Positions 1-64,000 of a stretch of DNA of 64,000 bases are shown piece by piece. Source of the stretch: Paenibacillus taichungensis (GTDB lineage: Bacteria > Bacillota > Bacilli > Paenibacillales > Paenibacillaceae); NCBI RefSeq assembly GCF_003287275.1, contig NZ_QEVW01000014.1:62001-126000 (forward strand), given 5' to 3'. Within the stretch, counting starts at the first letter, position 1. The number at the start of each line of letters is the position of its first letter. The position numbers were made by a program, and so were the translations under genes. The notes under the pieces were generated by a model, which saw only the letters and a list, made by a program, of their open reading frames with translations, was not told the DNA's origin and ran no database searches.

Positions 1-2076
1 TTCTTTGGCGTGTTCCGCCTGCCCTACCTGTAACGCAGACACCTTATCAAATACAGTCGGATCAATCTTGCCTTCCAGCTGTCTCCAGGTCTGTGCTAAT
101 GCTTCCGCCTGCTCTGCTCCATCAAAATGTGTATCATAAATGTGCTGAATAACCGTTTTGCCAGAATGCAGAACATGCGTATACGGGACATGGTGGAAAA
201 ATAACAGCAGCTCGTCCGGACAGGAGTCTACGGATTCATATCTTTCGGCATTTTCGCGGTGGTATTGTGATGTATATCCCGTTCCACTACCCACTGTCCG
301 GTCCACACCAATGCCATCACAATCGGCAAAATGATACGTTCCCCACTTGGAATATTCATAGCCATCCACATTAGGCCCATAATGGTGCTCGGGATTAACC
401 ATCCAGCCTACACCGAGTGGTGCCGTATAACTTTCATAGATATCCAATGAATTCAAAAGCATGCCAGAGATGAGACGAACGACCTCTTCGTCATGTCCGA
501 ATGTAAGTCTGACCCACTCCTCCGCGATCTCTTCGGATGACAGTTCCGGATTCCAGGCAAGTCTCCCATATCCATATAGATTTGCCTGAGCGAGCGGATG
601 TCCTGTCCAGCAAGCATCTGCACCAATATTGGATACTGCGGCAAAACCGCTGTAGGGTCTGTTATACAGAGAACCGTCAGCAATGCGTTTGATCTCAGAA
701 CCCGGTCCCTTGGAGAACGTATCAAAATCCAATACTTCTTTCCACTGTGGAATCAGATAACACAGATGCCGCTGCTGGCCCGTATACTCCTGCGTAATCT
801 GGAATTCCAATACCTGATTTGTGTTCTCCATTGCACCGAACAGCGGTGATACGGCCTCGCGAACCTGAAAGTCCATCGGCCCATTTTTGATCTGCAAAAT
901 GACGTTATCCGCAAATCGGCCATCCAGTGGTTTGAAGTGGTCATATGCCGCCCGTGCGCGATCCGTGGAGCGGTCACGCCAGTCTTGTTTGCAGTTATAG
1001 ACGAAGCAGCGCCAAATCACCAGTCCACCAAACGGGCGAAGTGCCTCTGCTAGCATGTTCGCTCCATCGGCATGATCACGGTTATACGTAAAAGGTCCAG
1101 GCCGATTTTCCGAATCTGCCTTGATCAGATAGCCGCCAAAATCAGGAATTGCCGCATATACCTTGGCTGTCTGAATGTTCCACCATTCACGGACCTGTTC
1201 ATCCAGCGGATCTGCCGTAAGTAGTCCACCAATCTCTATCGGACTAGCGTAGTTGGCGCTAAGGAACAATCGGATGCCGTACGCTCTGAATTGGGCAGCA
1301 ACCTTCGCAACATCACCCAGAAAACGTTCCGTTAGGAACAGGCTCTCACGCTGATGCACGTTTACGTTATTGATTGAAATAGCATTAAGGCCCGTGGAAG
1401 CAAGCAATCTGGCATAATCGCGGATACGCCCGAGATCACGAGTGAATTCTCCATTGTCATAGAAAATCGATTTTCCTGCATAACCACGTTCGATGCTGCC
1501 ATCCACGTTATCCCACTGATTGATCATGCGTAATGCATTAGCAGGCTGCTCGGAAATGTAACTTAATCTTCCCCCAGCAGGATGCACATCGTTTGAATTT
1601 TCCTGCTCCAGAACAAGCTCCCTTAACAGATGAAAAGTACCATATAGAACACCTTGAGGGGTTTCAGAACCAATAAACAGCCTACCCTGCTCTTTATCTT
1701 CGCGGATAATATAACCTTCTCCTTGCACGGTAGAGCGTTCCGTGTCGCTGAAGGCCTGAGCTACGACTTCTGAGCCCGTCCATGTGCCAAGCCAGATCCC
1801 TTGTGCCTCTTGGTGTGCTGAATCCGACATACTCACTTGACTGGCAGTTTCCTGACTAACTTTCGGTTTGATGCCAAACAGCTTATCCAATCCCTGAATC
1901 AGCTCGGCTGTTGCTGTTGATATGATTTCGTGATCTTCCTTCACCGACACGTTATGGCTCCAGACAGGGGCTGCCTTTTTGGCGACTCCTTTTGCTGCGG
2001 ATTGGCTTTGAAGATATCCAAGCCACGCATCGTATTGCGGGCCGGAGATATTGGATTGAACGGTTGTATTGCTCAT
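1..2076 (-). CDS. aguA: GH67 xylan alpha-glucuronidase, 3' end outside window
   Basis: An open frame of 692 codons runs from an ATG at 2076 to the window edge with no stop. GH67 enzymes are usually about 680-700 residues, so only a few codons should be missing. They remove (4-O-methyl)glucuronic acid from the non-reducing end of aldouronic acids released from glucuronoxylan, usually inside the cell. I place the catalytic residues at Glu323 (in [10 protein letters not shown]), Asp402 (in NGPMDFQ) and Glu430 (in QITQEYTG). Their spacings of 79 and 28 residues equal those of E285, D364 and E392 in the Geobacillus enzyme. The ATG overlaps the xylosidase stop by four bases (ATGA), so the two are translationally coupled. 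No signal peptide is visible. The GH67 assignment is secure. Confidence 0.95.
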
Positions 2077-4304
2077 TGTACAGCCTCCTTGCTGGCATAG
2101 ATCTGCTCCAGACGATTACCTTTGCCTTCGAGCAGCCATAGAATAGATGTTACTCCGCGCGGGTAATACTTGCTTCCGACCGCCACACCTGCCAGGATCT
2201 GATCACTCCAGCACCAGTAGGACTCCTCTGAATGCAGCAGCCAGTTTACATGAGCAGCATCAGATGCCTTCCCTGTTTCATCCCATTCCACGTCCAGCAG
2301 TTCTCGTGCGATGAACTGGGACAGATATATTTTGCTGAGCCATGAATTATTGCTCGTAGATGACAGCTTCCAGCCTCCATCTTCAAACAGGCATGTACCA
2401 GGGACAAGAACCGTTTTAAAGTGGGTTCGGAGCGCTTGCAGGTAAGGACCGAAACGGCCATTTACATCCAGCGCGCCTTCACAGCCAGTAAAGTATGGGA
2501 ACACCAAGCCTTCAATGGCCGGAATGATACGGGAATCATTATTTTCGGCGATCACTGCCGGAATGTAGCCACCATCGGTTAACTGGGCTGCAATACTGGC
2601 TGCACAGTTATCCGCCTGACGTCCTGCATGATGAGACAGTTCAGCCAGCTTCTCTGTAGCGAACAACTTCTCCAGTGCAACGTAGACGGCCCAGCATTTG
2701 CCTGCCAGATAGATATTGTTGCGGGACTGACCAAGCGACACATCCAGGCTGTCGTAAGTGGTAATCTCGGCTCCGCCCTTGGTACGACTGCTATCCAGCC
2801 CCATCAGGCCGTTGCGTTGCTGTTCGTCGGGATGATCCCGGTTTAACATGCTTTCGAAGCAATCCCGTATGACGGGCAGCATCTCTTTAACAAATTCCCG
2901 ATCCTGCGTCTGCTCAATATATACAGTTGCACAGCAGAGCCAGTTGACCAGCTCCTCGTGACTCATTTGCGAGAAGCAGTCATCGATGCCCACCAGTTCA
3001 TAGGCCGAGTGTCCCGGACGTGAAAATACATTGGCTACGCCGATATCATGTGTGAACGTAATGCCACCCGGATATTCCTTCTCTTCGCCCGGGAATCGCA
3101 CTTGATCCGTATAACTGTAGCGTTTCACAAACCACTCCAGCTCGTTACGCACTGTCCATGGATTCAAAGCAAGTTCAAAATACAACTGATCTGCGGTCAG
3201 ATCGAGTGTGTTCATCATCCGGTATTCACCTTCATTTACGATCCAGAACGGCTCTCCATCCGCATCGAGCAGTTGTGTACTTGCATAATAGCTGTGAATG
3301 GAATGGGCAAGCATAAATGACTGATCTTCACTCAAAGCAGCTACACCGAGACGTTGCTCAACTTCCTTACAGGAAGCAGTCAGCTCATTGAAGCGGTTAA
3401 GCGCATATTTCCCGGCTTCCAGGATATCTGCAAAATAACGGGTATACCAATAAGTCGTGTCTATACCCGAAGTAACGATTCCACCGCGATAAAAACAGAC
3501 GGCAAATTGGTACGTACGCTTCTCTCCGGCGGGAACGTCCATCAACAAGGCAGCTGTTTCACCCAGTCCGAACGCGAGATTCTCACGGTGCTTCTCCTTC
3601 AATATCTTCTCCAATGTAAATCCGCGTGCAGGCCATAGTCCCTCATCGGCAGATAAAATGGCGGTTAGGCGACCTTGTCCAACTCCGGTTAATGACCCAC
3701 CCTCAGGCCCTCCGATGATACGCATGGCTGAGTAGGGATCATTACCCTGGTAGCCAAAATAGGCTTTACGCGGTTGCTGTCCTTGAGTGTTATCAATCGT
3801 CATTTCCACCAGCACCGCAGGCACAAGCGCATCCATTAATGCTTCACGATCGCCACTTAGCGGTTCGGGTACAGGACGCACAGGTGAGTAAATACGGAAA
3901 GTCAGATCTCCCGCCGTCCACGTATCTGTTCCCGAAGTAAACTCGCGTGTAATCTCTTCATCGCGGAACGCTGAAATTAGCTGGCGTGTTCCCTGTGTTG
4001 CCCCTACCGCTGGCGTGTTCAATCCACTTTCTGTCGAGGCCGAAGGCACCTGATCTGAATCCGAATTGTCGACTTTTTCTACATCATATCGAACGCTTGC
4101 ATCTTCAACGGCTTCGAAAAATGGTAAAGCTTCGTAGTTGTCACTGTCGCGAGATTGTAAACCGATATATATATTCTGATCTGCTGGCTTGCCAAGCTCC
4201 AGGCCTAATCCGCCTTTGGCTCCTTTGTATCCAAGCGTAAAGCTGGCAAAAGCCCCGATCGGTGAATGATGGGCATTATAAAAGATGGATTTGGATGTGC
4301 TCAT
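2073..4304 (-). CDS. xynB: GH52 beta-xylosidase
   Basis: The 743-residue protein opens with the GH52 hallmark ([18 protein letters not shown]). These retaining enzymes release xylose from xylo-oligosaccharides in the cytoplasm. By spacing, the nucleophile should be Glu358 ([10 protein letters not shown]) and the acid/base Asp518 ([12 protein letters not shown]). They are 160 residues apart, the same distance as E335 and D495 in Geobacillus XynB2. It is about 40 residues longer than that enzyme, mainly from a Ser/Asp-rich insertion near residues 78-105. The ATG at 4304 follows AGAGGGG. It heads a two-gene operon with the alpha-glucuronidase: xylose and glucuronate are split from short aldouronates, and uxuAB downstream can take the uronate branch further. 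A cre-like site lies about 27 bases upstream. Confidence 0.95.
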
Positions 4305-4330
4305 GAACGATGACCCCTCTCAAAATGGTT

Positions 4331-4344
4331 TGCATGCGTTTTCA
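4331..4344. promoter_or_regulatory. cre-like CcpA site ahead of xynB-aguA
   Basis: On the minus strand the bases read TGAAAACGCATGCA, matching the catabolite-responsive element TGWNANCGNTNWCA at 12 of 14 positions. It lies 27 bases before the xylosidase start, where bound CcpA would block transcription. Glucose repression of hemicellulose genes is normal in Bacillales. Assigned from the motif and its position only. Confidence 0.5.
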
Positions 4345-4402
4345 TTAGCCCCATCCTACCACGGGCATTCCACCATAGACCATGGTCAAATCAATCGGAT
4401 GT

Positions 4403-4431
4403 TTACCCAAATCAAGCTAATGGACTATAAT
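4403..4431 (+). promoter_or_regulatory. probable sigma-A promoter of the AraC regulator
   Basis: TATAAT at 4426-4431 is a perfect -10 box. A weak -35 (TTACCC, 4403-4408) lies 17 bases upstream, and the regulator start is about 50 bases downstream. The poor -35 suits a weakly expressed or activated regulator gene. Confidence 0.45.
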
Positions 4432-4483
4432 ATAAATAAAGCGGTTACATCTGTTTCCATATTATTTATTCAGGGGGTCTTCC

Positions 4484-5395
4484 ATGTCTTCCACCTATTT
4501 GCCTCCCGCTTTGGGAGAGAGTGTACATGAAGTATTTTACCCGGATGTACAAACAACAGTGAATTTGTTCGCTATACATTTGCGGAGTGTCGGGTCGGAT
4601 TGGGATTATCCAGCCCACGAACATCCACAATATGAGCTGAATTATGTAACGGAAGGCGAACAATACATGACCGTGGACGGCAAGCTGTATATTCAAAAGG
4701 CTGGCGAATTGCTCCTGATTCCTCCAGGAAGCATTCATTCCAGCCTATGCCATAACGCCAAGGGGTTTACGTATTTTTGCATGCATTTTGATATCGATGA
4801 TCAGCTATTTCTCTCTTTGCTTGCACGAATCAAGCAGGTTTTGTTCAATTCAGATAGTCCGGTTACCCGCCAGATCGAGCCTGTACTTCACAAATTAATG
4901 TCTTCTGCGGACAACCGGGCAGCGAGTACGATGGTACAGCGCATGCAGCTGCAGTCGGCGGTATTTGAGTTGTTCGGCCATTTGTGGGAAGCTGTCTCTC
5001 AGGAAGCCGCTCAATTGTTTACGGACGGATATGAGAAGATCGAACTGGCCCATCAAATTCGCAATCGGCTGCAAGGACTGGTGAGTCAGCAGTTCAAGCA
5101 GGGACGTGAGTCCGACAGCCATTATGGCATTGATGATATTGCAGCAGAGCTGGGCATCAGTTCCTCACATTGTAACCGTGTATTTCGGCAGGTATATGGT
5201 CAGTCTCCGCGTGTATATTTATCTGAAATGGTTCTGCATGAAGCCAAAGTTCTGCTGGGTAACCCCAAGCTGTCGGTTCAGAACATCGCTGCCATGCTAG
5301 GTTATAAGGATATTGCCCATTTCAGTCGTCAATTCAAGCGTTGGTCAGGGATTTCACCCACACGCTACAGACAGGAACAGCCTGCTCCGGAATGA
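4484..5395 (+). CDS. AraC-family regulator with cupin sensor domain
   Basis: The 303-residue protein has an N-terminal AraC-type cupin domain (about residues 25-110, with HEHPQYELNYV and PPGSIH) and a C-terminal double helix-turn-helix (about 205-300, ending in FKRWSGISPTRYR). The ATG follows AGGGGG at good spacing. It is divergent from xynB-aguA across 179 bases, so it probably activates these genes when a xylo-oligosaccharide or aldouronate is bound. The ligand is inferred from the neighbours. It ends 65 bases before the convergent aldehyde dehydrogenase gene. Confidence 0.9.
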   Translation: MSSTYLPPALGESVHEVFYPDVQTTVNLFAIHLRSVGSDWDYPAHEHPQYELNYVTEGEQYMTVDGKLYIQKAGELLLIPPGSIHSSLCHNAKGFTYFCMHFDIDDQLFLSLLARIKQVLFNSDSPVTRQIEPVLHKLMSSADNRAASTMVQRMQLQSAVFELFGHLWEAVSQEAAQLFTDGYEKIELAHQIRNRLQGLVSQQFKQGRESDSHYGIDDIAAELGISSSHCNRVFRQVYGQSPRVYLSEMVLHEAKVLLGNPKLSVQNIAAMLGYKDIAHFSRQFKRWSGISPTRYRQEQPAPE

Positions 5396-5460
5396 GCTTT
5401 AACCATTGAACATCGTTCCAGTATGACACTTAATTTGCTTACGATTAAACGTCCGTTTTT

Positions 5461-6861
5461 TTATTTCAGAAGACGTTTAATGGTCTTCAGCTTGTTATCG
5501 TATGGGGGATATAAAATCGACAAGTTTAATCTGGTGCTCTTTTTAAGCACACTTTTCATATGAGAGAAGGTCTCGAGGCTGTAACGTCCATGATACGAGC
5601 CAAGGCCGGAATGTCCTACCCCGCCAAAAGGCAGACGTGGGTTGGCTACATGGGTAATCGTATCGTTAATGCATCCTCCCCCAAAAGAAACCTCTCGCAT
5701 CACTTTATCTTGTAATTGTGTATCCGATGTAAACAGGTAGAGCGCCAGCGGTTTTGGCCGCTTTACAATACCTGCAATCGCCTCATCTATATGGGAATAA
5801 CTGATAATCGGCAGAATCGGACCAAAAATTTCGTCCTCCATCGTTGCTGCTTCCCACGATTCAGCATCAATAAACGTCGGTTCAATAAAACGATCGTCCT
5901 CATCGGATTGGCCACCGTAGATGATATGAGCCTGATCCCGTTCAATAAGAGTCGTGAGACGTTTGAAATGGGCCTTGTTGACGATTCTTCCATAGTCACG
6001 ATTGTGCTGGATATCTGTCCCAAAGAACGACTCCACTGCTGCTTTCATTTCGGTGATTAACGAATCCTTCACCTGTTCATGCACAAGCAGATAATCCGGA
6101 GCGATGCAGGTCTGACCCGTATTAAGCAGCTTCCCCCATATGATACGCTGTGCAGCCACTTTGAGATCTGCATGCTTATCCACGATGACCGGACTTTTAC
6201 CACCAAGCTCCAGCGTAACCGGAACGAGATTTTTGGCAGCAGCCTCCATGACGATTTTGCCAACGGGTACACTTCCTGTAAAAAAGATATAGTCAAAAGG
6301 CGCATTAATAAGCGCCGTGGTTGTATCTTTGGCTCCTTCGACCACGTGAACGTATGCTGGTTCGAATACCGAGCTAATCATCTCGCGAATAACAGCTGAT
6401 ACGGCTGGTGTGTTCTCAGATGCTTTGAGTACTGCCGTGTTGCCTGCTGCCAACGCCCCAACCAGAGGTTCAATTAAAAGCTGGAATGGATAGTTAAAAG
6501 GTCCAATAATCAATACCGCACCATAAGGCTCAGGAATAATATAACTTTTGGACCCGATCAGTGCGAATTGGGTTTTGACTTTGACTGGCTTGACCCATTT
6601 CTTCAATTGCCGAATGGTGTGTGTAATACTATCCAGCATGAATCCAATCTCTGTAGTGTACGATTCGAACTCACTCTTGCCCAAATCCTGATAGAGCGCC
6701 TCAGTAAGATGTGACTCATATTGCTGAATGGCTTGTTTCAATCGGATTAAATGTGTAATGCGAGACTCTGCCGAACGAGTAGCCCCTGAGCGAAAAAACT
6801 GCCGTTGCTGCTGTAAAATTTCTTCGACTTCATGTTCGCTTAATTCCTGCATGACACTCAT
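5461..6861 (-). CDS. Aldehyde dehydrogenase, class 3-like (YwdH type)
   Basis: A 466-residue NAD(P)-dependent aldehyde dehydrogenase of the short class 3 group that oxidises aldehydes to acids. Visible active-site elements are Asn123 (GPFNYPF), Glu218 (LELGGKSP) and the nucleophile Cys252 (NTGQTCIAPDY). The Rossmann motif FTGSVPVGK is intact. Its length and the lack of an N-terminal extension fit the YwdH group, whose members accept medium and long-chain or aromatic aldehydes; the real substrate cannot be read here. It lies 88 bases downstream of an ArsR-type repressor, and a copy of the repressor's putative operator sits between them. This suggests detoxification of an inducing aldehyde. Confidence 0.9.
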   Translation of the reverse strand: MSVMQELSEHEVEEILQQQRQFFRSGATRSAESRITHLIRLKQAIQQYESHLTEALYQDLGKSEFESYTTEIGFMLDSITHTIRQLKKWVKPVKVKTQFALIGSKSYIIPEPYGAVLIIGPFNYPFQLLIEPLVGALAAGNTAVLKASENTPAVSAVIREMISSVFEPAYVHVVEGAKDTTTALINAPFDYIFFTGSVPVGKIVMEAAAKNLVPVTLELGGKSPVIVDKHADLKVAAQRIIWGKLLNTGQTCIAPDYLLVHEQVKDSLITEMKAAVESFFGTDIQHNRDYGRIVNKAHFKRLTTLIERDQAHIIYGGQSDEDDRFIEPTFIDAESWEAATMEDEIFGPILPIISYSHIDEAIAGIVKRPKPLALYLFTSDTQLQDKVMREVSFGGGCINDTITHVANPRLPFGGVGHSGLGSYHGRYSLETFSHMKSVLKKSTRLNLSILYPPYDNKLKTIKRLLK

Positions 6862-6892
6862 TAATACAACCCCCTCTTCGAGTTAATGATGA

Positions 6893-6913
6893 TTCGTTTA
6901 AACATACGAACAT
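6893..6913. promoter_or_regulatory. putative ArsR operator, copy ahead of aldehyde dehydrogenase
   Basis: The site contains GTTTAAACAT followed two bases later by GAAC, with partial dyad symmetry. It matches the site at 7299-7319 in 17 of 21 positions. It lies 32 bases before the dehydrogenase start, in the 88-base gap after the ArsR gene. Confidence 0.5.
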
Positions 6914-6949
6914 ATAGCCCACATGCCTAAGCATGTTAACAACTCTTGC

Positions 6950-7252
6950 CTATAAGCACTCTTCTTCCAGCGCCCCAACCAGTTCCTTCAATAATTCCAC
7001 TGAAGACCTTAACGAAGCGGAATAATACCGTTGTGTACCCTTCTGTTCTACGGAGATGAGCCCTTTTTCAAGCAATAGCTTGAGATGATGAGATATAGCA
7101 GGTCGTGACAGGTTGAACTGTTCTGTAATTTCATTCACTGTCATGCTGCCCTTCTCACTAAGAGCAAGTAAAATCGCCTGACGGTGATTGTCGCTAAGTA
7201 CCTGGAATAAGGGGATGCAGGTTTGAAAAATAGATATCGCTTTTTGTCCCAT
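6950..7252 (-). CDS. ArsR/SmtB-family transcriptional repressor
   Basis: A 100-residue winged-helix regulator with the ArsR helix-turn-helix at about residues 36-75 (TVNEITEQFNLSRPAISHHL) and a beta-wing ending in KGTQRYYSAS. The classical metal-binding motif ELCVCD is absent. The cysteines are only Cys12 and one near the C-terminal end, so metal sensing is not supported. It is co-directional with the aldehyde dehydrogenase gene, and both have the same operator-like sequence upstream. I infer an autoregulated repressor of that enzyme which responds to an organic ligand or redox signal. Confidence 0.88.
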   Translation of the reverse strand: MGQKAISIFQTCIPLFQVLSDNHRQAILLALSEKGSMTVNEITEQFNLSRPAISHHLKLLLEKGLISVEQKGTQRYYSASLRSSVELLKELVGALEEECL

Positions 7253-7298
7253 AATTTCACCTCTATATGTTCTACAGATATCACAACTGTCATGTCTG

Positions 7299-7319
7299 TT
7301 GGTTTAAACATTTGAACCT
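7299..7319. promoter_or_regulatory. putative ArsR operator, autoregulatory copy
   Basis: The arms GGTTTAAA and TTTGAACC are separated by CA and are complementary at 7 of 8 positions. A near-identical site lies at 6893-6913. It is 47 bases upstream of the ArsR start. Confidence 0.5.
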
Positions 7320-7403
7320 AATGTCTATAGTTTACCCCAGCATCCCGCTAACAGCAAGCCATGTGCGATAGATTTTAGAACAACTTATATAAAGCGCTTC
7401 CAC

Positions 7404-7425
7404 ACTACCATACAAGTATGGTAGT
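7404..7425. promoter_or_regulatory. perfect palindromic operator ahead of the GntR-uxuAB genes
   Basis: Two perfectly complementary 10-base arms, ACTACCATAC and GTATGGTAGT, are separated by AA. The palindrome ends 23 bases before the GntR regulator start, so it is the likely autoregulatory operator. Immediately upstream, AAAGCGCTTCCA (7391-7402) resembles half to two-thirds of a cre site; that second call is weak. Confidence 0.6.
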
Positions 7426-7448
7426 ATATCCTTGAAGGAGTTGAGAAT

Positions 7449-8180
7449 ATGGAATTTCCCCCTAGGTCTTCGTCCAAAGCCGAATTATTATCATCCTTAA
7501 TAAACCCGTCTTCTCTGAACAAACAGGCATTCTCTTCTCGTGAGGCTGTCTATACAACGTTGAAGCAGTTGATTCTGAGTTTGAAGCTGCCTCCCGGCAC
7601 CGCCATCTCGGAGAAAGAGATCTCGCTTGAGTTCAATGTAAGTCGGACCCCTGTTCGAGAAAGCTTTGTCCGATTAGCTCAGGAAGGTCTGCTGGAAGTT
7701 TATCCGCAGCGAGGTACCTATGTATCATTGATTCAAGTTGATCTCGTGGAGGAAGCTCGTTTCATGCGTGAACAGCTTGAGCGGGCCGTCATACGGCTTG
7801 CATGCGTGCAATTTCCAGATGAACACATGAAAATACTGGAGCAAAACCTTGCACAGCAGCAGGAATGCATACTTGAACCGGATGATGAACGAATGTTCGG
7901 ATTGGATGAGGAATTCCATAGTACTCTCTTTGCAGGCTGCAACAAAAAAAACACCTGGTCCGTGATCCAGCACATGAACGTGCATCTGAACCGGAGCCGA
8001 ATGCTCCGCCTGTCTTCGGATCATCAGTGGGATCACTTGCTTGAGCAGCATCGGTCCATGGTTCAGGCGATACAACAGCACGATGCCCAAACGGCGGAGC
8101 ACATGATGCAGGAACATCTGCATTTGACCGTTACGGATCTGGCTGTCCTGCAGGATACATACCCTTCCTATTTTCAATAA
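7449..8180 (+). CDS. GntR-family regulator, FadR/FCD subfamily (UxuR-like)
   Basis: The 243-residue protein has a GntR winged helix at about residues 30-95 (SEKEISLEFNVSRTPVRESF) and a C-terminal FCD ligand domain. The FCD domain carries acidic and histidine residues typical of its metal site (LDEEFHSTLF, then His near 193 and 216). The ATG follows GAAGGAG. It leads uxuA and uxuB on the same strand, 47 bases ahead, behind a perfect palindrome. I infer a repressor of hexuronate catabolism released by a uronate or fructuronate/mannonate intermediate. Confidence 0.88.
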   Translation: MEFPPRSSSKAELLSSLINPSSLNKQAFSSREAVYTTLKQLILSLKLPPGTAISEKEISLEFNVSRTPVRESFVRLAQEGLLEVYPQRGTYVSLIQVDLVEEARFMREQLERAVIRLACVQFPDEHMKILEQNLAQQQECILEPDDERMFGLDEEFHSTLFAGCNKKNTWSVIQHMNVHLNRSRMLRLSSDHQWDHLLEQHRSMVQAIQQHDAQTAEHMMQEHLHLTVTDLAVLQDTYPSYFQ

Positions 8181-8227
8181 TGATGGATCTACCTGTTCTT
8201 TAAACTAATCTTGATGAGGTGAATGTG

Positions 8228-9295
8228 ATGAGAATGGTTTTTCGCTGGTTTGGAGAAGGCAATGATACCGTAACACTTGACCATATCCGGCAGATTCCTG
8301 GTGTTGAAGGCATTGTATGGGCGCTGCATGATGTTCCTGCAGGTGAGGAATGGCCCATGGACAAAATTCTGGAAGTGAAAGCTGCTGCCGACAAAGCCGG
8401 ATTGCATCTGGATGTTGTTGAAAGTGTTAATGTTCATGAAGACATCAAACTCGGCCTGCCTACACGTGATCAATATATTGAGAATTACAAAAAAACGATG
8501 GAAAAACTCGCCCAGGTAGGCGTCAAAGTCATCTGTTATAATTTCATGCCGATCTTCGATTGGCTGCGTACCGATATGCATAAGGAGATGGAAGATGGCT
8601 CTACTGCCCTCTTCTACGAACACAGCAAACTCGCCGATATTGAGCCTCTTGAACTGGTAAGCCGGATTACCGAGAATTCGGCTTTAACTATGCCAGGCTG
8701 GGAACCGGAACGATTGCAGTATTTAACAGGTCTGTTCGAAGCCTATAAGGATGTAACCGAGGATCATATGTGGGAACACGCTCGTTATTTCCTGCAGGAA
8801 ATCATTCCTACTGCTGAACGGTTAGGTATTCGAATGGCCATTCATCCGGATGATCCGCCATGGCCGATCTTTGGTCTGCCGAAGATTATTACGAGTCAAG
8901 ACAATGTTCGCAGATATCTGAACCTCTATGATAGCCCTTACAATAGTGTAACGTTGTGCAGCGGCTCTCTGGGGGCTAATCCGAACAATGATATTATCGG
9001 CATGATTCACGAGTTCAAGGACCGTATTCCTTTTGCCCATATCCGTAATGTCAAAATCTACGATAATGGAGACTTTATCGAGACATCCCACCGAAGTCAG
9101 GATGGAAATGTCGATATTGCCGGTGTTGTGGAAGCTTATCACGATATTGGATTTGAAGGTTATGCACGACCGGACCATGGACGTCATCTCTGGGGAGAAC
9201 AATGCAGACCAGGATATGGACTCTATGATCGTGCTCTGGGAATTATGTATCTGTGGGGCGTCTGGGACTCCCTGCAAAGGAGGTCAAAAGCATGA
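8228..9295 (+). CDS. uxuA: Mannonate dehydratase
   Basis: UxuA (EC 4.2.1.8) dehydrates D-mannonate to 2-keto-3-deoxy-D-gluconate in glucuronate catabolism. The 355-residue protein has the family start [15 protein letters not shown], the [12 protein letters not shown] segment and a xylose-isomerase-like barrel with metal ligands in [10 protein letters not shown] and [10 protein letters not shown] chose ATG 8228 because GAGGTG lies six bases before it; a GTG nine bases earlier is in frame but has no spaced ribosome site. Its stop overlaps the next gene's ATG by four bases. The glucuronate is likely supplied by the alpha-glucuronidase at 1-2076; the isomerase uxaC is not in the window. Confidence 0.95.
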
Positions 9296-10155
9296 GTGAC
9301 TTTGCCAAAGAAAGATCAAGCCGTCTGGAAGGCAGAATAGCTGTAATTACTGGTGGGGCTGGTGTTCTATGTCGTTCCATGGCTGAAGAGCTCGCGCGAC
9401 ATGGTGCAAGTGTAGCCATTCTGAACCGTACCGTATCCAAAGGGGAAGAAGTTGTTACGGCAATCGAGGCGGCAGGTGGAAAAGCGATCGCGGTAGCTTG
9501 TGATGTGACCCAGGCCGATAGTGTAATAGCGGCAGCGGCTGTTGTTCAGGAAAAGCTTGGACCTTGCGATATCCTTATTAACGGAGCGGGCGGCAACCAT
9601 GCCAGCGCCAATACCACGAATGAAATTTTCAGACAGGAAGATTTGGAGCAACCGGACGTCACTACTTTTTTTGATGTAAGTGTCGAAGGATTCCGTCAGG
9701 TGATGGATCTGAATTTTGTTGGGTCCCTCATCCCTACCCAAATCTTCGCAAGACAAATGATTGAACGTGATGTTCCAGCTACCGTCATTAATATTTCGTC
9801 CATGAGTGCCCCTTCGCCCATGACCAAAGTTCCTGCGTACAGTGCAGCGAAAGCGGCGATTAACAATTTCACGCAATGGCTTGCGGTACATCTGGCCGAA
9901 TCGGGAATCCGGGTAAACGCCATTGCACCAGGGTTTTTCCTGACTGAACAAAATCGTAATCTGCTGCTTAAGCCGGATGGCTCACCGACCGAACGTTCAA
10001 GCAAAATCATTGCGCACACGCCAATGCGCCGCTTCGGCAAACCGGAAGATCTTCTGGGCACGCTGATGTGGCTAGCAGATGAACGTCAGTCCGGTTTTGT
10101 TACAGGTACGGTTATTCCTGTGGATGGTGGGTTTATGGCTTATTCGGGTGTATGA
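9292..10155 (+). CDS. uxuB: D-mannonate oxidoreductase, SDR type (YjmF-like)
   Basis: A 287-residue short-chain dehydrogenase/reductase expected to interconvert D-fructuronate and D-mannonate with NAD(H), one step before UxuA. Visible are the cofactor motif TGGAGVL near the N-terminus, NAG-like INGAGG, the catalytic Ser (NISSMSA) and the YxxxK motif (AYSAAK). The start at 9292 follows GGAGG; longer in-frame starts would lie deep inside uxuA. Bacillus uses an SDR protein for this step, unlike the larger enterobacterial UxuB, and the coupling to uxuA supports the call. A terminator follows. Confidence 0.88.
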
Positions 10156-10215
10156 TCTCTATTCTATTTTACTCTTACATGGATTGACCGAATTAAAGAT
10201 ATGTGTTGAATGATT

Positions 10216-10254
10216 AACCGAAGCCTGGAGCACTTAGCCAGGTTTCGGTTTTTT
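10216..10254 (+). terminator. Rho-independent terminator after uxuAB
   Basis: The arms AACCGAAGCCTGG and CCAGGTTTCGGTT pair throughout, allowing one G-U, and are followed by a run of T. It closes the GntR-uxuA-uxuB unit. Confidence 0.9.
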
Positions 10255-10388
10255 GCGTTCAAGAATAAGATTATCCTGCCTAGGAAAAGCTTGTTATAGT
10301 CCACTACTATGCTGGGTGGAATTAAAAATTGGTTCAAAGCATTCACGTTTTCAATTTGTAAGACGAAGCGAAGGAAGGTGATACATAC

Positions 10389-11117
10389 ATGATGGAAGAA
10401 ACATGGGTTGTTGCTGTGCGATCAATTATCGCCTTTCTGACCCTAATTATCTATACGAGGGTGCTGGGCAAACAACAAATGGGCAACTTGACGTATTTTG
10501 ATTACATTAACGGTATTACGATCGGTTCCATCGCAGGTACATTTGCGACTGATCTATCTTCCAAGGCGTGGATTCATTTTGTGGCCTTGACCATTTTTAC
10601 CATCATCACGATTATCTTTCAGTATATTACGCTGAAAAATCGTACCATTTCCAAACTGATGGACTCCGACCCTACACTGGTTATCCAGAACGGTAAAATT
10701 CTTGAACAGAACCTGCATAAAATGCGGGTGAAATTCGACGAATTGACCATGATGCTGCGGCAAAAGGATGTATTTGACATCACTACGCTGGATTATGCGA
10801 TTCTTGAACCGGATGGAAGTCTCTCTGTTGTGTTGAAACCTGAGAATCAACCTGTAACGGCCAAAGACATGCATATGCATCCTCCTAAGAATAAGCTGAT
10901 GACCGAGATTATCATTGATGGCGTGCTGATTAAGCAAAATCTGGCGGAACGAAACAAAGATACAAATTGGCTCAGCGAGCAGCTTAAGAAGCAAAAAGTG
11001 ACAATACAGGATATTGCTTTTGCCGCCATATTGCCTAACGATAAATTGTATATTGATCTATTTAAGGACAAGATTACTGAAAAAATCGATATGGGCGATT
11101 ATGAGGGGCCTTTCTAA
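10389..11117 (+). CDS. DUF421 membrane protein (YetF/YrbG type)
   Basis: The 242-residue protein has three N-terminal membrane helices (about residues 8-24, 40-56 and 62-80), with the conserved VLGKQQMGNLTYFDY segment between the first two. Two small cytoplasmic DUF421/YetF beta-domains follow, with KFDELTMMLR and LDYAILEPDGSLSV. The family is common in Bacillus and Paenibacillus; Bacillus members are linked to spores and membranes, but no biochemical role is firmly known. The ribosome site is AAGGAAGGTGA. It precedes a DUF4363 gene by 23 bases, a pairing typical of the family, so the two probably act together at the membrane. Confidence 0.88.
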   Translation: MMEETWVVAVRSIIAFLTLIIYTRVLGKQQMGNLTYFDYINGITIGSIAGTFATDLSSKAWIHFVALTIFTIITIIFQYITLKNRTISKLMDSDPTLVIQNGKILEQNLHKMRVKFDELTMMLRQKDVFDITTLDYAILEPDGSLSVVLKPENQPVTAKDMHMHPPKNKLMTEIIIDGVLIKQNLAERNKDTNWLSEQLKKQKVTIQDIAFAAILPNDKLYIDLFKDKITEKIDMGDYEGPF

Positions 11118-11140
11118 ATTTACATGAAGGAGGCGATGGA

Positions 11141-11512
11141 ATGAAAACGCGTTTCTGGTTGCTGTATGTGCTTCCGATCTGCCTCATTCTTGTGTTCGTT
11201 GCGATAATGGCAAGCGGAGCCCTTCTCAAAAAGCCCTTTGGTGCTGATGATCGCTTGCTCGAATCGGTACAAACCTTGCAGAAACAGGTTGAGGGCAAAA
11301 AATGGACTGAAGCCAAGTCCCAAATCGATTACGCGATGAAAGCCTGGGACAAGATCGTCAATCGCATACAGTTCAGTGTGGAGCGTGAGACGATTTACGA
11401 TATTCTGGGTACGCTTGCCCGGATGAAGGGCGGTATTGCCGCAGAGGATGATAAGGCGATCATGGAAGAAATTTATTACTTTTATGTGTTATGGGACAAT
11501 CTTGGAGATTGA
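11141..11512 (+). CDS. DUF4363 family protein
   Basis: A 123-residue protein with one N-terminal membrane helix (about residues 6-27) followed by a helical extracytoplasmic domain that keeps the family's aromatic and charged pattern (WTEAKSQIDYAMKAWDKI). Function unknown. It starts after GGAGGCG and probably forms an operon with the DUF421 gene. A strong terminator follows. Confidence 0.85.
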   Translation: MKTRFWLLYVLPICLILVFVAIMASGALLKKPFGADDRLLESVQTLQKQVEGKKWTEAKSQIDYAMKAWDKIVNRIQFSVERETIYDILGTLARMKGGIAAEDDKAIMEEIYYFYVLWDNLGD

Positions 11513-11524
11513 CCCCAAGACACC

Positions 11525-11567
11525 AAAAAGGCACTCTCCTTTAATGAAAAAGGAAGTGCCTTTTCTT
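11525..11567. terminator. terminator between convergent DUF4363 and M50 genes
   Basis: The arms AAAGGCACT(C)TCCTTT and AAAGGAAGTGCCTTT pair with one bulge and are flanked by A- and T-rich runs, so it can serve both strands. Confidence 0.85.
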
Positions 11568-11571
11568 CTTT

Positions 11572-12279
11572 CTAAACATTACGCCCGCGCAATCCACGGG
11601 ATTTTGACGTGCGGGCCGTGCTTTCTTTTCGGAAAAAGAGCGTAAGTGCCCCCTTCGCACACCACAGTGCAAACAATGCAAACAACGTTCCCCAGAACAG
11701 CGCTGGCAGAAATGTCTGCTGAGCCAGATTGGCTGCATCCCCTGCCCGGGACGGTTGTGTCCAGGACATTAGTCCAACGTACATGGCACTAACTACGGAC
11801 TCTTCCAGTGTGAGGAAAGCCAATAATAAATAATAGAATTTTGCGATTTTGGCACCAAAGATCATAATCACAACATTCAGCGCACTAAAGCCTGTAAGCC
11901 AGAGCATGCCGAATTCTCCCCTTACATAGAAGAGAAGCGATACAAGAGCTACACCCGTCATAATGCCGAGCCCCCACATGTGTCGTCCCTTCCGGTAAAG
12001 ATAGAATAGCAGCCAGGCAAAGAGAGACGCCGTGACATACCCCGCTAACGAAACCAATATCGATCTGCCTGGTGTCAGCATGGATGAATAGGTAACGCCG
12101 CTGTGATCTGCGTACAATTCAATGCGCAATACTTTGCCTGATAACAACAGTGTTACCAGCGCATGGCCAAATTCGTGAATCATCGTATCCAGGTTACGGA
12201 ACAATGAAGAAAATGGGATAAAGCGGGTCAGTAGCGCTGAACCCACCAGAAACAGTATGGTTTTGAGCCATTTATTCAA
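11572..12279 (-). CDS. M50-type membrane metalloprotease
   Basis: A 235-residue polytopic membrane protein with a zinc-protease motif, His35-Glu36-x-x-His39 (MIHEFGHALVTLL), in an early membrane segment. Further hydrophobic segments lie at about residues 78-98, 105-122, 125-142 and 188-210. This fits the M50B-like family found in Bacillales, whose substrates are mostly unknown. The start is a TTG at 12279, with AGG six bases before it and GGGAGGT further upstream; no ATG gives the full first helix. It is alone on the strand, between a terminator and the hypothetical gene at 12327. Confidence 0.82.
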   Translation of the reverse strand: MNKWLKTILFLVGSALLTRFIPFSSLFRNLDTMIHEFGHALVTLLLSGKVLRIELYADHSGVTYSSMLTPGRSILVSLAGYVTASLFAWLLFYLYRKGRHMWGLGIMTGVALVSLLFYVRGEFGMLWLTGFSALNVVIMIFGAKIAKFYYLLLAFLTLEESVVSAMYVGLMSWTQPSRAGDAANLAQQTFLPALFWGTLFALFALWCAKGALTLFFRKESTARTSKSRGLRGRNV

Positions 12280-12326
12280 TCGGGTCCTACCTCCCTTGCC
12301 TACAAGTAAAAATGCCTATCACTGTA

Positions 12327-12803
12327 CTACGTGGCTACACTGTAATCGTTTCGATCCGTAAAATGTGCGGCGCAATATTGCATCCACCAGCAGAAACTCC
12401 GGTTATGGCCGATGAAAAAAGAAGACAGATCATACCGCCCCGTTCCTGTCTCCAGCGTAGCAAGCAATCTGCTCCGCATCTTCGACAGCGCAAAGTTCAC
12501 AAATCGATCGGCTGCCTCGTTTTGAACAAGTGTAACATAAGCATAAAGAGAATGATCTATCGGCTCATCGAGTGGGCTTACACCAGCGCAAGAAAACTCG
12601 GTACGTACACCTGCTCTGTGAAGCAAAGTCAAGGCAGCGACAAGCTCAGCATCTACTTCGACATCGTTCCAAATCTCTGTTCTCTTCGCTGCCACGGTCT
12701 GCTTTTCGCGTTCCGTCCACTGCATTAACTCGAGCTTGCGTCTTCTCCATAAATGGGTAGGTTGCTGGCTTAACAGTACTTCCTGTTCTTCATGTAAATC
12801 CAT
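12327..12803 (-). CDS. conserved hypothetical protein with CxG motif
   Basis: A 158-residue soluble protein I cannot assign. I start it at ATG 12803 because GGGAGGAAA precedes it; an upstream in-frame start would read through the structured leader. The N-terminal half is basic and helical (LWRRRKLELMQWTEREKQTV). The middle has VRTEFSCAGVS, a Cys-x-Gly turn reminiscent of small proteins with TxxSCxG motifs, then YAYVTL and a C-terminal Trp/Cys-rich end (FCWWMQYCAAHF). Codon use resembles the neighbours. Confidence 0.7.
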   Translation of the reverse strand: MDLHEEQEVLLSQQPTHLWRRRKLELMQWTEREKQTVAAKRTEIWNDVEVDAELVAALTLLHRAGVRTEFSCAGVSPLDEPIDHSLYAYVTLVQNEAADRFVNFALSKMRSRLLATLETGTGRYDLSSFFIGHNRSFCWWMQYCAAHFTDRNDYSVAT

Positions 12804-12855
12804 AATGCGTTTCCTCCCGTTCCCCGCATGATCTCCGTCACCTTGAACAGCGAAA

Positions 12856-12914
12856 AGAGCACATCCCTGTGCTCTCTGCGTGGCCAAAGGCGAAGGAATG
12901 GCTGTGCCATTCCT
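12856..12914 (-). promoter_or_regulatory. structured 5' leader with two hairpins
   Basis: In the untranslated leader of the gene at 12803, two perfect hairpins follow each other: AGGAATGGC with GCCATTCCT (12894-12914), then AGAGCACA with TGTGCTCT (12856-12875). The second is followed on the minus strand by TTTTC. It resembles an attenuator or terminator in a leader of about 120 bases. I recognise no riboswitch class. It could instead be the terminator of znuA upstream. Confidence 0.45.
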
Positions 12915-12928
12915 CAGCATGTTGTATT

Positions 12929-12957
12929 ATTGTACCTTTTTCGATGACATGCATCAA
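12929..12957 (-). promoter_or_regulatory. probable sigma-A promoter of the hypothetical gene
   Basis: Reading the minus strand, TTGATG and TACAAT are separated by exactly 17 bases. It lies between znuA and the hairpin leader of the gene at 12803. Confidence 0.5.
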
Positions 12958-13004
12958 ATGGGTTTTCTTTTTTCGTAAATTCAACTTGATAAGAAGCAAC
13001 AACG

Positions 13005-14081
13005 CTATTCATTCAGCGCCAGTTTCAGTGCCTCCAAATTCTGCCGCATTACGCCGATGTAATCCATTCCAGCAGCGATCTCCTCTTCCGTCAACCCTTC
13101 AATCGGGTTCAACACAGCCGTTTTGGCACCTACTTCGTTGGCGATAGTCTCTGACACTTTGGATGAAACCAATGTTTCAAAGAAAATTGTCTTCACCTGA
13201 TGCTCCTTGGCAAAATCAATAACGGATGCCATTTGCGCAGCGGAAGGCTCTTGTTCAGGAGACAGACCGGCAATCGGTACTTGCTGCAGACCATATTCCT
13301 GTGCAAGATATCCGAATGCTGCATGCTGTGTGATGAAATCTTTACGTTTGCTGTCTGCTACAGCTGCTTTGAAATCCTGATCCAGTGCCTCCAGTTTGGC
13401 AATGTAGGCATCGGCATTTTGCTTGAATTGCTCTGCATGTTCAGGCGCAGCCTGTGCGAGTCCAGCTTCGATATTCCGCACTTCCTTCACGGCAAGTGCA
13501 GGTGACAACCATACGTGGGGATCAAGTCCACCGTGATCATGATCATGTGTATGTCCTTCTTCTGCCTCAGCGTCATGATCGTGATCATGCTCCTCAGTTG
13601 TGGCTTCATCCGCATGGTTATGTGCATCCGTTGTATCGCCATGTTCGTGATCATGCTCATCTTCTTCCGATCCTTCCAGCAGATCGATTCCATGACTCGC
13701 TTCCACTTGAATGAGTTTGGCATTGCTCAGACTATCCGTAACTTGATCGATCCAGGATTCCATTCCTGCCCCATTATAGACAAGCACATCCGCTTTTTCG
13801 ATGCTCGCAATATCCTGTGGTGTCGGCTCCCAATCATGCGGCTCCATACCCGCTGGAACGAGTGTATGAACATTAGCCAGATCACCTGCTACATTTTTGG
13901 TGAATTCGTACATCGGATAAAAGCTGACTTCAACGTTCAGTTTGGCTTCTTCAGTCTCTGTTGGTACCGGCGTGTTTGAGCTGGTGCTGGAATCGGAAGC
14001 GGATTGATTTTGTCCACAACCGGCAACGATAAGTGTAAGACTGAACAATAGAGCGAGAGCAGATTTTTTATTGAATTTCAT
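13005..14081 (-). CDS. znuA: Zinc ABC transporter substrate-binding lipoprotein
   Basis: A 358-residue lipoprotein of the cluster 9 (TroA/ZnuA) family that captures Zn2+ outside the membrane. The lipobox is LIVAGC with Cys22. Expected metal ligands are His82 (EPHDWEP), His189 (DPHVWLSP) and His253 (QHAAFGY). Between the first two lies a long His/Asp/Glu-rich loop (residues 143-183), a mark of zinc rather than manganese binders. I start at ATG 14081, which gives the signal peptide (MKFNKKSALALLF) and follows AGGGAG; this overlaps the end of znuB by 14 bases. It is the last gene of a znuCBA operon with a Zur-box-like site ahead. Confidence 0.93.
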   Translation of the reverse strand: MKFNKKSALALLFSLTLIVAGCGQNQSASDSSTSSNTPVPTETEEAKLNVEVSFYPMYEFTKNVAGDLANVHTLVPAGMEPHDWEPTPQDIASIEKADVLVYNGAGMESWIDQVTDSLSNAKLIQVEASHGIDLLEGSEEDEHDHEHGDTTDAHNHADEATTEEHDHDHDAEAEEGHTHDHDHGGLDPHVWLSPALAVKEVRNIEAGLAQAAPEHAEQFKQNADAYIAKLEALDQDFKAAVADSKRKDFITQHAAFGYLAQEYGLQQVPIAGLSPEQEPSAAQMASVIDFAKEHQVKTIFFETLVSSKVSETIANEVGAKTAVLNPIEGLTEEEIAAGMDYIGVMRQNLEALKLALNE

Positions 14082-14961
14082 GTGGCGTATTCTCCCTTGA
14101 ATGTATGAATAGAGTTGCACGTTGTTGTTTTCTCTCTTTACGATGACGTTTACGGTTATATCGTCCAATCAGCTTTTGTGCTGATATTCCAATCAATAGA
14201 AAGACCAACAGGATGAGAGCAATCGTTCCCCCCGGTGGTGTGTTTAGATGGTAAGAGGTTGTTAGTCCGCTAAAGATACCGATTAATCCGGTGACGACTG
14301 CAATAAGGATCGCTGCAGCAAAGCTGCGTGACAATCTAAGTGCCAGGGCAGCGGGCAGTACAATTAAAGCAGACACTAGCAATACGCCGACAATCGGCAT
14401 GGCTGAAGCAACGGTCATTCCTGTCAGAACGGCAAAGGCAAAGGACAACCCTTTAACCTGAATGCCTCCAATCGAAGCTGTCTCTTCATCAAACGTCAAA
14501 TTGTACAATGGTCTTCGGAGCACGATGAAAAAAATCAGTCCGATGACGCACACAGCCGCCATAATCCACAACTGCATATCACTAACTGCAACGATGGAAC
14601 CAAACAGGTAGGAGCTGAATGTCTTGGACAGATTGGTTTTCAGACTCATGAGCACCACAGCAAGGGCCAGACCCGACGTCATAATAATTGCTACAGGCAC
14701 CTCGCTATATGTCAGGTAATTCCGCCGGAGTTGTTCCACCAGCAATGCGCCGATAATCGCAATCGCAAATCCACAGATCACCGGATCAAGATTCAACACG
14801 GAACCCAGGGCAACCCCTGCCAATGAAACATGGGATAACGTATCCGCCATCAGCACCTGCCGTCGCAGCATCAGATAAACTCCTAAAATTGGAGCAATGA
14901 CTCCGATCAGTCCGCCTGCCCAGAAAGCACGCTGCATGAATTCGTACTCAAACACTGCCAT
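14068..14961 (-). CDS. znuB: Zinc ABC transporter permease
   Basis: A 297-residue permease of the ABC-3 family with about eight membrane helices and the family features MADTLSHVSLAGVALG and MPIVGVLLVSALIVLP. The last 35 residues are a basic tail. It forms the membrane channel for ZnuA-delivered zinc. The ATG at 14961 lies inside the end of znuC and has GAGG almost touching it. A GTG two codons later (14955) is ideally spaced from the same GAGG and may be the real start. Confidence 0.92.
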   Translation of the reverse strand: MAVFEYEFMQRAFWAGGLIGVIAPILGVYLMLRRQVLMADTLSHVSLAGVALGSVLNLDPVICGFAIAIIGALLVEQLRRNYLTYSEVPVAIIMTSGLALAVVLMSLKTNLSKTFSSYLFGSIVAVSDMQLWIMAAVCVIGLIFFIVLRRPLYNLTFDEETASIGGIQVKGLSFAFAVLTGMTVASAMPIVGVLLVSALIVLPAALALRLSRSFAAAILIAVVTGLIGIFSGLTTSYHLNTPPGGTIALILLVFLLIGISAQKLIGRYNRKRHRKERKQQRATLFIHSRENTPHEIQ

Positions 14962-15614
14962 TCCTCACTTTCTTGCCGCTCCAGGGTAATCGTCCGGTCC
15001 AACCGGTTGCCCATCTCTTCCAATCCATGGGTGACCATAATAATGGTCAGTCCATGGACGTCTGCATAATGGCGCATCAGATCATAGAACCCTTCACGGC
15101 TGCGCCGGTCCATGCCTGTAGTCGGCTCATCCAGTACAAGCACCTGCGGCTGGCCTGCCAAGGCTCTGGCAATGCAGATTCGCTGCTTTTGTCCACCAGA
15201 CAGTTCGCCAACCCGAGCGTTGCGGTATTCCCACATGCCGACTTCCCGCAAGCTGCGTTCCACAATGGCTTCCTGCTCGATTGTGAATCTGCGGAACAAA
15301 CCGAGTTTGCGGTAACATCCGGATCGCACCAGTTCGATCACCGTACTGGGAAATCCACTGTTGAACGATGCGACCTGTTGGGGTACATATCCGATGTTCA
15401 GCTTACTGCCACGTACGGACTCCGCATTCATATGTACCGTGCCGCTCCAAGGCTGTAACAGCCCCAGCAGCAATTTCAGCATGGTTGTCTTCGCAGAACC
15501 ATTCGGTCCTGTAATGCCGACAAACTCCCCCACATGGATATCCAGCGACAGTTGATCAATGACTGGCTCTTTGCCGTATCCAAATACCACATCACGCATG
15601 GAAGATAAAATCAT
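14907..15614 (-). CDS. znuC: Zinc ABC transporter ATPase
   Basis: The 235-residue ATPase has all ABC motifs: Walker A GPNGSAKTT, signature LSGGQKQR, Walker B VLVLDEP and the switch His (MVTHGLEE). Ala in place of the second Gly of Walker A is normal for Gram-positive ZnuC/AdcC proteins, many of which read GPNGASKST. It powers zinc import with ZnuB and ZnuA. The ATG follows GAGG, with a Zur-box-like palindrome directly upstream, so zinc starvation should induce the operon. Confidence 0.92.
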   Translation of the reverse strand: MILSSMRDVVFGYGKEPVIDQLSLDIHVGEFVGITGPNGSAKTTMLKLLLGLLQPWSGTVHMNAESVRGSKLNIGYVPQQVASFNSGFPSTVIELVRSGCYRKLGLFRRFTIEQEAIVERSLREVGMWEYRNARVGELSGGQKQRICIARALAGQPQVLVLDEPTTGMDRRSREGFYDLMRHYADVHGLTIIMVTHGLEEMGNRLDRTITLERQESEEWQCLSTNSCSVLSGQAD

Positions 15615-15625
15615 GGTTTTTCCTC

Positions 15626-15648
15626 TTTTCGTAAATATTACGATGTAA
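15626..15648. promoter_or_regulatory. Zur box ahead of znuCBA
   Basis: The core TTTTCGTAAATATTACGATG matches the Bacillus Zur consensus AAATCGTAATnATTACGATTT over the inner bases of both arms. It lies 12 bases before the znuC ATG. Confidence 0.75.
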
Positions 15649-15663
15649 AAATGACAAAAAAAT

Positions 15664-15813
15664 TTATCTGGTTTCCCGGTGAATGGTCATCTTCTTCAAT
15701 CGTGGTGAATATTTCTTCAATTCGATCCGTTCCGGATGGTTACGCTTGTTCTTGGTTGTTGTATAGTTGCGATCTCCGCACTCGGTGCAAGCTAAGGTTA
15801 CAATGACTCTCAT
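15664..15813 (-). CDS. rpmG: 50S ribosomal protein L33, cysteine-depleted (zinc-independent) form
   Basis: A 49-residue L33 ([20 protein letters not shown]). The first Cys pair (Cys9 and Cys12) remains, but the usual second CxxC is replaced in [10 protein letters not shown], so a four-cysteine zinc ribbon cannot form. In Bacillales such C-minus paralogues are made under zinc starvation and replace zinc-containing copies, freeing zinc. A Zur-box-like site lies 25 bases upstream, and the gene sits between the CobW-type GTPase gene and znuC, which supports that role. ATG 15813 has a GGAGG upstream. Confidence 0.93.
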
Positions 15814-15837
15814 GGAATGGCCTCCTCTGATTTTTTC

Positions 15838-15859
15838 TAATCGTAATAATTACTATTTA
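15838..15859. promoter_or_regulatory. Zur box ahead of rpmG
   Basis: The minus strand reads TAGTAATTATTACGATTA, the same core as the site at 17172-17194 and close to the Zur consensus. It lies 25 bases before the L33 start, between it and the GTPase gene. Confidence 0.78.
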
Positions 15860-15887
15860 ATGAGTTTAGCCCATGCTTTTACGTTTG

Positions 15888-17082
15888 TCAACTCCATGCT
15901 GGAAATGGATCTTTCAGTTCTCGCCAGTTCATCAGCATCTCTTCGTCGGTTAGCAGTGTCTCATCTAATGTCCGTTCGATCTCCAATCGGTCCATGTCTA
16001 TCCCGATGAACACCAGTTTCGTTACCCGATCACCCCACTGCTCATCCCAATCCGGAATCGGTGGAAGTGTATCACCAAAATGCATGTGTCGCTCTTCGTC
16101 ACTCATTGCGCCTACCCACAATCCGGCTGGTCCCAACTGTTTGGATGTTCCCGCATGACTGAACGACACCGCCATATGGTTACGCGTGGCCAGCCACATT
16201 AAGCCTTTGGAACGTACAATGCTATCAGGCCATTTCGCAATCCAACGCAGCAAACGCTCCGGATGAAACGGACGTTTCCGATGGTAAACAAATGAGTGAA
16301 TGCCATACTCCTCTGTCTCGGGCGTGTGTTCTTCCTTCATTAATTCGCGGATCCAGCCCGCAGACTGGCTTGCTTTTTCAAAATCAAACCGTCCGGTATT
16401 CAATATCTCCCTCGGGTCAATCTGCCCATGAGTGGTGCGAATAAGTCGGGCTTCCGGCTGCATCGCATGTAGTGCTTTCTCAAGTTTGAGCAGCTCTTCT
16501 TCCGATACCAGATCGCACTTGTTCAAAATCAGCACATCACAGAATTCAACCTGATCCGTCAGCAGATGAACGATCCCCCTTACATCATCCTCTCCCGCTT
16601 CCTGCCCCCGATCCTTCAACGTTTCTTTGGAATAGAAGTCACGCCAGAACTGAGCAGCATCCACTACCGTTACCATCGTGTCGAGCCGCGTAAATTTCGT
16701 TAAATCAATCCCCAGCTCTTCATCAATATATGTAAACGTCTGGGCAACGGGTACTGGCTCTCCAATGCCTGTCGATTCAATCAATGTCAAAAGAACCGTC
16801 CAGCGCAAGCCGCTCCACCTCTTTCAGCAAATCCTCCCGCAGCGTGCAGCAGATGCAGCCATTAGACATCTCCACCAGCTTCTCATCAATACGTGACAAT
16901 CCACCACCATCCCGGATCAAGCCAGCATCAATGTTCACTTCACTCAGGTCATTCACAATGACAGCAACTCGCATGCCCTCGCGATTATGGAGCACGTGGT
17001 TCAGTAATGTCGTTTTGCCTGCTCCCAGATATCCACTTAATACCGTCACCGGAACTCGGGGTTGTACCTGTTGTTCTTTCAT
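15888..17082 (-). pseudogene. CobW/YciC (ZagA)-type GTPase, frameshifted
   Basis: Two overlapping frames together make a whole COG0523 GTPase, a family of zinc metallochaperones or zinc-sparing factors. The upstream piece (17082-16777, 101 residues) has Walker A (GYLGAGKTT), and the family metal motif CICC. It then runs [10 protein letters not shown] and stops. The downstream frame resumes with [21 protein letters not shown] and the CobW C-terminal domain, ending at 15888. Homologues read DYIVIESTG here, so about 2 (or 5) bases are missing near 16783. It is either a recent loss-of-function deletion or a sequencing error. The rest shows no decay. ATG 17082 follows AAGGGAG, and a Zur-like box lies about 90 bases upstream. 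Confidence 0.85.
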
Positions 17083-17171
17083 TTCAATGACTCCCTTCCA
17101 TTTATCCTCTTAAAACTAAAAAATCGGAATGATTTGTAGCTTCCACTCCACTAATGGGCTAAAAATAATAA

Positions 17172-17194
17172 TTAATAGTAATTATTACGATTAA
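17172..17194. promoter_or_regulatory. Zur box ahead of the CobW-type GTPase gene
   Basis: TAATAGTAATTATTACGATT shares its core with the box at 15838-15859 and is close to the Zur consensus. It lies in the divergent gap, about 90 bases before the GTPase start. Confidence 0.78.
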
Positions 17195-17260
17195 CAAAAC
17201 AAACTATACCTGAATGTCATTTCTTTTGTCAATATTAGAAGTTTTCAAGGTCCAGATATG

Positions 17261-17282
17261 TAAATCGTAAAAATGTCGATTA
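17261..17282. promoter_or_regulatory. second, weaker Zur box ahead of the ycgR-like permease
   Basis: TAAATCGTAAAAATGTCGAT keeps the left arm of the Zur consensus exactly and most of the right arm. It lies about 75 bases before the permease start, on that gene's side of the divergent region. Confidence 0.6.
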
Positions 17283-17357
17283 ATTAACGAGAACGAGTAT
17301 GATGCGGACGGTACAAGCATATATTTTACCAAAGTCCCGGTTCTGGAGGTCTATCCC

Positions 17358-18392
17358 ATGAAAATGGCAGCCAATCTTAAGCTCCTGTCATTCCTGATTC
17401 CTTGTGCATTTCTTGTTCCCGTGTTGATCACGATGGCTCCCAATCTGAAAGAAGCATGGAACAGTGAAGCCTTACAAAATATGAAAACGGTATTCATCAG
17501 CATTTTTCTCGAAGCCGTTCCTTTTCTGCTTATAGGAGTGCTGTTGTCTTCGCTAATGCAATGGTTTGTTTCGGAGGAAATGATTCGCAAACTAACACCC
17601 AAGAACCCCGTAGGGGGAGTTCTGGTAGCGGGGCTGCTGGGAATCATTTTTCCCATCTGCGAATGTGGCATGATTCCGGTCGTGCGACGGTTGATGCACA
17701 AAGGCATGCCGCCTTATATCGCGGTGACCTTTATTCTTAGCGGTCCTGTTGTAAATCCCATTGTTTTTACCGCAACCCTGCTCGCTTTTCCTTCCCATCC
17801 CGAAATTACGATCGCCCGTATGGGACTGGCCTTTGCTGTAGCAGCTTCCATCGGGGGTCTGGTCTATATGTTCGTCCGCCAGAATCCATTGCGTAAACCG
17901 AAGGCTACAGTGACCGAGGTCAAGACACATCCCGGATTTAAAATGGTACAACCTCATTCCCATTCAGCCGATCATGATCACGTGCACGATAAAAACTGGC
18001 GCAGCTTTTTCATCCATGCAGGTGACGAATTTGTCGATATGAGCAAATATTTGGTCATTGGCGCTCTTATTACAGCCTGCATCCAAACCTTTATCAGCCG
18101 CAGTGATCTCATTTCTCTAGGTAACGGACCTGTCGCCTCCTATGCCTTCATGATGGGTTTTGCGTATGTATTGTCTCTCTGTTCAACATCAGATGCATTC
18201 GTAGCCTCTGCCTTCTCTCACACGTTTGCATTAGGACCGCTGTTATCCTTTCTCGTTCTCGGTCCAATGCTTGATTTTAAAAGCACATTGATGCTGCTCT
18301 CCACCTTCCGCACCCGGTTTGTTATTGGCCTGAGCTTGGCCATTATTGCTTTGGTTTTCGCAGGGTCGTGGTTGATTAACCTTTTGGCATGA
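17358..18392 (+). CDS. UPF0718/COG0701 permease (YcgR-like)
   Basis: A 344-residue membrane protein with about eight helices. It has the family's signature ICECGMIPVVRRL followed by GMPPYIAVTFILSGPVVNP, repeated in the second half as LSLCSTSDAFVASAF. Between the halves lies a histidine-rich stretch (HSHSADHDHVHD, about residues 203-214), suggesting metal contact. YcgR/YcgQ-like pairs are widespread but their substrate is not firmly known. The Zur-like box upstream and the zinc genes beside it suggest a role in zinc limitation. ATG 17358 follows GGAGG. Confidence 0.85.
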   Translation: MKMAANLKLLSFLIPCAFLVPVLITMAPNLKEAWNSEALQNMKTVFISIFLEAVPFLLIGVLLSSLMQWFVSEEMIRKLTPKNPVGGVLVAGLLGIIFPICECGMIPVVRRLMHKGMPPYIAVTFILSGPVVNPIVFTATLLAFPSHPEITIARMGLAFAVAASIGGLVYMFVRQNPLRKPKATVTEVKTHPGFKMVQPHSHSADHDHVHDKNWRSFFIHAGDEFVDMSKYLVIGALITACIQTFISRSDLISLGNGPVASYAFMMGFAYVLSLCSTSDAFVASAFSHTFALGPLLSFLVLGPMLDFKSTLMLLSTFRTRFVIGLSLAIIALVFAGSWLINLLA

Positions 18393-18431
18393 CAGTTTTG
18401 AGTATAATATCTGATCAAAAGAGGTGCTTAC

Positions 18432-19415
18432 ATGAACCATCCTGGTTATACAGTGACCAAAGCTCCGGTTACCAAATCTCATCCTATCCAATGGCATAAC
18501 CTGATTCGTGCGCTGTGGATCGGCGGGCTCGCTGTATACATCATTCATTTGAATACAACGGATTCTCTTCATTATTACTTGGCGCCGACAATGCAGCGAT
18601 TGCTTCTCTGCTGCCCTGTTCCCTTTTTATTTATTGCCGCCATCATGGCCTGGCACGGACTGTTTGGTAATAGCGAGATCCATTGCGATTGTGAGCATCC
18701 GCCTCCTTCAGGATGGGTACGCAGCTCGCTAATGTACGGATTGATTGCCATTCCATTAGTACTTGGTTTTCTTTTGCCGGATCAGGCACTAGGCAGTTCC
18801 ATGGCCAGTCAAAAAGGCATGTCCCTAACCTATGGACCTCCCGAGATTCGTCGAAAAGAACCCTTACCAGATGCAGCAGAATTGGATATTAAAGATCTAT
18901 CCAAAAAAACTGCAAATGTTGAATCATCTGTGCCTGCCACGAAAGTACAATTCGTTCCTCCGGATGAGTATAGTCGTGAATTTGCCGAACTCGCTGAGAA
19001 GTTATATGCGGAATCGGTCATTAAGGTATATCCTGAAATCTTCTCCGAGACATTAGGGTCCATCGACATGTTCCAACGACAATTTGCAGGCAAGGCCATA
19101 AGCCTTACCGGGTTTGTATATCGAGACAAAAGCATGGAGCATGAATCTCATTTTGCATTAGGGCGATTTCTCGTGATGTGCTGCCCGGCAGACGCTGCGC
19201 CCTTTGGCGTGATGATTCATGTCCCGAATGCAGACAGCTTTCCTACAGACAGTTGGGTACAAATCGATGGCACCATTGGTTCTGCTCAAGTGAATGGCGA
19301 AGACACCATTGAGATTCGGGCGACGAAGGTAACTCCGGTCGATCAGCCATCCACCCCTTACATTTACACCAGTGCAGATTCAATTGTGACGTATGATAAG
19401 TTGCAAAATGAATAA
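18432..19415 (+). CDS. TIGR03943/UPF0703 membrane protein (YcgQ-like)
   Basis: A 327-residue protein with N-terminal membrane helices (about residues 25-40, 55-75 and 98-115), a Cys/His cluster between two helices (IHCDCEHPPP) and a C-terminal soluble domain. That domain carries GFVYRD and VMCCPADAAPFGV, with paired cysteines that could bind metal. It follows the YcgR-like permease by 39 bases and is its usual partner, so they probably form one complex at the membrane. The start follows AGAGGTG. A terminator closes the unit. Confidence 0.85.
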   Translation: MNHPGYTVTKAPVTKSHPIQWHNLIRALWIGGLAVYIIHLNTTDSLHYYLAPTMQRLLLCCPVPFLFIAAIMAWHGLFGNSEIHCDCEHPPPSGWVRSSLMYGLIAIPLVLGFLLPDQALGSSMASQKGMSLTYGPPEIRRKEPLPDAAELDIKDLSKKTANVESSVPATKVQFVPPDEYSREFAELAEKLYAESVIKVYPEIFSETLGSIDMFQRQFAGKAISLTGFVYRDKSMEHESHFALGRFLVMCCPADAAPFGVMIHVPNADSFPTDSWVQIDGTIGSAQVNGEDTIEIRATKVTPVDQPSTPYIYTSADSIVTYDKLQNE

Positions 19416-19417
19416 GT

Positions 19418-19457
19418 AAAAGCCCCGAAGCTATGGAACGCACAGCTTCAGGGCTTT
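19418..19457. terminator. bidirectional terminator between ycgQ-like gene and pdp
   Basis: The arms AAAGCCC-GAAGCT and AGCTTC-GGGCTTT form a long stem around GGAACG. TTTTAC follows on the minus strand and TTTAAATTT on the plus strand. It separates convergent genes. Confidence 0.85.
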
Positions 19458-19500
19458 AAATTTGATTCAGGCATAAGATTAAACTTGTTTGCCTGATATA

Positions 19501-20802
19501 TTATTCAGTTACAATATCATGGACCAATACAGGAGCATCCGCATGGTCAGCAATAGTAATGTTCTCTTTGATTTTCGCGATTACGTCTGCTACGTCTTCA
19601 CGATTGGCATGGATCGTTACGAGTGATTCGCCAGCTTTAACTTGGTCACCCACTTTTTTGTTGAGCATCAAGCCCACAGCAAGATCGATCTCGGATTCTT
19701 TTGTTGCACGACCTGCGCCGAGCAGCATTGCAGCAGTACCGATTTCGTCAGCGACGATACCAGCTACATATCCGTCTTTATCCGCTGGTACTTCAACCAA
19801 ATATTTGGCTTGTGGCAAGCGATCCGGGTGATCTACAACTGAAGCGTCTCCGCCTTGATTTGCCAGAAAGTCTTTGAATTTATCCAGTGCTTTACCGTTC
19901 TGGATCACTTCTTTCAATTTCTCCTCAGCATGTTCCAGGGAGTCAGCTTTGCCAGCAAGGAATACCATTTGACGTCCAAGCGCCAGACAGAGTTCTTCCA
20001 GATCCTTCGGTCCTTTACCTTGCAGCGTAAGAATGGCTTCTTTCACTTCAAGCGCGTTACCGATAGCGAGACCCAATGGTTGGGACATATCGGAAATAAC
20101 GGCCATTGTTTTACGTCCTACATTGTTACCGATGCTTACCATGGCATGTGCCAGTTCTTTTGCATCTTCTGTGGTCTTCATGAATGCGCCAGCACCTGTT
20201 TTGACATCCAATACGATCGCATCGGCACCTGCAGCAATTTTCTTACTCATGATGGAGCTGGCGATCAGTGGGATAGAGTTAACGGTAGCTGTAACGTCAC
20301 GCAATGCATAGAGCTTTTTGTCTGCCGGCGTGAGGTTGCCACTCTGACCGATAACGGCAACTTTATGTTCGTTAACGAGTCGGATGAACTCTTCTTTCTC
20401 CAACTCCACGTGGAAACCTGCAACAGATTCCAGTTTGTCTGTTGTACCACCCGTGTGACCCAATCCACGTCCGGACATTTTGGCAACTGGAACATCCAGA
20501 GCAGCAACAAGCGGTGCCAGTACCAGCGTTGTAGTATCACCAACGCCTCCCGTGGAGTGCTTGTCTACTTTGATACCTTCAATTGCTGACAGATCAATGG
20601 TCTCGCCCGAGTTCACCATGGACATCGTCAAATCTGCGCGTTCCTTGTCGGTCATATCCTTGAAGAATACAGCCATCGCCCAAGCGCTGACTTGATAATC
20701 CGGGATTTCGCCTTGTGTATATCCTTGAACAACAAAGTCAATCTCAGCTGTTGTCAATTCTTTTCCGTCGCGTTTCTTAGCAATAATGTCTACCATTCTC
20801 AT
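19501..20802 (-). CDS. pdp: Pyrimidine-nucleoside phosphorylase
   Basis: A 433-residue phosphorylase (EC 2.4.2.2 type) that splits uridine, thymidine and deoxyuridine into base and (deoxy)ribose-1-phosphate. The start [16 protein letters not shown], the phosphate-binding region [12 protein letters not shown] and [18 protein letters not shown] are those of Bacillus-type Pdp, and length is normal. It is the last gene of the deo cluster, about 300 bases after deoD. The sugar phosphate it makes feeds DeoB and DeoC in the same cluster. Confidence 0.96.
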
Positions 20803-20827
20803 GATGATCTCTCCTTCGTTGTGGGTG

Positions 20828-20979
20828 ATTTACACGGGTCACTTCGATGGCAGAACAACCTTCCAACCGCTGTTATCCCCAGATTTTTCTGATTCCCTTT
20901 TTTAAAGGGAAAATCCGGTGATAAAGGCGGACGCTTCGCTTCTTCAGGTTTTTTCTGCCCTCTTCGTTATCGTGTAAAT
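20828..20979. repeat. hairpin-forming dispersed repeat, copy 1 (152 bp)
   Basis: This element is bounded by ATTTACACG and its complement CGTGTAAAT and is about four-fifths identical to the 151-bp element at 52936-53086. It can fold along most of its length: GGCAGAA pairs with TTCTGCC, CCGC with GCGG, GATTTT with AAAATC, and CCCTTT with AAAGGG at the tip. It sits between deoD and pdp, so it would be transcribed. Just beyond it, 20996-21067 contains the related GCGAACGCTTCGCTTCT and another small hairpin around CCACTACGCTCGTGG. No gene is present in 20803-21102. Confidence 0.85.
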
Positions 20980-21102
20980 TTTATGTTTTTTTGTAATAGG
21001 GCGAACGCTTCGCTTCTACAGAATCGATTCCGTTTCCTCCACTACGCTCGTGGAACAAAAGTTTCGATTAAAATCAACTGATTTGAATATAAAATGCAAC
21101 AA

Positions 21103-21810
21103 TTACAGCGTGATTGCTGTTTCCAGTGCTACTACCATCATGTCGTTGAACGTTTTTTGGCGCTCTTCGGCGGATGTCTCTTCACCTGTCAGCAAGTGAT
21201 CACTTACCGTCAGGATCGTCAGTGCATTTACGCCAAATTTGGCTGCGAGTGTGTACAGTGCAGTTGTTTCCATCTCAACGCCCAGTACGCCGTGCTGCAT
21301 CAATTTCTCAGTCACGGAACGGTCGTCACGATAGAATGAATCGGAACTGAACACGTTACCGACATGGATTTTCATGCCTTTGGCAGTTGCGCGGTCATAG
21401 GCTTCTTTCAGTAGGGAGAACGTCGCGATCGGGGAAAAATCATATCCACCAAATACGAGCTTGTTCATACTGGAATCGGTACATGAAGCTTGAGCAAGGA
21501 TAACATCACGAACGCGAACGTGTTGTTGCATACCTCCGCAAGTTCCAACACGAATTAGGTTTTTTACACCGTATTCGCTGATCAGTTCGTTGGCATAGAT
21601 GCTGAACGATGGAATACCCATTCCAGAGCCTTGCACCGAGATACGGTGTCCTTGATATGTACCCGTAAATCCGAGCATTCCGCGAACTTCGTTGTAACAA
21701 ACGACATCTTCAAGGTACGTATCTGCAATAAATTTTGCACGCAATGGATCTCCTGGCAAAAGGATTGTTTCTGCAATATCTCCGGGTTTAGCTCCAATAT
21801 GTGTACTCAT
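21103..21810 (-). CDS. deoD: Purine-nucleoside phosphorylase, DeoD type
   Basis: A 235-residue hexameric-type phosphorylase releasing purines and (deoxy)ribose-1-phosphate. Motifs are [10 protein letters not shown] (phosphate site), GTCGGM and the nucleoside-binding [11 protein letters not shown] start at ATG 21810 because GGAGGAG precedes it; 26 further upstream codons are in frame but lack a ribosome site. In the deo cluster it acts on purine nucleosides as Pdp does on pyrimidines. Confidence 0.95.
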
Positions 21811-21956
21811 GATTAAATCTCCTCCAGTTATCCATATGATTGAATGAAGGTCAGGAACCGGAGCAGCCGAAGCTGCCCCCACGGTCATCCTGTCCGACTT
21901 TTATGTTTCAAGAAAACAACAGTTTCCCCATGTTGAGTTAAAGATAAGAATGCTGA

Positions 21957-23135
21957 TTATTTCAAATCTTTCAGGAAGCTTGTTCCATATTCCGGCAGTT
22001 TTACTCCGAAGTTCTCAGCCACTGTTGCTCCAACATCAGCAAATGTACTGCGCAGTTCAAGCTTTTTACCCTCGCTGAAGCGTGGAGAGTACACAAGCAA
22101 TGGCACATACTCACGTGTATGGTCCGTGCCGCGGTAGGTTGGGTCGTTGCCATGGTCGGCTGTGATGAGCAGCAGATCTTCGTCTGTCATTTTGCTGAAG
22201 ATTTCTGGCAGTCGAGCATCATACTCTTCAAGCGCCTGGGCGTACCCTTGTGGATCACGACGGTGACCGAACAGGGCGTCGAAGTCAACCAGGTTCAGGA
22301 AGCTGAGTCCAGTGAATTCTTCATCCATCGTTTCGGAAAGTTTGTCCATGCCATCCATGTTGGAGACGGTACGTACAGACTTGGTTACGCCTTCGCCATC
22401 GTAGATATCTGAGATTTTACCCAAAGCGATAACATCAAATCCACCGTCTTTGAGTTCATTCATCACGGTACGGCCAAAAGGTTTGAGCGCATAATCATGA
22501 CGGTTAGCTGTACGCTTGAAATTACCTACTTCGCCTACAAACGGACGGGCAATAATGCGGCCCAGCATGTAAGGATCGTCGAGAGTAATCTCGCGGCAGA
22601 ACTCACAGATTTCATACAATTCTTTCAGTGGAACAACATCCTCATGAGCTGCAATCTGCAGAACCGAATCTGCGGATGTGTATATAATCAGGGCACCTGT
22701 TTTTACATGTTCTTCGCCCAATTCATCAATGATTTCCGTGCCGCTTGCCGGTTTGTTCCCGATCACTTTACGGCCTGTTTTTTCCTCAATGCGCTGAATC
22801 AACTCATCCGGGAACCCGTCAGCGAACACGCGGAAAGGAGTATCAATGTACAGACCCATTAGTTCCCAGTGGCCTGTCATGGTGTCTTTACCTCTGGATG
22901 CTTCCTGCATCTTGGTGTAAAAAGCTTTTGGTGCATCCGCTACAGGCACACCTTCAATTTCCTTAATATTGGACAGTCCAAGACTGGCCATATGCGGCAT
23001 CTTCAATCCTCCGCGTTCACGTGCAATGTGACCAAATGTGTCGACGTCGAAATCATCGAATTCCGCTGCATCCGGCGCTTCACCAATTCCCACTGAATCC
23101 ATAACAATCAGATGTACTCTTTTGAATGTTGACAT
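21957..23135 (-). CDS. deoB: Phosphopentomutase
   Basis: A 392-residue alkaline-phosphatase-superfamily mutase that converts (deoxy)ribose-1-phosphate to the 5-phosphate. Metal and phosphate sites are visible in [12 protein letters not shown], the phosphothreonine motif [10 protein letters not shown], and the ligand cluster [19 protein letters not shown]. It sits 30 bases downstream of nupC, linking the phosphorylases to DeoC. Confidence 0.96.
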
Positions 23136-23165
23136 AATTTAAGCACTCCTTCCAATAATCCGGCT

Positions 23166-24356
23166 TTACAAGAACAGTCCGGCGATGATCGCAGACAGCA
23201 CGCTGACAAGCGATGCACCGTAAAGCAGTTTCAGACCGAAGCGGGCCACCACATTACCTTGTTTCTCATGAAGTCCTTTCACCGCACCGGCAATGATTCC
23301 GATGGAGGAGAAGTTCGCAAACGATACAAGGAAGACGGATACGATTCCTGTTGTTCTGGCAGACAATGTAGTCTGTTTGGTCAGATCAAGCATGGCAACG
23401 AATTCGTTGGATACCATTTTGGTAGCCATAATACTTCCCGCTTGAATCGCTTCTTTCCAAGGAACACCCATAATGAAGGCAAATGGTGCAAACACATAAC
23501 CAAGCAGTTCCTGGAACGAAATGCCGAGCACTGCACTGAAGATCCCGTTAACCAGTGCGATCAGAGCAACAAAACCGATTAACATTGCAGCTACGACGAT
23601 CGCAACTTTGAAACCATCCAAAATGTACTCGCCCAACATTTCGAAGAAGGATTGTTTCTCCTCTTCCTGTACTTCCAATATATCTTCTTCCGGGGAAACC
23701 TCATAAGGATTCACGATGGAAGCAATGATAAAACCGCCAAACAGGTTCAGCACAAGTGCCGTAACCACATATTTAGGATCAATCATGGACATATAGGCAC
23801 CGACAATGGACATCGATACCGTGGACATCGCTGAGGCACACAAAGTGTACAGTCGATGTTTAGGCAGCAACCCAATTTGTTTTTTCACAGAAATGAACAC
23901 TTCAGATTGCCCCAATACAGCCGAAGCAACCGCGTTATATGATTCCAGTTTGCCCATTCCGTTGACTTTGCTTAATACCAGACCAATATATTTTATAACA
24001 AAAGGCAAGATTCGGATATACTGCAATATCCCAATGAGCGCTGAGATAACAACGATCGGCATCAGTACACTGAGGAAGAACGGCGCGCCCCCACTGTCTG
24101 CACCAACGGTAGTCAAGCCACCGAATACAAATGAGATACCGTCATTCGCATAGCCAAGCAAGCTTTCAAATACGGTTGCGAAACCGCCAATCAAAAATGT
24201 ACCCACTTCTGTGTTCAATAATGCGTATCCCAATATTACTTGCAAAACAATCATGATGATTAGTGGACGATATCTGATCTTCTTCTTACCGTTGCTGACC
24301 AGATAAGCTAGTCCAAAGACAACAAGTATACCAAGAAGGGCAATTAGGAATTTCAT
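23166..24356 (-). CDS. nupC: Concentrative nucleoside transporter NupC
   Basis: A 396-residue CNT-family permease with about ten membrane segments and the family stretches [27 protein letters not shown] and [16 protein letters not shown]. It imports nucleosides with protons or sodium. A cre-like site lies about 95 bases upstream and could give this distal part of the operon its own glucose control. Confidence 0.94.
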
Positions 24357-24446
24357 TCTATCTCTCCTTTGAAGGTAGTTAAGCCGGATGTTTATTCAGC
24401 TCAAAGGTTTCCCATATATGTGATGAATTAACCTTTCAGAAAACGG

Positions 24447-24460
24447 TTGAAGCGCTTACA
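24447..24460. promoter_or_regulatory. cre-like CcpA site ahead of nupC
   Basis: The minus strand reads TGTAAGCGCTTCAA: the left half of the cre consensus is exact, the right half imperfect. It lies in the 276-base gap between deoC and nupC, which otherwise is AT-rich and shows no gene. Confidence 0.45.
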
Positions 24461-24632
24461 ATAAATTCGGTTTTTTATGATTCAATTTTAATTAAAATAT
24501 AGAAAGTTGGATCAGCTTTAAAACTTGTTCTCCACATCCACCGAATAGATATGAAGAACAAGTTAGTACCTTTAAAGCATCCAAGCATTCAATCTAATAA
24601 AATTTATCGAAAACAATTAACTCACGAATAAA

Positions 24633-25307
24633 TTAATAATTAGAAGTCGATTGTTCGCCTTGCATGATCTTCACACCAGAACTAGCGCCAATCCGAGTTG
24701 CTCCTGCAGCGATCATTTTTTGCATATCTTCCAGGCTACGCACGCCGCCGGAAGCTTTAACCCCTACATCAGGACCTACGGTACGACGCATCAAAGCGAT
24801 ATCTTCTGGAGTTGCTCCACCCGTAGAGAATCCTGTAGACGTTTTGACAAAATCAGCTCCAGCTTTTACTGCTGCCTGACATGCACGTACTTTCTCTTCG
24901 TCCGTCAACAGACAAGTTTCAATAATGACTTTCACCAATGCTTTACCCGCTGCTGCTTCAACAACTGCACGGATATCCTGTTCAACAGCGTCATCTTTGC
25001 CATCCTTCAAAGCACTAATGTTGATGACCATATCCACCTCAGTAGCACCTTTAGCGATGGCATCTTTGGTTTCGAATGCTTTGGTCTCGGAAGTGGAAGC
25101 TCCCAGAGGGAAACCGATAACAGTACAAATATCCACGCCAGTACCTTGAAGCTGTTCAGCAGCATAAGCAACCCAGCCCGGGTTAACACATACAGAAGCA
25201 AATTGATATTGTTTCGCTTCTTCGGTCAATTTGGCCATTTCACTTTGTGTTGCATCTGCACGAAGCAAGGTATGATCTATCATTTTGGCTAATTGTGGTG
25301 TAGTCAA
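24633..25307 (-). CDS. deoC: Deoxyribose-phosphate aldolase
   Basis: The 224-residue class I aldolase splits 2-deoxyribose-5-phosphate into acetaldehyde and glyceraldehyde-3-phosphate. Catalytic residues are visible: Asp92 (ATEVDMVIN), Lys126 (LVKVIIET) and the Schiff-base Lys155 ([14 protein letters not shown]). The start is a TTG at 25307 after AGGGGAG. It is the first catabolic gene after deoR, with DeoR-type palindromes upstream. The C-terminal end is slightly extended ([10 protein letters not shown]), a common feature. Confidence 0.95.
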
Positions 25308-25358
25308 TTTAATCTCCCCTTATCTGAACTAGTTATTTTCTATATCCCTACCCTAACA

Positions 25359-25394
25359 TGAACATATGTAAAAATCAATATGAACTTTTGTTCA
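25359..25394. promoter_or_regulatory. DeoR operator region ahead of deoC
   Basis: TGAACTTTTGTTCA (25381-25394) is a palindrome with arms TGAAC and GTTCA. A further half site TGAACATATG lies at 25359-25368. Bacillus DeoR is known to use a palindrome plus a nearby half site. Both are 50-90 bases before deoC, one inside a likely promoter spacer. Confidence 0.6.
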
Positions 25395-25485
25395 CTCTTG
25401 AAATTTAAACACATTCCGTAGAAACTTCACTAAACAAATGACTTCGCTCACCGGGATGCAATCGTATAATATAGCTTCTGCCTAA

Positions 25486-25523
25486 GAAAGCAAAACATCC
25501 GCCCATGTCGCGTGGCAGATGTT
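25486..25523 (-). terminator. terminator after deoR
   Basis: On the minus strand AACATCTGCC pairs with GGCGGATGTT with one mismatch, followed by TTGCTTTC. It begins 14 bases after the deoR stop, so deoR and deoC may be separate transcripts. Confidence 0.6.
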
Positions 25524-25536
25524 GTCATCCCTTGCA

Positions 25537-26481
25537 TTATAATCGAAGCAAAGCTTGGGCTGTGTATTGGTCTGTTACCAAAATGTTGGCGTAGTGACCT
25601 TTGAGCGCAGCATGAATAGCTTCTATTTTACGTTTTCCCCCGGCCACAAGAATCGATTTTTCCTTATTTCGCAGCTCGGCCAGATCAATTCCGACGGTTC
25701 TGTTGTTAATTTCTTCACTGATCAAGCGGCCCTCGGCATCAAAAAAACGTGAACAAATGTCACCTGCACCTGAATGCATCAGCAATTGCTGTTCTTCATC
25801 ATTGAAGTACCCCAGTCTGAACAAAAGTGCATCTTCCTTCACTGTACCTACAGTAAACATGGCAATATTCGCCTGTCGGCCAAGTTCCACAATCCTGCCA
25901 ATATGTCGGTCTGCTTCTACCATTTTTTTGACTTCAATGTTGTCGAAGATCACGGGCAAAGGCAAATATCGGGGAACCGTATGGAAAGCTTCCGCAAATA
26001 AATGAACAATTTCTGCCGCATACGTATTCACATGGGAGTGGCTTACGCCTCCCTTGAGTTGAACCACTTCCACGCCTTTGACCTGCTTGGGACGAAGCTG
26101 ACGGGCTACGGCGTTCATCGTTGTGCCCCAGGTTACCCCAATAATGTCCGCATCCTGAACGGTATCCTGTAAGTAATCTGCTGCTCTTTTGCTAATATGT
26201 TTCAAAATTTCTTCGTCACTCTTCAACGGGGCAAAACATACAAGCGCAGTATCGAGATTGTACTTGGCTTTGAGTTCCCCGGCGATAATGTCGATATCCT
26301 CCAGCGGATCCATGATTTCAATGCGAACATAACCACGATCTTTCGCGTACTGAAGTAATCTTGATACCGTTGGACGTGACACACCCAGCCTGACCGCAAT
26401 GTCTTGCTGGCTGTAATCCGACTGATAATACAATTTCGCTGCTTCAATGCTTAATCGTTGCTTCTCCAGATCCATTCCCAT
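25537..26481 (-). CDS. deoR: Deoxyribonucleoside regulator DeoR (SorC family)
   Basis: A 314-residue SorC-type regulator with an N-terminal helix-turn-helix (about residues 24-46, SQQDIAVRLGVSRPTVSRLL) and a sugar-phosphate isomerase-like sensor domain (IGVTWGTTMNAVARQL, TVGIDLAELRN). Bacillus DeoR belongs to this family and is released by deoxyribose-5-phosphate. Position directly upstream of deoC, and TGAAC-type palindromes at the deoC promoter, support the assignment. Confidence 0.93.
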   Translation of the reverse strand: MGMDLEKQRLSIEAAKLYYQSDYSQQDIAVRLGVSRPTVSRLLQYAKDRGYVRIEIMDPLEDIDIIAGELKAKYNLDTALVCFAPLKSDEEILKHISKRAADYLQDTVQDADIIGVTWGTTMNAVARQLRPKQVKGVEVVQLKGGVSHSHVNTYAAEIVHLFAEAFHTVPRYLPLPVIFDNIEVKKMVEADRHIGRIVELGRQANIAMFTVGTVKEDALLFRLGYFNDEEQQLLMHSGAGDICSRFFDAEGRLISEEINNRTVGIDLAELRNKEKSILVAGGKRKIEAIHAALKGHYANILVTDQYTAQALLRL

Positions 26482-26658
26482 ATGCGCTCATCTCACTCAT
26501 TCCTATTATCGTTCGATTCACCTTACACCAATGTATTATACATGAATGAGTATGAGGTCACTATCCAGGTATAAAACGTTACAAACGATGCATACTACAT
26601 CGGTCGCTTATTAATGTCGGCCCTTTTTGTAAAAAACATCATAGAGAGGAAGAATCGT

Positions 26659-27285
26659 ATGTCTACGTTATTGTATATTACTGCCCATCCTCATGATCAT
26701 GAAACTTCATTCAGCATGGCTGCAGGTAAAGCGTTTGTGGATGCATATCGTGAAAGCCATTCCTCGGATGAGGTTGTTCATCTGGATCTTTATCGCTCAG
26801 ATATTCCTCATATTGATGCAGATGTATTCAGTGGTTGGGGGAAACTTCAATCCGGCAGCGAATTGACTTCTGAAGAAAAGGTTAAGGTTCAACGTTTGAA
26901 TGAATTATCGGATCAATTCGCCTCTGCTGACAAATATGTTTTTGTAACTCCGATGTGGAACTTCTCTTTCCCTCCAATTATGAAAGCTTATATCGACTCC
27001 ATCTGTGTAGCTGGTAAAACGTTCCGTTATACGGAACAAGGCCCGGTTGGATTGCTTTCCAACAAAAAGGCACTGCATATTCAGGCTCGTGGCGGCATTT
27101 ATTCCGAAGGTCCTGCGGCTCAGATGGAATCCGGTCATCGTTACCTGAGCATTATCATGTCTTTCCTGGGTGTGCCTAAGCTTGAAGGCATTTTTGTGGA
27201 AGGACATAACCAATATAAGGAACGCGCAGATGAGATCAAACAGCAAGCTATAGAAGAGGCACGTACACTCGCTAAACAGTTCTAA
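26659..27285 (+). CDS. azoR: FMN-dependent NADH-azoreductase
   Basis: A 208-residue flavodoxin-like quinone/azo reductase. It has the N-terminal phosphate-binding segment ([14 protein letters not shown]), the family motif [16 protein letters not shown] and the loop [10 protein letters not shown]. Known relatives reduce quinones and azo compounds with NADH and help against thiol or quinone stress. I start at ATG 26659, which follows AGAGAGGAAG; a start 15 codons upstream has no ribosome site. It is monocistronic and divergent from deoR. Confidence 0.93.
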
Positions 27286-27317
27286 CCCTTAAATAGAACA
27301 AGTACAACAACAAACAC

Positions 27318-27380
27318 AAAACCCGCATGCCAACCCATGGATATTAATTCCAAGGGAGGCACGCGGGTTTTAATTTTTTT
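27318..27380. terminator. terminator after azoR
   Basis: The arms AAAACCCGCATGCC and GGCACGCGGGTTTT pair with one mismatch around a 25-base loop, followed by a run of T. The A run before it lets it also serve the convergent gene at 27400. Confidence 0.88.
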
Positions 27381-27399
27381 TATAATAACCGATAGAGCT

Positions 27400-27750
27400 T
27401 TATTGATGTCCAGCACTAGCACGGCTCATGGTTTCAAGTTTGCGAGTAATGGCATTGCGATCCACTTTCAGTCCCCAAATAGCTTCAATAATCTGTTCTT
27501 TCTCTTCAGGCCCATCGGCATTTTTGAGTTGCATTAACAGATCATGCATCTGTTCGTTAATACCTTCAAATTGACTCCAAAGATCCTGTCTGACCTCGGT
27601 TGAATCCAGATGATGATTAGCATCCACTTCTTCTTTCAATGCTTGCAGAATAGCTTCTTTCCACTCCTCATCACCTAGCTGTTTCGCTATGTTCAGGAGA
27701 TCCAGATAATCGTCAACAAGAAGTGAGTTCAATTCAGCATGTGTTTTCAT
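27400..27750 (-). CDS. hypothetical helical protein
   Basis: A 116-residue acidic, probably all-helical protein without membrane segment or cysteine. It has repeated Leu/Glu/Gln patterns (LLVDDYLDLLNIAKQLGDEE and GINEQMHDLLMQLKNADG). I do not recognise the family. ATG 27750 follows AAGGGGATG at a long spacing. It stands alone between azoR and the MFS gene, with codon use like its neighbours, so it is likely real. Confidence 0.7.
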   Translation of the reverse strand: MKTHAELNSLLVDDYLDLLNIAKQLGDEEWKEAILQALKEEVDANHHLDSTEVRQDLWSQFEGINEQMHDLLMQLKNADGPEEKEQIIEAIWGLKVDRNAITRKLETMSRASAGHQ

Positions 27751-27912
27751 CGTTTATTGCATCCCCTTTGCAACTATTTACCCAGTATTATACTCGGTAT
27801 TTCGGGATATGCAAGACTTGTCGAAAAAAGTTATTTATTGTACAAGGGACTATTGGATGATTATGGGTCAAAATGAGTGCTTTTAATGAACAAACTTTCG
27901 ATCTATGTTTAG
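27751..27912. other. short intergenic stretch, nothing recognised
   Basis: No gene, strong hairpin or promoter motif was found here. The end of the long operon at 27913 therefore lacks an obvious terminator. Confidence 0.5.
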
Positions 27913-29181
27913 TTAAAAAGTAAGCTTGGTATGTTCTTGTACCCTTTCTATAAGCAACCGACACAAAATAAAGCCGATTATCACATACACACCAATCAAG
28001 CCCACAATGCCAATCCAACCCACATGGCTGTAAAGTAGGCCCCCTCCAGTTCCGCTGACACTTGATCCAACGTAGTAGAAAAACAAATACAAGGCATTGG
28101 CCTGGGATTTATGATGATCTGCCACGAGTCCAACCCAACTGCTTGCGATGGAATGTCCGCCAAAGAAACCAAAGGCAAACAGGGCAAGTCCAATTATTTT
28201 GACCCAAAGCTCTGGGTGAATGGTACAAACTGCACCAGCCAGTATAATACCCAGCGCGATTCCAAGGACATTCGATCTTCCATACCGATCTGCAAGCCTG
28301 CCCATCCAGGTGCTGCTCAATGTACCCATAAGGTACACGACAAAAAGGCTACCAACGACAGATTGGCTAAGATGATAAGGTTCTCCTGTCAATTCAAATC
28401 CGATGTAGTTGAATAACGTCACGAACCCCCCCATCAGAAGAAAGCCCAGTCCGTACAGGCAAAGTAGACGTGGATTTCGACACTGTGACCACAAAAGAGG
28501 AATGATCTTTTTGAGTCCAGGAGTCGCTTTGACAAAATGGCGGGATGGCGGGATGACAAGCCAGAAGATAACAGCCGCACAAAGGCCTAGAATACCGATA
28601 AAACCAATTGCAGCACGCCAACTGATCCAATCTGTGATCACGCCGCTGATAAAACGACCAGCCATACCTCCAATCGAGTTCCCGCTGATATAAAGGCCCA
28701 TCGCATACCCTAGACTGGAAGGCTCAATCTCTTCAGACAGATATGTCATGGCTGTCGCGGGCAGCCCGGCAAGTGCAACTCCCTGGAGAATGCGAAGCAG
28801 AAGCAGTTCAGTAAATCCAGGGCTAAACGCGCTAATCATTGCAATAATAGAAGAAACAACTAAAGCTGCTGTCATAATAAAGCGTCTTCCCAATGAATCG
28901 GATAAGGAACCGATGAACAACATGGTCAGTGCCATGGCAATCGTCGTAACTGAGAGGGTAAGACTGGAATGTGCAGGCGAGATCGCAAATGCCTCGCTAA
29001 TCTCGGGCATCAGGGGCTGGAGGCTGTATAGTAACGCAAAAGTCACAAAACCTCCGGCAAACAGCGCAAGGCTAATGTTACGAAACGTCTTAGTTCCCTG
29101 CTGAATCATGATATTCCAACTTTCTCGGCAGGAAAGCTCCATGATCGGCTGCTGACTGATCGCTTGGCTGAAGCCTTCCAT
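27913..29181 (-). CDS. MFS transporter (YnfM/AraJ-like)
   Basis: The 422-residue protein has twelve membrane segments and the MFS loop motifs GSLSDSLGRRFIM and GRLADRYGRSNVL. It resembles YnfM-type drug/metabolite exporters. The start is uncertain. ATG 29181 lies six bases after the previous stop but has no ribosome site, while ATG 29109 (MIQQGTKTFRN) begins right at the family's usual N-terminus with a weak GGA ahead. It is the last gene of the hydantoinase/ABC operon and may export a product or import another substrate. Confidence 0.85.
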   Translation of the reverse strand: MEGFSQAISQQPIMELSCRESWNIMIQQGTKTFRNISLALFAGGFVTFALLYSLQPLMPEISEAFAISPAHSSLTLSVTTIAMALTMLFIGSLSDSLGRRFIMTAALVVSSIIAMISAFSPGFTELLLLRILQGVALAGLPATAMTYLSEEIEPSSLGYAMGLYISGNSIGGMAGRFISGVITDWISWRAAIGFIGILGLCAAVIFWLVIPPSRHFVKATPGLKKIIPLLWSQCRNPRLLCLYGLGFLLMGGFVTLFNYIGFELTGEPYHLSQSVVGSLFVVYLMGTLSSTWMGRLADRYGRSNVLGIALGIILAGAVCTIHPELWVKIIGLALFAFGFFGGHSIASSWVGLVADHHKSQANALYLFFYYVGSSVSGTGGGLLYSHVGWIGIVGLIGVYVIIGFILCRLLIERVQEHTKLTF

Positions 29182-29187
29182 TAATCG

Positions 29188-30405
29188 TTATTTAATGAAC
29201 AGTTTACGCTCCATATGAGTCAAAAACTCATATCCATCTGGAGTTACAACAACCGTATCCTCGATTTGGAAGCCACCAGCGCCGAGCTCATAATAGGGTA
29301 CCTCCACACACAGTACCATGCCGGGCTCCAGTATGCGCTGGTCACCAGGAGAGAGAGTCATGTCGTCGTACAGTTCCAAGCCAATGGCATGACCAACATG
29401 CTGACGTCGGTAATGCGGAATTCCGTCACGCTGCACGCGAGACACAGCCGCATGAAATACGTCGGAAGCCTTGACGCCAGGGCGCACGGTTTCAAGTGCA
29501 GTCTCCCATCCGCTTTTTACCGCATTAAAATGCTTTTTCATCCAGGGGGTTGGCTCTCCTGCCACAACGGTACGTCCTGTATCTCCCCAGTATCCTTCCA
29601 ACTGCAAGCACAGATCAAAGCGGATCTGATCCCCTGACTCGATGGTATGAAAATAATTTTCGATGAGCGGCAGCGCACTGCGCGGACCCGCCCCTACCGC
29701 AGTCATTGCAGGTGTCCCGCCTGCTCTCATCACAGCCAGCCGATAATGGTCGGCAAGCTGCTTCTCATGAACACCGGCTGCGATCAGATCAATCAGCTCT
29801 TGCTCAATTCTCTCATTTACTTCGGCAGCCTGGCGGAGCTGCTCAATCTCGAATGGTGTCTTAACCAAGCGAATTTGACGAAATAGCTTATACGCGGGAA
29901 CAACTGCTCCTTGAGGAGCATCCTCCTTGACCCGTGCCAAAAGTTCAGGAGCAATTCGCATCTCATCGATTCCAATCGGTTGATTCTCGATATCGAGCTG
30001 TTTCAGTGCAGCCTTAAGCGCTTCGATCGGCCCCGGATGAATGACTGTCGTTTGTAGCAGAGAGTAGAACAGATCAATATCATCCGTAGAAGGTTTGCCT
30101 TCGATCGAACCTTCCACGAAGAAGTCACTGTAGGCAAATATATCTACTCCAGTGATACCGAATTGAGCCACAACGCCCAAACGATTCGTCGGAATGACGA
30201 TACATGGCCGAGCGGATCGGTCGGCAGGCAAAATGGCGTAAATCTGCATTGTCCAGTTGCTCGCGCGTAGCTGTGAGCCGATGACATAGTGAATATTTTC
30301 CGGTGTGGTTGCGATCAGGGCACTAAGTCCCTGAGTTTTCATTACGTCTTCCGCCCGGTCCCGGTTTAGACCTGAGCTATGGGAGATATGATGGGAATTT
30401 ATCAT
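29188..30405 (-). CDS. M24-family peptidase/hydrolase (Xaa-Pro dipeptidase-like)
   Basis: The 405-residue protein has a creatinase-like N-terminal domain (about residues 10-170) and a C-terminal pita-bread domain. All five metal ligands appear present: Asp in RFDLCLQLEG, Asp in YWGDTGRT, His in HVGHAIGLE, Glu in CVEVPYYE and Glu in QIEDTVVV. This fits a metal-dependent aminopeptidase or amidinohydrolase-like enzyme rather than a metal-free creatinase. It overlaps the permease gene upstream by four bases, so it likely processes the imported compound, perhaps an N-substituted amino acid or amide. Confidence 0.85.
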   Translation of the reverse strand: MINSHHISHSSGLNRDRAEDVMKTQGLSALIATTPENIHYVIGSQLRASNWTMQIYAILPADRSARPCIVIPTNRLGVVAQFGITGVDIFAYSDFFVEGSIEGKPSTDDIDLFYSLLQTTVIHPGPIEALKAALKQLDIENQPIGIDEMRIAPELLARVKEDAPQGAVVPAYKLFRQIRLVKTPFEIEQLRQAAEVNERIEQELIDLIAAGVHEKQLADHYRLAVMRAGGTPAMTAVGAGPRSALPLIENYFHTIESGDQIRFDLCLQLEGYWGDTGRTVVAGEPTPWMKKHFNAVKSGWETALETVRPGVKASDVFHAAVSRVQRDGIPHYRRQHVGHAIGLELYDDMTLSPGDQRILEPGMVLCVEVPYYELGAGGFQIEDTVVVTPDGYEFLTHMERKLFIK

Positions 30406-31241
30406 GATCCAGTCCTCCTTTTGTTTTTCCTGCCCCCAAACAAACTCTCAAGTCCAGGTACTGAGCGCAGTACCAGCTTGATGATCATGAACAAGGCCAG
30501 TGCAAAAGCGATAAGTACGACAGATACAACCGCGATCGTTGGGTCCTGCCACTTCTCCATATACAGGAACAGTTGTATCGGTAGTGTGTAGCTGTCCTGA
30601 CGAAGCAGCAGCAATGCAGCCTCTACCTGATCAAAAGTGAAGACAAATGCGATTGATCCTGAAAGGAGCAGAGATAGTCTAAGCTGTGGCAAGGTGATTG
30701 TAAAAAAGATACGCAGTGGACCTGCTCCAAGGTCTGCTGCCGCCTCTCGGTGTGCGGGCTGCAAGTTGGCCAATGCACTGCCAACAAGCGTCAGCACGAA
30801 TGGAAGCACGATGACCGCTTCACCCAAAATAAGAGCGAACAATCCGCCCGCAATATGCATTTTGGAGAACAAAATTAGATACGCAATACCAAGCGTAATT
30901 TTCGGCATAACCATTGGGGATACAAAAAAGGCTCTTAAGATGCCAGCACCCGGGAAAGGGTGATGTACGATAGCCAGCGCCGCAAGTGTTCCGGTAATCA
31001 GAGCCAATAATACCGCTCCTGTGGAGGCAATCAGACTGTTCTTAAATGCAACGAGAAATTGAGTCTGCTCTCCCAAATTTGCATACCACTTCAGGGTAAG
31101 ACCTTCTGGCGGGAATTTACTGGCCGATCCGGAACCTACCGATGTCAATAGGATCATAAGCAATGGCAATAGCAGATAAACCGCCACGACCCCTGCAAAT
31201 ATATAGAGCAGTAGTTTGGTGAGCCTGTTGGACTTAACCAT
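30402..31241 (-). CDS. ABC transporter permease, PotC-like
   Basis: The 279-residue protein has six membrane helices and the EAA loop (HREAAADLGAGPLRIFFTITLP). It is the second permease of a polyamine/opine-type (PotABCD) importer. It overlaps the preceding permease by eight bases and the next gene by four, marking tight coupling. Confidence 0.9.
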   Translation of the reverse strand: MVKSNRLTKLLLYIFAGVVAVYLLLPLLMILLTSVGSGSASKFPPEGLTLKWYANLGEQTQFLVAFKNSLIASTGAVLLALITGTLAALAIVHHPFPGAGILRAFFVSPMVMPKITLGIAYLILFSKMHIAGGLFALILGEAVIVLPFVLTLVGSALANLQPAHREAAADLGAGPLRIFFTITLPQLRLSLLLSGSIAFVFTFDQVEAALLLLRQDSYTLPIQLFLYMEKWQDPTIAVVSVVLIAFALALFMIIKLVLRSVPGLESLFGGRKNKRRTGS

Positions 31242-32151
31242 AAGCCTGACCTCCCTTCCGGGAACGACGGAACATCAGCAGTTCCGCTCCTTTATTGACC
31301 AAAAGTGAAACGATGATGGAAGAAACGAGCAAGAACATGCTTGCTACCGCAGCCATCGGCCAGTTGGTGTCCAGTGTTCGCTGGTAAATAAATACCGGCA
31401 GTGTCATGACTCTGCCTCCGCCAATCAGTTGGGGGGTTGTAAAGGCCGTAAGGCATAACGTGAATACAATCTGTACCCCGCTAGCAATACCTCTCGCTGA
31501 TAAAGGCAGGGTAATCGTCAGGAATGTCCGCCAGCTTCCTGCTCCCAGATCCTGAGCAGCCGCTTTTAGCGAAGCGTCACTTTGCGACAATACATTCAGG
31601 ATGGGAAAGACCATGAATGGCAGAAAAATATGAACAAGTGCAACGACCACACCAGTCTCGTTATATATCATACTGAAGCCTTCATCCGTAATTCCAAGCC
31701 GTATGAACAGCCAGTTCATGAAGCCCTGTTTGGATAACAGCAACTGCCAGCCATAGGATCGAACAACTGCGCTGACCAGCAGTGGAAGAAACGTCAGCAG
31801 CAGCAGCAATTGCTTCATGCCCGGTTTCTTCAGGCCGGCAATACAATAAGCTAATGGGTATGCAAGCAGCAGGCTCCATAGCGTAACCTTGAAGGCAACG
31901 CGAAACGTGGTGCCTATCAGTTTCCAATAGTACGGGTCGGACAGAAAAGCGCGATATGCATCCCACTCCCATCCTCGGATGAGCTTGCCATTTTCATAGA
32001 TATCAAAGCTGTACCTGCCAAAGATGAGCAGCCCACCCAGATACACGATGCCCATCAGGGCCAGTGCAGGCAGAAGAAGCAGCAACTGGGTAATCCATCG
32101 GCGGTTTTTCGAAGAATACAGATTCACGATCCGATCCGCAATCCGATTCAT
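31234..32151 (-). CDS. ABC transporter permease, PotB-like
   Basis: The 305-residue permease has six membrane segments and an EAA loop (KAAAQDLGAGSWRTFLTITL). It has the longer N-terminal region and periplasmic loop of PotB-type subunits. Its start overlaps the ATPase stop by four bases. Confidence 0.9.
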   Translation of the reverse strand: MNRIADRIVNLYSSKNRRWITQLLLLLPALALMGIVYLGGLLIFGRYSFDIYENGKLIRGWEWDAYRAFLSDPYYWKLIGTTFRVAFKVTLWSLLLAYPLAYCIAGLKKPGMKQLLLLLTFLPLLVSAVVRSYGWQLLLSKQGFMNWLFIRLGITDEGFSMIYNETGVVVALVHIFLPFMVFPILNVLSQSDASLKAAAQDLGAGSWRTFLTITLPLSARGIASGVQIVFTLCLTAFTTPQLIGGGRVMTLPVFIYQRTLDTNWPMAAVASMFLLVSSIIVSLLVNKGAELLMFRRSRKGGQAYG

Positions 32152-33281
32152 ATCCCTGCCTCCTGTGCTGTATCAGGCAGCATTGGTTCGGATAACAAGA
32201 GCGCGTCCTCCGGATCAAAGCCAATCCGAATTGGCTCCCCCGGGCTAAAACGAGAGGCTCCCCGCTGATGCAGTACACTGGCCTGAACCAGAAACCCCTC
32301 AGCAATCTGGATCGTGTAACGAATATTTGCCCCGCCATATACTGCTTCTATGACACGTCCATCCAGCTTGTTCAAGCAAGGAATCGCATCCTCTCCAAGT
32401 CGAATATATTCGTTGCGGATGGACAACGAGTGTCCGGCTCCCACTTTGACAACTGAGGATTCCTCACTTGTCTTCACCAGCAGCGAATAGCCGAAGCATT
32501 CAACGCGGATTCCATTCGTATCCTGTCCAAGAACCGTTATTGCCAGAAGATTGGTATCGCCGATGAACTTGGCCACAAAGCTGTCTGCCGGTCGTTCATA
32601 GATTTCATCCGGCGTAGCATATTGCAGCAGCTTGCCAGCGCGCATGACTCCGATCCGGTCTGACATGTTCATGGCTTCATTCTGATCATGCGTTACAAAA
32701 ATGAACGTACCGCCGAACTCTCGTTGTATGCGTTTCAGTTCGCGCTGCATATCCAGACGCAGCTGCATGTCCAGTGCGGAAAGTGGCTCATCGAGCAGCA
32801 AAACTTCGGGTCTGTTGATTAAAGCGCGAGCAATCGCTACGCGTTGAGCCTGTCCTCCGGACAACTGGGAAACAGACCGTCTGCCATAGTCTCCGAGCTG
32901 TACCAGCTCTAACATTTCGTGTACCTGCCTTCTGATATCGGCTTTCGGTAACTTCTTCACCTTTAGCCCATAGGCGATGTTGTTGAAAACGTCCATATGC
33001 GGGAATAGTGCAAGCTGCTGAAAAATCATGTTGCTGTTACGACCATAGGCTGGGATGCCGGTTACATCCCGACCTCCCAACATAATGCTCCCCTGATCCG
33101 GCTGCTCAAGTCCGCCAAGCATCCGCAGCAGTGTTGTTTTGCCGCAGCCACTCGGGCCTAATAGGGAAACGAATTCTCCCTTCTTCACCTGTAGTGACAC
33201 ATGGTTAACTGCGGCTCGCTCTCCGTAGATCTTCGTAACTTCTCTTGTTTCAATGGAAATGAGTTCTTGTTCACTGCTCAT
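32148..33281 (-). CDS. ABC transporter ATPase, PotA-like
   Basis: The 377-residue ATPase has Walker A GPSGCGKTT, signature LSGGQAQR, Walker B VLLLDEP and a C-terminal TOBE-type domain, as in the spermidine/putrescine and Fe/opine importers. I start at ATG 33281 after GGGAGG; 35 in-frame codons upstream run back through the intergenic hairpin into the binding-protein gene. Confidence 0.9.
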   Translation of the reverse strand: MSSEQELISIETREVTKIYGERAAVNHVSLQVKKGEFVSLLGPSGCGKTTLLRMLGGLEQPDQGSIMLGGRDVTGIPAYGRNSNMIFQQLALFPHMDVFNNIAYGLKVKKLPKADIRRQVHEMLELVQLGDYGRRSVSQLSGGQAQRVAIARALINRPEVLLLDEPLSALDMQLRLDMQRELKRIQREFGGTFIFVTHDQNEAMNMSDRIGVMRAGKLLQYATPDEIYERPADSFVAKFIGDTNLLAITVLGQDTNGIRVECFGYSLLVKTSEESSVVKVGAGHSLSIRNEYIRLGEDAIPCLNKLDGRVIEAVYGGANIRYTIQIAEGFLVQASVLHQRGASRFSPGEPIRIGFDPEDALLLSEPMLPDTAQEAGI

Positions 33282-33300
33282 CTCAGTTTCCCTCCCGTCC

Positions 33301-33328
33301 ATAACGGGTTCGAAATAGAACCCGTTAT
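33301..33328 (-). promoter_or_regulatory. intercistronic stem-loop after the binding-protein gene
   Basis: The 11-base arms ATAACGGGTTC and GAACCCGTTAT pair perfectly around GAAATA. No T run follows. Such loops between a binding-protein gene and its permease genes usually protect the upstream mRNA and keep the binding protein more abundant. Confidence 0.7.
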
Positions 33329-33352
33329 CTTGGTTTGTCTGAAAACCATCAT

Positions 33353-34489
33353 TTATTGAAGTTTGGTTTTGACGAGTCGGTCCCATAGTTCTTTCCAGGC
33401 AGAGCTGTTCTGAGCAAGAATATCCCAGTCAGGATTAATACCGTTACTCTGTGTTTCCACGGAGAAGGAAGGATCGTCTTTGTATTTGTCCGGAACGGCA
33501 GCAGTGGTGCTTGTTACCGGTGTACCTGTTGCTTCTGCATATTGTGACAGCGCCTCTGCGCTCAGCAGCTCGTTGATAATTTCGTTGGCTACACGTGTCT
33601 GCTCAGGTGTTGACCCCTTCACAACCTGAAGTGTGTATGGAAAGGAAATGGCTCCTTCGGTCGGATATGCTACAGCGAGTGGAGAACCGCCATCAATCCA
33701 TGTCTGTGCAACCTGTGCACTAAAAGGAGCAATCAGAGCATCTCCCGACTCCAGAAGAGCCTTCAACTGGTCGTTGGATGCAACCAAAGTTCCGATCTGG
33801 TCACTGTGATCTGCCCAGAACTGGAATGCTGGTTCAGGATTTTCATACGATGCGCCAAGCTCCGGTCCTTTGACTGCAAGGAGTGGAGAAATATAGGAAT
33901 AGAACATGTAGTCCCAGAGTGCCGTTTTCCCTTTGAATTCCTCGTTATCCCACAGATCATTCCAGCTTGTTGGCGGTGTTTTTACAAGGTCTTTGTTATA
34001 GACGAGCGCGAAGCTCGAAACTCCCCACACGACACCCTTATTGTCAGGCTTGTGGAACTGCTCCGGGATATCCTTGATATTGGTCACGATGCTTGTGTCC
34101 AGTGGCTCCCACATATCATCGTTCAAACCTTTTGCCGTCGCATCTGCGTTGAAGTACCCAAAGTTGACAACTGGATTGTTGGGATCAGCTTGCTTGCCAG
34201 CGACCATTTTCGGATACATCACTGCGTTGGATGATTCCTCAAAGGTAACTTCGACGTTTGGATGCTCTTTGACGTAATTTGCAACCACTTCTTTTGGAAC
34301 GACATCCTGATTGGAACCAGCCCAGATAAACATAGTCAGTTTAACCTTGTCTCCGCTTCCTCCTGAAGAATCGGTCCCTCCTGCTGTATTGCTGGAGCTA
34401 CTTGCTCCACCGCATGCAGAGAGAACCAGTGTACCGGCCAGTGTCAGTGAGGCGAGGCTGAGAAAGCGTTTCTTGTTTGATTTAAACAT
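33353..34489 (-). CDS. ABC transporter substrate-binding lipoprotein, PotD-like
   Basis: The 378-residue lipoprotein has a basic start (MFKSNKKRFLS), lipobox LVLSAC and a Ser/Gly linker before the mature domain (KLTMFIWAGSNQDVVPKEV). It belongs to the PotD/opine-binding class. I start at ATG 34489, six bases after GGGGGA; the longer frame upstream would spoil the signal peptide. The substrate should be a small amine- or amide-containing compound acted on by the co-transcribed hydantoinase-like enzymes. That is inference. Confidence 0.9.
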   Translation of the reverse strand: MFKSNKKRFLSLASLTLAGTLVLSACGGASSSSNTAGGTDSSGGSGDKVKLTMFIWAGSNQDVVPKEVVANYVKEHPNVEVTFEESSNAVMYPKMVAGKQADPNNPVVNFGYFNADATAKGLNDDMWEPLDTSIVTNIKDIPEQFHKPDNKGVVWGVSSFALVYNKDLVKTPPTSWNDLWDNEEFKGKTALWDYMFYSYISPLLAVKGPELGASYENPEPAFQFWADHSDQIGTLVASNDQLKALLESGDALIAPFSAQVAQTWIDGGSPLAVAYPTEGAISFPYTLQVVKGSTPEQTRVANEIINELLSAEALSQYAEATGTPVTSTTAAVPDKYKDDPSFSVETQSNGINPDWDILAQNSSAWKELWDRLVKTKLQ

Positions 34490-34564
34490 GAGAATTTCCC
34501 CCATCGATTTAGTTGGTTTTATGAATGTGACAAAATTCAATTCGTTTTTCCTTCATGTACCTAA

Positions 34565-36538
34565 TCAATGCAATCCTATTTTCTGACGCAATCCTTCCAT
34601 AATGCCTGATATCTCATGTGGAGATACGGATACGGAAGCGGTTTGCTTCTCCTCCACGACACCCATGGTCTGACGCTTCAGGTAGTCTCTGAGTGCCAGC
34701 GGAACATTCAGCAGTGCCTGATTCAGCGATACTTGCATCTCGTCAGTCCATATCGCCTCGAACTGTTTCCTTGTCCAGCCATAATCGAATTCTTCCTGCT
34801 GCCGTTCCCGCTTGGCCCGCAACTGTCTGGTCTCGCTCACGTTCAGGTTAAGGCCTTCTATGACTACACCATACAGTTCAAGAGCTTTTTTAGTGGATAC
34901 CAGTCCTCTTCTAACATCCTCAAGAACCAGCAGTGGATCTCTATCAAATGGATCGCCGTATCCACCTCCGCCCTGTGACAGGAACGTCACCGTCTCTCCG
35001 GGTTGGAGCAGCAACTCATCAATTCTTCCCAGCTGATGTTCACTTGCACGTCCAGCATTGAGAATCGCTTCCCCATGGGTACCAACACCTCCGCCAAGCC
35101 TGCCCCACGGATGAAACTCCATACGCTCCATATTTCTGGCGGTCATTACGGTATCTGGTGTAAGAATTTTGACGCACAGGTCGATTCCGCTTCCACCACG
35201 GAAGGTTCCCGCACCAGCGGAATCAGCACGAAGGCCATAATGCTCTATGAGCACAGGCATTTCGGATTCCACTGTTTCCGCAGGAATGTTTCGAAGATGA
35301 CCCACGGCAAAATCCATGCCATCAATCCCGTCTTTCATCGGTCTTGCTCCTGAACCGCCACATATCGGCTGGATCACGCCAACCTTTTTCTTGCCATCTG
35401 ACGCATCTGTCATCGCCATCATAACGATGCATGCCTGTCCGGCCCCTGCGGCGGGAACCTTACTTGCCTGAGCTTTGCTGAGAGCGCCTGTGATGACATC
35501 CATTAGCCGAATAAAGGTAGCTGCTCGTGCCCCAACTGCTGCCATCGGCTCCGGGTTGAGAACTGAAGCAGGTGGTGCGTAGTTTCGAACCATGCGAATC
35601 ATGCCCGAATTCCATGGAATCGTTGGATCGAGCGTACGGAAATAACGAATGAGTGCGGGAACCAACATGTAATGCCCCTGCTGATTGTGGGTAGGAATAT
35701 TGAACGAAGCTCTGACCTGAGGGTCGGTTCCGCTAAAGTCCAGATGAATATCACTGCCAGCGATTGTCATTTTGCAGCGCAATCGGATGGGATAACCGCC
35801 AGGACCTTTCTCCAGATAGTCCCAGAACTCATACGAACCATCCGGGATCTCCTGTACGATGGCGCGGGCCTTCAACTCAGCGTATTCCAGTAAATGCTCA
35901 ATACCCTGCTGAATTCGCTCTACACCGTAGCGGCCGATAAGCTCTTCTATTCGCTGCTCCCCCCGATTCAAGGCTGCCATCAGTGCCTTGAGATCACCGA
36001 GGTTTTGCTCCGGAATGCGGCTATTGTCCAGAAACATACGGAGTATTTGCTCATTAAGAACGCCTGCTTCATACAGCTTGACTGGAGCAATACGAATGCC
36101 TTCCATATGAATATCGTAGGCGCTTGGAGATACACTCCCCGGTACCTTACCACCTACATCGGAGGAATGAACGAAGCACATGCCGTATGCGATGATTTCT
36201 CCTTTGTGAAAGTAGGGCTTGATCAGATGAACATCCGGTAGATGTGTCACCATGCCTTTGGTGGAATAAGGATCATTACAGATGACTAGATCGCCTTCCT
36301 TCCAATCTGTAATGCTGTTTATGGTCGCCGCTGCGGGGATGCCAAGGGACAGATTGTAACCCGTCTCCAATGGAGACCCAAACGTTTCCCCCGATGGTGA
36401 CAAGAGGTAGGTTCCAAAATCGCCTGTTTCTTTAACAAACGCGGTGAATCCCGTACGCAGCACAACATTGGCCATTTCCTCCACCGCAGCCTGGATCCGG
36501 TTGTTGAAAATTTCAAGAAAAACCTTATCGCCAATCAT
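34565..36538 (-). CDS. hyuB: Hydantoinase/oxoprolinase subunit B
   Basis: The 657-residue protein is of the HyuB family, with TGDFGTYLLSPSGE at the N-terminus, FVHSSDVGGKVPGS and the C-terminal GGGGYGDP. These form ATP-dependent amidohydrolases with HyuA and open cyclic amides such as N-methylhydantoin or 5-oxoproline. It extends about 120 residues past GGGGYGDP, longer than many relatives. It overlaps hyuA by four bases. Confidence 0.88.
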   Translation of the reverse strand: MIGDKVFLEIFNNRIQAAVEEMANVVLRTGFTAFVKETGDFGTYLLSPSGETFGSPLETGYNLSLGIPAAATINSITDWKEGDLVICNDPYSTKGMVTHLPDVHLIKPYFHKGEIIAYGMCFVHSSDVGGKVPGSVSPSAYDIHMEGIRIAPVKLYEAGVLNEQILRMFLDNSRIPEQNLGDLKALMAALNRGEQRIEELIGRYGVERIQQGIEHLLEYAELKARAIVQEIPDGSYEFWDYLEKGPGGYPIRLRCKMTIAGSDIHLDFSGTDPQVRASFNIPTHNQQGHYMLVPALIRYFRTLDPTIPWNSGMIRMVRNYAPPASVLNPEPMAAVGARAATFIRLMDVITGALSKAQASKVPAAGAGQACIVMMAMTDASDGKKKVGVIQPICGGSGARPMKDGIDGMDFAVGHLRNIPAETVESEMPVLIEHYGLRADSAGAGTFRGGSGIDLCVKILTPDTVMTARNMERMEFHPWGRLGGGVGTHGEAILNAGRASEHQLGRIDELLLQPGETVTFLSQGGGGYGDPFDRDPLLVLEDVRRGLVSTKKALELYGVVIEGLNLNVSETRQLRAKRERQQEEFDYGWTRKQFEAIWTDEMQVSLNQALLNVPLALRDYLKRQTMGVVEEKQTASVSVSPHEISGIMEGLRQKIGLH

Positions 36539-38580
36539 TGCTCCACCTCCCCAATCACATTCCCGTAACCATCCCGGTATACCGTAAAGCCAGGCGGGAT
36601 GAAAATGGTTGTATCATATTCCTCCACAATAATGGGCCCAAGAATGGGCATATCCAGTGGGATCTGTCCCCTTTTTAGAACTTTTGCTGTTCGCTGTTCG
36701 TGGTCAAAAGTAATGATCCGTTCTTCTGCTTCACTCTCATCGAATGGCAACTCTGCCGGAGAAGCCGTGCTTTGGGTAGGCAGAATGCCAACAATGGTCG
36801 CCCTCAGACTAACAAACATCACATCAGCTTCAGGCTGGCTGATGCCAAACACATTTTGGTAGTACATATGAAATTTGTTCCTTGCTTTCTCAGGATCGGC
36901 GATTTCTCCGGATGTGAGCGTAACCTCCAAATCAAAGGCCTGACCTTCGTAACGCATGTCGGCGCTGTATAAACAATAGATGTGTTCTAGTTTCACTCCG
37001 CCGCGAGCTTCCTCCTCAACCCAACTACGGCCTTGATCCTCCAATCTGGTGTATAGATTCGATAACTCACCAGGCTCAAGCGTGTGACTGCTTTTGTGCA
37101 AGGTATGAACGAAGTCATTGCGAAGGTTGGCAACGGTGCAACCCATGGCACAAAGTGTTCCTGGAGATGGCGGGATCAGCACTCGGCGGATGCCTACTTC
37201 ACGCGCCATGAGAAAAGCATGCATCGGCCCAGCTCCACCATAGGCGAGCAGCGTAAAGTCACGGGGATCAACACCTTTGCGTGCCATGAGCGGAGAGAAC
37301 TGGGCATACATATTGGCGGTGGCCACATCAAGAATGGCCTGTGCAGTTTGCGTGGGACTTAGTCCAAGACGTTCGCCAAGATTGCCTAGAGCACGTTCTG
37401 CAAGCTCGGGATAGAGACGCATCTGTCCGCCAAGGAAGCGATCAGCCTGCAAAATGCCCAGTTGCAGATAGGCATCCGTGGTTGTTGGCTCTTCTCCCCC
37501 ACGGTGATAGGAGGCTGGACCCGGATTGGCTCCTGCGCTTCGTGGTCCCACCTTGAGTACACCTACGGAATCAAGCCAGGCAATCGAGCCCCCACCCGCT
37601 CCAATCGCGGTTACATCGACAGCGGGAATGATAACTGGAAAATCCCCAACCTTATTCTCGGTAGAATAGGTAGGCTCTTTATCAATGAGCGCAACATCAA
37701 CGCTTGTCCCGCCCATGTCGAACGTGATGACTTGATGAATGCCTGCCTGTTCGGCAATATGGGTTGCGGCGATTACGCCTGAAGCAGGTCCGGACAGAAG
37801 AGTACGGACAGGCTCTTTGGCTGCTCTGGCCGCCGTCATGATTCCACCATTGGACATCGTGGATAGCAGATTGGCTCTCAAACCGTAAGCGCCAATTCCT
37901 TCTTGCAGACGCAGAAAGTATGATCCCATGCGTTCCCCAACATATGCATTCATGGCTGTCGCGAGTGTACGTTCGAATTCACGCTGCTGCGGCCAAATGG
38001 CACTGCTTCTGCAGAGAAACAGGTGCGGATGACGTTCCCTGATTAACTCTTCCGCGAGCTGTTCATGAGAAGGATTGACATAAGCGTGCAAGAAACTGAT
38101 CGCCAAGGCTGTAACCCCCTCTTCCACCAGCTCGTCTACCGCTTGAAGCAGTTGTTCCTGATCCAGTGGTTGAAGTATGCTACCGCTCGCAAGCGCTCGC
38201 TCATCCACTTCCTTAACGAGATGTCTCGGAACAAGCGCATCGGTCTTGTCACCATACAGATTGGTAGTATCCTCGAGTCGTAGCCTCCGAATCTCGAGAA
38301 TATCTCGGAACCCTTTGGTGACCAACAGACCTGTAACTGTGCCGTTACGCTCAATTAGGGTGTTAACACCAAGCGTTGTTCCGTGTACAAACAGATCGAT
38401 CTCCTGAAGATCCACTCCACCCGCCTTTAGCTGATCAAGTGCATTAAAAATCGCCTGTTCCGGAGCTACTGCAATCGATGGCGTCTTCAGTGCCGCAATC
38501 ACCCTGCCATGATTGTCCATAACCAGGGCATCCGTGAATGTGCCTCCGATATCTATACCTAATCGATAAATTGTTTTCAC
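36535..38580 (-). CDS. hyuA: Hydantoinase/oxoprolinase subunit A
   Basis: The 681-residue protein has an ASKHA-type ATP-binding start (RLGIDIGGTFTDALV), then FVHGTTLGVNTLIER, ITFDMGGTSVDVAL and the C-terminal LAYGGAGPMHAF. I choose GTG 38580 because AAAGGAG lies eight bases ahead; an ATG ten codons earlier sits in the regulator's tail. Substrate assignments in this family (N-methylhydantoin, hydantoin, oxoproline or acetone) cannot be made from sequence alone. The ABC transporter and M24 peptidase favour an N-containing nutrient. Confidence 0.88.
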   Translation of the reverse strand: MKTIYRLGIDIGGTFTDALVMDNHGRVIAALKTPSIAVAPEQAIFNALDQLKAGGVDLQEIDLFVHGTTLGVNTLIERNGTVTGLLVTKGFRDILEIRRLRLEDTTNLYGDKTDALVPRHLVKEVDERALASGSILQPLDQEQLLQAVDELVEEGVTALAISFLHAYVNPSHEQLAEELIRERHPHLFLCRSSAIWPQQREFERTLATAMNAYVGERMGSYFLRLQEGIGAYGLRANLLSTMSNGGIMTAARAAKEPVRTLLSGPASGVIAATHIAEQAGIHQVITFDMGGTSVDVALIDKEPTYSTENKVGDFPVIIPAVDVTAIGAGGGSIAWLDSVGVLKVGPRSAGANPGPASYHRGGEEPTTTDAYLQLGILQADRFLGGQMRLYPELAERALGNLGERLGLSPTQTAQAILDVATANMYAQFSPLMARKGVDPRDFTLLAYGGAGPMHAFLMAREVGIRRVLIPPSPGTLCAMGCTVANLRNDFVHTLHKSSHTLEPGELSNLYTRLEDQGRSWVEEEARGGVKLEHIYCLYSADMRYEGQAFDLEVTLTSGEIADPEKARNKFHMYYQNVFGISQPEADVMFVSLRATIVGILPTQSTASPAELPFDESEAEERIITFDHEQRTAKVLKRGQIPLDMPILGPIIVEEYDTTIFIPPGFTVYRDGYGNVIGEVEQ

Positions 38581-38596
38581 AAGCTCAACTCCTTTA

Positions 38597-39349
38597 TCAC
38601 CGGGCCTCATCCGAAGCTATATTAAGGTTCTGCATAGCAAAATATCGTTTAACATCCTCAATCATCTGGTTAATATGATTCACCATTGCCGCTTCAGCCT
38701 GTTCCGGGGAGCCCGCTGCTACTGCCTCCAGAATCCGCTGATGGTCCACAACCAGTTCACTTCCTACTCTTTGCCTAATATAGGCTGTTTCCAGGAAATC
38801 ACGGCTTGTCTCCCAGACCAGTTCAACCGCATGCAGCAGAATCTGGTTTTGAGCCGCATAAGCCAGCAGCCTGTGAAATTCCCGGTCCTCCTCGTAAGGA
38901 ATAATATTCTGGGAAAGCAATTGATGCTGTGTAGCGATAGAGGCTTCCAGTAGCAATATGTATTCTTTTGAGGCTCGTTGTGCTGCAAGGGAAGCAATTT
39001 CCCGTTCCAGAGCCCTTCTGGCTACAAGGACATCGAGCAGAGCCTTTTCACCGGAATGGTTCAGCATCTGAATGAGCTGGGAATTCACACTTTTTTGCTG
39101 TAAATCCTTCTCCAGAATCTTGATTCGCTCCAGCCCTTGTTCGGTCAGAACCCTTCCCTTCCGTCCCTCCAGTATCGTGAAACCTTCAACGTCCATCTCC
39201 ATAAGTCTTCTTCCGATTGTAGCCTGACTTAGACCATACGTTTTGCCCAGGGTATGAACCAACGTGCTGGCCCCGATGGGAGCGCTCGCGTCCCGAAGCT
39301 GCTTCAGCAGTTCGTATTCCAACTCCAATTCGTTTAGCTCAGGACCCAC
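38597..39349 (-). CDS. FCD-domain regulator with unusual winged-helix DNA-binding domain
   Basis: The C-terminal half (about residues 100-240) is an FCD sensor domain (VLVARRALEREIASLAA, EDREFHRLLA, VDHQRILEAV). The N-terminal domain is not a GntR wing. It resembles the winged helix of NrpR/RNase R-type proteins: LLKQLRDASAPIGASTLV, then YGLSQATIGRRLMEMDVEGF. I prefer GTG 39349, which has AGGAG eight bases before it, over the GTG three codons upstream. It heads the hydantoinase operon 16 bases ahead of hyuA and likely regulates it. Confidence 0.82.
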   Translation of the reverse strand: MGPELNELELEYELLKQLRDASAPIGASTLVHTLGKTYGLSQATIGRRLMEMDVEGFTILEGRKGRVLTEQGLERIKILEKDLQQKSVNSQLIQMLNHSGEKALLDVLVARRALEREIASLAAQRASKEYILLLEASIATQHQLLSQNIIPYEEDREFHRLLAYAAQNQILLHAVELVWETSRDFLETAYIRQRVGSELVVDHQRILEAVAAGSPEQAEAAMVNHINQMIEDVKRYFAMQNLNIASDEAR

Positions 39350-39416
39350 TAAATTCACTCCTCATATATATATAATTGTATTTCTTTTTTGTTGTTACTC
39401 ACTGATGATTAACGAA

Positions 39417-39445
39417 AGTATAACTTCAATCGACAATAATTTCAA
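39417..39445 (-). promoter_or_regulatory. sigma-A promoter of the hydantoinase operon
   Basis: The minus strand has TTGAAA and TATACT separated by exactly 17 bases, about 68 bases before the regulator start. The flanking 39360-39500 is AT-rich and holds no gene. Confidence 0.65.
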
Positions 39446-39506
39446 TAATTCTTACCTAATTACTATGTATTATTTTTTCCGACCATGTACTCCCCGTTTG
39501 ATCCAA

Positions 39507-39573
39507 AATAAAAAAAGAGCAATTCACATCCTGTATCCCAGATTTTTTTCTGGAGGACGTAATCTGCTCTTTG
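39507..39573 (-). terminator. long-stem terminator after the fucose operon
   Basis: On the minus strand AAAGAGCAGATT pairs with AATTGCTCTTT and CCAGA with TCTGG nearer the tip, followed by TTTTTTTATTT. It ends the isomerase-kinase-aldolase unit. Confidence 0.8.
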
Positions 39574-39613
39574 TTGAGATAACCTTAAACTTCGTTTAAT
39601 TATAAATATTCAT

Positions 39614-40276
39614 TTACGACTTGAGTTGTTGCAGTAGTTGTACACGGTAGGCTTCACTTTCAAGAGATTGGATTTCCTTGTATTCTTCCGCGGTAAGTAC
39701 TTTAGGCTCCCCTGCAGCCTTGGCGATCATGTACACCTTGGCGCTTTCCTCAACCACTTGAGTGCGGTAGTAGGCTTCACGCAGGTTTTTACCTGTCGTG
39801 ACCAATCCGTGGTTAACCAGAATAAGCGCTGTGTGTTCTTCAACCTTGGCAGCCACCGCATCAGCAAGAAGTTTGGTTGTGGGCAGAACATAAGGGACAA
39901 AGCCAATATCTCCCACCAGTGCCGACTGATCAGGGAACAAATGAGGCAATTCATCGAAAACAAGACTCAGGGCAATGGTGTATGCCGGATGTGTATGCAC
40001 AATGGCTTGAATGTCAGGATTGACCCGATAGCTATACAGATGCATCAACACCTCGGAGGAAGGGCGTGTCGATCCGGCACGTGTATCTCCTGTCGCAATA
40101 TCAATCGCGATCCATTCGTCAGGCTCCAGATCCTCTAGTGCGTATCCACTCGGCGAAAGAAGCATCGTTCCTTCAAAACGTGCGCTCAGATTTCCCCCAG
40201 GTCCAACCACTAGTCCTTGAGCAACCGCTCTGCGGGCATATTTGGTCAACTCTTCCCTTACCTGTTGTTCAGACAT
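39614..40276 (-). CDS. fucA: Class II sugar-phosphate aldolase, FucA-type
   Basis: The 220-residue zinc aldolase has the phosphate-binding GPGGNLSAR, the acid SSE and the zinc histidines VHTHPAY and NHGLV. The family cleaves L-fuculose-, L-rhamnulose- or L-ribulose-phosphates. Context with a FucI-like isomerase and a FGGY kinase points to L-fuculose-1-phosphate, giving lactaldehyde and dihydroxyacetone phosphate. ATG 40276 follows AAAGGAG; the in-frame codons upstream overlap the kinase stop. Confidence 0.82.
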   Translation of the reverse strand: MSEQQVREELTKYARRAVAQGLVVGPGGNLSARFEGTMLLSPSGYALEDLEPDEWIAIDIATGDTRAGSTRPSSEVLMHLYSYRVNPDIQAIVHTHPAYTIALSLVFDELPHLFPDQSALVGDIGFVPYVLPTTKLLADAVAAKVEEHTALILVNHGLVTTGKNLREAYYRTQVVEESAKVYMIAKAAGEPKVLTAEEYKEIQSLESEAYRVQLLQQLKS

Positions 40277-40329
40277 GTTCTGCTCCACTCCTTTGATTTT
40301 TCTTTTTAAGCAATTTACAAAATGCTTAT

Positions 40330-41832
40330 CTAATTGGTTTTGCTTGCCAATGTTTGATTCAAGTTTTGGTATCTTACGTAGGCTTCCTGCCACTTTGCGC
40401 TATCTTCTGGCTCATAGGTTTCGGGAGAAAAGGAAGAAGCCATAACTTCTCGCACCTCGGACAAGCTGCTCACTTCGCCATGTGCCAGGAATTGCAGCAT
40501 GCAATTTCCGGCTGAAGTTGCCTCGGCAGGACCCGCTATCACCGGAATCCCTGCTGCATTCGCCGTAAATTGGCACAATAAGCGATTATGCACACCACCA
40601 CCGACCATATGAATCACCCGTGGCCGGGTGCCTGTAACTAGCTCCAGTTCATCTAAAGTCTGCCTGAACTCCAGTGCCAAACTTTCGAGAATGCAACGCA
40701 CAATGGCTCCGGTCGTTTCGGGTATTGCTTGCCCGCTGGCACTGCACTGTTGCCGGATTCGCAATGGCATGTCACCAGGAGCCAAATACACTCCATCACC
40801 GGGCAATACATAACATTGATGTGCGGTTGCCGAAGCAGCGAGTTGGACCAATTCCTCATGGGTAAAACGTTGATTCTCCCGTTCCCACTGCCGTTTGCAC
40901 TCCTGCAATAACCACAGGCCTGAGCGATTCTTCAAGGTTCGCACTTTGCCATTTACCGTGCCCTCATTGGTAAACCCTAGTTGAAGGCTACGATTATCCA
41001 ATACAGGACGTTCGCGTTCCACCCCCATGAGTGACCAGGTACCACAACTAATAAAGGCAAATTCCGAATCTGTCGCAGGAATGGCTGCTAATGCAGAAGC
41101 TGTATCATGTGAACCTACAGATATCACTTGCATCGGTCCAGTCTTCAACTCTGCACACAAGTCATCCGTTAACTGCCCCAGTACCGTGCCTGGTTGTACG
41201 AGAGGTGGAAATAACGTCTCCGGAATACCCAGTCGCCCAATCAATTGTTCATTCCAACGGACCTCTCCGGCATGCAATAGTCCGCTTGTACTGGCAATTG
41301 TGTACTCGCAGGCCTGCTGACCAGATAGATAATAGTTAAATAAATCTGGCATCAATAACATGCGTACATCTGGCCGCAAACCTTCCGAGTGCTCACGCAC
41401 ACTTCCAAGCAGTTGAAATACGGTGTTTATTTGTTGTGGCAAGACACCGGACATGGAATATAGCTCTTCTTCATTTACCATGCGCAGGGCTTCTTCCATC
41501 CACTTCGCATTACGTGATTCCCGGTAATGGCGGGGATTGAAGCATAATCTTCCCTCTCCGTCCACTAATCCATAGTCGACTCCCCACGTATCCACAGCAA
41601 TGGAACGGACTGGTTGGGAGATGCCTTGCATGCCCTTTGCAATCCCTTGTTTCAGTTCGTGGAAAAGTCGCAGGAAATCCCAGTACAATCCATCCCCCAG
41701 GAGTACAGGATCGTTACTGAATCGATGCACTTCCTCTAACGAAAGCTTGCTCCCGTCAAAAGTCCCACGGACCACTCGGCCGCTCCCGGCGCCGTAATCG
41801 GCAGCAAGCACATGTGTTGCTTGAGTTCCCAT
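40330..41832 (-). CDS. fucK: FGGY sugar kinase (L-fuculokinase/rhamnulokinase type)
   Basis: The 500-residue kinase has the ATP-binding DYGAGSGRVVRG start, AVDTWGVDYGL and the C-terminal HMVGGGVHNRLLCQF. The sequence as such resembles rhamnulokinase RhaB. The gene order isomerase-kinase-aldolase, with an isomerase that is clearly of the fucose type, makes L-fuculose the likely substrate. It is 42 bases downstream of the isomerase. Confidence 0.82.
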   Translation of the reverse strand: MGTQATHVLAADYGAGSGRVVRGTFDGSKLSLEEVHRFSNDPVLLGDGLYWDFLRLFHELKQGIAKGMQGISQPVRSIAVDTWGVDYGLVDGEGRLCFNPRHYRESRNAKWMEEALRMVNEEELYSMSGVLPQQINTVFQLLGSVREHSEGLRPDVRMLLMPDLFNYYLSGQQACEYTIASTSGLLHAGEVRWNEQLIGRLGIPETLFPPLVQPGTVLGQLTDDLCAELKTGPMQVISVGSHDTASALAAIPATDSEFAFISCGTWSLMGVERERPVLDNRSLQLGFTNEGTVNGKVRTLKNRSGLWLLQECKRQWERENQRFTHEELVQLAASATAHQCYVLPGDGVYLAPGDMPLRIRQQCSASGQAIPETTGAIVRCILESLALEFRQTLDELELVTGTRPRVIHMVGGGVHNRLLCQFTANAAGIPVIAGPAEATSAGNCMLQFLAHGEVSSLSEVREVMASSFSPETYEPEDSAKWQEAYVRYQNLNQTLASKTN

Positions 41833-41873
41833 CTCTCATGCCTCCTTCGCTTCCGCGACAAGCCGTTTGGATG

Positions 41874-43664
41874 TTAACGATACAACGGTCCAAAGACGCT
41901 GCATGCGCGGTAATCGGCACTCTCCGGTTCACTTGTGCCGAACAGTCCCCAAGCACGTGGACGGAAAATCTCGGATTCCGGTACATTATGCATACTCACC
42001 GGGATACGAAGCATGGAGGCCAGTGTCAGCAAATCCGCTCCGATATGTCCATAAGAGATCGAGCCATGGTTCGCGCCCCATTGATTCATCACTTCATAGA
42101 CCGAAGTAAAAGCCCCTGATCCCGTCAGAACAGGTGCAAACCAGGTGGATGGCCATGTCGGATCTGTCCGTTGATCCAGCGTATCATGCACATCCTCAGG
42201 CAGATCGACGGTGTAACCTTGAGCCACTTGCAGTACCGGACCTAGTCCTTTGACCAAATTGAGACGTGTCATCGTAACAGGCATGCCGCCCTTGGTCAGG
42301 AAATCAGCGGAATAGCCGCCGCCCCGGAAATATTCTACGGATGCCGGCCGCCATGAGGTGGCTTTCAGGCAGTCTTGAACATCTTCGTCTGTAATTTCCC
42401 AGAAAGGCTTGAGCACAGGCTCACCTGCTCTTGATTGTTGCCCTGTACCATCCAAAGCAGCTGAACCGGAGTTGATCAAATGCAGAATACCATCTTTTGC
42501 ATTTCCTTCCAACTGGTGCCCTGTCACGCGTTTTACTGAATCCGGGCTCCAATAGGTGCGTACATCTGCGAAGATCTGCGCGGTATGTGTAAGTAGGGAA
42601 CCAAATAACATCGACACACCATTCAGACTGTCATTCTCTGTTGCCACCAGATAAGGAGAGCGTTTGCCGTTCCAGTCAAAGGAAGAATTCAGGATGGATT
42701 CCAGAAAATCTCCGTTGGGTGAATGATCCGTCCACTGTCGTTGTCCCTGAAACCCGGAGACAATCGCGTGATGGCCCATGGATTCCTCAGTGAATCCCAG
42801 CTCCGCCAGCTTCGGATTGCCTGCCATCAGGTCACGTACGATCTGCGTCATTTTCACAACCGTTTCCCATTCATACTCTTTACGTTTGCGATCTGTCTGC
42901 AGATGGGCAGGATTATTATCCGCTCCTTCACTACAGTTCTCCTTCACCCAAGCTAGCGCCAACTTATACTCCTCAGGATCATAGATTTCTTCTTCTATAC
43001 GACGAGTCAGTTCACTCATATCCACATATTCGTTCCGCATGCCCAGATACTCCTGGAAAAAGGAATCGTTCACGATGGAGCCGGCAATACCCATGGATAC
43101 CGAGCCGATGGACAGATAAGCACGTCCCTTCATGGTTGCAGCGGCAAGACCCGCACGGCTGAAGCGCAGCAATTTCTCGCGAACGTCATCAGGAATCGTC
43201 GTATCTCCACCATCCTGAACATCCTCGCCATAGATACCAAAAGCGGGAATCCCCTTCTGTGCATGTGCTGAAAGTACTGCTGCCAGATATACTGCACCCG
43301 GACGTTCAGTTCCGTTAAAACCCCAAATCGCCGTTGGAATGGATGGAGACATATCCATCGTTTCGGTTCCATAACACCAGCAAGGTGTAACTGTAATGGT
43401 CACACCCACATTGGAGCGACTGAATAGCTCCGCTGCTGCCGCTGCTTCGTTCACCCCGCCAATACAGGACTCGGCAACGACGCATTCTACCGGCGAACCA
43501 TCGGGATACCGAAGTTCTGCTGCGAGCAGCTGAGCAACGGAAGTTGCCATGCGCATCGTCTGCTCTTCCAATGATTCACGAACGCCCTTGCGTCTGCCGT
43601 CAATTGTGGGACGAATACCAATCTTGGGAAATGCCTGTTTATAACGATAATCCTGATGTGTCAT
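41874..43664 (-). CDS. fucI: L-fucose isomerase
   Basis: The 596-residue protein matches the L-fucose/L-arabinose isomerase FucI family in length (about 590) and start ([20 protein letters not shown]), with the middle [11 protein letters not shown] and the C-terminal region [11 protein letters not shown]. It isomerises L-fucose or D-arabinose to the ketose. ATG 43664 follows AAGGAGG. It begins the operon, controlled from the 412-base gap upstream. Confidence 0.92.
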
Positions 43665-43830
43665 ACTAAAACGTCCTCCTTCAATGGTTTCATAGAATAG
43701 GTACGAATTACTTGTGACTTGTCTCTGTGTAGTTTGTTAAGGCAGATTAGGGATTCTGTTCCTTCTGTTCACCGATACCCGAGGTAACACACTACCATTT
43801 CATGCCAATGGTCAATTCTTTTTCTTGTAA

Positions 43831-43844
43831 TGAATGCGTTTACA
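43831..43844. promoter_or_regulatory. cre-like CcpA site ahead of fucI
   Basis: The minus strand reads TGTAAACGCATTCA, matching the cre consensus at 13 of 14 positions, 167 bases before fucI. The rest of 43665-44076 is AT-rich and holds no gene apart from the LacI operator below. Confidence 0.6.
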
Positions 43845-43976
43845 AATATTTATTTTAAAAAAAACGCTCTATTATTATTGGCTCCGTTCTACTGCCCTGT
43901 TATGAAGTATGAAGGAAGCGATGTGAGCAAAAATGAAGAGCGGTTAGACTGAAATAAATCAACTTTTTTTGTGATC

Positions 43977-43994
43977 AGGGTTATCGGTAACCCT
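43977..43994. promoter_or_regulatory. LacI-type operator between fucI and its regulator
   Basis: The arms AGGGTTATC and GGTAACCCT are centred on CG and pair at 8 of 9 positions, typical of LacI-family sites. It lies 83 bases before the LacI-type gene. A looser relative sharing TATCGGT is at 43765-43782, nearer fucI. Confidence 0.6.
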
Positions 43995-44076
43995 AAGATA
44001 GCATGAGCCTATGTTGCTGTCAATCGGCATTATCCTATAGAATGGAAAGACTATGTTGCGGAAAGGTTAGATCCTA

Positions 44077-45087
44077 TTGATTACCATTTATGATATTGCC
44101 AAAAAAGCCAACGTCTCCGCTATGACTGTCTCCAAAGTCATTAATCAAACAGGCCGCATCAGCCCGGCGACGCGCGAGCGTGTACAACAGGTCATCGAAG
44201 AACTTGGTTACATACCCAACTCGAATGCGCGCAGTCTTGTCCTGCAACGAACTCAGATGCTGTCATTGTTGATTACGGATATTACCAACCCCTTCTATAC
44301 TACGCTGGCCCGAGGAGCGGAGGACGCTGCCAATCTGCGTGGTTACCGCCTTTTGTTCAGCAATAGCGACGAGGATTATGACAAGGAAAAAAATTATGTG
44401 GAAACCATTCTGTCTACCCGGGTCGATGGTGTATTGTTTGCACCTGCAGGGGACCGCTCGCTGAATCACTTGAAGCAGTTGCAAGAACGTAACATTCCGT
44501 TTGTTATTTTGGACCGTACTGTCCCGGGAATCACATCCGACGTTATCGCTGGGGACAGCCGAGATGGGGCGCTTCAATTGATTCGATATCTGAGGAATCT
44601 GGGACATCGCTGCATTGCTCTGGTTAATGGTTCTTCCGAGGTTTCGACAGCGCGGCTGCGAGAAGAAGGATACATGGAGGGAATCCGGGAAGCTGACCTG
44701 CCCTTTGATGAAGATTTAATCCTTCGAACAGGCTACCGGGATTTCAGCGATGAAGTGGGTATCGATAGTTTGCTTGCACATGAGCACAAACCCACAGCCA
44801 TATTTGCAGCAAACAACATGCTCGCCATTGGCGTCATTCGACTTTTACGTAAACGGGGGCTGCGTGTGCCTGAAGATATCTCGGTCGTCTGTTTTGATGA
44901 TCTCGATCTGGCTTCTGCCTTTGATCCCTTTCTCACGGTTGCTGCACAGCCTGCCTATGATTTCGGTGCAATCGGCATGCAGATGCTGATTGACCGAATT
45001 GAAGGTAAGGCTCCTGAGGAACCACAGACCGTCATTATGCCATCTGAGCTGCGTATTCGCGCTTCGGCCTCTGTACCTTGCGAATAA
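44077..45087 (+). CDS. LacI-family regulator of the fucose operon
   Basis: The 336-residue repressor has the LacI headpiece (ITIYDIAKKANVSAMTVSKV), hinge helix NARSLVLQRT and periplasmic-binding-protein-like domain (FDDLDLASAFDPFLTV). The start is TTG 44077, ten bases after AAAGG; the only upstream ATG in frame is followed by a stop. It is divergent from fucI across an operator-like palindrome. The ligand is inferred to be fucose, fuculose or a phosphate. Confidence 0.9.
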   Translation: MITIYDIAKKANVSAMTVSKVINQTGRISPATRERVQQVIEELGYIPNSNARSLVLQRTQMLSLLITDITNPFYTTLARGAEDAANLRGYRLLFSNSDEDYDKEKNYVETILSTRVDGVLFAPAGDRSLNHLKQLQERNIPFVILDRTVPGITSDVIAGDSRDGALQLIRYLRNLGHRCIALVNGSSEVSTARLREEGYMEGIREADLPFDEDLILRTGYRDFSDEVGIDSLLAHEHKPTAIFAANNMLAIGVIRLLRKRGLRVPEDISVVCFDDLDLASAFDPFLTVAAQPAYDFGAIGMQMLIDRIEGKAPEEPQTVIMPSELRIRASASVPCE

Positions 45088-45150
45088 AGAGGAAAATCAT
45101 TCGAAGATCAACCCTGACTTGAGAGAAACTGTTTTGTTGAAGTAAATACA

Positions 45151-45197
45151 CAAAAAGAACGCAGCGGAGAATATCTCTCTGATTGCGTCCTTTTTTA
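45151..45197. terminator. terminator between convergent LacI and epimerase genes
   Basis: The arms AAAAAGAACGCA and TGCGTCCTTTTTT pair with one mismatch, extended by GAGA with TCTC. T and A runs on both sides make it bidirectional. Confidence 0.8.
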
Positions 45198-45223
45198 TGA
45201 AATGTACCTCTTGTATATGGAAT

Positions 45224-46117
45224 CTAGCCCTCGGATTGAAGAGCCAAAGCGACTTCCCGAACCAGACCCGGAAACCAATCCATTAATGCTTCAAACGTAT
45301 ATCCCGCCTGCTCTGCTTTGGATGTATCCATTGTCCAGGATTCCGAAATTCCAAAGGGTGACATGTCTTCTTTGATCGTTTCGGTCAGTACCTGTGATTG
45401 CATGCCAGTTACCGTTTCGATTAGATGCATCATGGCGGAAAGTGTTATCGTCCCTTTGGACGCTGCATTTACAGGTCCTGTAATGGATGAATGTCCGAGC
45501 CAAGCGAGAAATCTCGCGGCTTCGGTGGAATTGATAAATCCAATTTCAGCATTCGGATTGGGCATGCCGATAGGTTTTCCTTTTTGCACATGTTCAATAT
45601 GAAAATGAAGTCTTCGCGTGTAATCATCAATCCCGAGTACAATTGGTATGCGCATCGCCGCCACCGGGAAATCCGCTTCCTGGAAAAACACAGCTTCCGC
45701 TAGACGTTTACCCTCGCCGTAGGAGAAATCTTCGTGGCTTCCGTATTGCACCGGGTAGGTGTACGGATCGAAATCGGCTTCGGTGAATCCCGGTTTGGGA
45801 TCTCCATATACAGAAAGTGTTGATGTCAAAATGTACCTTTCGGTACGTCCCGCAAAAGCTTCGCAAGCCGACTTCGCCGCATCCGGCGAGTAACAGATGT
45901 TGTCATAGACAATATCCCACATGTCGGTCTGTGCAACCTCGGCAAGAGATTTCGGGTCTTCACGATCCATTTTAATCCGGTTGACCTCAGGCCCAAAGTC
46001 TACATCCGTTTTGCCACGAGTTGCGACGGTGATCTGAGACTTTCCTTCCCACAGCAAATGATCAACCAGACGTTTGCCGAAGAACCGTGTCCCACCAAGT
46101 ATAAGTACTTTTTTCAT
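45224..46117 (-). CDS. NAD-dependent epimerase/dehydratase (extended SDR)
   Basis: The 297-residue protein has the nucleotide-binding start ILGGTRFFGKRLVDHL, the stretch TSTLSVYGDP and an active-site-like YGEGKR. It resembles reductases/epimerases acting on nucleotide- or simple sugars. The substrate cannot be fixed. It is co-directional with the methyltransferase and oxidoreductase genes upstream. Confidence 0.82.
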   Translation of the reverse strand: MKKVLILGGTRFFGKRLVDHLLWEGKSQITVATRGKTDVDFGPEVNRIKMDREDPKSLAEVAQTDMWDIVYDNICYSPDAAKSACEAFAGRTERYILTSTLSVYGDPKPGFTEADFDPYTYPVQYGSHEDFSYGEGKRLAEAVFFQEADFPVAAMRIPIVLGIDDYTRRLHFHIEHVQKGKPIGMPNPNAEIGFINSTEAARFLAWLGHSSITGPVNAASKGTITLSAMMHLIETVTGMQSQVLTETIKEDMSPFGISESWTMDTSKAEQAGYTFEALMDWFPGLVREVALALQSEG

Positions 46118-46202
46118 CCGATAAAACCTCCTAACCTGTTATGTTCATGCGTATCATTATTAAAACCTTCATGAATGAAGTGCTGTTGCAATTCAGGTAT
46201 TT

Positions 46203-46919
46203 TTACCGAGATTTCACAATATGGAGCATTGTGTCTGCTCCCCGCTGGAATTCGTATGAAGTTTTCTCTTCAGATGTAATATATCCGCGTTCTTCCAGTA
46301 TAGCCTTTAGTTCATCCATGTGCTCATAACGTCTCCCGGACAAGTCTACCGTAGGAAAAATCCGCAGCTCCCGCTTGGTCACACGCAACAGCTCAAAGAT
46401 TGTCTGTAGATGGAATTCCGCATCCAGGCGATCTGCATACGTAAACAGGAAATGCGCAGACAATGTCAGATCAAACTGTTCATCGGCAAAAGGTAACTCT
46501 GGCAGTACAGCAGCCTCATAAGAGTCAGGGAAACATCTCATATCCGCTACACAGTCGGTGATTGCACGTCTACGTTCTTCTTTCAAGCCATGAATCGAAC
46601 CGAAATCATCCCATCTATATTTGTCTTGTACTTGTTCCATTTGTTTCATCGTATGTTCAATATCCTGAAGTCCCTTCACTTCCAGTTGTCCGATCTCATG
46701 TTCATAAGCAATATCCGCTGCCATGGGATCTGCACCCCACTCCCGCGATTGACTACTGAATGAACAAGCCCCGCCCGGACAATCGAGAATAGACTTACCC
46801 TTAATATCTTCCACGGTCAGGTTGAACATCTTCATATATTCCTCGAAGGTTCGCCCGATAAAAATAATCTGTGCCAGCTCCAGCCCGGCTACTCTGCTCT
46901 TCTGCTCATCTCTGCTCAT
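46203..46919 (-). CDS. Class I SAM-dependent methyltransferase-like protein
   Basis: The 238-residue protein has a motif I variant (ILDCPGGACSF), an acidic strand end (AADIAYE) and the motif PFADEQFDLTLSAHFLF expected of class I SAM methyltransferases. The substrate is unknown. The start lies in a repeated GATGAGCAGA stretch. It begins 23 bases after the oxidoreductase stop and may form an operon with it. Confidence 0.78.
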   Translation of the reverse strand: MSRDEQKSRVAGLELAQIIFIGRTFEEYMKMFNLTVEDIKGKSILDCPGGACSFSSQSREWGADPMAADIAYEHEIGQLEVKGLQDIEHTMKQMEQVQDKYRWDDFGSIHGLKEERRRAITDCVADMRCFPDSYEAAVLPELPFADEQFDLTLSAHFLFTYADRLDAEFHLQTIFELLRVTKRELRIFPTVDLSGRRYEHMDELKAILEERGYITSEEKTSYEFQRGADTMLHIVKSR

Positions 46920-46942
46920 CTCGTCTCAGCTCACTTTCAGAA

Positions 46943-47923
46943 TTAATCGTTAGGAAAAACAAGACCGATCTGCTGTCGGATCTGATCCATCACCTGCATG
47001 GTAATATAGGAACGTTCATACGTGTTCATGTCCGATTCCTTTTTGCCCTGCTGAATCAGATTGACAAACTCCTCCACCTCATAATACATTGACGGATGAA
47101 TTTGTTCGGCAGTGAGTTTTTCCACCGTACCATCATTGTAGCGTATCTCTGCATGTTCGGGTGAACCAATTTTGTCAATGAGGATGCTGCCGCTTTCGCC
47201 CATAATTTCGCTTGGAACATGAGAATTGGAGATTTTGGAGTACGACACTACCGCTTCCATTTGATCATAATTCAGAATGACACTGCCTTGTCCATCTACT
47301 CCCGATTCCAGCATCATCGCCTGAGAGTGAACTTGTTTAGGCTCGCCGAACAGCGTAATTAAAGGATAGAGACAATACACCCCAAGATCCATTAACGCTC
47401 CGTTAGCAAGATCGGGTTTGAACGCATTCAGGACGATTCCTTCCTTATACTTGTCGTACCGTGAAGAGTACTGGCAGTAACTCGCAACATATTTACGTAC
47501 CGGGCCAATTTTATGTAGGTGAGATTGTACCATTTTGAACGAGGGAACAAGGGTCGATTTCATGGCCTCCATAAGCAAAACTCCATGTTCTTTCGCTGTA
47601 TCAATCATACGACGGACCTCTGCCCCATTGGCAGCCAAAGGCTTCTCGCACAGTACATGTTTGCCGTTTCTCAGAAACAACTCTGCCTGCTCGGCATGAA
47701 AGGTATTCGGTGTAGCAATGTACACGGCATCAAGACCATCACTCGTCGCCATCTCTTCCAGGTTGGTGAATCGAAGTGCAGCCTGATATTGATCTGCAAA
47801 CGCATTAGCTTTATCTTCAGTTCTTGAGTATACGGCGGTCAATTCGAATCCTTCGACTTGTGCAGCAGCCTCAAGAAGTCTCTCTGTAATCCAATTGGTA
47901 CCTACCACTCCAAAACGAACCAT
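46943..47923 (-). CDS. Gfo/Idh/MocA-family oxidoreductase
   Basis: A 326-residue NAD(P)-binding oxidoreductase with the Rossmann start (FGVVGTNWITERLL) and the lysine of CEKPL in the active site. It has a C-terminal alpha/beta domain. The family acts on sugars, inositols or trans-dihydrodiols. The substrate here is unknown. Confidence 0.88.
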   Translation of the reverse strand: MVRFGVVGTNWITERLLEAAAQVEGFELTAVYSRTEDKANAFADQYQAALRFTNLEEMATSDGLDAVYIATPNTFHAEQAELFLRNGKHVLCEKPLAANGAEVRRMIDTAKEHGVLLMEAMKSTLVPSFKMVQSHLHKIGPVRKYVASYCQYSSRYDKYKEGIVLNAFKPDLANGALMDLGVYCLYPLITLFGEPKQVHSQAMMLESGVDGQGSVILNYDQMEAVVSYSKISNSHVPSEIMGESGSILIDKIGSPEHAEIRYNDGTVEKLTAEQIHPSMYYEVEEFVNLIQQGKKESDMNTYERSYITMQVMDQIRQQIGLVFPND

Positions 47924-48081
47924 TCAATCTACCTCTTTCGTAAATAAATTTCACAATTATACAGCTTGCCATCCTGTACATTGTAGCCTATATTTCAATC
48001 AGATTGAAGGGATGTCCATTTCCAACATATTGATATCTTGCTTTTTTGTTTGAAACTTCGTGGATCTCGATAAATCAGGGG

Positions 48082-48087
48082 TATAAT
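48082..48087 (+). promoter_or_regulatory. -10 box of the adaA-radical SAM genes
   Basis: A perfect TATAAT lies about 20 bases before the preferred TTG start, with no convincing -35, as expected for a promoter needing an activator such as methylated Ada. Its last two bases are the AT of the nearby ATG 48086, which would then lie upstream of the transcript start. Confidence 0.4.
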
Positions 48088-48106
48088 GAGACTTGAGGTG
48101 ATTCTT

Positions 48107-48694
48107 TTGGACAGTCACAACCCCTATCACAAAGATTCAGACCCTATAGATGACAAAAAGTGGAATGCCATTATCCACAACGACAGCAGCTTTGATGGAA
48201 AATTCTATTACGGTGTCAAAACAACAGGCATCTTTTGCCGACCTTCCTGCAAGTCGAAAACACCCAAATATGAGAATGTCTCTATATTTAACAACCCTGA
48301 AGAAGCATTGGCTCTACATTTCCGTCCATGCAAACGGTGCAAACCAACAGGCGAGCGTGTCCCCGATCAGGAATGGATTTCTGTTGTAACAGACTATATT
48401 GAACATCATTTTGCCGAGCCCCTTACACTTGATATTCTTGCAAATGTGAGTCACGGTAGCCCATATCATCTGCATCGGGTGTTCAAACGGATTATTGGTC
48501 TAACTCCGGTGGAGTATATTCAGGAAAAAAGAGTAAATGAAGCCCGGAAATTGCTAGAAAGCACTGAACTAACCGTCACCGATATCGCTCGACTGGTCGG
48601 CATAGCCAATCCGGCGTATTTTATTACTGTATTTCGAAAACATACAGGAAGCACACCTGCCAATTATCGTGAACAAAGGCGTGATCAATTATGA
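48107..48694 (+). CDS. adaA: AdaA-like methylphosphotriester sensor and regulator
   Basis: The protein of about 195 residues joins an Ada zinc domain to an AraC-type DNA-binding domain. The zinc cysteines are Cys44 and Cys48 (GIFCRPSC) and Cys75 and Cys78 (RPCKRC). In Ada proteins the first accepts a methyl group from DNA phosphotriesters and turns the protein into an activator. The C-terminal domain runs from about 95 to 195 (LTLDILANVSHGSPYHLHRV). I choose TTG 48107, six bases after GAGGTG. No Ogt/MGMT domain follows; instead the gene overlaps a radical SAM gene by four bases. Confidence 0.88.
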   Translation: MDSHNPYHKDSDPIDDKKWNAIIHNDSSFDGKFYYGVKTTGIFCRPSCKSKTPKYENVSIFNNPEEALALHFRPCKRCKPTGERVPDQEWISVVTDYIEHHFAEPLTLDILANVSHGSPYHLHRVFKRIIGLTPVEYIQEKRVNEARKLLESTELTVTDIARLVGIANPAYFITVFRKHTGSTPANYREQRRDQL

Positions 48695-49509
48695 AGACCA
48701 GCTTGGTATACAAAGTACCCAAAACATTGCTGAACAAAGGAACAGGATTTCTGAATGGATATACGCATACGCTGAATCCCTACACAGGCTGCGCTTTTGG
48801 CTGTTCCTACTGTTATGTAAGGCAAATGCCTGTATCTTTATTTCGCAAAGAGCCATGGGGCAGCTGGGTTGATGTGAAACAGGAAGCCGCCAATGTGTTT
48901 GCCAAGGAGCTTAAGCGTGCGAAATCGAAAGGTAAAGTCACTCTTTTTATGTCATCCAGTACAGACCCGTATCAGCCCGTAGAATATAAGGAGCAAATCA
49001 CGCGTTCTTTACTTGAAGTCATGGCCCAGGATCCACCCGATTTTATATTGGTGCAGACCCGAAGTCCATTGGTGACCCGAGATATCGATCTGCTGCAAAA
49101 GTTGGGTGACCGGGTCCGGGTCAGCATGACCGTAGAAACGGATCTGGATGATATCCGCAAGCAGTTCAGTCCCGCAGCACCTCCAATCGCAGGCAGATTG
49201 CGTGCCCTTGAACAACTGCGAGATGCCGGTATACCCACACAGGCTACTATTGCGCCAGTATTACCCAGCAGCGAAAACTTTGCAGCCATCCTGAGGCCGC
49301 TTGTACAGCGTATATGCGTAGATGATTACTTCATGGGAGATGGAAGTGAAGGCAAACGAACCCGGAGACTTGGCATGCAGCCGCTTTACGAACAAGTGGA
49401 CAGGGAAGATTGGTATAGTCCTGAGGCATACAAAATGGTAGTCGAGCGAATGAAGGCACATTTTGAGGAAGATGAAATCTGGATTAGCCAGGCCGGATTC
49501 GAACCCTAA
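48691..49509 (+). CDS. SPL-family radical SAM protein
   Basis: The 272-residue protein has a radical SAM cluster Cys34-x3-Cys38-x2-Cys41 (CAFGCSYCY) followed by SSSTDPYQPVE. It belongs to the group related to spore photoproduct lyase that lacks the full N-terminal SplB region. Functions in this group are mostly unknown. Coupling to an Ada-type damage sensor (ATGA overlap) suggests repair of a DNA or nucleotide lesion, but this is inference. A strong terminator follows. Confidence 0.86.
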   Translation: MKTSLVYKVPKTLLNKGTGFLNGYTHTLNPYTGCAFGCSYCYVRQMPVSLFRKEPWGSWVDVKQEAANVFAKELKRAKSKGKVTLFMSSSTDPYQPVEYKEQITRSLLEVMAQDPPDFILVQTRSPLVTRDIDLLQKLGDRVRVSMTVETDLDDIRKQFSPAAPPIAGRLRALEQLRDAGIPTQATIAPVLPSSENFAAILRPLVQRICVDDYFMGDGSEGKRTRRLGMQPLYEQVDREDWYSPEAYKMVVERMKAHFEEDEIWISQAGFEP

Positions 49510-49530
49510 TCATGCCTTGATATAAAATAA

Positions 49531-49575
49531 ATATAGCCCTGCTTCCCTCGCATCGGGAGTCAGGGCTATTCTTCT
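49531..49575. terminator. terminator after the adaA-radical SAM genes
   Basis: The arms ATAGCCCTG and CAGGGCTAT, with inner TCCC and GGGA, make a strong stem, followed by TCTTCT. It also faces the convergent gene at 49587. Confidence 0.85.
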
Positions 49576-49586
49576 AACTTAATCGA

Positions 49587-50693
49587 TTATTGATCGAGTG
49601 TGTACAATGGAAGATCTGCCGGCAGTGCAGCTGGTCGCTGACATGTGCTATCCATTTTATAAAAACTCTGTTCATCCGAAGAATCATGGAACGCCCACAT
49701 TGCTTCAAGCACATGGTAGGCCAGCTCTCCACTTGCTCGGTGAGCGCGTCCACTGCCCACGGCATAAGCCATATCTGCAACACCGATGCCACGTGTATTC
49801 TCCTGATACCCTGGCAGAAGTGGTACCTCAGTCCATTCCTCATCACCTAGCAAACGGTACCGAACTGGACCACCGAATGTGTTTGGATCAGGAACCTGTA
49901 GGGTTCCATGAGTGCCGTATACTTCAATCGGTGGCAATACACTTCCGCCAAATACGTCAAAACTCGTAATCAGCGTGCCGATAGCTCCCTGCTCAAATTG
50001 CAATAATCCCGCTACATGCGTCGGAATTTCAACAGGAATGCTCTGACCCCGCTTTTTCTCACTCGTGATCGTCCGCTGTTCCATCGCTTTGCCCGTCATG
50101 CCAGCAATTGACTTGATTGGTCCCAGCAATTGTACGAGCGCAGTCAGATAATAAGGCCCCATATCAAACATAGGCCCGCCACCGGCTGCATAGTAGAACT
50201 CTGGATCTGGATGCCAATGCTCATGCCCACGGCTCATCATAAATGCGGTGGCTGCCACAGGTTTGCCAATGACACCATCCTCTACCACTTTGAGTGCCGT
50301 CTGGATACCTGAACCGAAGAACGTCTCTGGTGCACAGCCTACCAGCAGACCTTTACGCTTAGCCGTTTCCAGGACCGCCTGACCCTCTTCACGTGTAACA
50401 GCGAGTGGTTTTTCCACGTAGACATGTTTACCTGCTTCGAGCGATCGCAAACACACATCCGCATGAACGGCAGGAATCGTCAAATTGATAATTAGGTCGA
50501 TGTCAGGGTCTGCCAAAATTTCATCAACCGTATATACGTTAGGAACATGATAAGCAGCTGCCTGCTCTTCAGCCCTTTTTCGGTCAAGATCCGCAACCGC
50601 AACAAGATCGAGAACCTCAAATCGGTGACAGTTTTCCATATAAATACCGCTGATTTTACCGCAGCCAATAATGCCTACTTTCATTGTTTTCAT
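49587..50693 (-). CDS. Gfo/Idh/MocA-family oxidoreductase
   Basis: The 368-residue protein has a Rossmann start (VGIIGCGKISGIYMENC), VEKPLAVT with the active-site Lys, and a C-terminal domain. ATG 50693 follows AAGGGAG at seven bases. It is the last of three co-directional genes with a ThuA-like gene between two oxidoreductases, a set common in Paenibacillus for oxidised or derivatised sugars. Weak cre-like bases occur around 50722. Confidence 0.9.
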   Translation of the reverse strand: MKTMKVGIIGCGKISGIYMENCHRFEVLDLVAVADLDRKRAEEQAAAYHVPNVYTVDEILADPDIDLIINLTIPAVHADVCLRSLEAGKHVYVEKPLAVTREEGQAVLETAKRKGLLVGCAPETFFGSGIQTALKVVEDGVIGKPVAATAFMMSRGHEHWHPDPEFYYAAGGGPMFDMGPYYLTALVQLLGPIKSIAGMTGKAMEQRTITSEKKRGQSIPVEIPTHVAGLLQFEQGAIGTLITSFDVFGGSVLPPIEVYGTHGTLQVPDPNTFGGPVRYRLLGDEEWTEVPLLPGYQENTRGIGVADMAYAVGSGRAHRASGELAYHVLEAMWAFHDSSDEQSFYKMDSTCQRPAALPADLPLYTLDQ

Positions 50694-50819
50694 GCCTGGA
50701 CTCCCTTCGTGTTCCCATTTGATATAGCGCTTCCATAAAAAACTCTAGACCGCTGTCATGTGGGTCAATGTATTTATTTCAACAAATATGAATTAGATTA
50801 ACTTAGATTAAATTTATTA

Positions 50820-51548
50820 TTAATGACTTTGGTTATCAGCCATTCCTGTGTAAACTTCAGACACTTCGTTCGAACGGCTCTGCGCAAGCGTCTTGCCCGC
50901 CGCAGTCCATTTGAAACCGCTACGCATCATTTCAGTAACTTGTTTCATCTCCACGATATCTGCATGGTGTCCGAGAGAATTGTAGAACACACGGCCTGCA
51001 CCCCAGCGTTTGGTCCAAACAACCGGCATATCCACAGGGCCATTCGCTGCATGTGGACCGTTAACAATAGGAAAACGTGTTGTTGCCAGTACTTCCACAG
51101 CAGGATCCACGTGCAGGTAGTACTGTTCACTTTTCACCTGGAAATCTTCAATATGGTCCAATAGCGGACTGGATCCACGCTTCATATTTACCGTGTACTC
51201 CACACCGTCGTTCCCTGGATGCGCAACCCACTGTCCACCCGTCATGAACTGCCAGTCGACGTTGTTGCGGAACGCATCACACATCCCGCCATGAAGACCC
51301 GCAAGTCCCACGCCGCTCTGAACAGCTGCAGATACGTTATTGACCAGTTCCTGTTCAATCTGTCCCATTGTCCACAGCGGAACGATTAGATCCAGACCCA
51401 GCAGTTTCTCTGCATCCGCATAGGCTTCCAGTGTATCTGAAACTTCAACCTCAAATTGTTCTTCTTTCAAAATGCGTTCAAAAATCGCTGCTACCTGTTC
51501 TGGTTCATGTCCATCCCAGCCGCCCCATACGATTAGTGCTTTGCTCAT
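50820..51548 (-). CDS. ThuA-like domain protein
   Basis: The 242-residue protein of the ThuA family has a type 1 glutamine-amidotransferase-like fold. It shows LIVWGGWDGHEP, GLAGLHGGMCDAF and WTKRWGAGRVFYNSLGHH. Such proteins accompany sugar dehydrogenases in trehalose or glucoside oxidation, but the reaction is not established for this branch. I use ATG 51548, one codon inside an in-frame GTG. Confidence 0.85.
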   Translation of the reverse strand: MSKALIVWGGWDGHEPEQVAAIFERILKEEQFEVEVSDTLEAYADAEKLLGLDLIVPLWTMGQIEQELVNNVSAAVQSGVGLAGLHGGMCDAFRNNVDWQFMTGGQWVAHPGNDGVEYTVNMKRGSSPLLDHIEDFQVKSEQYYLHVDPAVEVLATTRFPIVNGPHAANGPVDMPVVWTKRWGAGRVFYNSLGHHADIVEMKQVTEMMRSGFKWTAAGKTLAQSRSNEVSEVYTGMADNQSH

Positions 51549-51714
51549 CACCCATCACTCGCTTTCCGGTAGTAAAGTTATTGTCATTCTCTATTAAATC
51601 TTGTGCAAACTTAAGACCTCTCCGAGGTCAACCTCCTAGCTGCAATCCAGCTTATTTATGTCAAACGAGTGCCAACACGATGTCCACTTCACAATTCAGT
51701 GAGCGGCTCAATTC

Positions 51715-52893
51715 TTACATTTCTTCTAGCGGCACCCATCGGCGCTCTGTAACGGAACGTTCAACGGCTTCCAATACTGCTTGACAGGCAACACCATCAT
51801 GGAAATTTGGCTCAGGCTGCCTTCCTTCCGAGATCGCAGTCACCAGTTCCAGCATTTCATGTGTGAACGTATGCTCGAATCCAATCGTATGTCCCGCAGG
51901 CCACCACGCCTCAGCATATTTATGTGCCGGATCGGTCGCCAGAACACGGCGGAAGCCCTGCACATCTTCATCGTCCTTTGTAAAATACACTTCCAGTTCA
52001 TTCATCCGTTCAAAATCAAACCGGACGCTGCCCAGACTGCCGTTGATCTCAAAAGAGTTCGTACTACGATGGCCTGCTGCAAAGCGTGTAGCTTCGAAGC
52101 TTCCCAGTGCACCATTTGCAAATCGTGCCAGGAACAAAGTGGCGTCATCTACAGTCACTTCGCCCTTCGGAGCATCTGCATTCGAACTACCTTTGGCGCT
52201 AAGTCCGGTCATTTCCGATGCCAGCGGCCGCTCTTTAATGAACGTTTCACTCATCCCAATTACTTCCTTGAATTCACCTACCAGAAAACGTGCCAGATCA
52301 ATCAGGTGTGCGCCAAGATCGCCATGCGAACCGGAACCTGCAACTTCTTTTTGCAGACGCCATACCAATGGGAACGAAGGGTCCATGATCCAATCTTGAA
52401 GGAAAAACGCTCGGAAATGATAGATTTTGCCCAGACGTCCGCTTTGCACCAACTCTTTGGCCAGCTGCACTGCTGGAGAGAAACGGTAGTTGAATCCGAC
52501 CATGTGTGCAACCCCTGCTTCTTCAGCTGCCTGAAGCATTTCACGCGAATCAGCTAACGACAGAGCCAGCGGTTTTTCACAGAACAGATGTTTACCCTGG
52601 CGGGCGGCTTCCAGTGCGATCTCCTTATGGGCATCACTTGGAGCGTTGATATCGATTAGATCGATGTCATCACGGCGCACCAATTCGCGCCAGTCTGTTA
52701 CACTTTCAGACCAGCCGAACTGACTGGCAGCCTCCTCAACTCCCTGCACGTTCCGTCCGCAGATTACAGACATCTCTGGCTGCAGCGGGGCAGACGGGAA
52801 AAACATCGGCAGACTGCGATATGCGTTGCTGTGGGCTTTTCCCATAAATTTGTATCCAACCATTCCGACACGAAGACGATTTGACATGGTCAT
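51715..52893 (-). CDS. Gfo/Idh/MocA-family oxidoreductase
   Basis: The 392-residue protein has a Rossmann start (VGMVGYKFMGKAHSNAY), FCEKPLA and the C-terminal GHTIGFEHTF seen in members near ThuA genes. ATG 52893 follows GGAGG. It leads the ThuA/oxidoreductase set downstream of the LacI gene, with a hairpin repeat (52936-53086) between. Confidence 0.9.
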   Translation of the reverse strand: MTMSNRLRVGMVGYKFMGKAHSNAYRSLPMFFPSAPLQPEMSVICGRNVQGVEEAASQFGWSESVTDWRELVRRDDIDLIDINAPSDAHKEIALEAARQGKHLFCEKPLALSLADSREMLQAAEEAGVAHMVGFNYRFSPAVQLAKELVQSGRLGKIYHFRAFFLQDWIMDPSFPLVWRLQKEVAGSGSHGDLGAHLIDLARFLVGEFKEVIGMSETFIKERPLASEMTGLSAKGSSNADAPKGEVTVDDATLFLARFANGALGSFEATRFAAGHRSTNSFEINGSLGSVRFDFERMNELEVYFTKDDEDVQGFRRVLATDPAHKYAEAWWPAGHTIGFEHTFTHEMLELVTAISEGRQPEPNFHDGVACQAVLEAVERSVTERRWVPLEEM

Positions 52894-52935
52894 TTCCTCC
52901 TTTGGGATAATGCTATACAGGTTGATCTAAATAGT

Positions 52936-53086
52936 ATTTACACTTGCCACTCCGATGACAGAACAACCTTCTGATCGCTGTTACCCCCAGATTTTTTTGA
53001 TATCCTTTTAGAAGGGAAAATCTGAGGATAAAGGCGAACGCTTCGCTTCTTCAGGTTTTTTCTGTCCTCTCCGTTCACGTGTAAAT
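52936..53086. repeat. hairpin-forming dispersed repeat, copy 2 (151 bp)
   Basis: The element begins with ATTTACAC and ends with GTGTAAAT and is a near copy of 20828-20979. Two stem pairs differ in a compensating way: G-C at 20850/20958 is A-T at 52958/53065, and C-G at 20867/20930 is T-A at 52975/53037. It lies between two co-directional minus-strand genes. Confidence 0.85.
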
Positions 53087-53113
53087 GGTTAGTTCATTCT
53101 ATATAGCCATGTA

Positions 53114-54160
53114 TTAATTACGGATTGAAGATGCACGGATAATCAGCTCTGTAGGCAACAACTGCCTTGCAGTTTCTGAGGGAACTTCGGAATTCACTAT
53201 GGAAGCTGTTGCCCCCAATGATGCATGAATAAGCTTGGATGCAGCCAGTTCTCCCATTTCATAAAAGGGGACCCTGACACTGCTCAGCGGTGGAACTGCC
53301 ATCTCGGCCGCATCGGAGTCATCGTAACCTACAAAGGCGGGGAAATCCTGAACCTTGATCCCACGCTCACGCAAACCATGCATAACACCGATCGCCATCC
53401 GGTCATTCGCAGCAAATACAGCATCAATCTCGTCAAGTCGGGCTGCAATGGTGGATGCTGCCTCCACACCGCTTCGTCTGCCATAATTCCCCTCCAACAA
53501 CAGACTGGAATCCAAATTCATTCCGGCTTCACTCAAGCCGATCTGGACGCCCTGAAGCCGCTCCTGACTGTTGGAATAGCTGTCTGGTCCATTGAGAAAA
53601 GCAATATTCCGATACCCTTGATCGGTAAGGTGACGGATTGCCAGTCTGCTACCCTCCACATGATCAGCATCCACTTCCATGAATGATTCGCCGCCAAAGT
53701 GCTGGTTCATGATGCAAAAGGGATGTCCTTCCTGCTGGAGCTGTTGCAAGGCATTCAGTTCTCCATAATCATCTCGAGCGCCAAGAATGATGCAAGCATC
53801 CACTTTCTGACGGCGAAACAGATCCTTATAATTCATCACTTCACCCGGTGTCCTGAACATGACCAGCAAGTCCATGCCGCTGTCTCTGGCTTTACTCCCA
53901 ATGCCACTAAGCATTTCCGAGAAGAAATACGCCGAGAACAAATGCGCTTTCGGAACGTAAGGTAACACCACGCCGAGGTTACCACTCTTACTTCTCGCAA
54001 AGCTGCGGGCCAGTGCGCTGGGCACGTAACCCAATTGCTCGGAAGCTTCAAGTACTTTGCGTCGGGTTTCCTCTTTAATAGGACCAACGCCATTAAGAAC
54101 TCGGGATACTGTAGCTTCCGAAACACCGGCAAGATCAGCCACTTCTTTACGGGATGCCAT
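53114..54160 (-). CDS. LacI-family regulator
   Basis: The 348-residue regulator has a LacI headpiece (RKEVADLAGVSEATVSRVL), hinge ALARSFARSKSG and a ligand domain (FAANDRMAIGVMHGL, VGYDDSDAAEM). I start at ATG 54160 after GGAGGTG; 16 upstream codons have no site. A perfect 16-base palindrome lies upstream. It probably controls the oxidoreductase/ThuA genes downstream. Confidence 0.9.
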   Translation of the reverse strand: MASRKEVADLAGVSEATVSRVLNGVGPIKEETRRKVLEASEQLGYVPSALARSFARSKSGNLGVVLPYVPKAHLFSAYFFSEMLSGIGSKARDSGMDLLVMFRTPGEVMNYKDLFRRQKVDACIILGARDDYGELNALQQLQQEGHPFCIMNQHFGGESFMEVDADHVEGSRLAIRHLTDQGYRNIAFLNGPDSYSNSQERLQGVQIGLSEAGMNLDSSLLLEGNYGRRSGVEAASTIAARLDEIDAVFAANDRMAIGVMHGLRERGIKVQDFPAFVGYDDSDAAEMAVPPLSSVRVPFYEMGELAASKLIHASLGATASIVNSEVPSETARQLLPTELIIRASSIRN

Positions 54161-54222
54161 GGATCTCACCTCCTTCATGTTTCCTGAACACATGCAAAAC
54201 CGATGCAATGTATCAAATAATT

Positions 54223-54238
54223 ATGTACGCGCGTACAT
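54223..54238. promoter_or_regulatory. perfect palindrome, likely autoregulatory LacI operator
   Basis: ATGTACGCGCGTACAT is fully self-complementary with a CG centre, as expected for a LacI-family operator, 63 bases before the regulator start. I found no second copy near the oxidoreductase genes. Confidence 0.65.
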
Positions 54239-54277
54239 TTTCTCATGTGTTGTAACCGTTGTCAATGCTTTTAACAC

Positions 54278-54320
54278 AAAAAAAGATGAGGATTTGTGTA
54301 AACAAATTCCCCACCTCATG
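54278..54320 (-). terminator. terminator after glpX
   Basis: On the minus strand ATGAGG pairs with CCTCAT and AATTTGT with ACAAAT in an interrupted stem, followed by CTTTTTTTG. It lies 100 bases after the glpX stop. Confidence 0.75.
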
Positions 54321-54419
54321 CTTACTATATTTTTTTGTAACTTGTCTTCTATGACCTTCTTCTTCACATGCTTTCACATGGATTCATGTTGACCCAGCTA
54401 ACTATAGTACAGAACTACA

Positions 54420-55496
54420 TCAGGTCGTCACACCGTTACCAACCGATGATTGACTGAACTCTGCCTGTTCCAGAATAGTGACATGACTTTGAATACGATC
54501 CGAAGGCTCAGGTGTAGATTGAAGCTTCCGTACTTTGTGCAACACTTCCTTATTAGGAAGGAAATGCTGAGAACGGATGAAACGGATCGTTTTGGTTTTG
54601 GCACGCATAACAATGGAATCGGTCTCTGCCCGGTCATCTGCGAGGTAGCGCACACCGCCAAGGATTTCTCCTGGGGTAACACCTGTTGCTGCAAAAATAA
54701 CGTCTTCCGTACCGATCATATCCTGCATCGTTAATACTTTGTAGGGATTGTCGATTCCCATTTGCAAGCAGCGCTGGAACTCGTCTGCGTTTGCAGGCAT
54801 CAGGCGACCTTGAATCTCGCCTCCCAGGCAGGACAAGGCGGCTGCAGCAAGCACACCTTCCGGTGCTCCTCCTGATCCGACATACAGATCAATACCCGCC
54901 TCTGGGAATGCAGGTGCCATTGCACCTGCAACATCACCATCGCTGAGGAACTTTATTCGCACACCAACCTTGCGCAATGTCTTGATCGTGCTCTCATGTC
55001 GAACACGGTCCAGAATCATGACAGTAAGATCTGAGATGTTTTTGTTCAATGCTTCAGCAGCTTTCTCCAATGTCACTTCAACCGGGTCTTCGATACTGAC
55101 CTTGCCCACCAGAGCCGGCCCTACAGCCAGCTTCTCCATGTACATATCCGGTGCGTGGAGCAGGTTGCCTTTTCCCGCCACTGCAATAACCGATAAAGCG
55201 TTGTTAAGACCCTTGGCAACGATCTCTGTACCTTCCAAAGGATCTACAGCCACATCAACTTCGGGGCCCTCAGCGTTGCCGACTTCCTCGCCGATATACA
55301 ACATGGGTGCTTCATCCATTTCTCCTTCACCGATTACCACCGTGCCGCGAATGGACACGGAATCGAACATGGCGCGCATAGCCAAAGTAGCCGCCTCATC
55401 TGCACTATTCTTGTCTCCCCGCCCCATCCAGGGTGCTGAAGCTAACGCAGCCAATTCTGTTACTCGGACAATTTCCAACGCCAGTTCGCGTTCCAT
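54420..55496 (-). CDS. glpX: Class II fructose-1,6-bisphosphatase
   Basis: The 358-residue GlpX phosphatase of gluconeogenesis (EC 3.1.3.11) shows GDKNSADEAA, the metal-binding GEGEMDEAPML and DPLEGTEIVAKG, and GSGGAPEGVLAAAAL. ATG 55496 follows GGAAGTGGG; a start 11 codons earlier lacks a site. The C-terminal 30-odd residues extend beyond the shorter E. coli protein. Confidence 0.94.
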   Translation of the reverse strand: MERELALEIVRVTELAALASAPWMGRGDKNSADEAATLAMRAMFDSVSIRGTVVIGEGEMDEAPMLYIGEEVGNAEGPEVDVAVDPLEGTEIVAKGLNNALSVIAVAGKGNLLHAPDMYMEKLAVGPALVGKVSIEDPVEVTLEKAAEALNKNISDLTVMILDRVRHESTIKTLRKVGVRIKFLSDGDVAGAMAPAFPEAGIDLYVGSGGAPEGVLAAAALSCLGGEIQGRLMPANADEFQRCLQMGIDNPYKVLTMQDMIGTEDVIFAATGVTPGEILGGVRYLADDRAETDSIVMRAKTKTIRFIRSQHFLPNKEVLHKVRKLQSTPEPSDRIQSHVTILEQAEFSQSSVGNGVTT

Positions 55497-56079
55497 TTTT
55501 CCCACTTCCTTTCCAGTTTCCAAAAGCATACATTGAAAGCGGTACTAAATCCATCGCAAATCCATATGAAATTGATCTAAAACGGAAGCAATAAGCCGAT
55601 ACTGAGAAATGAACTCATTATGTCCTTCATCAATAAATGAACACATTTACACACATTTGAACATGCCGTTTTTCAGGTCTAATCTACGGGTTATATTTGG
55701 TTTGTAGCAGTGGCTGCATCTTTTTATTTCGATACTTCATTTTCATTGCGTTGAGTGTGTCTCAGGAACAGATTATCGCAAATATAATTCATATAACAAC
55801 GTTATTTATGTAATAAAACTTACATTGCCAAAGAGAATTATCATCCATTCCCACGTTCGTCGAAAACGATTTAATTAAGGCTGCTACAACCATTCTGCAC
55901 TTTCAAAGTAACAATATTGAAAACCTTATAAGTAAGGTTTTCAATTCAAAAATTCGAACTGAAAATCCACCTGAATCCTGCTCTGTCCGCCCCTTAAAAA
56001 TCGTCTGCAATATAGATACAGCTTATGGAGGGCATCGAAAATAATAAGTTTACATAATAATTATTACGTTATTAAAAAC
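55497..56079. other. 583-base gene-free, AT-rich region
   Basis: No credible coding frame is seen on either strand. It holds the glpX ribosome site at its left end and a perfect palindrome at 55917-55944. The rest is AT-rich with scattered homopolymers. No RNA gene was recognised. Confidence 0.5.
55917..55944. repeat. perfect 12-base inverted repeat
   Basis: The arms TTGAAAACCTTA and TAAGGTTTTCAA are separated by TAAG. It may be a protein-binding site or a weak hairpin; it lacks the GC content and T run of a terminator. It lies 135 bases beyond the stop of the EVE-domain gene and 420 bases upstream of glpX. Confidence 0.6.
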
Positions 56080-56646
56080 TCAGTTCTTATTACTTCCACT
56101 CAAAAGGTCTTCTACCTCAGCCCCTAACATGGCAGCTGCAATTTTCAGAAAATCCTCTCTTTGAATCTGCAAATGACCATATCTAAAATGATATCCCCAA
56201 CGTGCCTGTCCCCGAGTAAGGAGCAGTTGTTCCAGTAAATCGGCGATCTTCACCTGCTGACAAGGATAATACTGAACATTCCTCCGATGCGGTACAAAGG
56301 AATCTGACACCTGGTACGTGTAGACATGATTGTCTATTACGCGCCCAATGGCGGTGAATGCTTGAAGTACCTTGCCTCCTTGCATGCTTGTTCGCGGCGA
56401 ATAATAGATCAGCCAGTCTCCTGCATTCATTTTGCGCAGTGAAGCTACCTTGCCGTGACAGAGCTGGGCGAAGCCCCCTTCCACTCCTTTTTCCACATGT
56501 GATGCAGACACAACGCCGATCCAGTAACGGTTTTCTTTTTCAGGTTCATTCTCAACATCTAATAGGGAAGGTAGGGGTTCGCTTGTATGAATCTGCATAA
56601 TGTCTTTGCTGGTGGCCATCAAATCATGCTTTTCCTGTTCATTCAT
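56080..56646 (-). CDS. EVE-domain protein
   Basis: The 188-residue protein has an EVE (PUA-like) domain from about residue 40 (YWIGVVSASHVEKGVEGG), with LRKMNAGDWLIYYSPR and an aromatic pocket. EVE/YTH-like folds bind modified bases and often occur near restriction or damage genes. Here an uncertain N-terminal extension of about 40 residues precedes the domain. ATG 56646 overlaps the DinB-like stop by four bases, which fixes the start. Confidence 0.85.
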   Translation of the reverse strand: MNEQEKHDLMATSKDIMQIHTSEPLPSLLDVENEPEKENRYWIGVVSASHVEKGVEGGFAQLCHGKVASLRKMNAGDWLIYYSPRTSMQGGKVLQAFTAIGRVIDNHVYTYQVSDSFVPHRRNVQYYPCQQVKIADLLEQLLLTRGQARWGYHFRYGHLQIQREDFLKIAAAMLGAEVEDLLSGSNKN

Positions 56647-57209
56647 TTCTGCACCCGTTCTTCCCATGCCTTCTTCAGGCGCTCGAGCTGCAAGAAATGA
56701 TGACGATAATGCATCTCCACCAATGCAAACCATTCCTCAGCATTTAATCTACCGAAACTGGGATGTGGCAACGTAGATTCCAGCGTTGTTTCTTCCAGCA
56801 GCAGTTCCATTCTCCGCATTTCATCCTTTACCTCACTGAATCCTTGAATTATTGATTCTCTTCCATTCGGTTGAAGCGGAGTATACTCAGGAGAAGCAGG
56901 AACGTGGATACGTATCGGAGGAAAACTTCCTTGCGCAAAAACAGCTTTACCAGCTTCTGTTTTGCCTTGTTCTGTTTTCTTGACTGCTTTCTCGTCTGCA
57001 TTAATGCACAGCCTAACATTGGCTAAATGCATTTTCATCGCAGACTGAATTAAATGCTGGTACATCTGGCCCACTGACCACTCAGTCTCACTGGGTTTGT
57101 AGCTTAACTGAGCATCACTCATCAGCTCCAGTTCCTGCAAATAACGTTCAAGCATCCGTTCAAAATCACGTCGAATCTCTTCGTTGTTTCTTGTTCTTTT
57201 AGTTTCCAT
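56643..57209 (-). CDS. DinB-superfamily protein
   Basis: A 188-residue four-helix DinB/YfiT-like protein with conserved histidines (MYQHLIQSAMK and MHYRHHFLQLERL), the likely metal ligands. The substrate is unknown; relatives include thiol-dependent transferases. I prefer ATG 57209 over a TTG seven codons upstream. It is coupled to the EVE gene and lies 66 bases downstream of the WYL regulator. Confidence 0.82.
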   Translation of the reverse strand: METKRTRNNEEIRRDFERMLERYLQELELMSDAQLSYKPSETEWSVGQMYQHLIQSAMKMHLANVRLCINADEKAVKKTEQGKTEAGKAVFAQGSFPPIRIHVPASPEYTPLQPNGRESIIQGFSEVKDEMRRMELLLEETTLESTLPHPSFGRLNAEEWFALVEMHYRHHFLQLERLKKAWEERVQK

Positions 57210-57275
57210 ACAAATACACAACTCCTTCAATCGGTTATAAACCGATCATACACAAACACTACTGACAGCGTTATG

Positions 57276-58223
57276 TCAGTAGTGTTTAAGGAGATTGCTT
57301 GCTTCCTCGCGAATACGGTTTCTCAATGATTCAGGCTCCAAAACCAGAGCCGAGGCTCCCCAGCCAAGTATCCAACGCAGTACGTCTTCTGGATGCCTTA
57401 CACGAAAATCTGCGTATAATCCATCTGTTTGCAGTTCTGCTTTCTCCATGTAGTAATTATTCGCTTCAATCACTCTATTTGCAATTCGGCCATGAAACCA
57501 TACACGGACATGAACATCCCGGTTGTCAGGGGGCGAGTAGCTATGAATATTAAAACCTGGAGGAAGATCGAATGGATCTGTACTAATCTCCAGATCACTC
57601 ATGCGGGATATACGAAAATGACGAATCTCCTGTCGCAAATCGCATCGGGCAATCAGCATCCATGAGCCTTGCATCCAAAGCATCCCGTATGGGGAGGCCA
57701 AACGAATGGTCTTTTGCACGGTTTCATTAATAGTTCCAGGTTTATGATAATGAAAGCGAATTTTGAGCTTATGCTGCATTGCCTTTCGGATGATTCCCAT
57801 ATGTTCGATCTCTCGCTCACGTGCATCACTGTCCGGTGAACGAAGTAAACGGATACCCTGTTGTATCTGTTCTACCTCTTCCCTAAGAGGCACGGGCAGA
57901 ATTGCTTCGATTTTGGAACGAGATGTATAGGATGTACTTTTGTAGTAATTATCGAAGCGCTGTTCCACAAAATCAAGTCCGATGAGAAGTGTTACTGCTT
58001 CTTCAGCAGTGAAGCTGATCGGCGGCAAAAAGTACCCTTCCATAAGTGAATATCCCACTCCGGGTTCTCCCACCACAGGAACTCCTGCCTCACATAACGC
58101 CTGAATGTCCCTGTATATGGTTCGGACACTTGTTTCAAACAAGAGGGCTAAATCTTCCGCACGTTGAACCTTCCCACGCTGCAGTTCAAGTACGATGGCT
58201 AGCATACGATCTGATTTGTTCAA
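57276..58223 (-). CDS. WYL-domain transcriptional regulator (YafY-like)
   Basis: The 315-residue regulator has an HTH at about residues 20-45 (AEDLALLFETSVRTIYRDIQ) and WYL plus WCX domains, with RLASPYGMLWMQGSWMLIA in the middle. The start is TTG 58223, six bases after GGAGGT, giving the usual MNKSDRMLAIVLELQ beginning. It is co-directional with the DinB-like and EVE genes and may control them. Confidence 0.87.
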   Translation of the reverse strand: MNKSDRMLAIVLELQRGKVQRAEDLALLFETSVRTIYRDIQALCEAGVPVVGEPGVGYSLMEGYFLPPISFTAEEAVTLLIGLDFVEQRFDNYYKSTSYTSRSKIEAILPVPLREEVEQIQQGIRLLRSPDSDAREREIEHMGIIRKAMQHKLKIRFHYHKPGTINETVQKTIRLASPYGMLWMQGSWMLIARCDLRQEIRHFRISRMSDLEISTDPFDLPPGFNIHSYSPPDNRDVHVRVWFHGRIANRVIEANNYYMEKAELQTDGLYADFRVRHPEDVLRWILGWGASALVLEPESLRNRIREEASNLLKHY

Positions 58224-58373
58224 GAACACACCTCCTTTTGTGTAATACTAATTATACTCATCTTCATTGGACATCTATTATAAGTAACATATGGACAATT
58301 GAAAAGCAGACCGATTAACAAGTTCTCAGTGTGCCTGTGTCCACTCTTTTCGTAAGATGTTTCATAGAACAAC

Positions 58374-58405
58374 AAAGACCAACCCTAGAGCATAGGTTGG
58401 TCTTT
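58374..58405. terminator. terminator after the molybdenum hydroxylase genes
   Basis: The arms AAAGACCAACC and GGTTGGTCTTT pair perfectly apart from one bulged C next to the loop. It follows pucE at a distance of about 60 bases on the minus strand. Confidence 0.75.
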
Positions 58406-58463
58406 AAAACTCTTATGATATTGAAATCCAGAGAAAGCTCGGACCTTACTACTTCCATGATCA

Positions 58464-58964
58464 TTAGGTAGAACCCATTCTATCTTGCTCATCGATCACC
58501 TTTTTTACCGCTCGTAGTATCCCTCCATATCCGGTACAGCGGCACAGATTACCGCATAATCCCGTTTCAATCTGTTCCTGACTAGGCTGCGGATAGCGGT
58601 CCAGCAATGCCTTGGTGGAAATGACCATTCCGGGAGTACAATATCCGCATTGGAAGCCGCCCTCCTCCACAAAAGCCTGTTGAATTGGATGTAACTCACC
58701 TTCTTTTTCACCGTGCAACCCTTCTATTGTTGTTATTTCACTGCCAACACATTGATAAGCCATAACGAGACAGGAATTGACCGGCTCTCCATCCATCAGT
58801 ACCATACATGCACCGCAGCGGCCAACTTCGCATGAGACTTTCGTTCCGGTCAGACTCAGTTGCGTCCGTAGTACATCCACAAGACGGGTTGTCTGGGCGA
58901 TGCGCAATTGTTTCTTTTCCCCATTCACAACGGCTGTCCAGAAATTGCCCAAAGGTTCAGTCAT
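58464..58964 (-). CDS. pucE: [2Fe-2S] subunit of xanthine dehydrogenase-type enzyme
   Basis: A 166-residue subunit carrying two [2Fe-2S] clusters. The first uses CEVGRCGAC plus a Cys in NSCLV. The second uses QCGYCTPGM and CGNLCRCTG; all eight cysteines are present. It passes electrons from the molybdenum subunit to the FAD subunit. Its ATG overlaps pucD's stop by four bases. Confidence 0.93.
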   Translation of the reverse strand: MTEPLGNFWTAVVNGEKKQLRIAQTTRLVDVLRTQLSLTGTKVSCEVGRCGACMVLMDGEPVNSCLVMAYQCVGSEITTIEGLHGEKEGELHPIQQAFVEEGGFQCGYCTPGMVISTKALLDRYPQPSQEQIETGLCGNLCRCTGYGGILRAVKKVIDEQDRMGST

Positions 58965-61384
58965 GTTGAGCTCACTCCTTTCTGAAGCGAGACGTCTAGT
59001 GGTTTGATTAGTTGATCACGCGGAACTGGCAAACGATTAACCCACACACCTGTAGCCTGATGAATCGCAGCGGTTATCGCCGGAGCAAGCGCCACCGAAC
59101 CGATCTCGCCAATCCCCCGCGGTCCAAACGGATCACCTTCCGGCAGATTTTCTATTGCCTCCACCTCCAGGTTGGTGTGAATGTCGCGAATCGTCGGGAT
59201 CAGGTAGGTGTCCAGATTGGTTGTCATGTAACGACTGTCTTGCATCAAGGCATCTTCGGTCAATGTAAACCCCAGAGCCATCACACTCCCACCTTCGATC
59301 TGTCCGATGAATCCCATTGGATTGATGACAGGGCCAGCAGCCACTACATGCCTCGTATCCAGCAATTTGGCTTCACCTGTTAGCGTGTTTACCTCCACCT
59401 CTGCTGCTACTGCCGCATGCGTATATAGATAATGCCCACCCACAACATTGTCCGGCGTGGTCGGATATTCAAATTGAGTATCAAATATCCATTCCTCGGA
59501 TTTCCCCTGCTTCGCTAGATCTACGTAAGAAACAACCAATCCCGATATCAAGGCCGCATTATCCACAGTGTCACTCGTATCATTGAAGGACTCTGAACTT
59601 CCACTCGTCCGTTCACCCACCACTTCGGTGATTACCGGAGACATGGCTATTTTCTCGGCTTTACTTTCAGTCGACTTTCCTCTTAACCATATACCACCAG
59701 GCCCTGTCACCAGTTCATCTGACGGAATACCTGACAAGGCCGAGGCTACTGACAACATTTTGGAACGGAATGGTGTCTGTAATCGCTGAAGAGCCATCCA
59801 GGCCATCGTCGTTGAACGTGAAGCGGTGCTTGAACCACTGTGCGGCACTCGATCCGTATCCCCAATAACAATACTCAGATCAGATGTTGAGCAGTAGAAC
59901 AGATCGCAGAGCATCATTTCAAGCGTGGCAATAAGTCCCTGACCGAATTCTTCGTAGCTGAATGCCACTTCAATCTTACCTTCGGCATTCAGGGATAGAC
60001 GCCCTCCCGCCGGATCGGGAATGCCATAACCCAGTCCTGCTCCGTGCATCGCGATGGCTGCCCCCACTCCACGTTTAATCCAGGGAGGCGAAGCAGGATT
60101 TGCCGGGGGATGTTGATGTTTTTGCCATAACTCCGAACGATCCATCGCCTCCCATACTTGCGACAGTCCATCCGTAACCAGAATCCGTTGATTTAATGGC
60201 CCAGGATCGGTTTTCCCTCTCATGTTACGTCTCCGAAACTCCCAAGGGTCCATATCCATAATCTCGGCGAGTCGATCCATCTGACCCTCCATTGCAAAGA
60301 TTGCCTGATTGCCGCCAAATCCGCGAAACTCTCCCGACACCCCATTATTCGTGTACACCGAGACACCCTCCACATCTACGTGGGGAATCGAATAAGGCCC
60401 GAGACAGTGTTCTGTGCAAAAATTCAGGACGGGTGCCCCTAGCGTGGCATATGCTCCAGTATCTGCGGTAATTCGAACTCGGTGAGCCTGGATCATGCCT
60501 TCACGGCTGATACCAGTCTGCATTTCAATTTTCATAGGATGGCGCTTCAATCCTGCACGTACCGATTCTTTGCGTGAATTGTGCATTTTCACAGGACGTC
60601 CGGACCTTAAAGCAAGTAGTGCCCCATAAGGCTGTACATTCAGCTCATCTTTCCCGCCAAAAGAACCGCCTATCGGAGACGAGACCACCCGGATATCTTC
60701 TTCAGAACACCCAATGATTCGGGCAAGCTGCATCCTGTCCTTGTAACCATGCTGTGTAGCCGCGTAGACATGGAGTCTCCCATTTTCATCAGGAACAAAT
60801 AATCCGCCTTCTGTCTCCATATATGCATGCATCTGGCGAGGGGTATAATAAGTCTCACTCACAATATGTTGGCATGTAGCAAAGCCCTCATCTACATTAC
60901 CTCGCTTGATTTCGGTACGGTGCAGCACATTGCCGGGACCATGTTCATGGAGCTCTGGTGCACCGGGTGCCAGGGCAGCCTCTGGGCTGTCCAGCGGAGT
61001 CCATTCTTCATACTCTACCCGGATGGCATCCAGAGCGAGCGCTGCACGTTCCGGAGAATCTGCTGCAACCGCAGCGATGGCATCACCGACATAACGAACA
61101 ACATGCTCACAAAATACTGGCTGATCCGGAGTTGCAATGCCAAATAGGTTCAAACCGGGTACATCTTTGGAGGTGAGTACAGCAAGTACACCCTCCATAG
61201 CCTCTGCTCCGGTAATATCGATAGACAATATTCGGGCATATGGGTAAGAGCTTCGAAGAACCCTTCCGTGAACCATATCAGTTAGAGTCATGTCTGTCAG
61301 GTATTGAAGCTTCCCTGTTACTTTGCCTACGCCATCTGGCCGCAGATGCCAGCGTTTCCCGCTACTCTCCCGATTCAACAGCAT
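58961..61384 (-). CDS. pucD: Molybdopterin subunit of xanthine dehydrogenase-type enzyme
   Basis: The 807-residue catalytic subunit has a xanthine dehydrogenase a/b hammerhead domain at the N-terminus (DGVGKVTGKLQYLTDM) and a molybdopterin domain. Features are IGGSFGGKDE, GEFRGFGGNQAIFAMEG and the catalytic Glu in GIGEIGSVALAP. Order and sizes fit Bacillus PucD for purine breakdown; carbon monoxide dehydrogenase is unlikely without its Cys loop. Exact substrate unproven. Confidence 0.9.
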   Translation of the reverse strand: MLLNRESSGKRWHLRPDGVGKVTGKLQYLTDMTLTDMVHGRVLRSSYPYARILSIDITGAEAMEGVLAVLTSKDVPGLNLFGIATPDQPVFCEHVVRYVGDAIAAVAADSPERAALALDAIRVEYEEWTPLDSPEAALAPGAPELHEHGPGNVLHRTEIKRGNVDEGFATCQHIVSETYYTPRQMHAYMETEGGLFVPDENGRLHVYAATQHGYKDRMQLARIIGCSEEDIRVVSSPIGGSFGGKDELNVQPYGALLALRSGRPVKMHNSRKESVRAGLKRHPMKIEMQTGISREGMIQAHRVRITADTGAYATLGAPVLNFCTEHCLGPYSIPHVDVEGVSVYTNNGVSGEFRGFGGNQAIFAMEGQMDRLAEIMDMDPWEFRRRNMRGKTDPGPLNQRILVTDGLSQVWEAMDRSELWQKHQHPPANPASPPWIKRGVGAAIAMHGAGLGYGIPDPAGGRLSLNAEGKIEVAFSYEEFGQGLIATLEMMLCDLFYCSTSDLSIVIGDTDRVPHSGSSTASRSTTMAWMALQRLQTPFRSKMLSVASALSGIPSDELVTGPGGIWLRGKSTESKAEKIAMSPVITEVVGERTSGSSESFNDTSDTVDNAALISGLVVSYVDLAKQGKSEEWIFDTQFEYPTTPDNVVGGHYLYTHAAVAAEVEVNTLTGEAKLLDTRHVVAAGPVINPMGFIGQIEGGSVMALGFTLTEDALMQDSRYMTTNLDTYLIPTIRDIHTNLEVEAIENLPEGDPFGPRGIGEIGSVALAPAITAAIHQATGVWVNRLPVPRDQLIKPLDVSLQKGVSST

Positions 61385-61450
61385 GCTCTCTCCCCTTTCT
61401 CCCTAAGAAGCTTATGGTCTTACGCTTTGCTTCTCCAAAATGGTTCTCTT

Positions 61451-62365
61451 CTAAGAGCGAAGTGCTTCCCAGAGTCCGGCACCGAACATATTCCCTGCCG
61501 TTTGTTTGCGGTACTGTTCTGTAGCGAATGCATCACTATAAGTTTCGAATTCCGTCATCACCGTGGTAGCTAGAGATGAAGCTTGCATAACAGAAGCCTT
61601 CACGCCAAGAAGCAGCTTTTCCGACTCCGTAAGTCGCATGGCGATACCTGAACCTCCACCTGCAGCGATCGCAATCTTTTTCCAGCGGTCATCTGCACCC
61701 AATTCTCCGTAAAATGCAATCGTCACCAGCGATGCTGTAAAGGTCTCCCGCCGACCCAGCTTACGGTAAAATGAAATTTCACGCGCCGCAGATCTCTGTT
61801 CCCTATTGGCATCAAGGAAAGGCCTATGTTTCATCGGAATATGAATGGCGATTAACACATCATTCGGATTGCGCCTGCCTTCACGGCCGCCGTTCAGCCA
61901 GGACGAAAGACTGCGCATCTCCATTCCGTTGTCCGTTTTCCAGTACAGCTGTGCATCGTAGACAAGAAGTGCGGGGATGGAGTCACCGACACCCGATACA
62001 ATGTTTCCGCCAATTGTCGCCATATTCCGAATAGAAGGAGCCGCTATGGCATTCATTGCAGACTGTAATAAGGGCAGCTGTTGTAGAAGAACGTCTGTGG
62101 CACAATGACTTAATCGCGTCAGTGCTCCAATGACCAGATGATCTCCATCCACATATATGCCGCTAGCATCTGGAATACGAGCAAGACTGATCATATGCTC
62201 GGGTACAGGAACAAGGCCGCCCTCCCACTGAGTACGTAATAAAGTGGCCCCTGCTGCAAAACAATAACTCCCGGACAGCTTATTCTTTAAAGCTTGAAGT
62301 TCATCCAGATTTACGGGCTGCCAAACCGTTGGCTGCGCTCCAGATCCATAGGACTCCATGACCAT
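61451..62365 (-). CDS. pucC: FAD subunit of xanthine dehydrogenase-type enzyme
   Basis: The 304-residue flavin subunit shows AAGATLLRTQ in the first FAD loop and TIGGNIVSGVGDSIPALL in the second, plus a C-terminal CO-dehydrogenase flavoprotein domain. ATG 62365 follows AAGGGAG. It takes electrons from the iron-sulfur subunit to NAD or another acceptor. Confidence 0.91.
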   Translation of the reverse strand: MVMESYGSGAQPTVWQPVNLDELQALKNKLSGSYCFAAGATLLRTQWEGGLVPVPEHMISLARIPDASGIYVDGDHLVIGALTRLSHCATDVLLQQLPLLQSAMNAIAAPSIRNMATIGGNIVSGVGDSIPALLVYDAQLYWKTDNGMEMRSLSSWLNGGREGRRNPNDVLIAIHIPMKHRPFLDANREQRSAAREISFYRKLGRRETFTASLVTIAFYGELGADDRWKKIAIAAGGGSGIAMRLTESEKLLLGVKASVMQASSLATTVMTEFETYSDAFATEQYRKQTAGNMFGAGLWEALRS

Positions 62366-62677
62366 TCTTCCATCTCCCTTCTCTATCTATCTGGAATCTG
62401 TCTGCGGGGTGTTGGATATGAACGAATGATCCAAATAATTCTTCAAATCATATGGCACTGCAACAATTAGGTCAATTATCTTCACATCATTTTGGATAAA
62501 TGTATAAATAGATTGTTTGATTTGTGCCTGATGCATTATTAACTATCAAAAGCTAACATAAGTCACTTCATAACCAATTAGATAAAAACAATAAAGAGCC
62601 CAACCAGATGGTCCGGCTGACCTCTTCACTTCAAGAAATAATACACAAGGAATCGCTCCTTCTGCCTTTATTTTCAA
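62366..62677. other. 312-base gap splitting the puc genes
   Basis: AT-rich sequence with no gene. It holds the pucB terminator (62584-62626). No strong promoter consensus is evident upstream of pucC, though one must exist if the terminator is effective. Confidence 0.5.
62584..62626 (-). terminator. terminator after pucB
   Basis: On the minus strand AAGAGGTCAGCC pairs with GGTTGGGCTCTT, with one mismatch and two wobble pairs. TTATTGTTTTT follows. Confidence 0.65.
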
Positions 62678-63322
62678 TCATCTTATCCCATTCACATAAT
62701 CCAAGATGCGCTCCAGCTCTGGTTCGGTATCCGCATCCCAAAAGCTAAATTCAGACAACGATACATGTGTGCCTGTATATTTGGCATTGCGCATGATCTT
62801 TCGCGCCCCCTCATCTCCGCTAAGCGACAAAAGTTGCCCCAGCATATGCTCACGAAAGGCTACCGGAGGCTTGCCTCCACCCCCATCCGTAGCTGCTGCA
62901 TAATCACACAGTTTGTTGGTGGTTAACGCTTCAGCAACCCTGTTAATATCTTGTGCCTGCAATAGCGGCTGATCTGCCAAAATCATCATCACACCTTCTG
63001 GCCTGTATGCCATGGCAGACAGAAGGCCACAGTGAAGGGACATGGCCATACCGTATGCATAATCGGTACAGATTGCAATCTCTAGCTTCGTCCTCATATC
63101 CAGACTACAGCCATATGATGCTGCATTGAGCCACATGGAGGGAATCCATGCCAATGAATCCTCCGGTTTGACCACACAAATGACTCTCTCCAAATCGGAA
63201 TTCAGAGCAGCTTCCAATGTCCATGCAGCCAAACATCTTCCGTCAGGCATGACGATAGACAGTTTATCCCGCCCCATTCGGCTGCTCTTACCTGCCGCTA
63301 GCAAGATGCCCGTCAGTTGCAT
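62678..63322 (-). CDS. pucB: Molybdenum cofactor nucleotidyltransferase-like protein
   Basis: The 214-residue MobA/MocA-type nucleotidyltransferase has the nucleotide-binding start LLAAGKSSRMGRDKL and the metal motif ILADQPLL. It likely attaches CMP to the molybdenum cofactor for the hydroxylase. I start at ATG 63322 after AAAGGGGG; it overlaps the pucA end by 35 bases. Confidence 0.87.
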   Translation of the reverse strand: MQLTGILLAAGKSSRMGRDKLSIVMPDGRCLAAWTLEAALNSDLERVICVVKPEDSLAWIPSMWLNAASYGCSLDMRTKLEIAICTDYAYGMAMSLHCGLLSAMAYRPEGVMMILADQPLLQAQDINRVAEALTTNKLCDYAAATDGGGGKPPVAFREHMLGQLLSLSGDEGARKIMRNAKYTGTHVSLSEFSFWDADTEPELERILDYVNGIR

Positions 63323-64000
63323 GTGCAATCCCCCTTTGTAAGTTGCGACGCTCTGCGGCAACAGCTGCACGTTTACAGGCAATAAGTTCTGCTGCGATAC
63401 TAATTGCGATCTCTTCCGGTCCATCCGCACCAATGGTCAAGCCGATGGGTGAATGCAAATTTTTTAGCGGGGGGAGATCGTTCAGCAAACGTGCTGTCCG
63501 TGTTCTGGAGCCCATAATACCAAGATACGCATAGTTCCGATCCTCAAGTAATTCAAGGAATTCCCGTTCTCTCGGAAACTGATGACTCATCAATACGATA
63601 TAATCCACGCTTTGAATATTCAGCACAGGCATGATCTCACTTGGGAAACCCCGGACAAGCTCAACACCCGGAAAGCGTTCAGCGGTGCATAAGGTTTCTC
63701 GCCAATCTGCTACGACCACACGAAATCCTACTGATATGCCCAGTCGGGCGACCGGAATCACATCATTTCCGGCTCCAATGATAATCAGACGGGGTTTGGG
63801 CTCATATCTTGCAGAGATCTGTAGGGGGAGATCCCACCGCTCTGCCTCGGTCAATTCATGCCTCTGAAGATCATTCTCTCCAGAAATAGATGCTACAGCA
63901 TCAGCTTCCTCAGCGAGCTGAATCACATAATGAATCTCGGTGTATTGATCGTTGAATGAACGGGTTAGTACCACAGCTGAGCCACATTGAAAATACGCAT
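63288..64000 (-). CDS. pucA: XdhC/CoxI-family maturation factor, 5' end outside window
   Basis: The frame stays open to the window edge. The last visible upstream residues read YFQCGSAVVLTR, so the coding region clearly continues beyond 64000. The visible part has the end of the XdhC_CoxI domain and a Rossmann domain (RLIIIGAGNDVIPVARLG, LGIMGSRTR). XdhC proteins hand sulfurated molybdenum cofactor to the large subunit. Order pucA-B-C-D-E matches Bacillus. Confidence 0.9.
   Translation of the reverse strand, partial: AYFQCGSAVVLTRSFNDQYTEIHYVIQLAEEADAVASISGENDLQRHELTEAERWDLPLQISARYEPKPRLIIIGAGNDVIPVARLGISVGFRVVVADWRETLCTAERFPGVELVRGFPSEIMPVLNIQSVDYIVLMSHQFPREREFLELLEDRNYAYLGIMGSRTRTARLLNDLPPLKNLHSPIGLTIGADGPEEIAISIAAELIACKRAAVAAERRNLQRGIAHATDGHLASGR

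Follow-up and report, generated by a model that had tools for sequence, protein, structure and literature searches.

The closest described systems are dispersed intergenic repeats of other bacteria. The repeats bcr1 and bcr2-bcr18 of the Bacillus cereus group are described as about 150 bp long, intergenic, MITE-like, and often located in untranslated regions or operon gaps, and bcr3 is reported to correlate with mRNA decay (PMC3446304, PMC2267715). The pneumococcal BOX repeats are described as modular, structured, and transcribed, with optional internal modules and an enrichment in convergent gaps (PMC3049150). ERIC, Correia (NEMIS), and RUP are reported as repeats of the foldback type that have inverted ends and change mRNA once they are transcribed; RNase III cleaves Correia, and ERIC makes an RNase E site accessible (PMC3049150, PMC10969869). 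REP/RAYT systems comprise many intergenic hairpins per genome (PMC3733652).

On our preferred reading, the element analyzed here works like bcr1 and BOX, yet is probably a separate family, judged by their published descriptions. Compared by description, it has the length of about 150 bp, the intergenic location, and the MITE-like character in common with the bcr repeats, but it occurs throughout an order and contains a conserved three-way junction between rewritten helices; a covariance model built from diverse copies (R2) matched only 7 of 398 genomes drawn across the phylum, all from the family of the genome under study. Likewise by description, it shares the modular style of BOX, but shows a sense bias and no enrichment in convergent gaps. 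The foldback design with inverted ends is common to ERIC, Correia, and RUP, although the sequence differs and a related transposase was not found here, and REPs, while similarly numerous intergenic hairpins, are shorter (20-40 bp). With Rfam families it shares a conserved core supported by covariation, but none matched at the gathering threshold in the window, the 64,000-nucleotide stretch of Paenibacillus taichungensis DNA that was analyzed; Rfam searches of sets of 10 and 11 loci gave sub-threshold, unrelated matches only. We did not find the repeat described in the literature searched, most subscription journals lying outside that search.

The window contains two type A copies, both in minus-strand orientation. 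The core of copy 1 (20828..20979, 152 nt) lies without intact outer arms between a purine-nucleoside phosphorylase-family gene upstream (phosphorylase superfamily PNP_UDP_1, 21103..21888) and a pyrimidine-nucleoside phosphorylase gene downstream (19501..20802). The core of copy 2 (52936..53086, 151 nt) lies between the genes for a LacI-family regulator (upstream, 53114..54208) and a GFO/IDH/MocA oxidoreductase (downstream, 51715..52893); including its outer arms it spans about 52914..53105, borders that are given by an empty site in a related genome (G001, locus L102). The original prediction, made from this DNA alone, had described two hairpin elements with common ends and compensatory stem changes between co-directional genes. 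Lengths and ends (ATTTACAC/GTGTAAAT) were as claimed, and both base pair changes proved exact (G/C at 20850/20958 against A/T at 52958/53065, and C/G at 20867/20930 against T/A at 52975/53037). The two copies are 85% identical by BLAST (place C6:114936). All four flanking genes are on the minus strand, and the transcribed strand of both copies is therefore the minus strand. This strand folded better than any of 200 dinucleotide shuffles (z of -6.2 for copy 1 and -4.5 for copy 2); as a counter-point, the antisense strand of both copies also beat all 200 shuffles (z of -5.0 and -4.0). Two short words beside copy 1, earlier suspected to be parts of a wider family, indeed belong to a second subfamily of the same element: they lie in what remains of a type B copy, its 5' half in RNA sense (21000..21078, minus strand), and 15 of 30 genus genomes carry complete type B copies at this site.

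The span seen earlier corresponds to the core of the element, around which many copies add outer inverted arms (TATATAAGTTSAACTAAA...TTTAGTTSAACTTATATA). MITEs have no coding capacity and a size of 70-300 bp. The element, at about 150 to 235 nt, has no coding capacity according to the ORF listing and falls within this size range, and the outer arms provide terminal inverted repeats in many type A copies. Among 95 copies, the centre of the outer-arm motif GTTSAAC was G/C in 45 and C/G in 14, against GG in 2 and CC in 3, with other combinations in 13 and no arm match in 18. The outer arms came out unpaired in RNAalifold. A hairpin module of about 39 nt is present or absent at one place of the element. 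The deep core, in the middle of one long hairpin, is a three-way junction, in which two near-invariant strands, GAAGCGnAGCGyTCGCCTTTG and CAACAGCGATCGGAA, lie between helices of rewritten sequence. Its parts are AGRA, which does not vary, a mini-hairpin of 2 bp with a GNA or GNNA cap, the UCGC/GCGA helix, and an internal loop that covaries. In copy 1, the 5' strand of the junction (20922..20945; RNA GAAGAAGCGAAGCGTCCGCCTTTA) carries the mini-hairpin GC-GAA-GC and the 3' strand (RNA TAACAGCGGTTGGAAG) is located at 20860..20875; the corresponding strands of copy 2, with the same mini-hairpin, are found at 53029..53052 (RNA GAAGAAGCGAAGCGTTCGCCTTTA) and 52968..52983 (RNA TAACAGCGATCAGAAG), all on the minus strand. 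An alternative pairing suggested by RNAalifold, in which the 3' arm of the mini-hairpin pairs with the far strand, was rejected, being broken in 4 of 37 rows and showing no double change. Outer arms, three-way junction, and order-wide spread were beyond what the original prediction could see.

The repeat had been reported as found twice. Both copies exist, but the count was far too low: a covariance model located at least 102 distinct places in this genome (E≤1e-6), a lower bound since scoring covered 150 of the 2443 candidates from a first look, and 148 places in a complete relative (G022). One survey detected the element in 24 of 24 genomes of the same genus and in 3 of 15 others, and model R2 matched 157 of 198 genomes across the order. 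The search for further copies in relatives that had been proposed earlier was thus richly answered.

We then asked how well the fold is kept among these copies. The rows of the alignments are related copies, so that shuffles overstate significance; with this in mind, 14 of 38 pairs were double-changed with pairing kept among 30 copies of this genome, which none of 500 shuffles reached (set A1 leaves out 5 ragged copies of 35 and all copies carrying the extra module). Among 37 diverse copies, 27 of 31 pairs were double-changed (0 of 500 shuffles, on all five measures), and 88.9% of cells were paired, against 36.6-54.6% in slid controls. This set (A3) omits L443 and L067, where the core cut failed, the near duplicates L064 and L439, and the tandem neighbours L433, L441, L446, and L448. 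The mini-hairpin was paired in all 37 rows, with changes from G-C to A-U and from C-G to U-A. Even when 15 species were compared at a single orthologous site, pairing was kept in 671 of 689 cells, and 7 pairs were double-changed compared to 2.6 in shuffles. Further copies are plentiful and their stem changes are paired, so that clearly neither of the conditions set to refute the earlier suggestion of a preserved fold holds. When two species had copies at a shared site, these ranked as mutual best or second-best matches in only 6 of 18 cases (18 of 19 two-flank pairs were compared), and therefore selection in place seems to be mixed with replacement.

Single-sided changes were used to distinguish the strands. 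Among 3601 cells, 150 were G·U and only 21 A·C. Transition rates in paired columns were.036 for C>T,.008 for G>A,.017 for A>G, and.004 for T>C, compared to.023,.061,.037, and.032, respectively, in unpaired columns. The excess of G·U over A·C, set against this unpaired-site control, indicates that it is the gene-sense strand on which the fold is preserved. A point against this is that, in the type B set, the antisense strand was not much worse, at -36.7 compared to -45.6 for the sense strand.

The element has also inserted into previously empty sites. At the orthologous site of copy 2, 13 genomes lack the element, with gaps of 12-43 nt, and the site of the copy at locus L015 is empty in 13 of 14 relatives. 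Such empty sites, which the original prediction had proposed to look for, indicate insertion of the element. Copy 2 is probably flanked by a TA repeat: its flanks are compatible with one, at this one site, the flanks of the L015 copy being heavily diverged. The probable TA target resembles that of some of the ERIC, Correia (NEMIS), and RUP elements. An IS630-type mover (DDE_3) was considered and rejected for this genome, where 0 of 7 candidates proved to be one; 9 of 30 genus genomes have one. Outer-arm matches with up to 3 mismatches numbered 78, against 37 in a reversed control. Among 10 loci scanned in detail, no gene-bearing, autonomous copy was found between two outer arms; the arm-locus scan yielded one copy with an internal deletion (L413), half of another copy (L415), and a palindrome of about 70 bp (L417). 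Carriage by plasmids or phages was also rejected, the element having no BLAST match in either collection. A 21-base word is present in 13 stretches of IMG/VR contigs.

Orientation was strongly biased with respect to genes. In co-directional gaps of G022, 81 copies were sense and 15 antisense (p 4e-12); this genome had a ratio of 30 to 4, low-copy congeners one of 12 to 2, and other genera one of 14 to 4, the latter two counted without tandem neighbours L433, L441, L446, and L448. Most copies in G022 (110 of 148) are on the leading strand. A first look at lagging-strand copies alone (8 sense, 8 antisense) pointed against a gene effect. The full census reversed this: in G022, the bias persisted with replication strand allowed for (odds ratio 10.8, p 3e-4), so that replication strand is insufficient as its cause. 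Gene calls throughout were the longest non-overlapping ORFs, obtained without a trained gene finder. The median distance to the next start codon was 48 nt for sense and 113 nt for antisense copies (p 1e-4; 3 sense copies more than 600 nt away omitted), while the distance from the previous stop did not differ. An exclusion of antisense copies from short operonic gaps was not significant (Fisher p 0.25). Overall, co-directional gaps showed no enrichment, since they hold 96 of the 144 copies that could be classified, compared to 117 of 156 ORF pairs from the regions sampled; convergent gaps held 24 of 148 copies in G022, near the baseline of 23 of 156. Position and strand suggest that the copies are transcribed. 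No functional enrichment was detected downstream, where the matches of 83 proteins are spread over 130 Pfam families, even the most frequent of which occurs in just 4, and therefore a specific regulatory role is unlikely.

The most serious competing explanation, to which we give a minor but substantial weight, is purely selfish DNA, whose fold would be kept because its hairpin is recognized as single-stranded DNA by a transposase or a replication-linked process, antisense copies being rarer through harm to expression. Outer inverted arms, insertion into empty sites, the leading-strand majority, and the random set of downstream genes all fit this explanation, and single-stranded DNA tolerates G·T as well. 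GNA and GNNA loops are the loops of very stable DNA mini-hairpins, and the junction mini-hairpin carries just such loops. But orientation tracks genes even with replication strand allowed for, sense copies crowd near the next start codon, and neither the IS630-type search nor the arm-pair scan produced a candidate mover.

Other readings account for less. A transcription terminator or attenuator dispersed between genes is improbable. The sense strand of copy 2 contains one weak terminator-like match (GCGAAGCGTTCGC followed by CTTTATCC; shuffle mean 0.2), but copy 1 has none, so the attenuation signal proposed earlier found little support; moreover, the share of convergent gaps is about baseline, and G022 copies lie directly 5' of enolase, SecA, and PurH family genes, among others. 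The leader position, and a core that is conserved amid helices that vary, would suit a riboswitch or gene-specific cis-regulator, which we nevertheless regard as very unlikely given the diversity of downstream proteins and the fact that presence differs between close species. Chance similarity or an assembly artefact can be dismissed almost entirely: we found no point in its favour, and it is refuted by matches that reach E 5e-46 and occur in complete genomes of a single contig and across many genera.

Taken together, the element is present in many copies across the order, has inserted into empty sites, keeps its fold through double changes, and prefers the gene-sense strand. The earlier suggestion of small non-autonomous elements or a structured RNA is supported by the many copies, the empty sites, and covariation beyond controls. 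The element is probably mobile DNA that functions as, or is treated as, a structured RNA within leaders and between cistrons. We favour, with some reservation, an interspersed repeat superfamily of this order that specifies a structured RNA with a three-way junction and is mobile, selected as RNA, and processed by the host. According to this model, the element would spread as DNA by a putative transposase, and older copies would be exchanged in place through recombination with other copies. Sense copies would be transcribed within the leader of the downstream gene or between cistrons, where a putative host factor (RNase or RNA-binding protein) may bind or cut the junction and thereby set mRNA processing or stability. 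More speculatively, the junction could be a mobile functional RNA domain, a binding or processing site for one factor conserved in the order, placed in well over 100 transcripts and refreshed in place; this might constitute a genome-wide post-transcriptional network, or else the RNA form may be used in the element's own spread.

Dispersed bacterial repeats are usually taken as recent, lineage-bound relics, the hairpin being a by-product of the inverted ends. Here, one core has been kept across families of an order while all surrounding helices were rewritten, and this on the strand that genes use. The covariance model is ready for annotating a large share of the non-coding DNA in such genomes. 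Whether such repeats are passengers or working RNAs is now directly testable: dozens of natural pairs of sites with and without the element are available, the junction is a defined target for mutation, and a protein partner can be sought.

Inspection of the sequence bore out the original prediction of a hairpin-forming repeat. Copy 1 (core 20828-20979) and copy 2 (core 52936-53086; 52914-53105 with its outer arms) have the expected ends, and both pairs of compensatory stem changes are present. On either strand, the two copies fold far better than shuffled sequences. They also lie, as proposed, between co-directional genes, those for a pyrimidine-nucleoside phosphorylase and a PNP_UDP_1 phosphorylase (copy 1) and for a GFO/IDH/MocA oxidoreductase and a LacI-type regulator (copy 2). 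All of these are on the minus strand, which is therefore the transcribed strand of both copies, and the element is described throughout in this (RNA) sense. A sigma-70-like promoter match was looked for in copy 2, and none was found.

With copy 1 as query, BLAST returned 47 aligned pieces from about 40 places in its own genome (best 40 of 119 candidates). In the 30 loci aligned, inverted outer arms (TATATAAGTTSAACTAAA and its complement) often flank the core, so that the full element of this subfamily (type A) is ~190-200 bp long. A 30-row alignment contains 38 pairs, 14 of them changed on both sides; 97.4% of its cells (one row's two bases in one column pair) are paired, and none of the five measures was matched by any shuffle. 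The anticipated further copies were recovered with the derived covariance model (R1), which matched at least 102 distinct places in the same genome (E≤1e-6, from the best 150 of 2443 first-look candidates). An additional ~39-nt hairpin module, AAAAGCTTTCTGAAAGAAAGCT...TTCGGAAG, occurs at one internal place in some copies, as seen by comparing L010 with L260 (position 5206011 of the compared genome G022) and also in loci L074, L083 and L502. Because it is present or absent at this same place in type A, in the second subfamily (type B) and in another genus, the optional arm looks old.

Across low-copy congeners and other families of the order, two strands of the element are almost unchanged, while the adjoining helices differ in sequence and keep their pairing. 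The fold that RNAalifold gave for 37 diverse copies has 30 pairs, of which 25 are double-changed. We replaced its pairing of one arm, since inspection gave a better local pairing: a mini-hairpin of two pairs with a GNA or GNNA loop. It is paired in 37/37 rows, with one change of the G-C to A-U type and one of the C-G to U-A type. With the resulting three-way junction, 88.9% of cells pair and 27 of 31 pairs are double-changed (21.4 in shuffles); double-changed cells number 243, against 74.8 in shuffles and 49-106 in slid controls. Support is weakest for the outer helix (81.9% paired). The internal loop beside the UCGC/GCGA helix covaries, CU/CA occurring with C-G and AU/CG or AU/GA with U-A.

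R1 matched 27 of 39 relatives, namely all 24 of the genus (own genome included) and 3 of 15 others. G022, a complete genome whose contig begins with dnaA, gave at least 148 matches (E≤1e-6; best 150 candidates scored). Among the matches listed, none falls at ~3.18-3.93 Mb, opposite dnaA, and 6.1-6.9 Mb is dense; type B copies are nevertheless present near 3.89 Mb, at the copy 1 site. An exact 23-base core word occurs in at least 118 stretches of the genome collection, all titled Paenibacillus among the matches listed. Thirteen stretches of IMG/VR contigs (L400-L412), which may be prophage or host DNA, contain an exact 21-base core word. Within the order, the model built from the 37 diverse copies detected the element in 157 of 198 genomes (30 of 43 genera; seven families of those labelled in the output); in a draw of 398 genomes from the phylum it matched 7, all in the window's family. 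Both searches used stricter filters that lose weak matches, and absence elsewhere is therefore provisional. Rfam 15 holds no such family; nothing reached gathering in the window, and two sets of loci gave only unrelated sub-threshold matches. We found no publication on this repeat, most subscription journals being outside the search coverage. In behaviour, bcr1-type repeats (PMC3446304, PMC2267715), BOX elements (PMC3049150) and ERIC and Correia elements (PMC3049150, PMC10969869) come closest.

Empty sites were found. Where the window has ~200 nt at copy 2, the gap is only 12 nt in the related genome G001 and 16-43 nt, free of the element, in 12 others; at this site G041 retains an internally deleted copy and G044 a related but damaged one. 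Another copy (contig C6, position 517917) is missing from 13 of 14 relatives; G041 has it. Among 30 genus genomes compared at the copy 1 site, 15 have type B, either as a single unit or as up to three in tandem; the window's arrangement (type A beside a half type B, here at 21000-21078) recurs in two, a remnant is seen in one, seven show a short gap that lacks the element, and in four the right flank was unaligned. At least one flank is shared with a G022 copy for 26 of 42 copies of the window's genome, and both flanks, in the same orientation, for 19 of 42. In 18 two-flank pairs, one of which differs by the 39-nt module, the same-site copy ranks first or second among the matches in only 6. 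Thus, sites persist and their contents are exchanged. Internally deleted copies (L413, 1326-1420; L101) and a ~70-bp palindrome of two outer arms (L417, 582-651) suggest decay by deletion between the arms. In the low-copy congener G009, the element is not dispersed but arrayed in tandem, each unit being ~300-360 bp long (C11 near 235684, 235987 and 236290, loci L062, L433 and L448; C20 near 291853, 292209 and 292567; C22 near 161609 and 161930). The element has the size, inverted ends and empty sites of a MITE. Its borders at copy 2 would fit a TA target duplication; at the contig C6 site the flanks have diverged too far to show one. No mover was found among IS630-type transposases of the own genome or genes between outer arms (10 loci).

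A fold that mattered in double-stranded DNA alone would be expected to depart from pairing as often by G·T as by A·C. Among 3601 cells of 95 extended copies we counted 150 G·U and 21 A·C; a single pair column supplies 59 of the 150, and with this column excluded the counts fall to 91 and 20. Drift in base composition does not account for the excess, since the C>T versus G>A bias in unpaired columns runs the opposite way. Fifteen orthologous type B copies, compared in place, gave 35 to 4. The excess points to one strand, but not by itself to RNA, because a single DNA strand would give the same preference.

Of 148 listed copies in G022, 81 are sense to the flanking genes and 15 antisense; 24 lie in convergent gaps, another 24 in divergent gaps, and 4 could not be assigned. 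Since genes and replication are partly aligned, we split the copies by replication strand: those at leading-strand genes are 73 leading and 9 lagging, those at lagging-strand genes 6 and 8 (odds ratio 10.8, p 3e-4). Copy orientation therefore follows the genes. Sense outnumbers antisense by 30 to 4 in the window's genome, 12 to 2 in low-copy congeners (17 copies) and 14 to 4 in other genera (26 copies). Two intergenic gaps shared with G022 (L002, L024; G022 1591603, 6922234) hold copies in opposite orientation, antisense in the window's genome and sense in G022. The median distance to the next start codon is 48 nt for sense and 113 nt for antisense copies (p 1e-4). Once the outer arm is counted, the space left by sense copies can take a ribosome-binding site but hardly more; unless the element holds a promoter, most of them must therefore be within the downstream gene's transcript.

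The genes downstream of the G022 copies are a cross-section of the genome (83 proteins, 130 Pfam families). This spread excludes a gene-specific switch, and both a passenger and a general mRNA element fit it. The insertion history favours mobile DNA; conservation in place, strand preference, gene-following orientation and position before start codons favour an RNA role. We hold both readings, that of a mobile DNA with a selected RNA form, which would probably be selected through a factor binding or cutting the junction.
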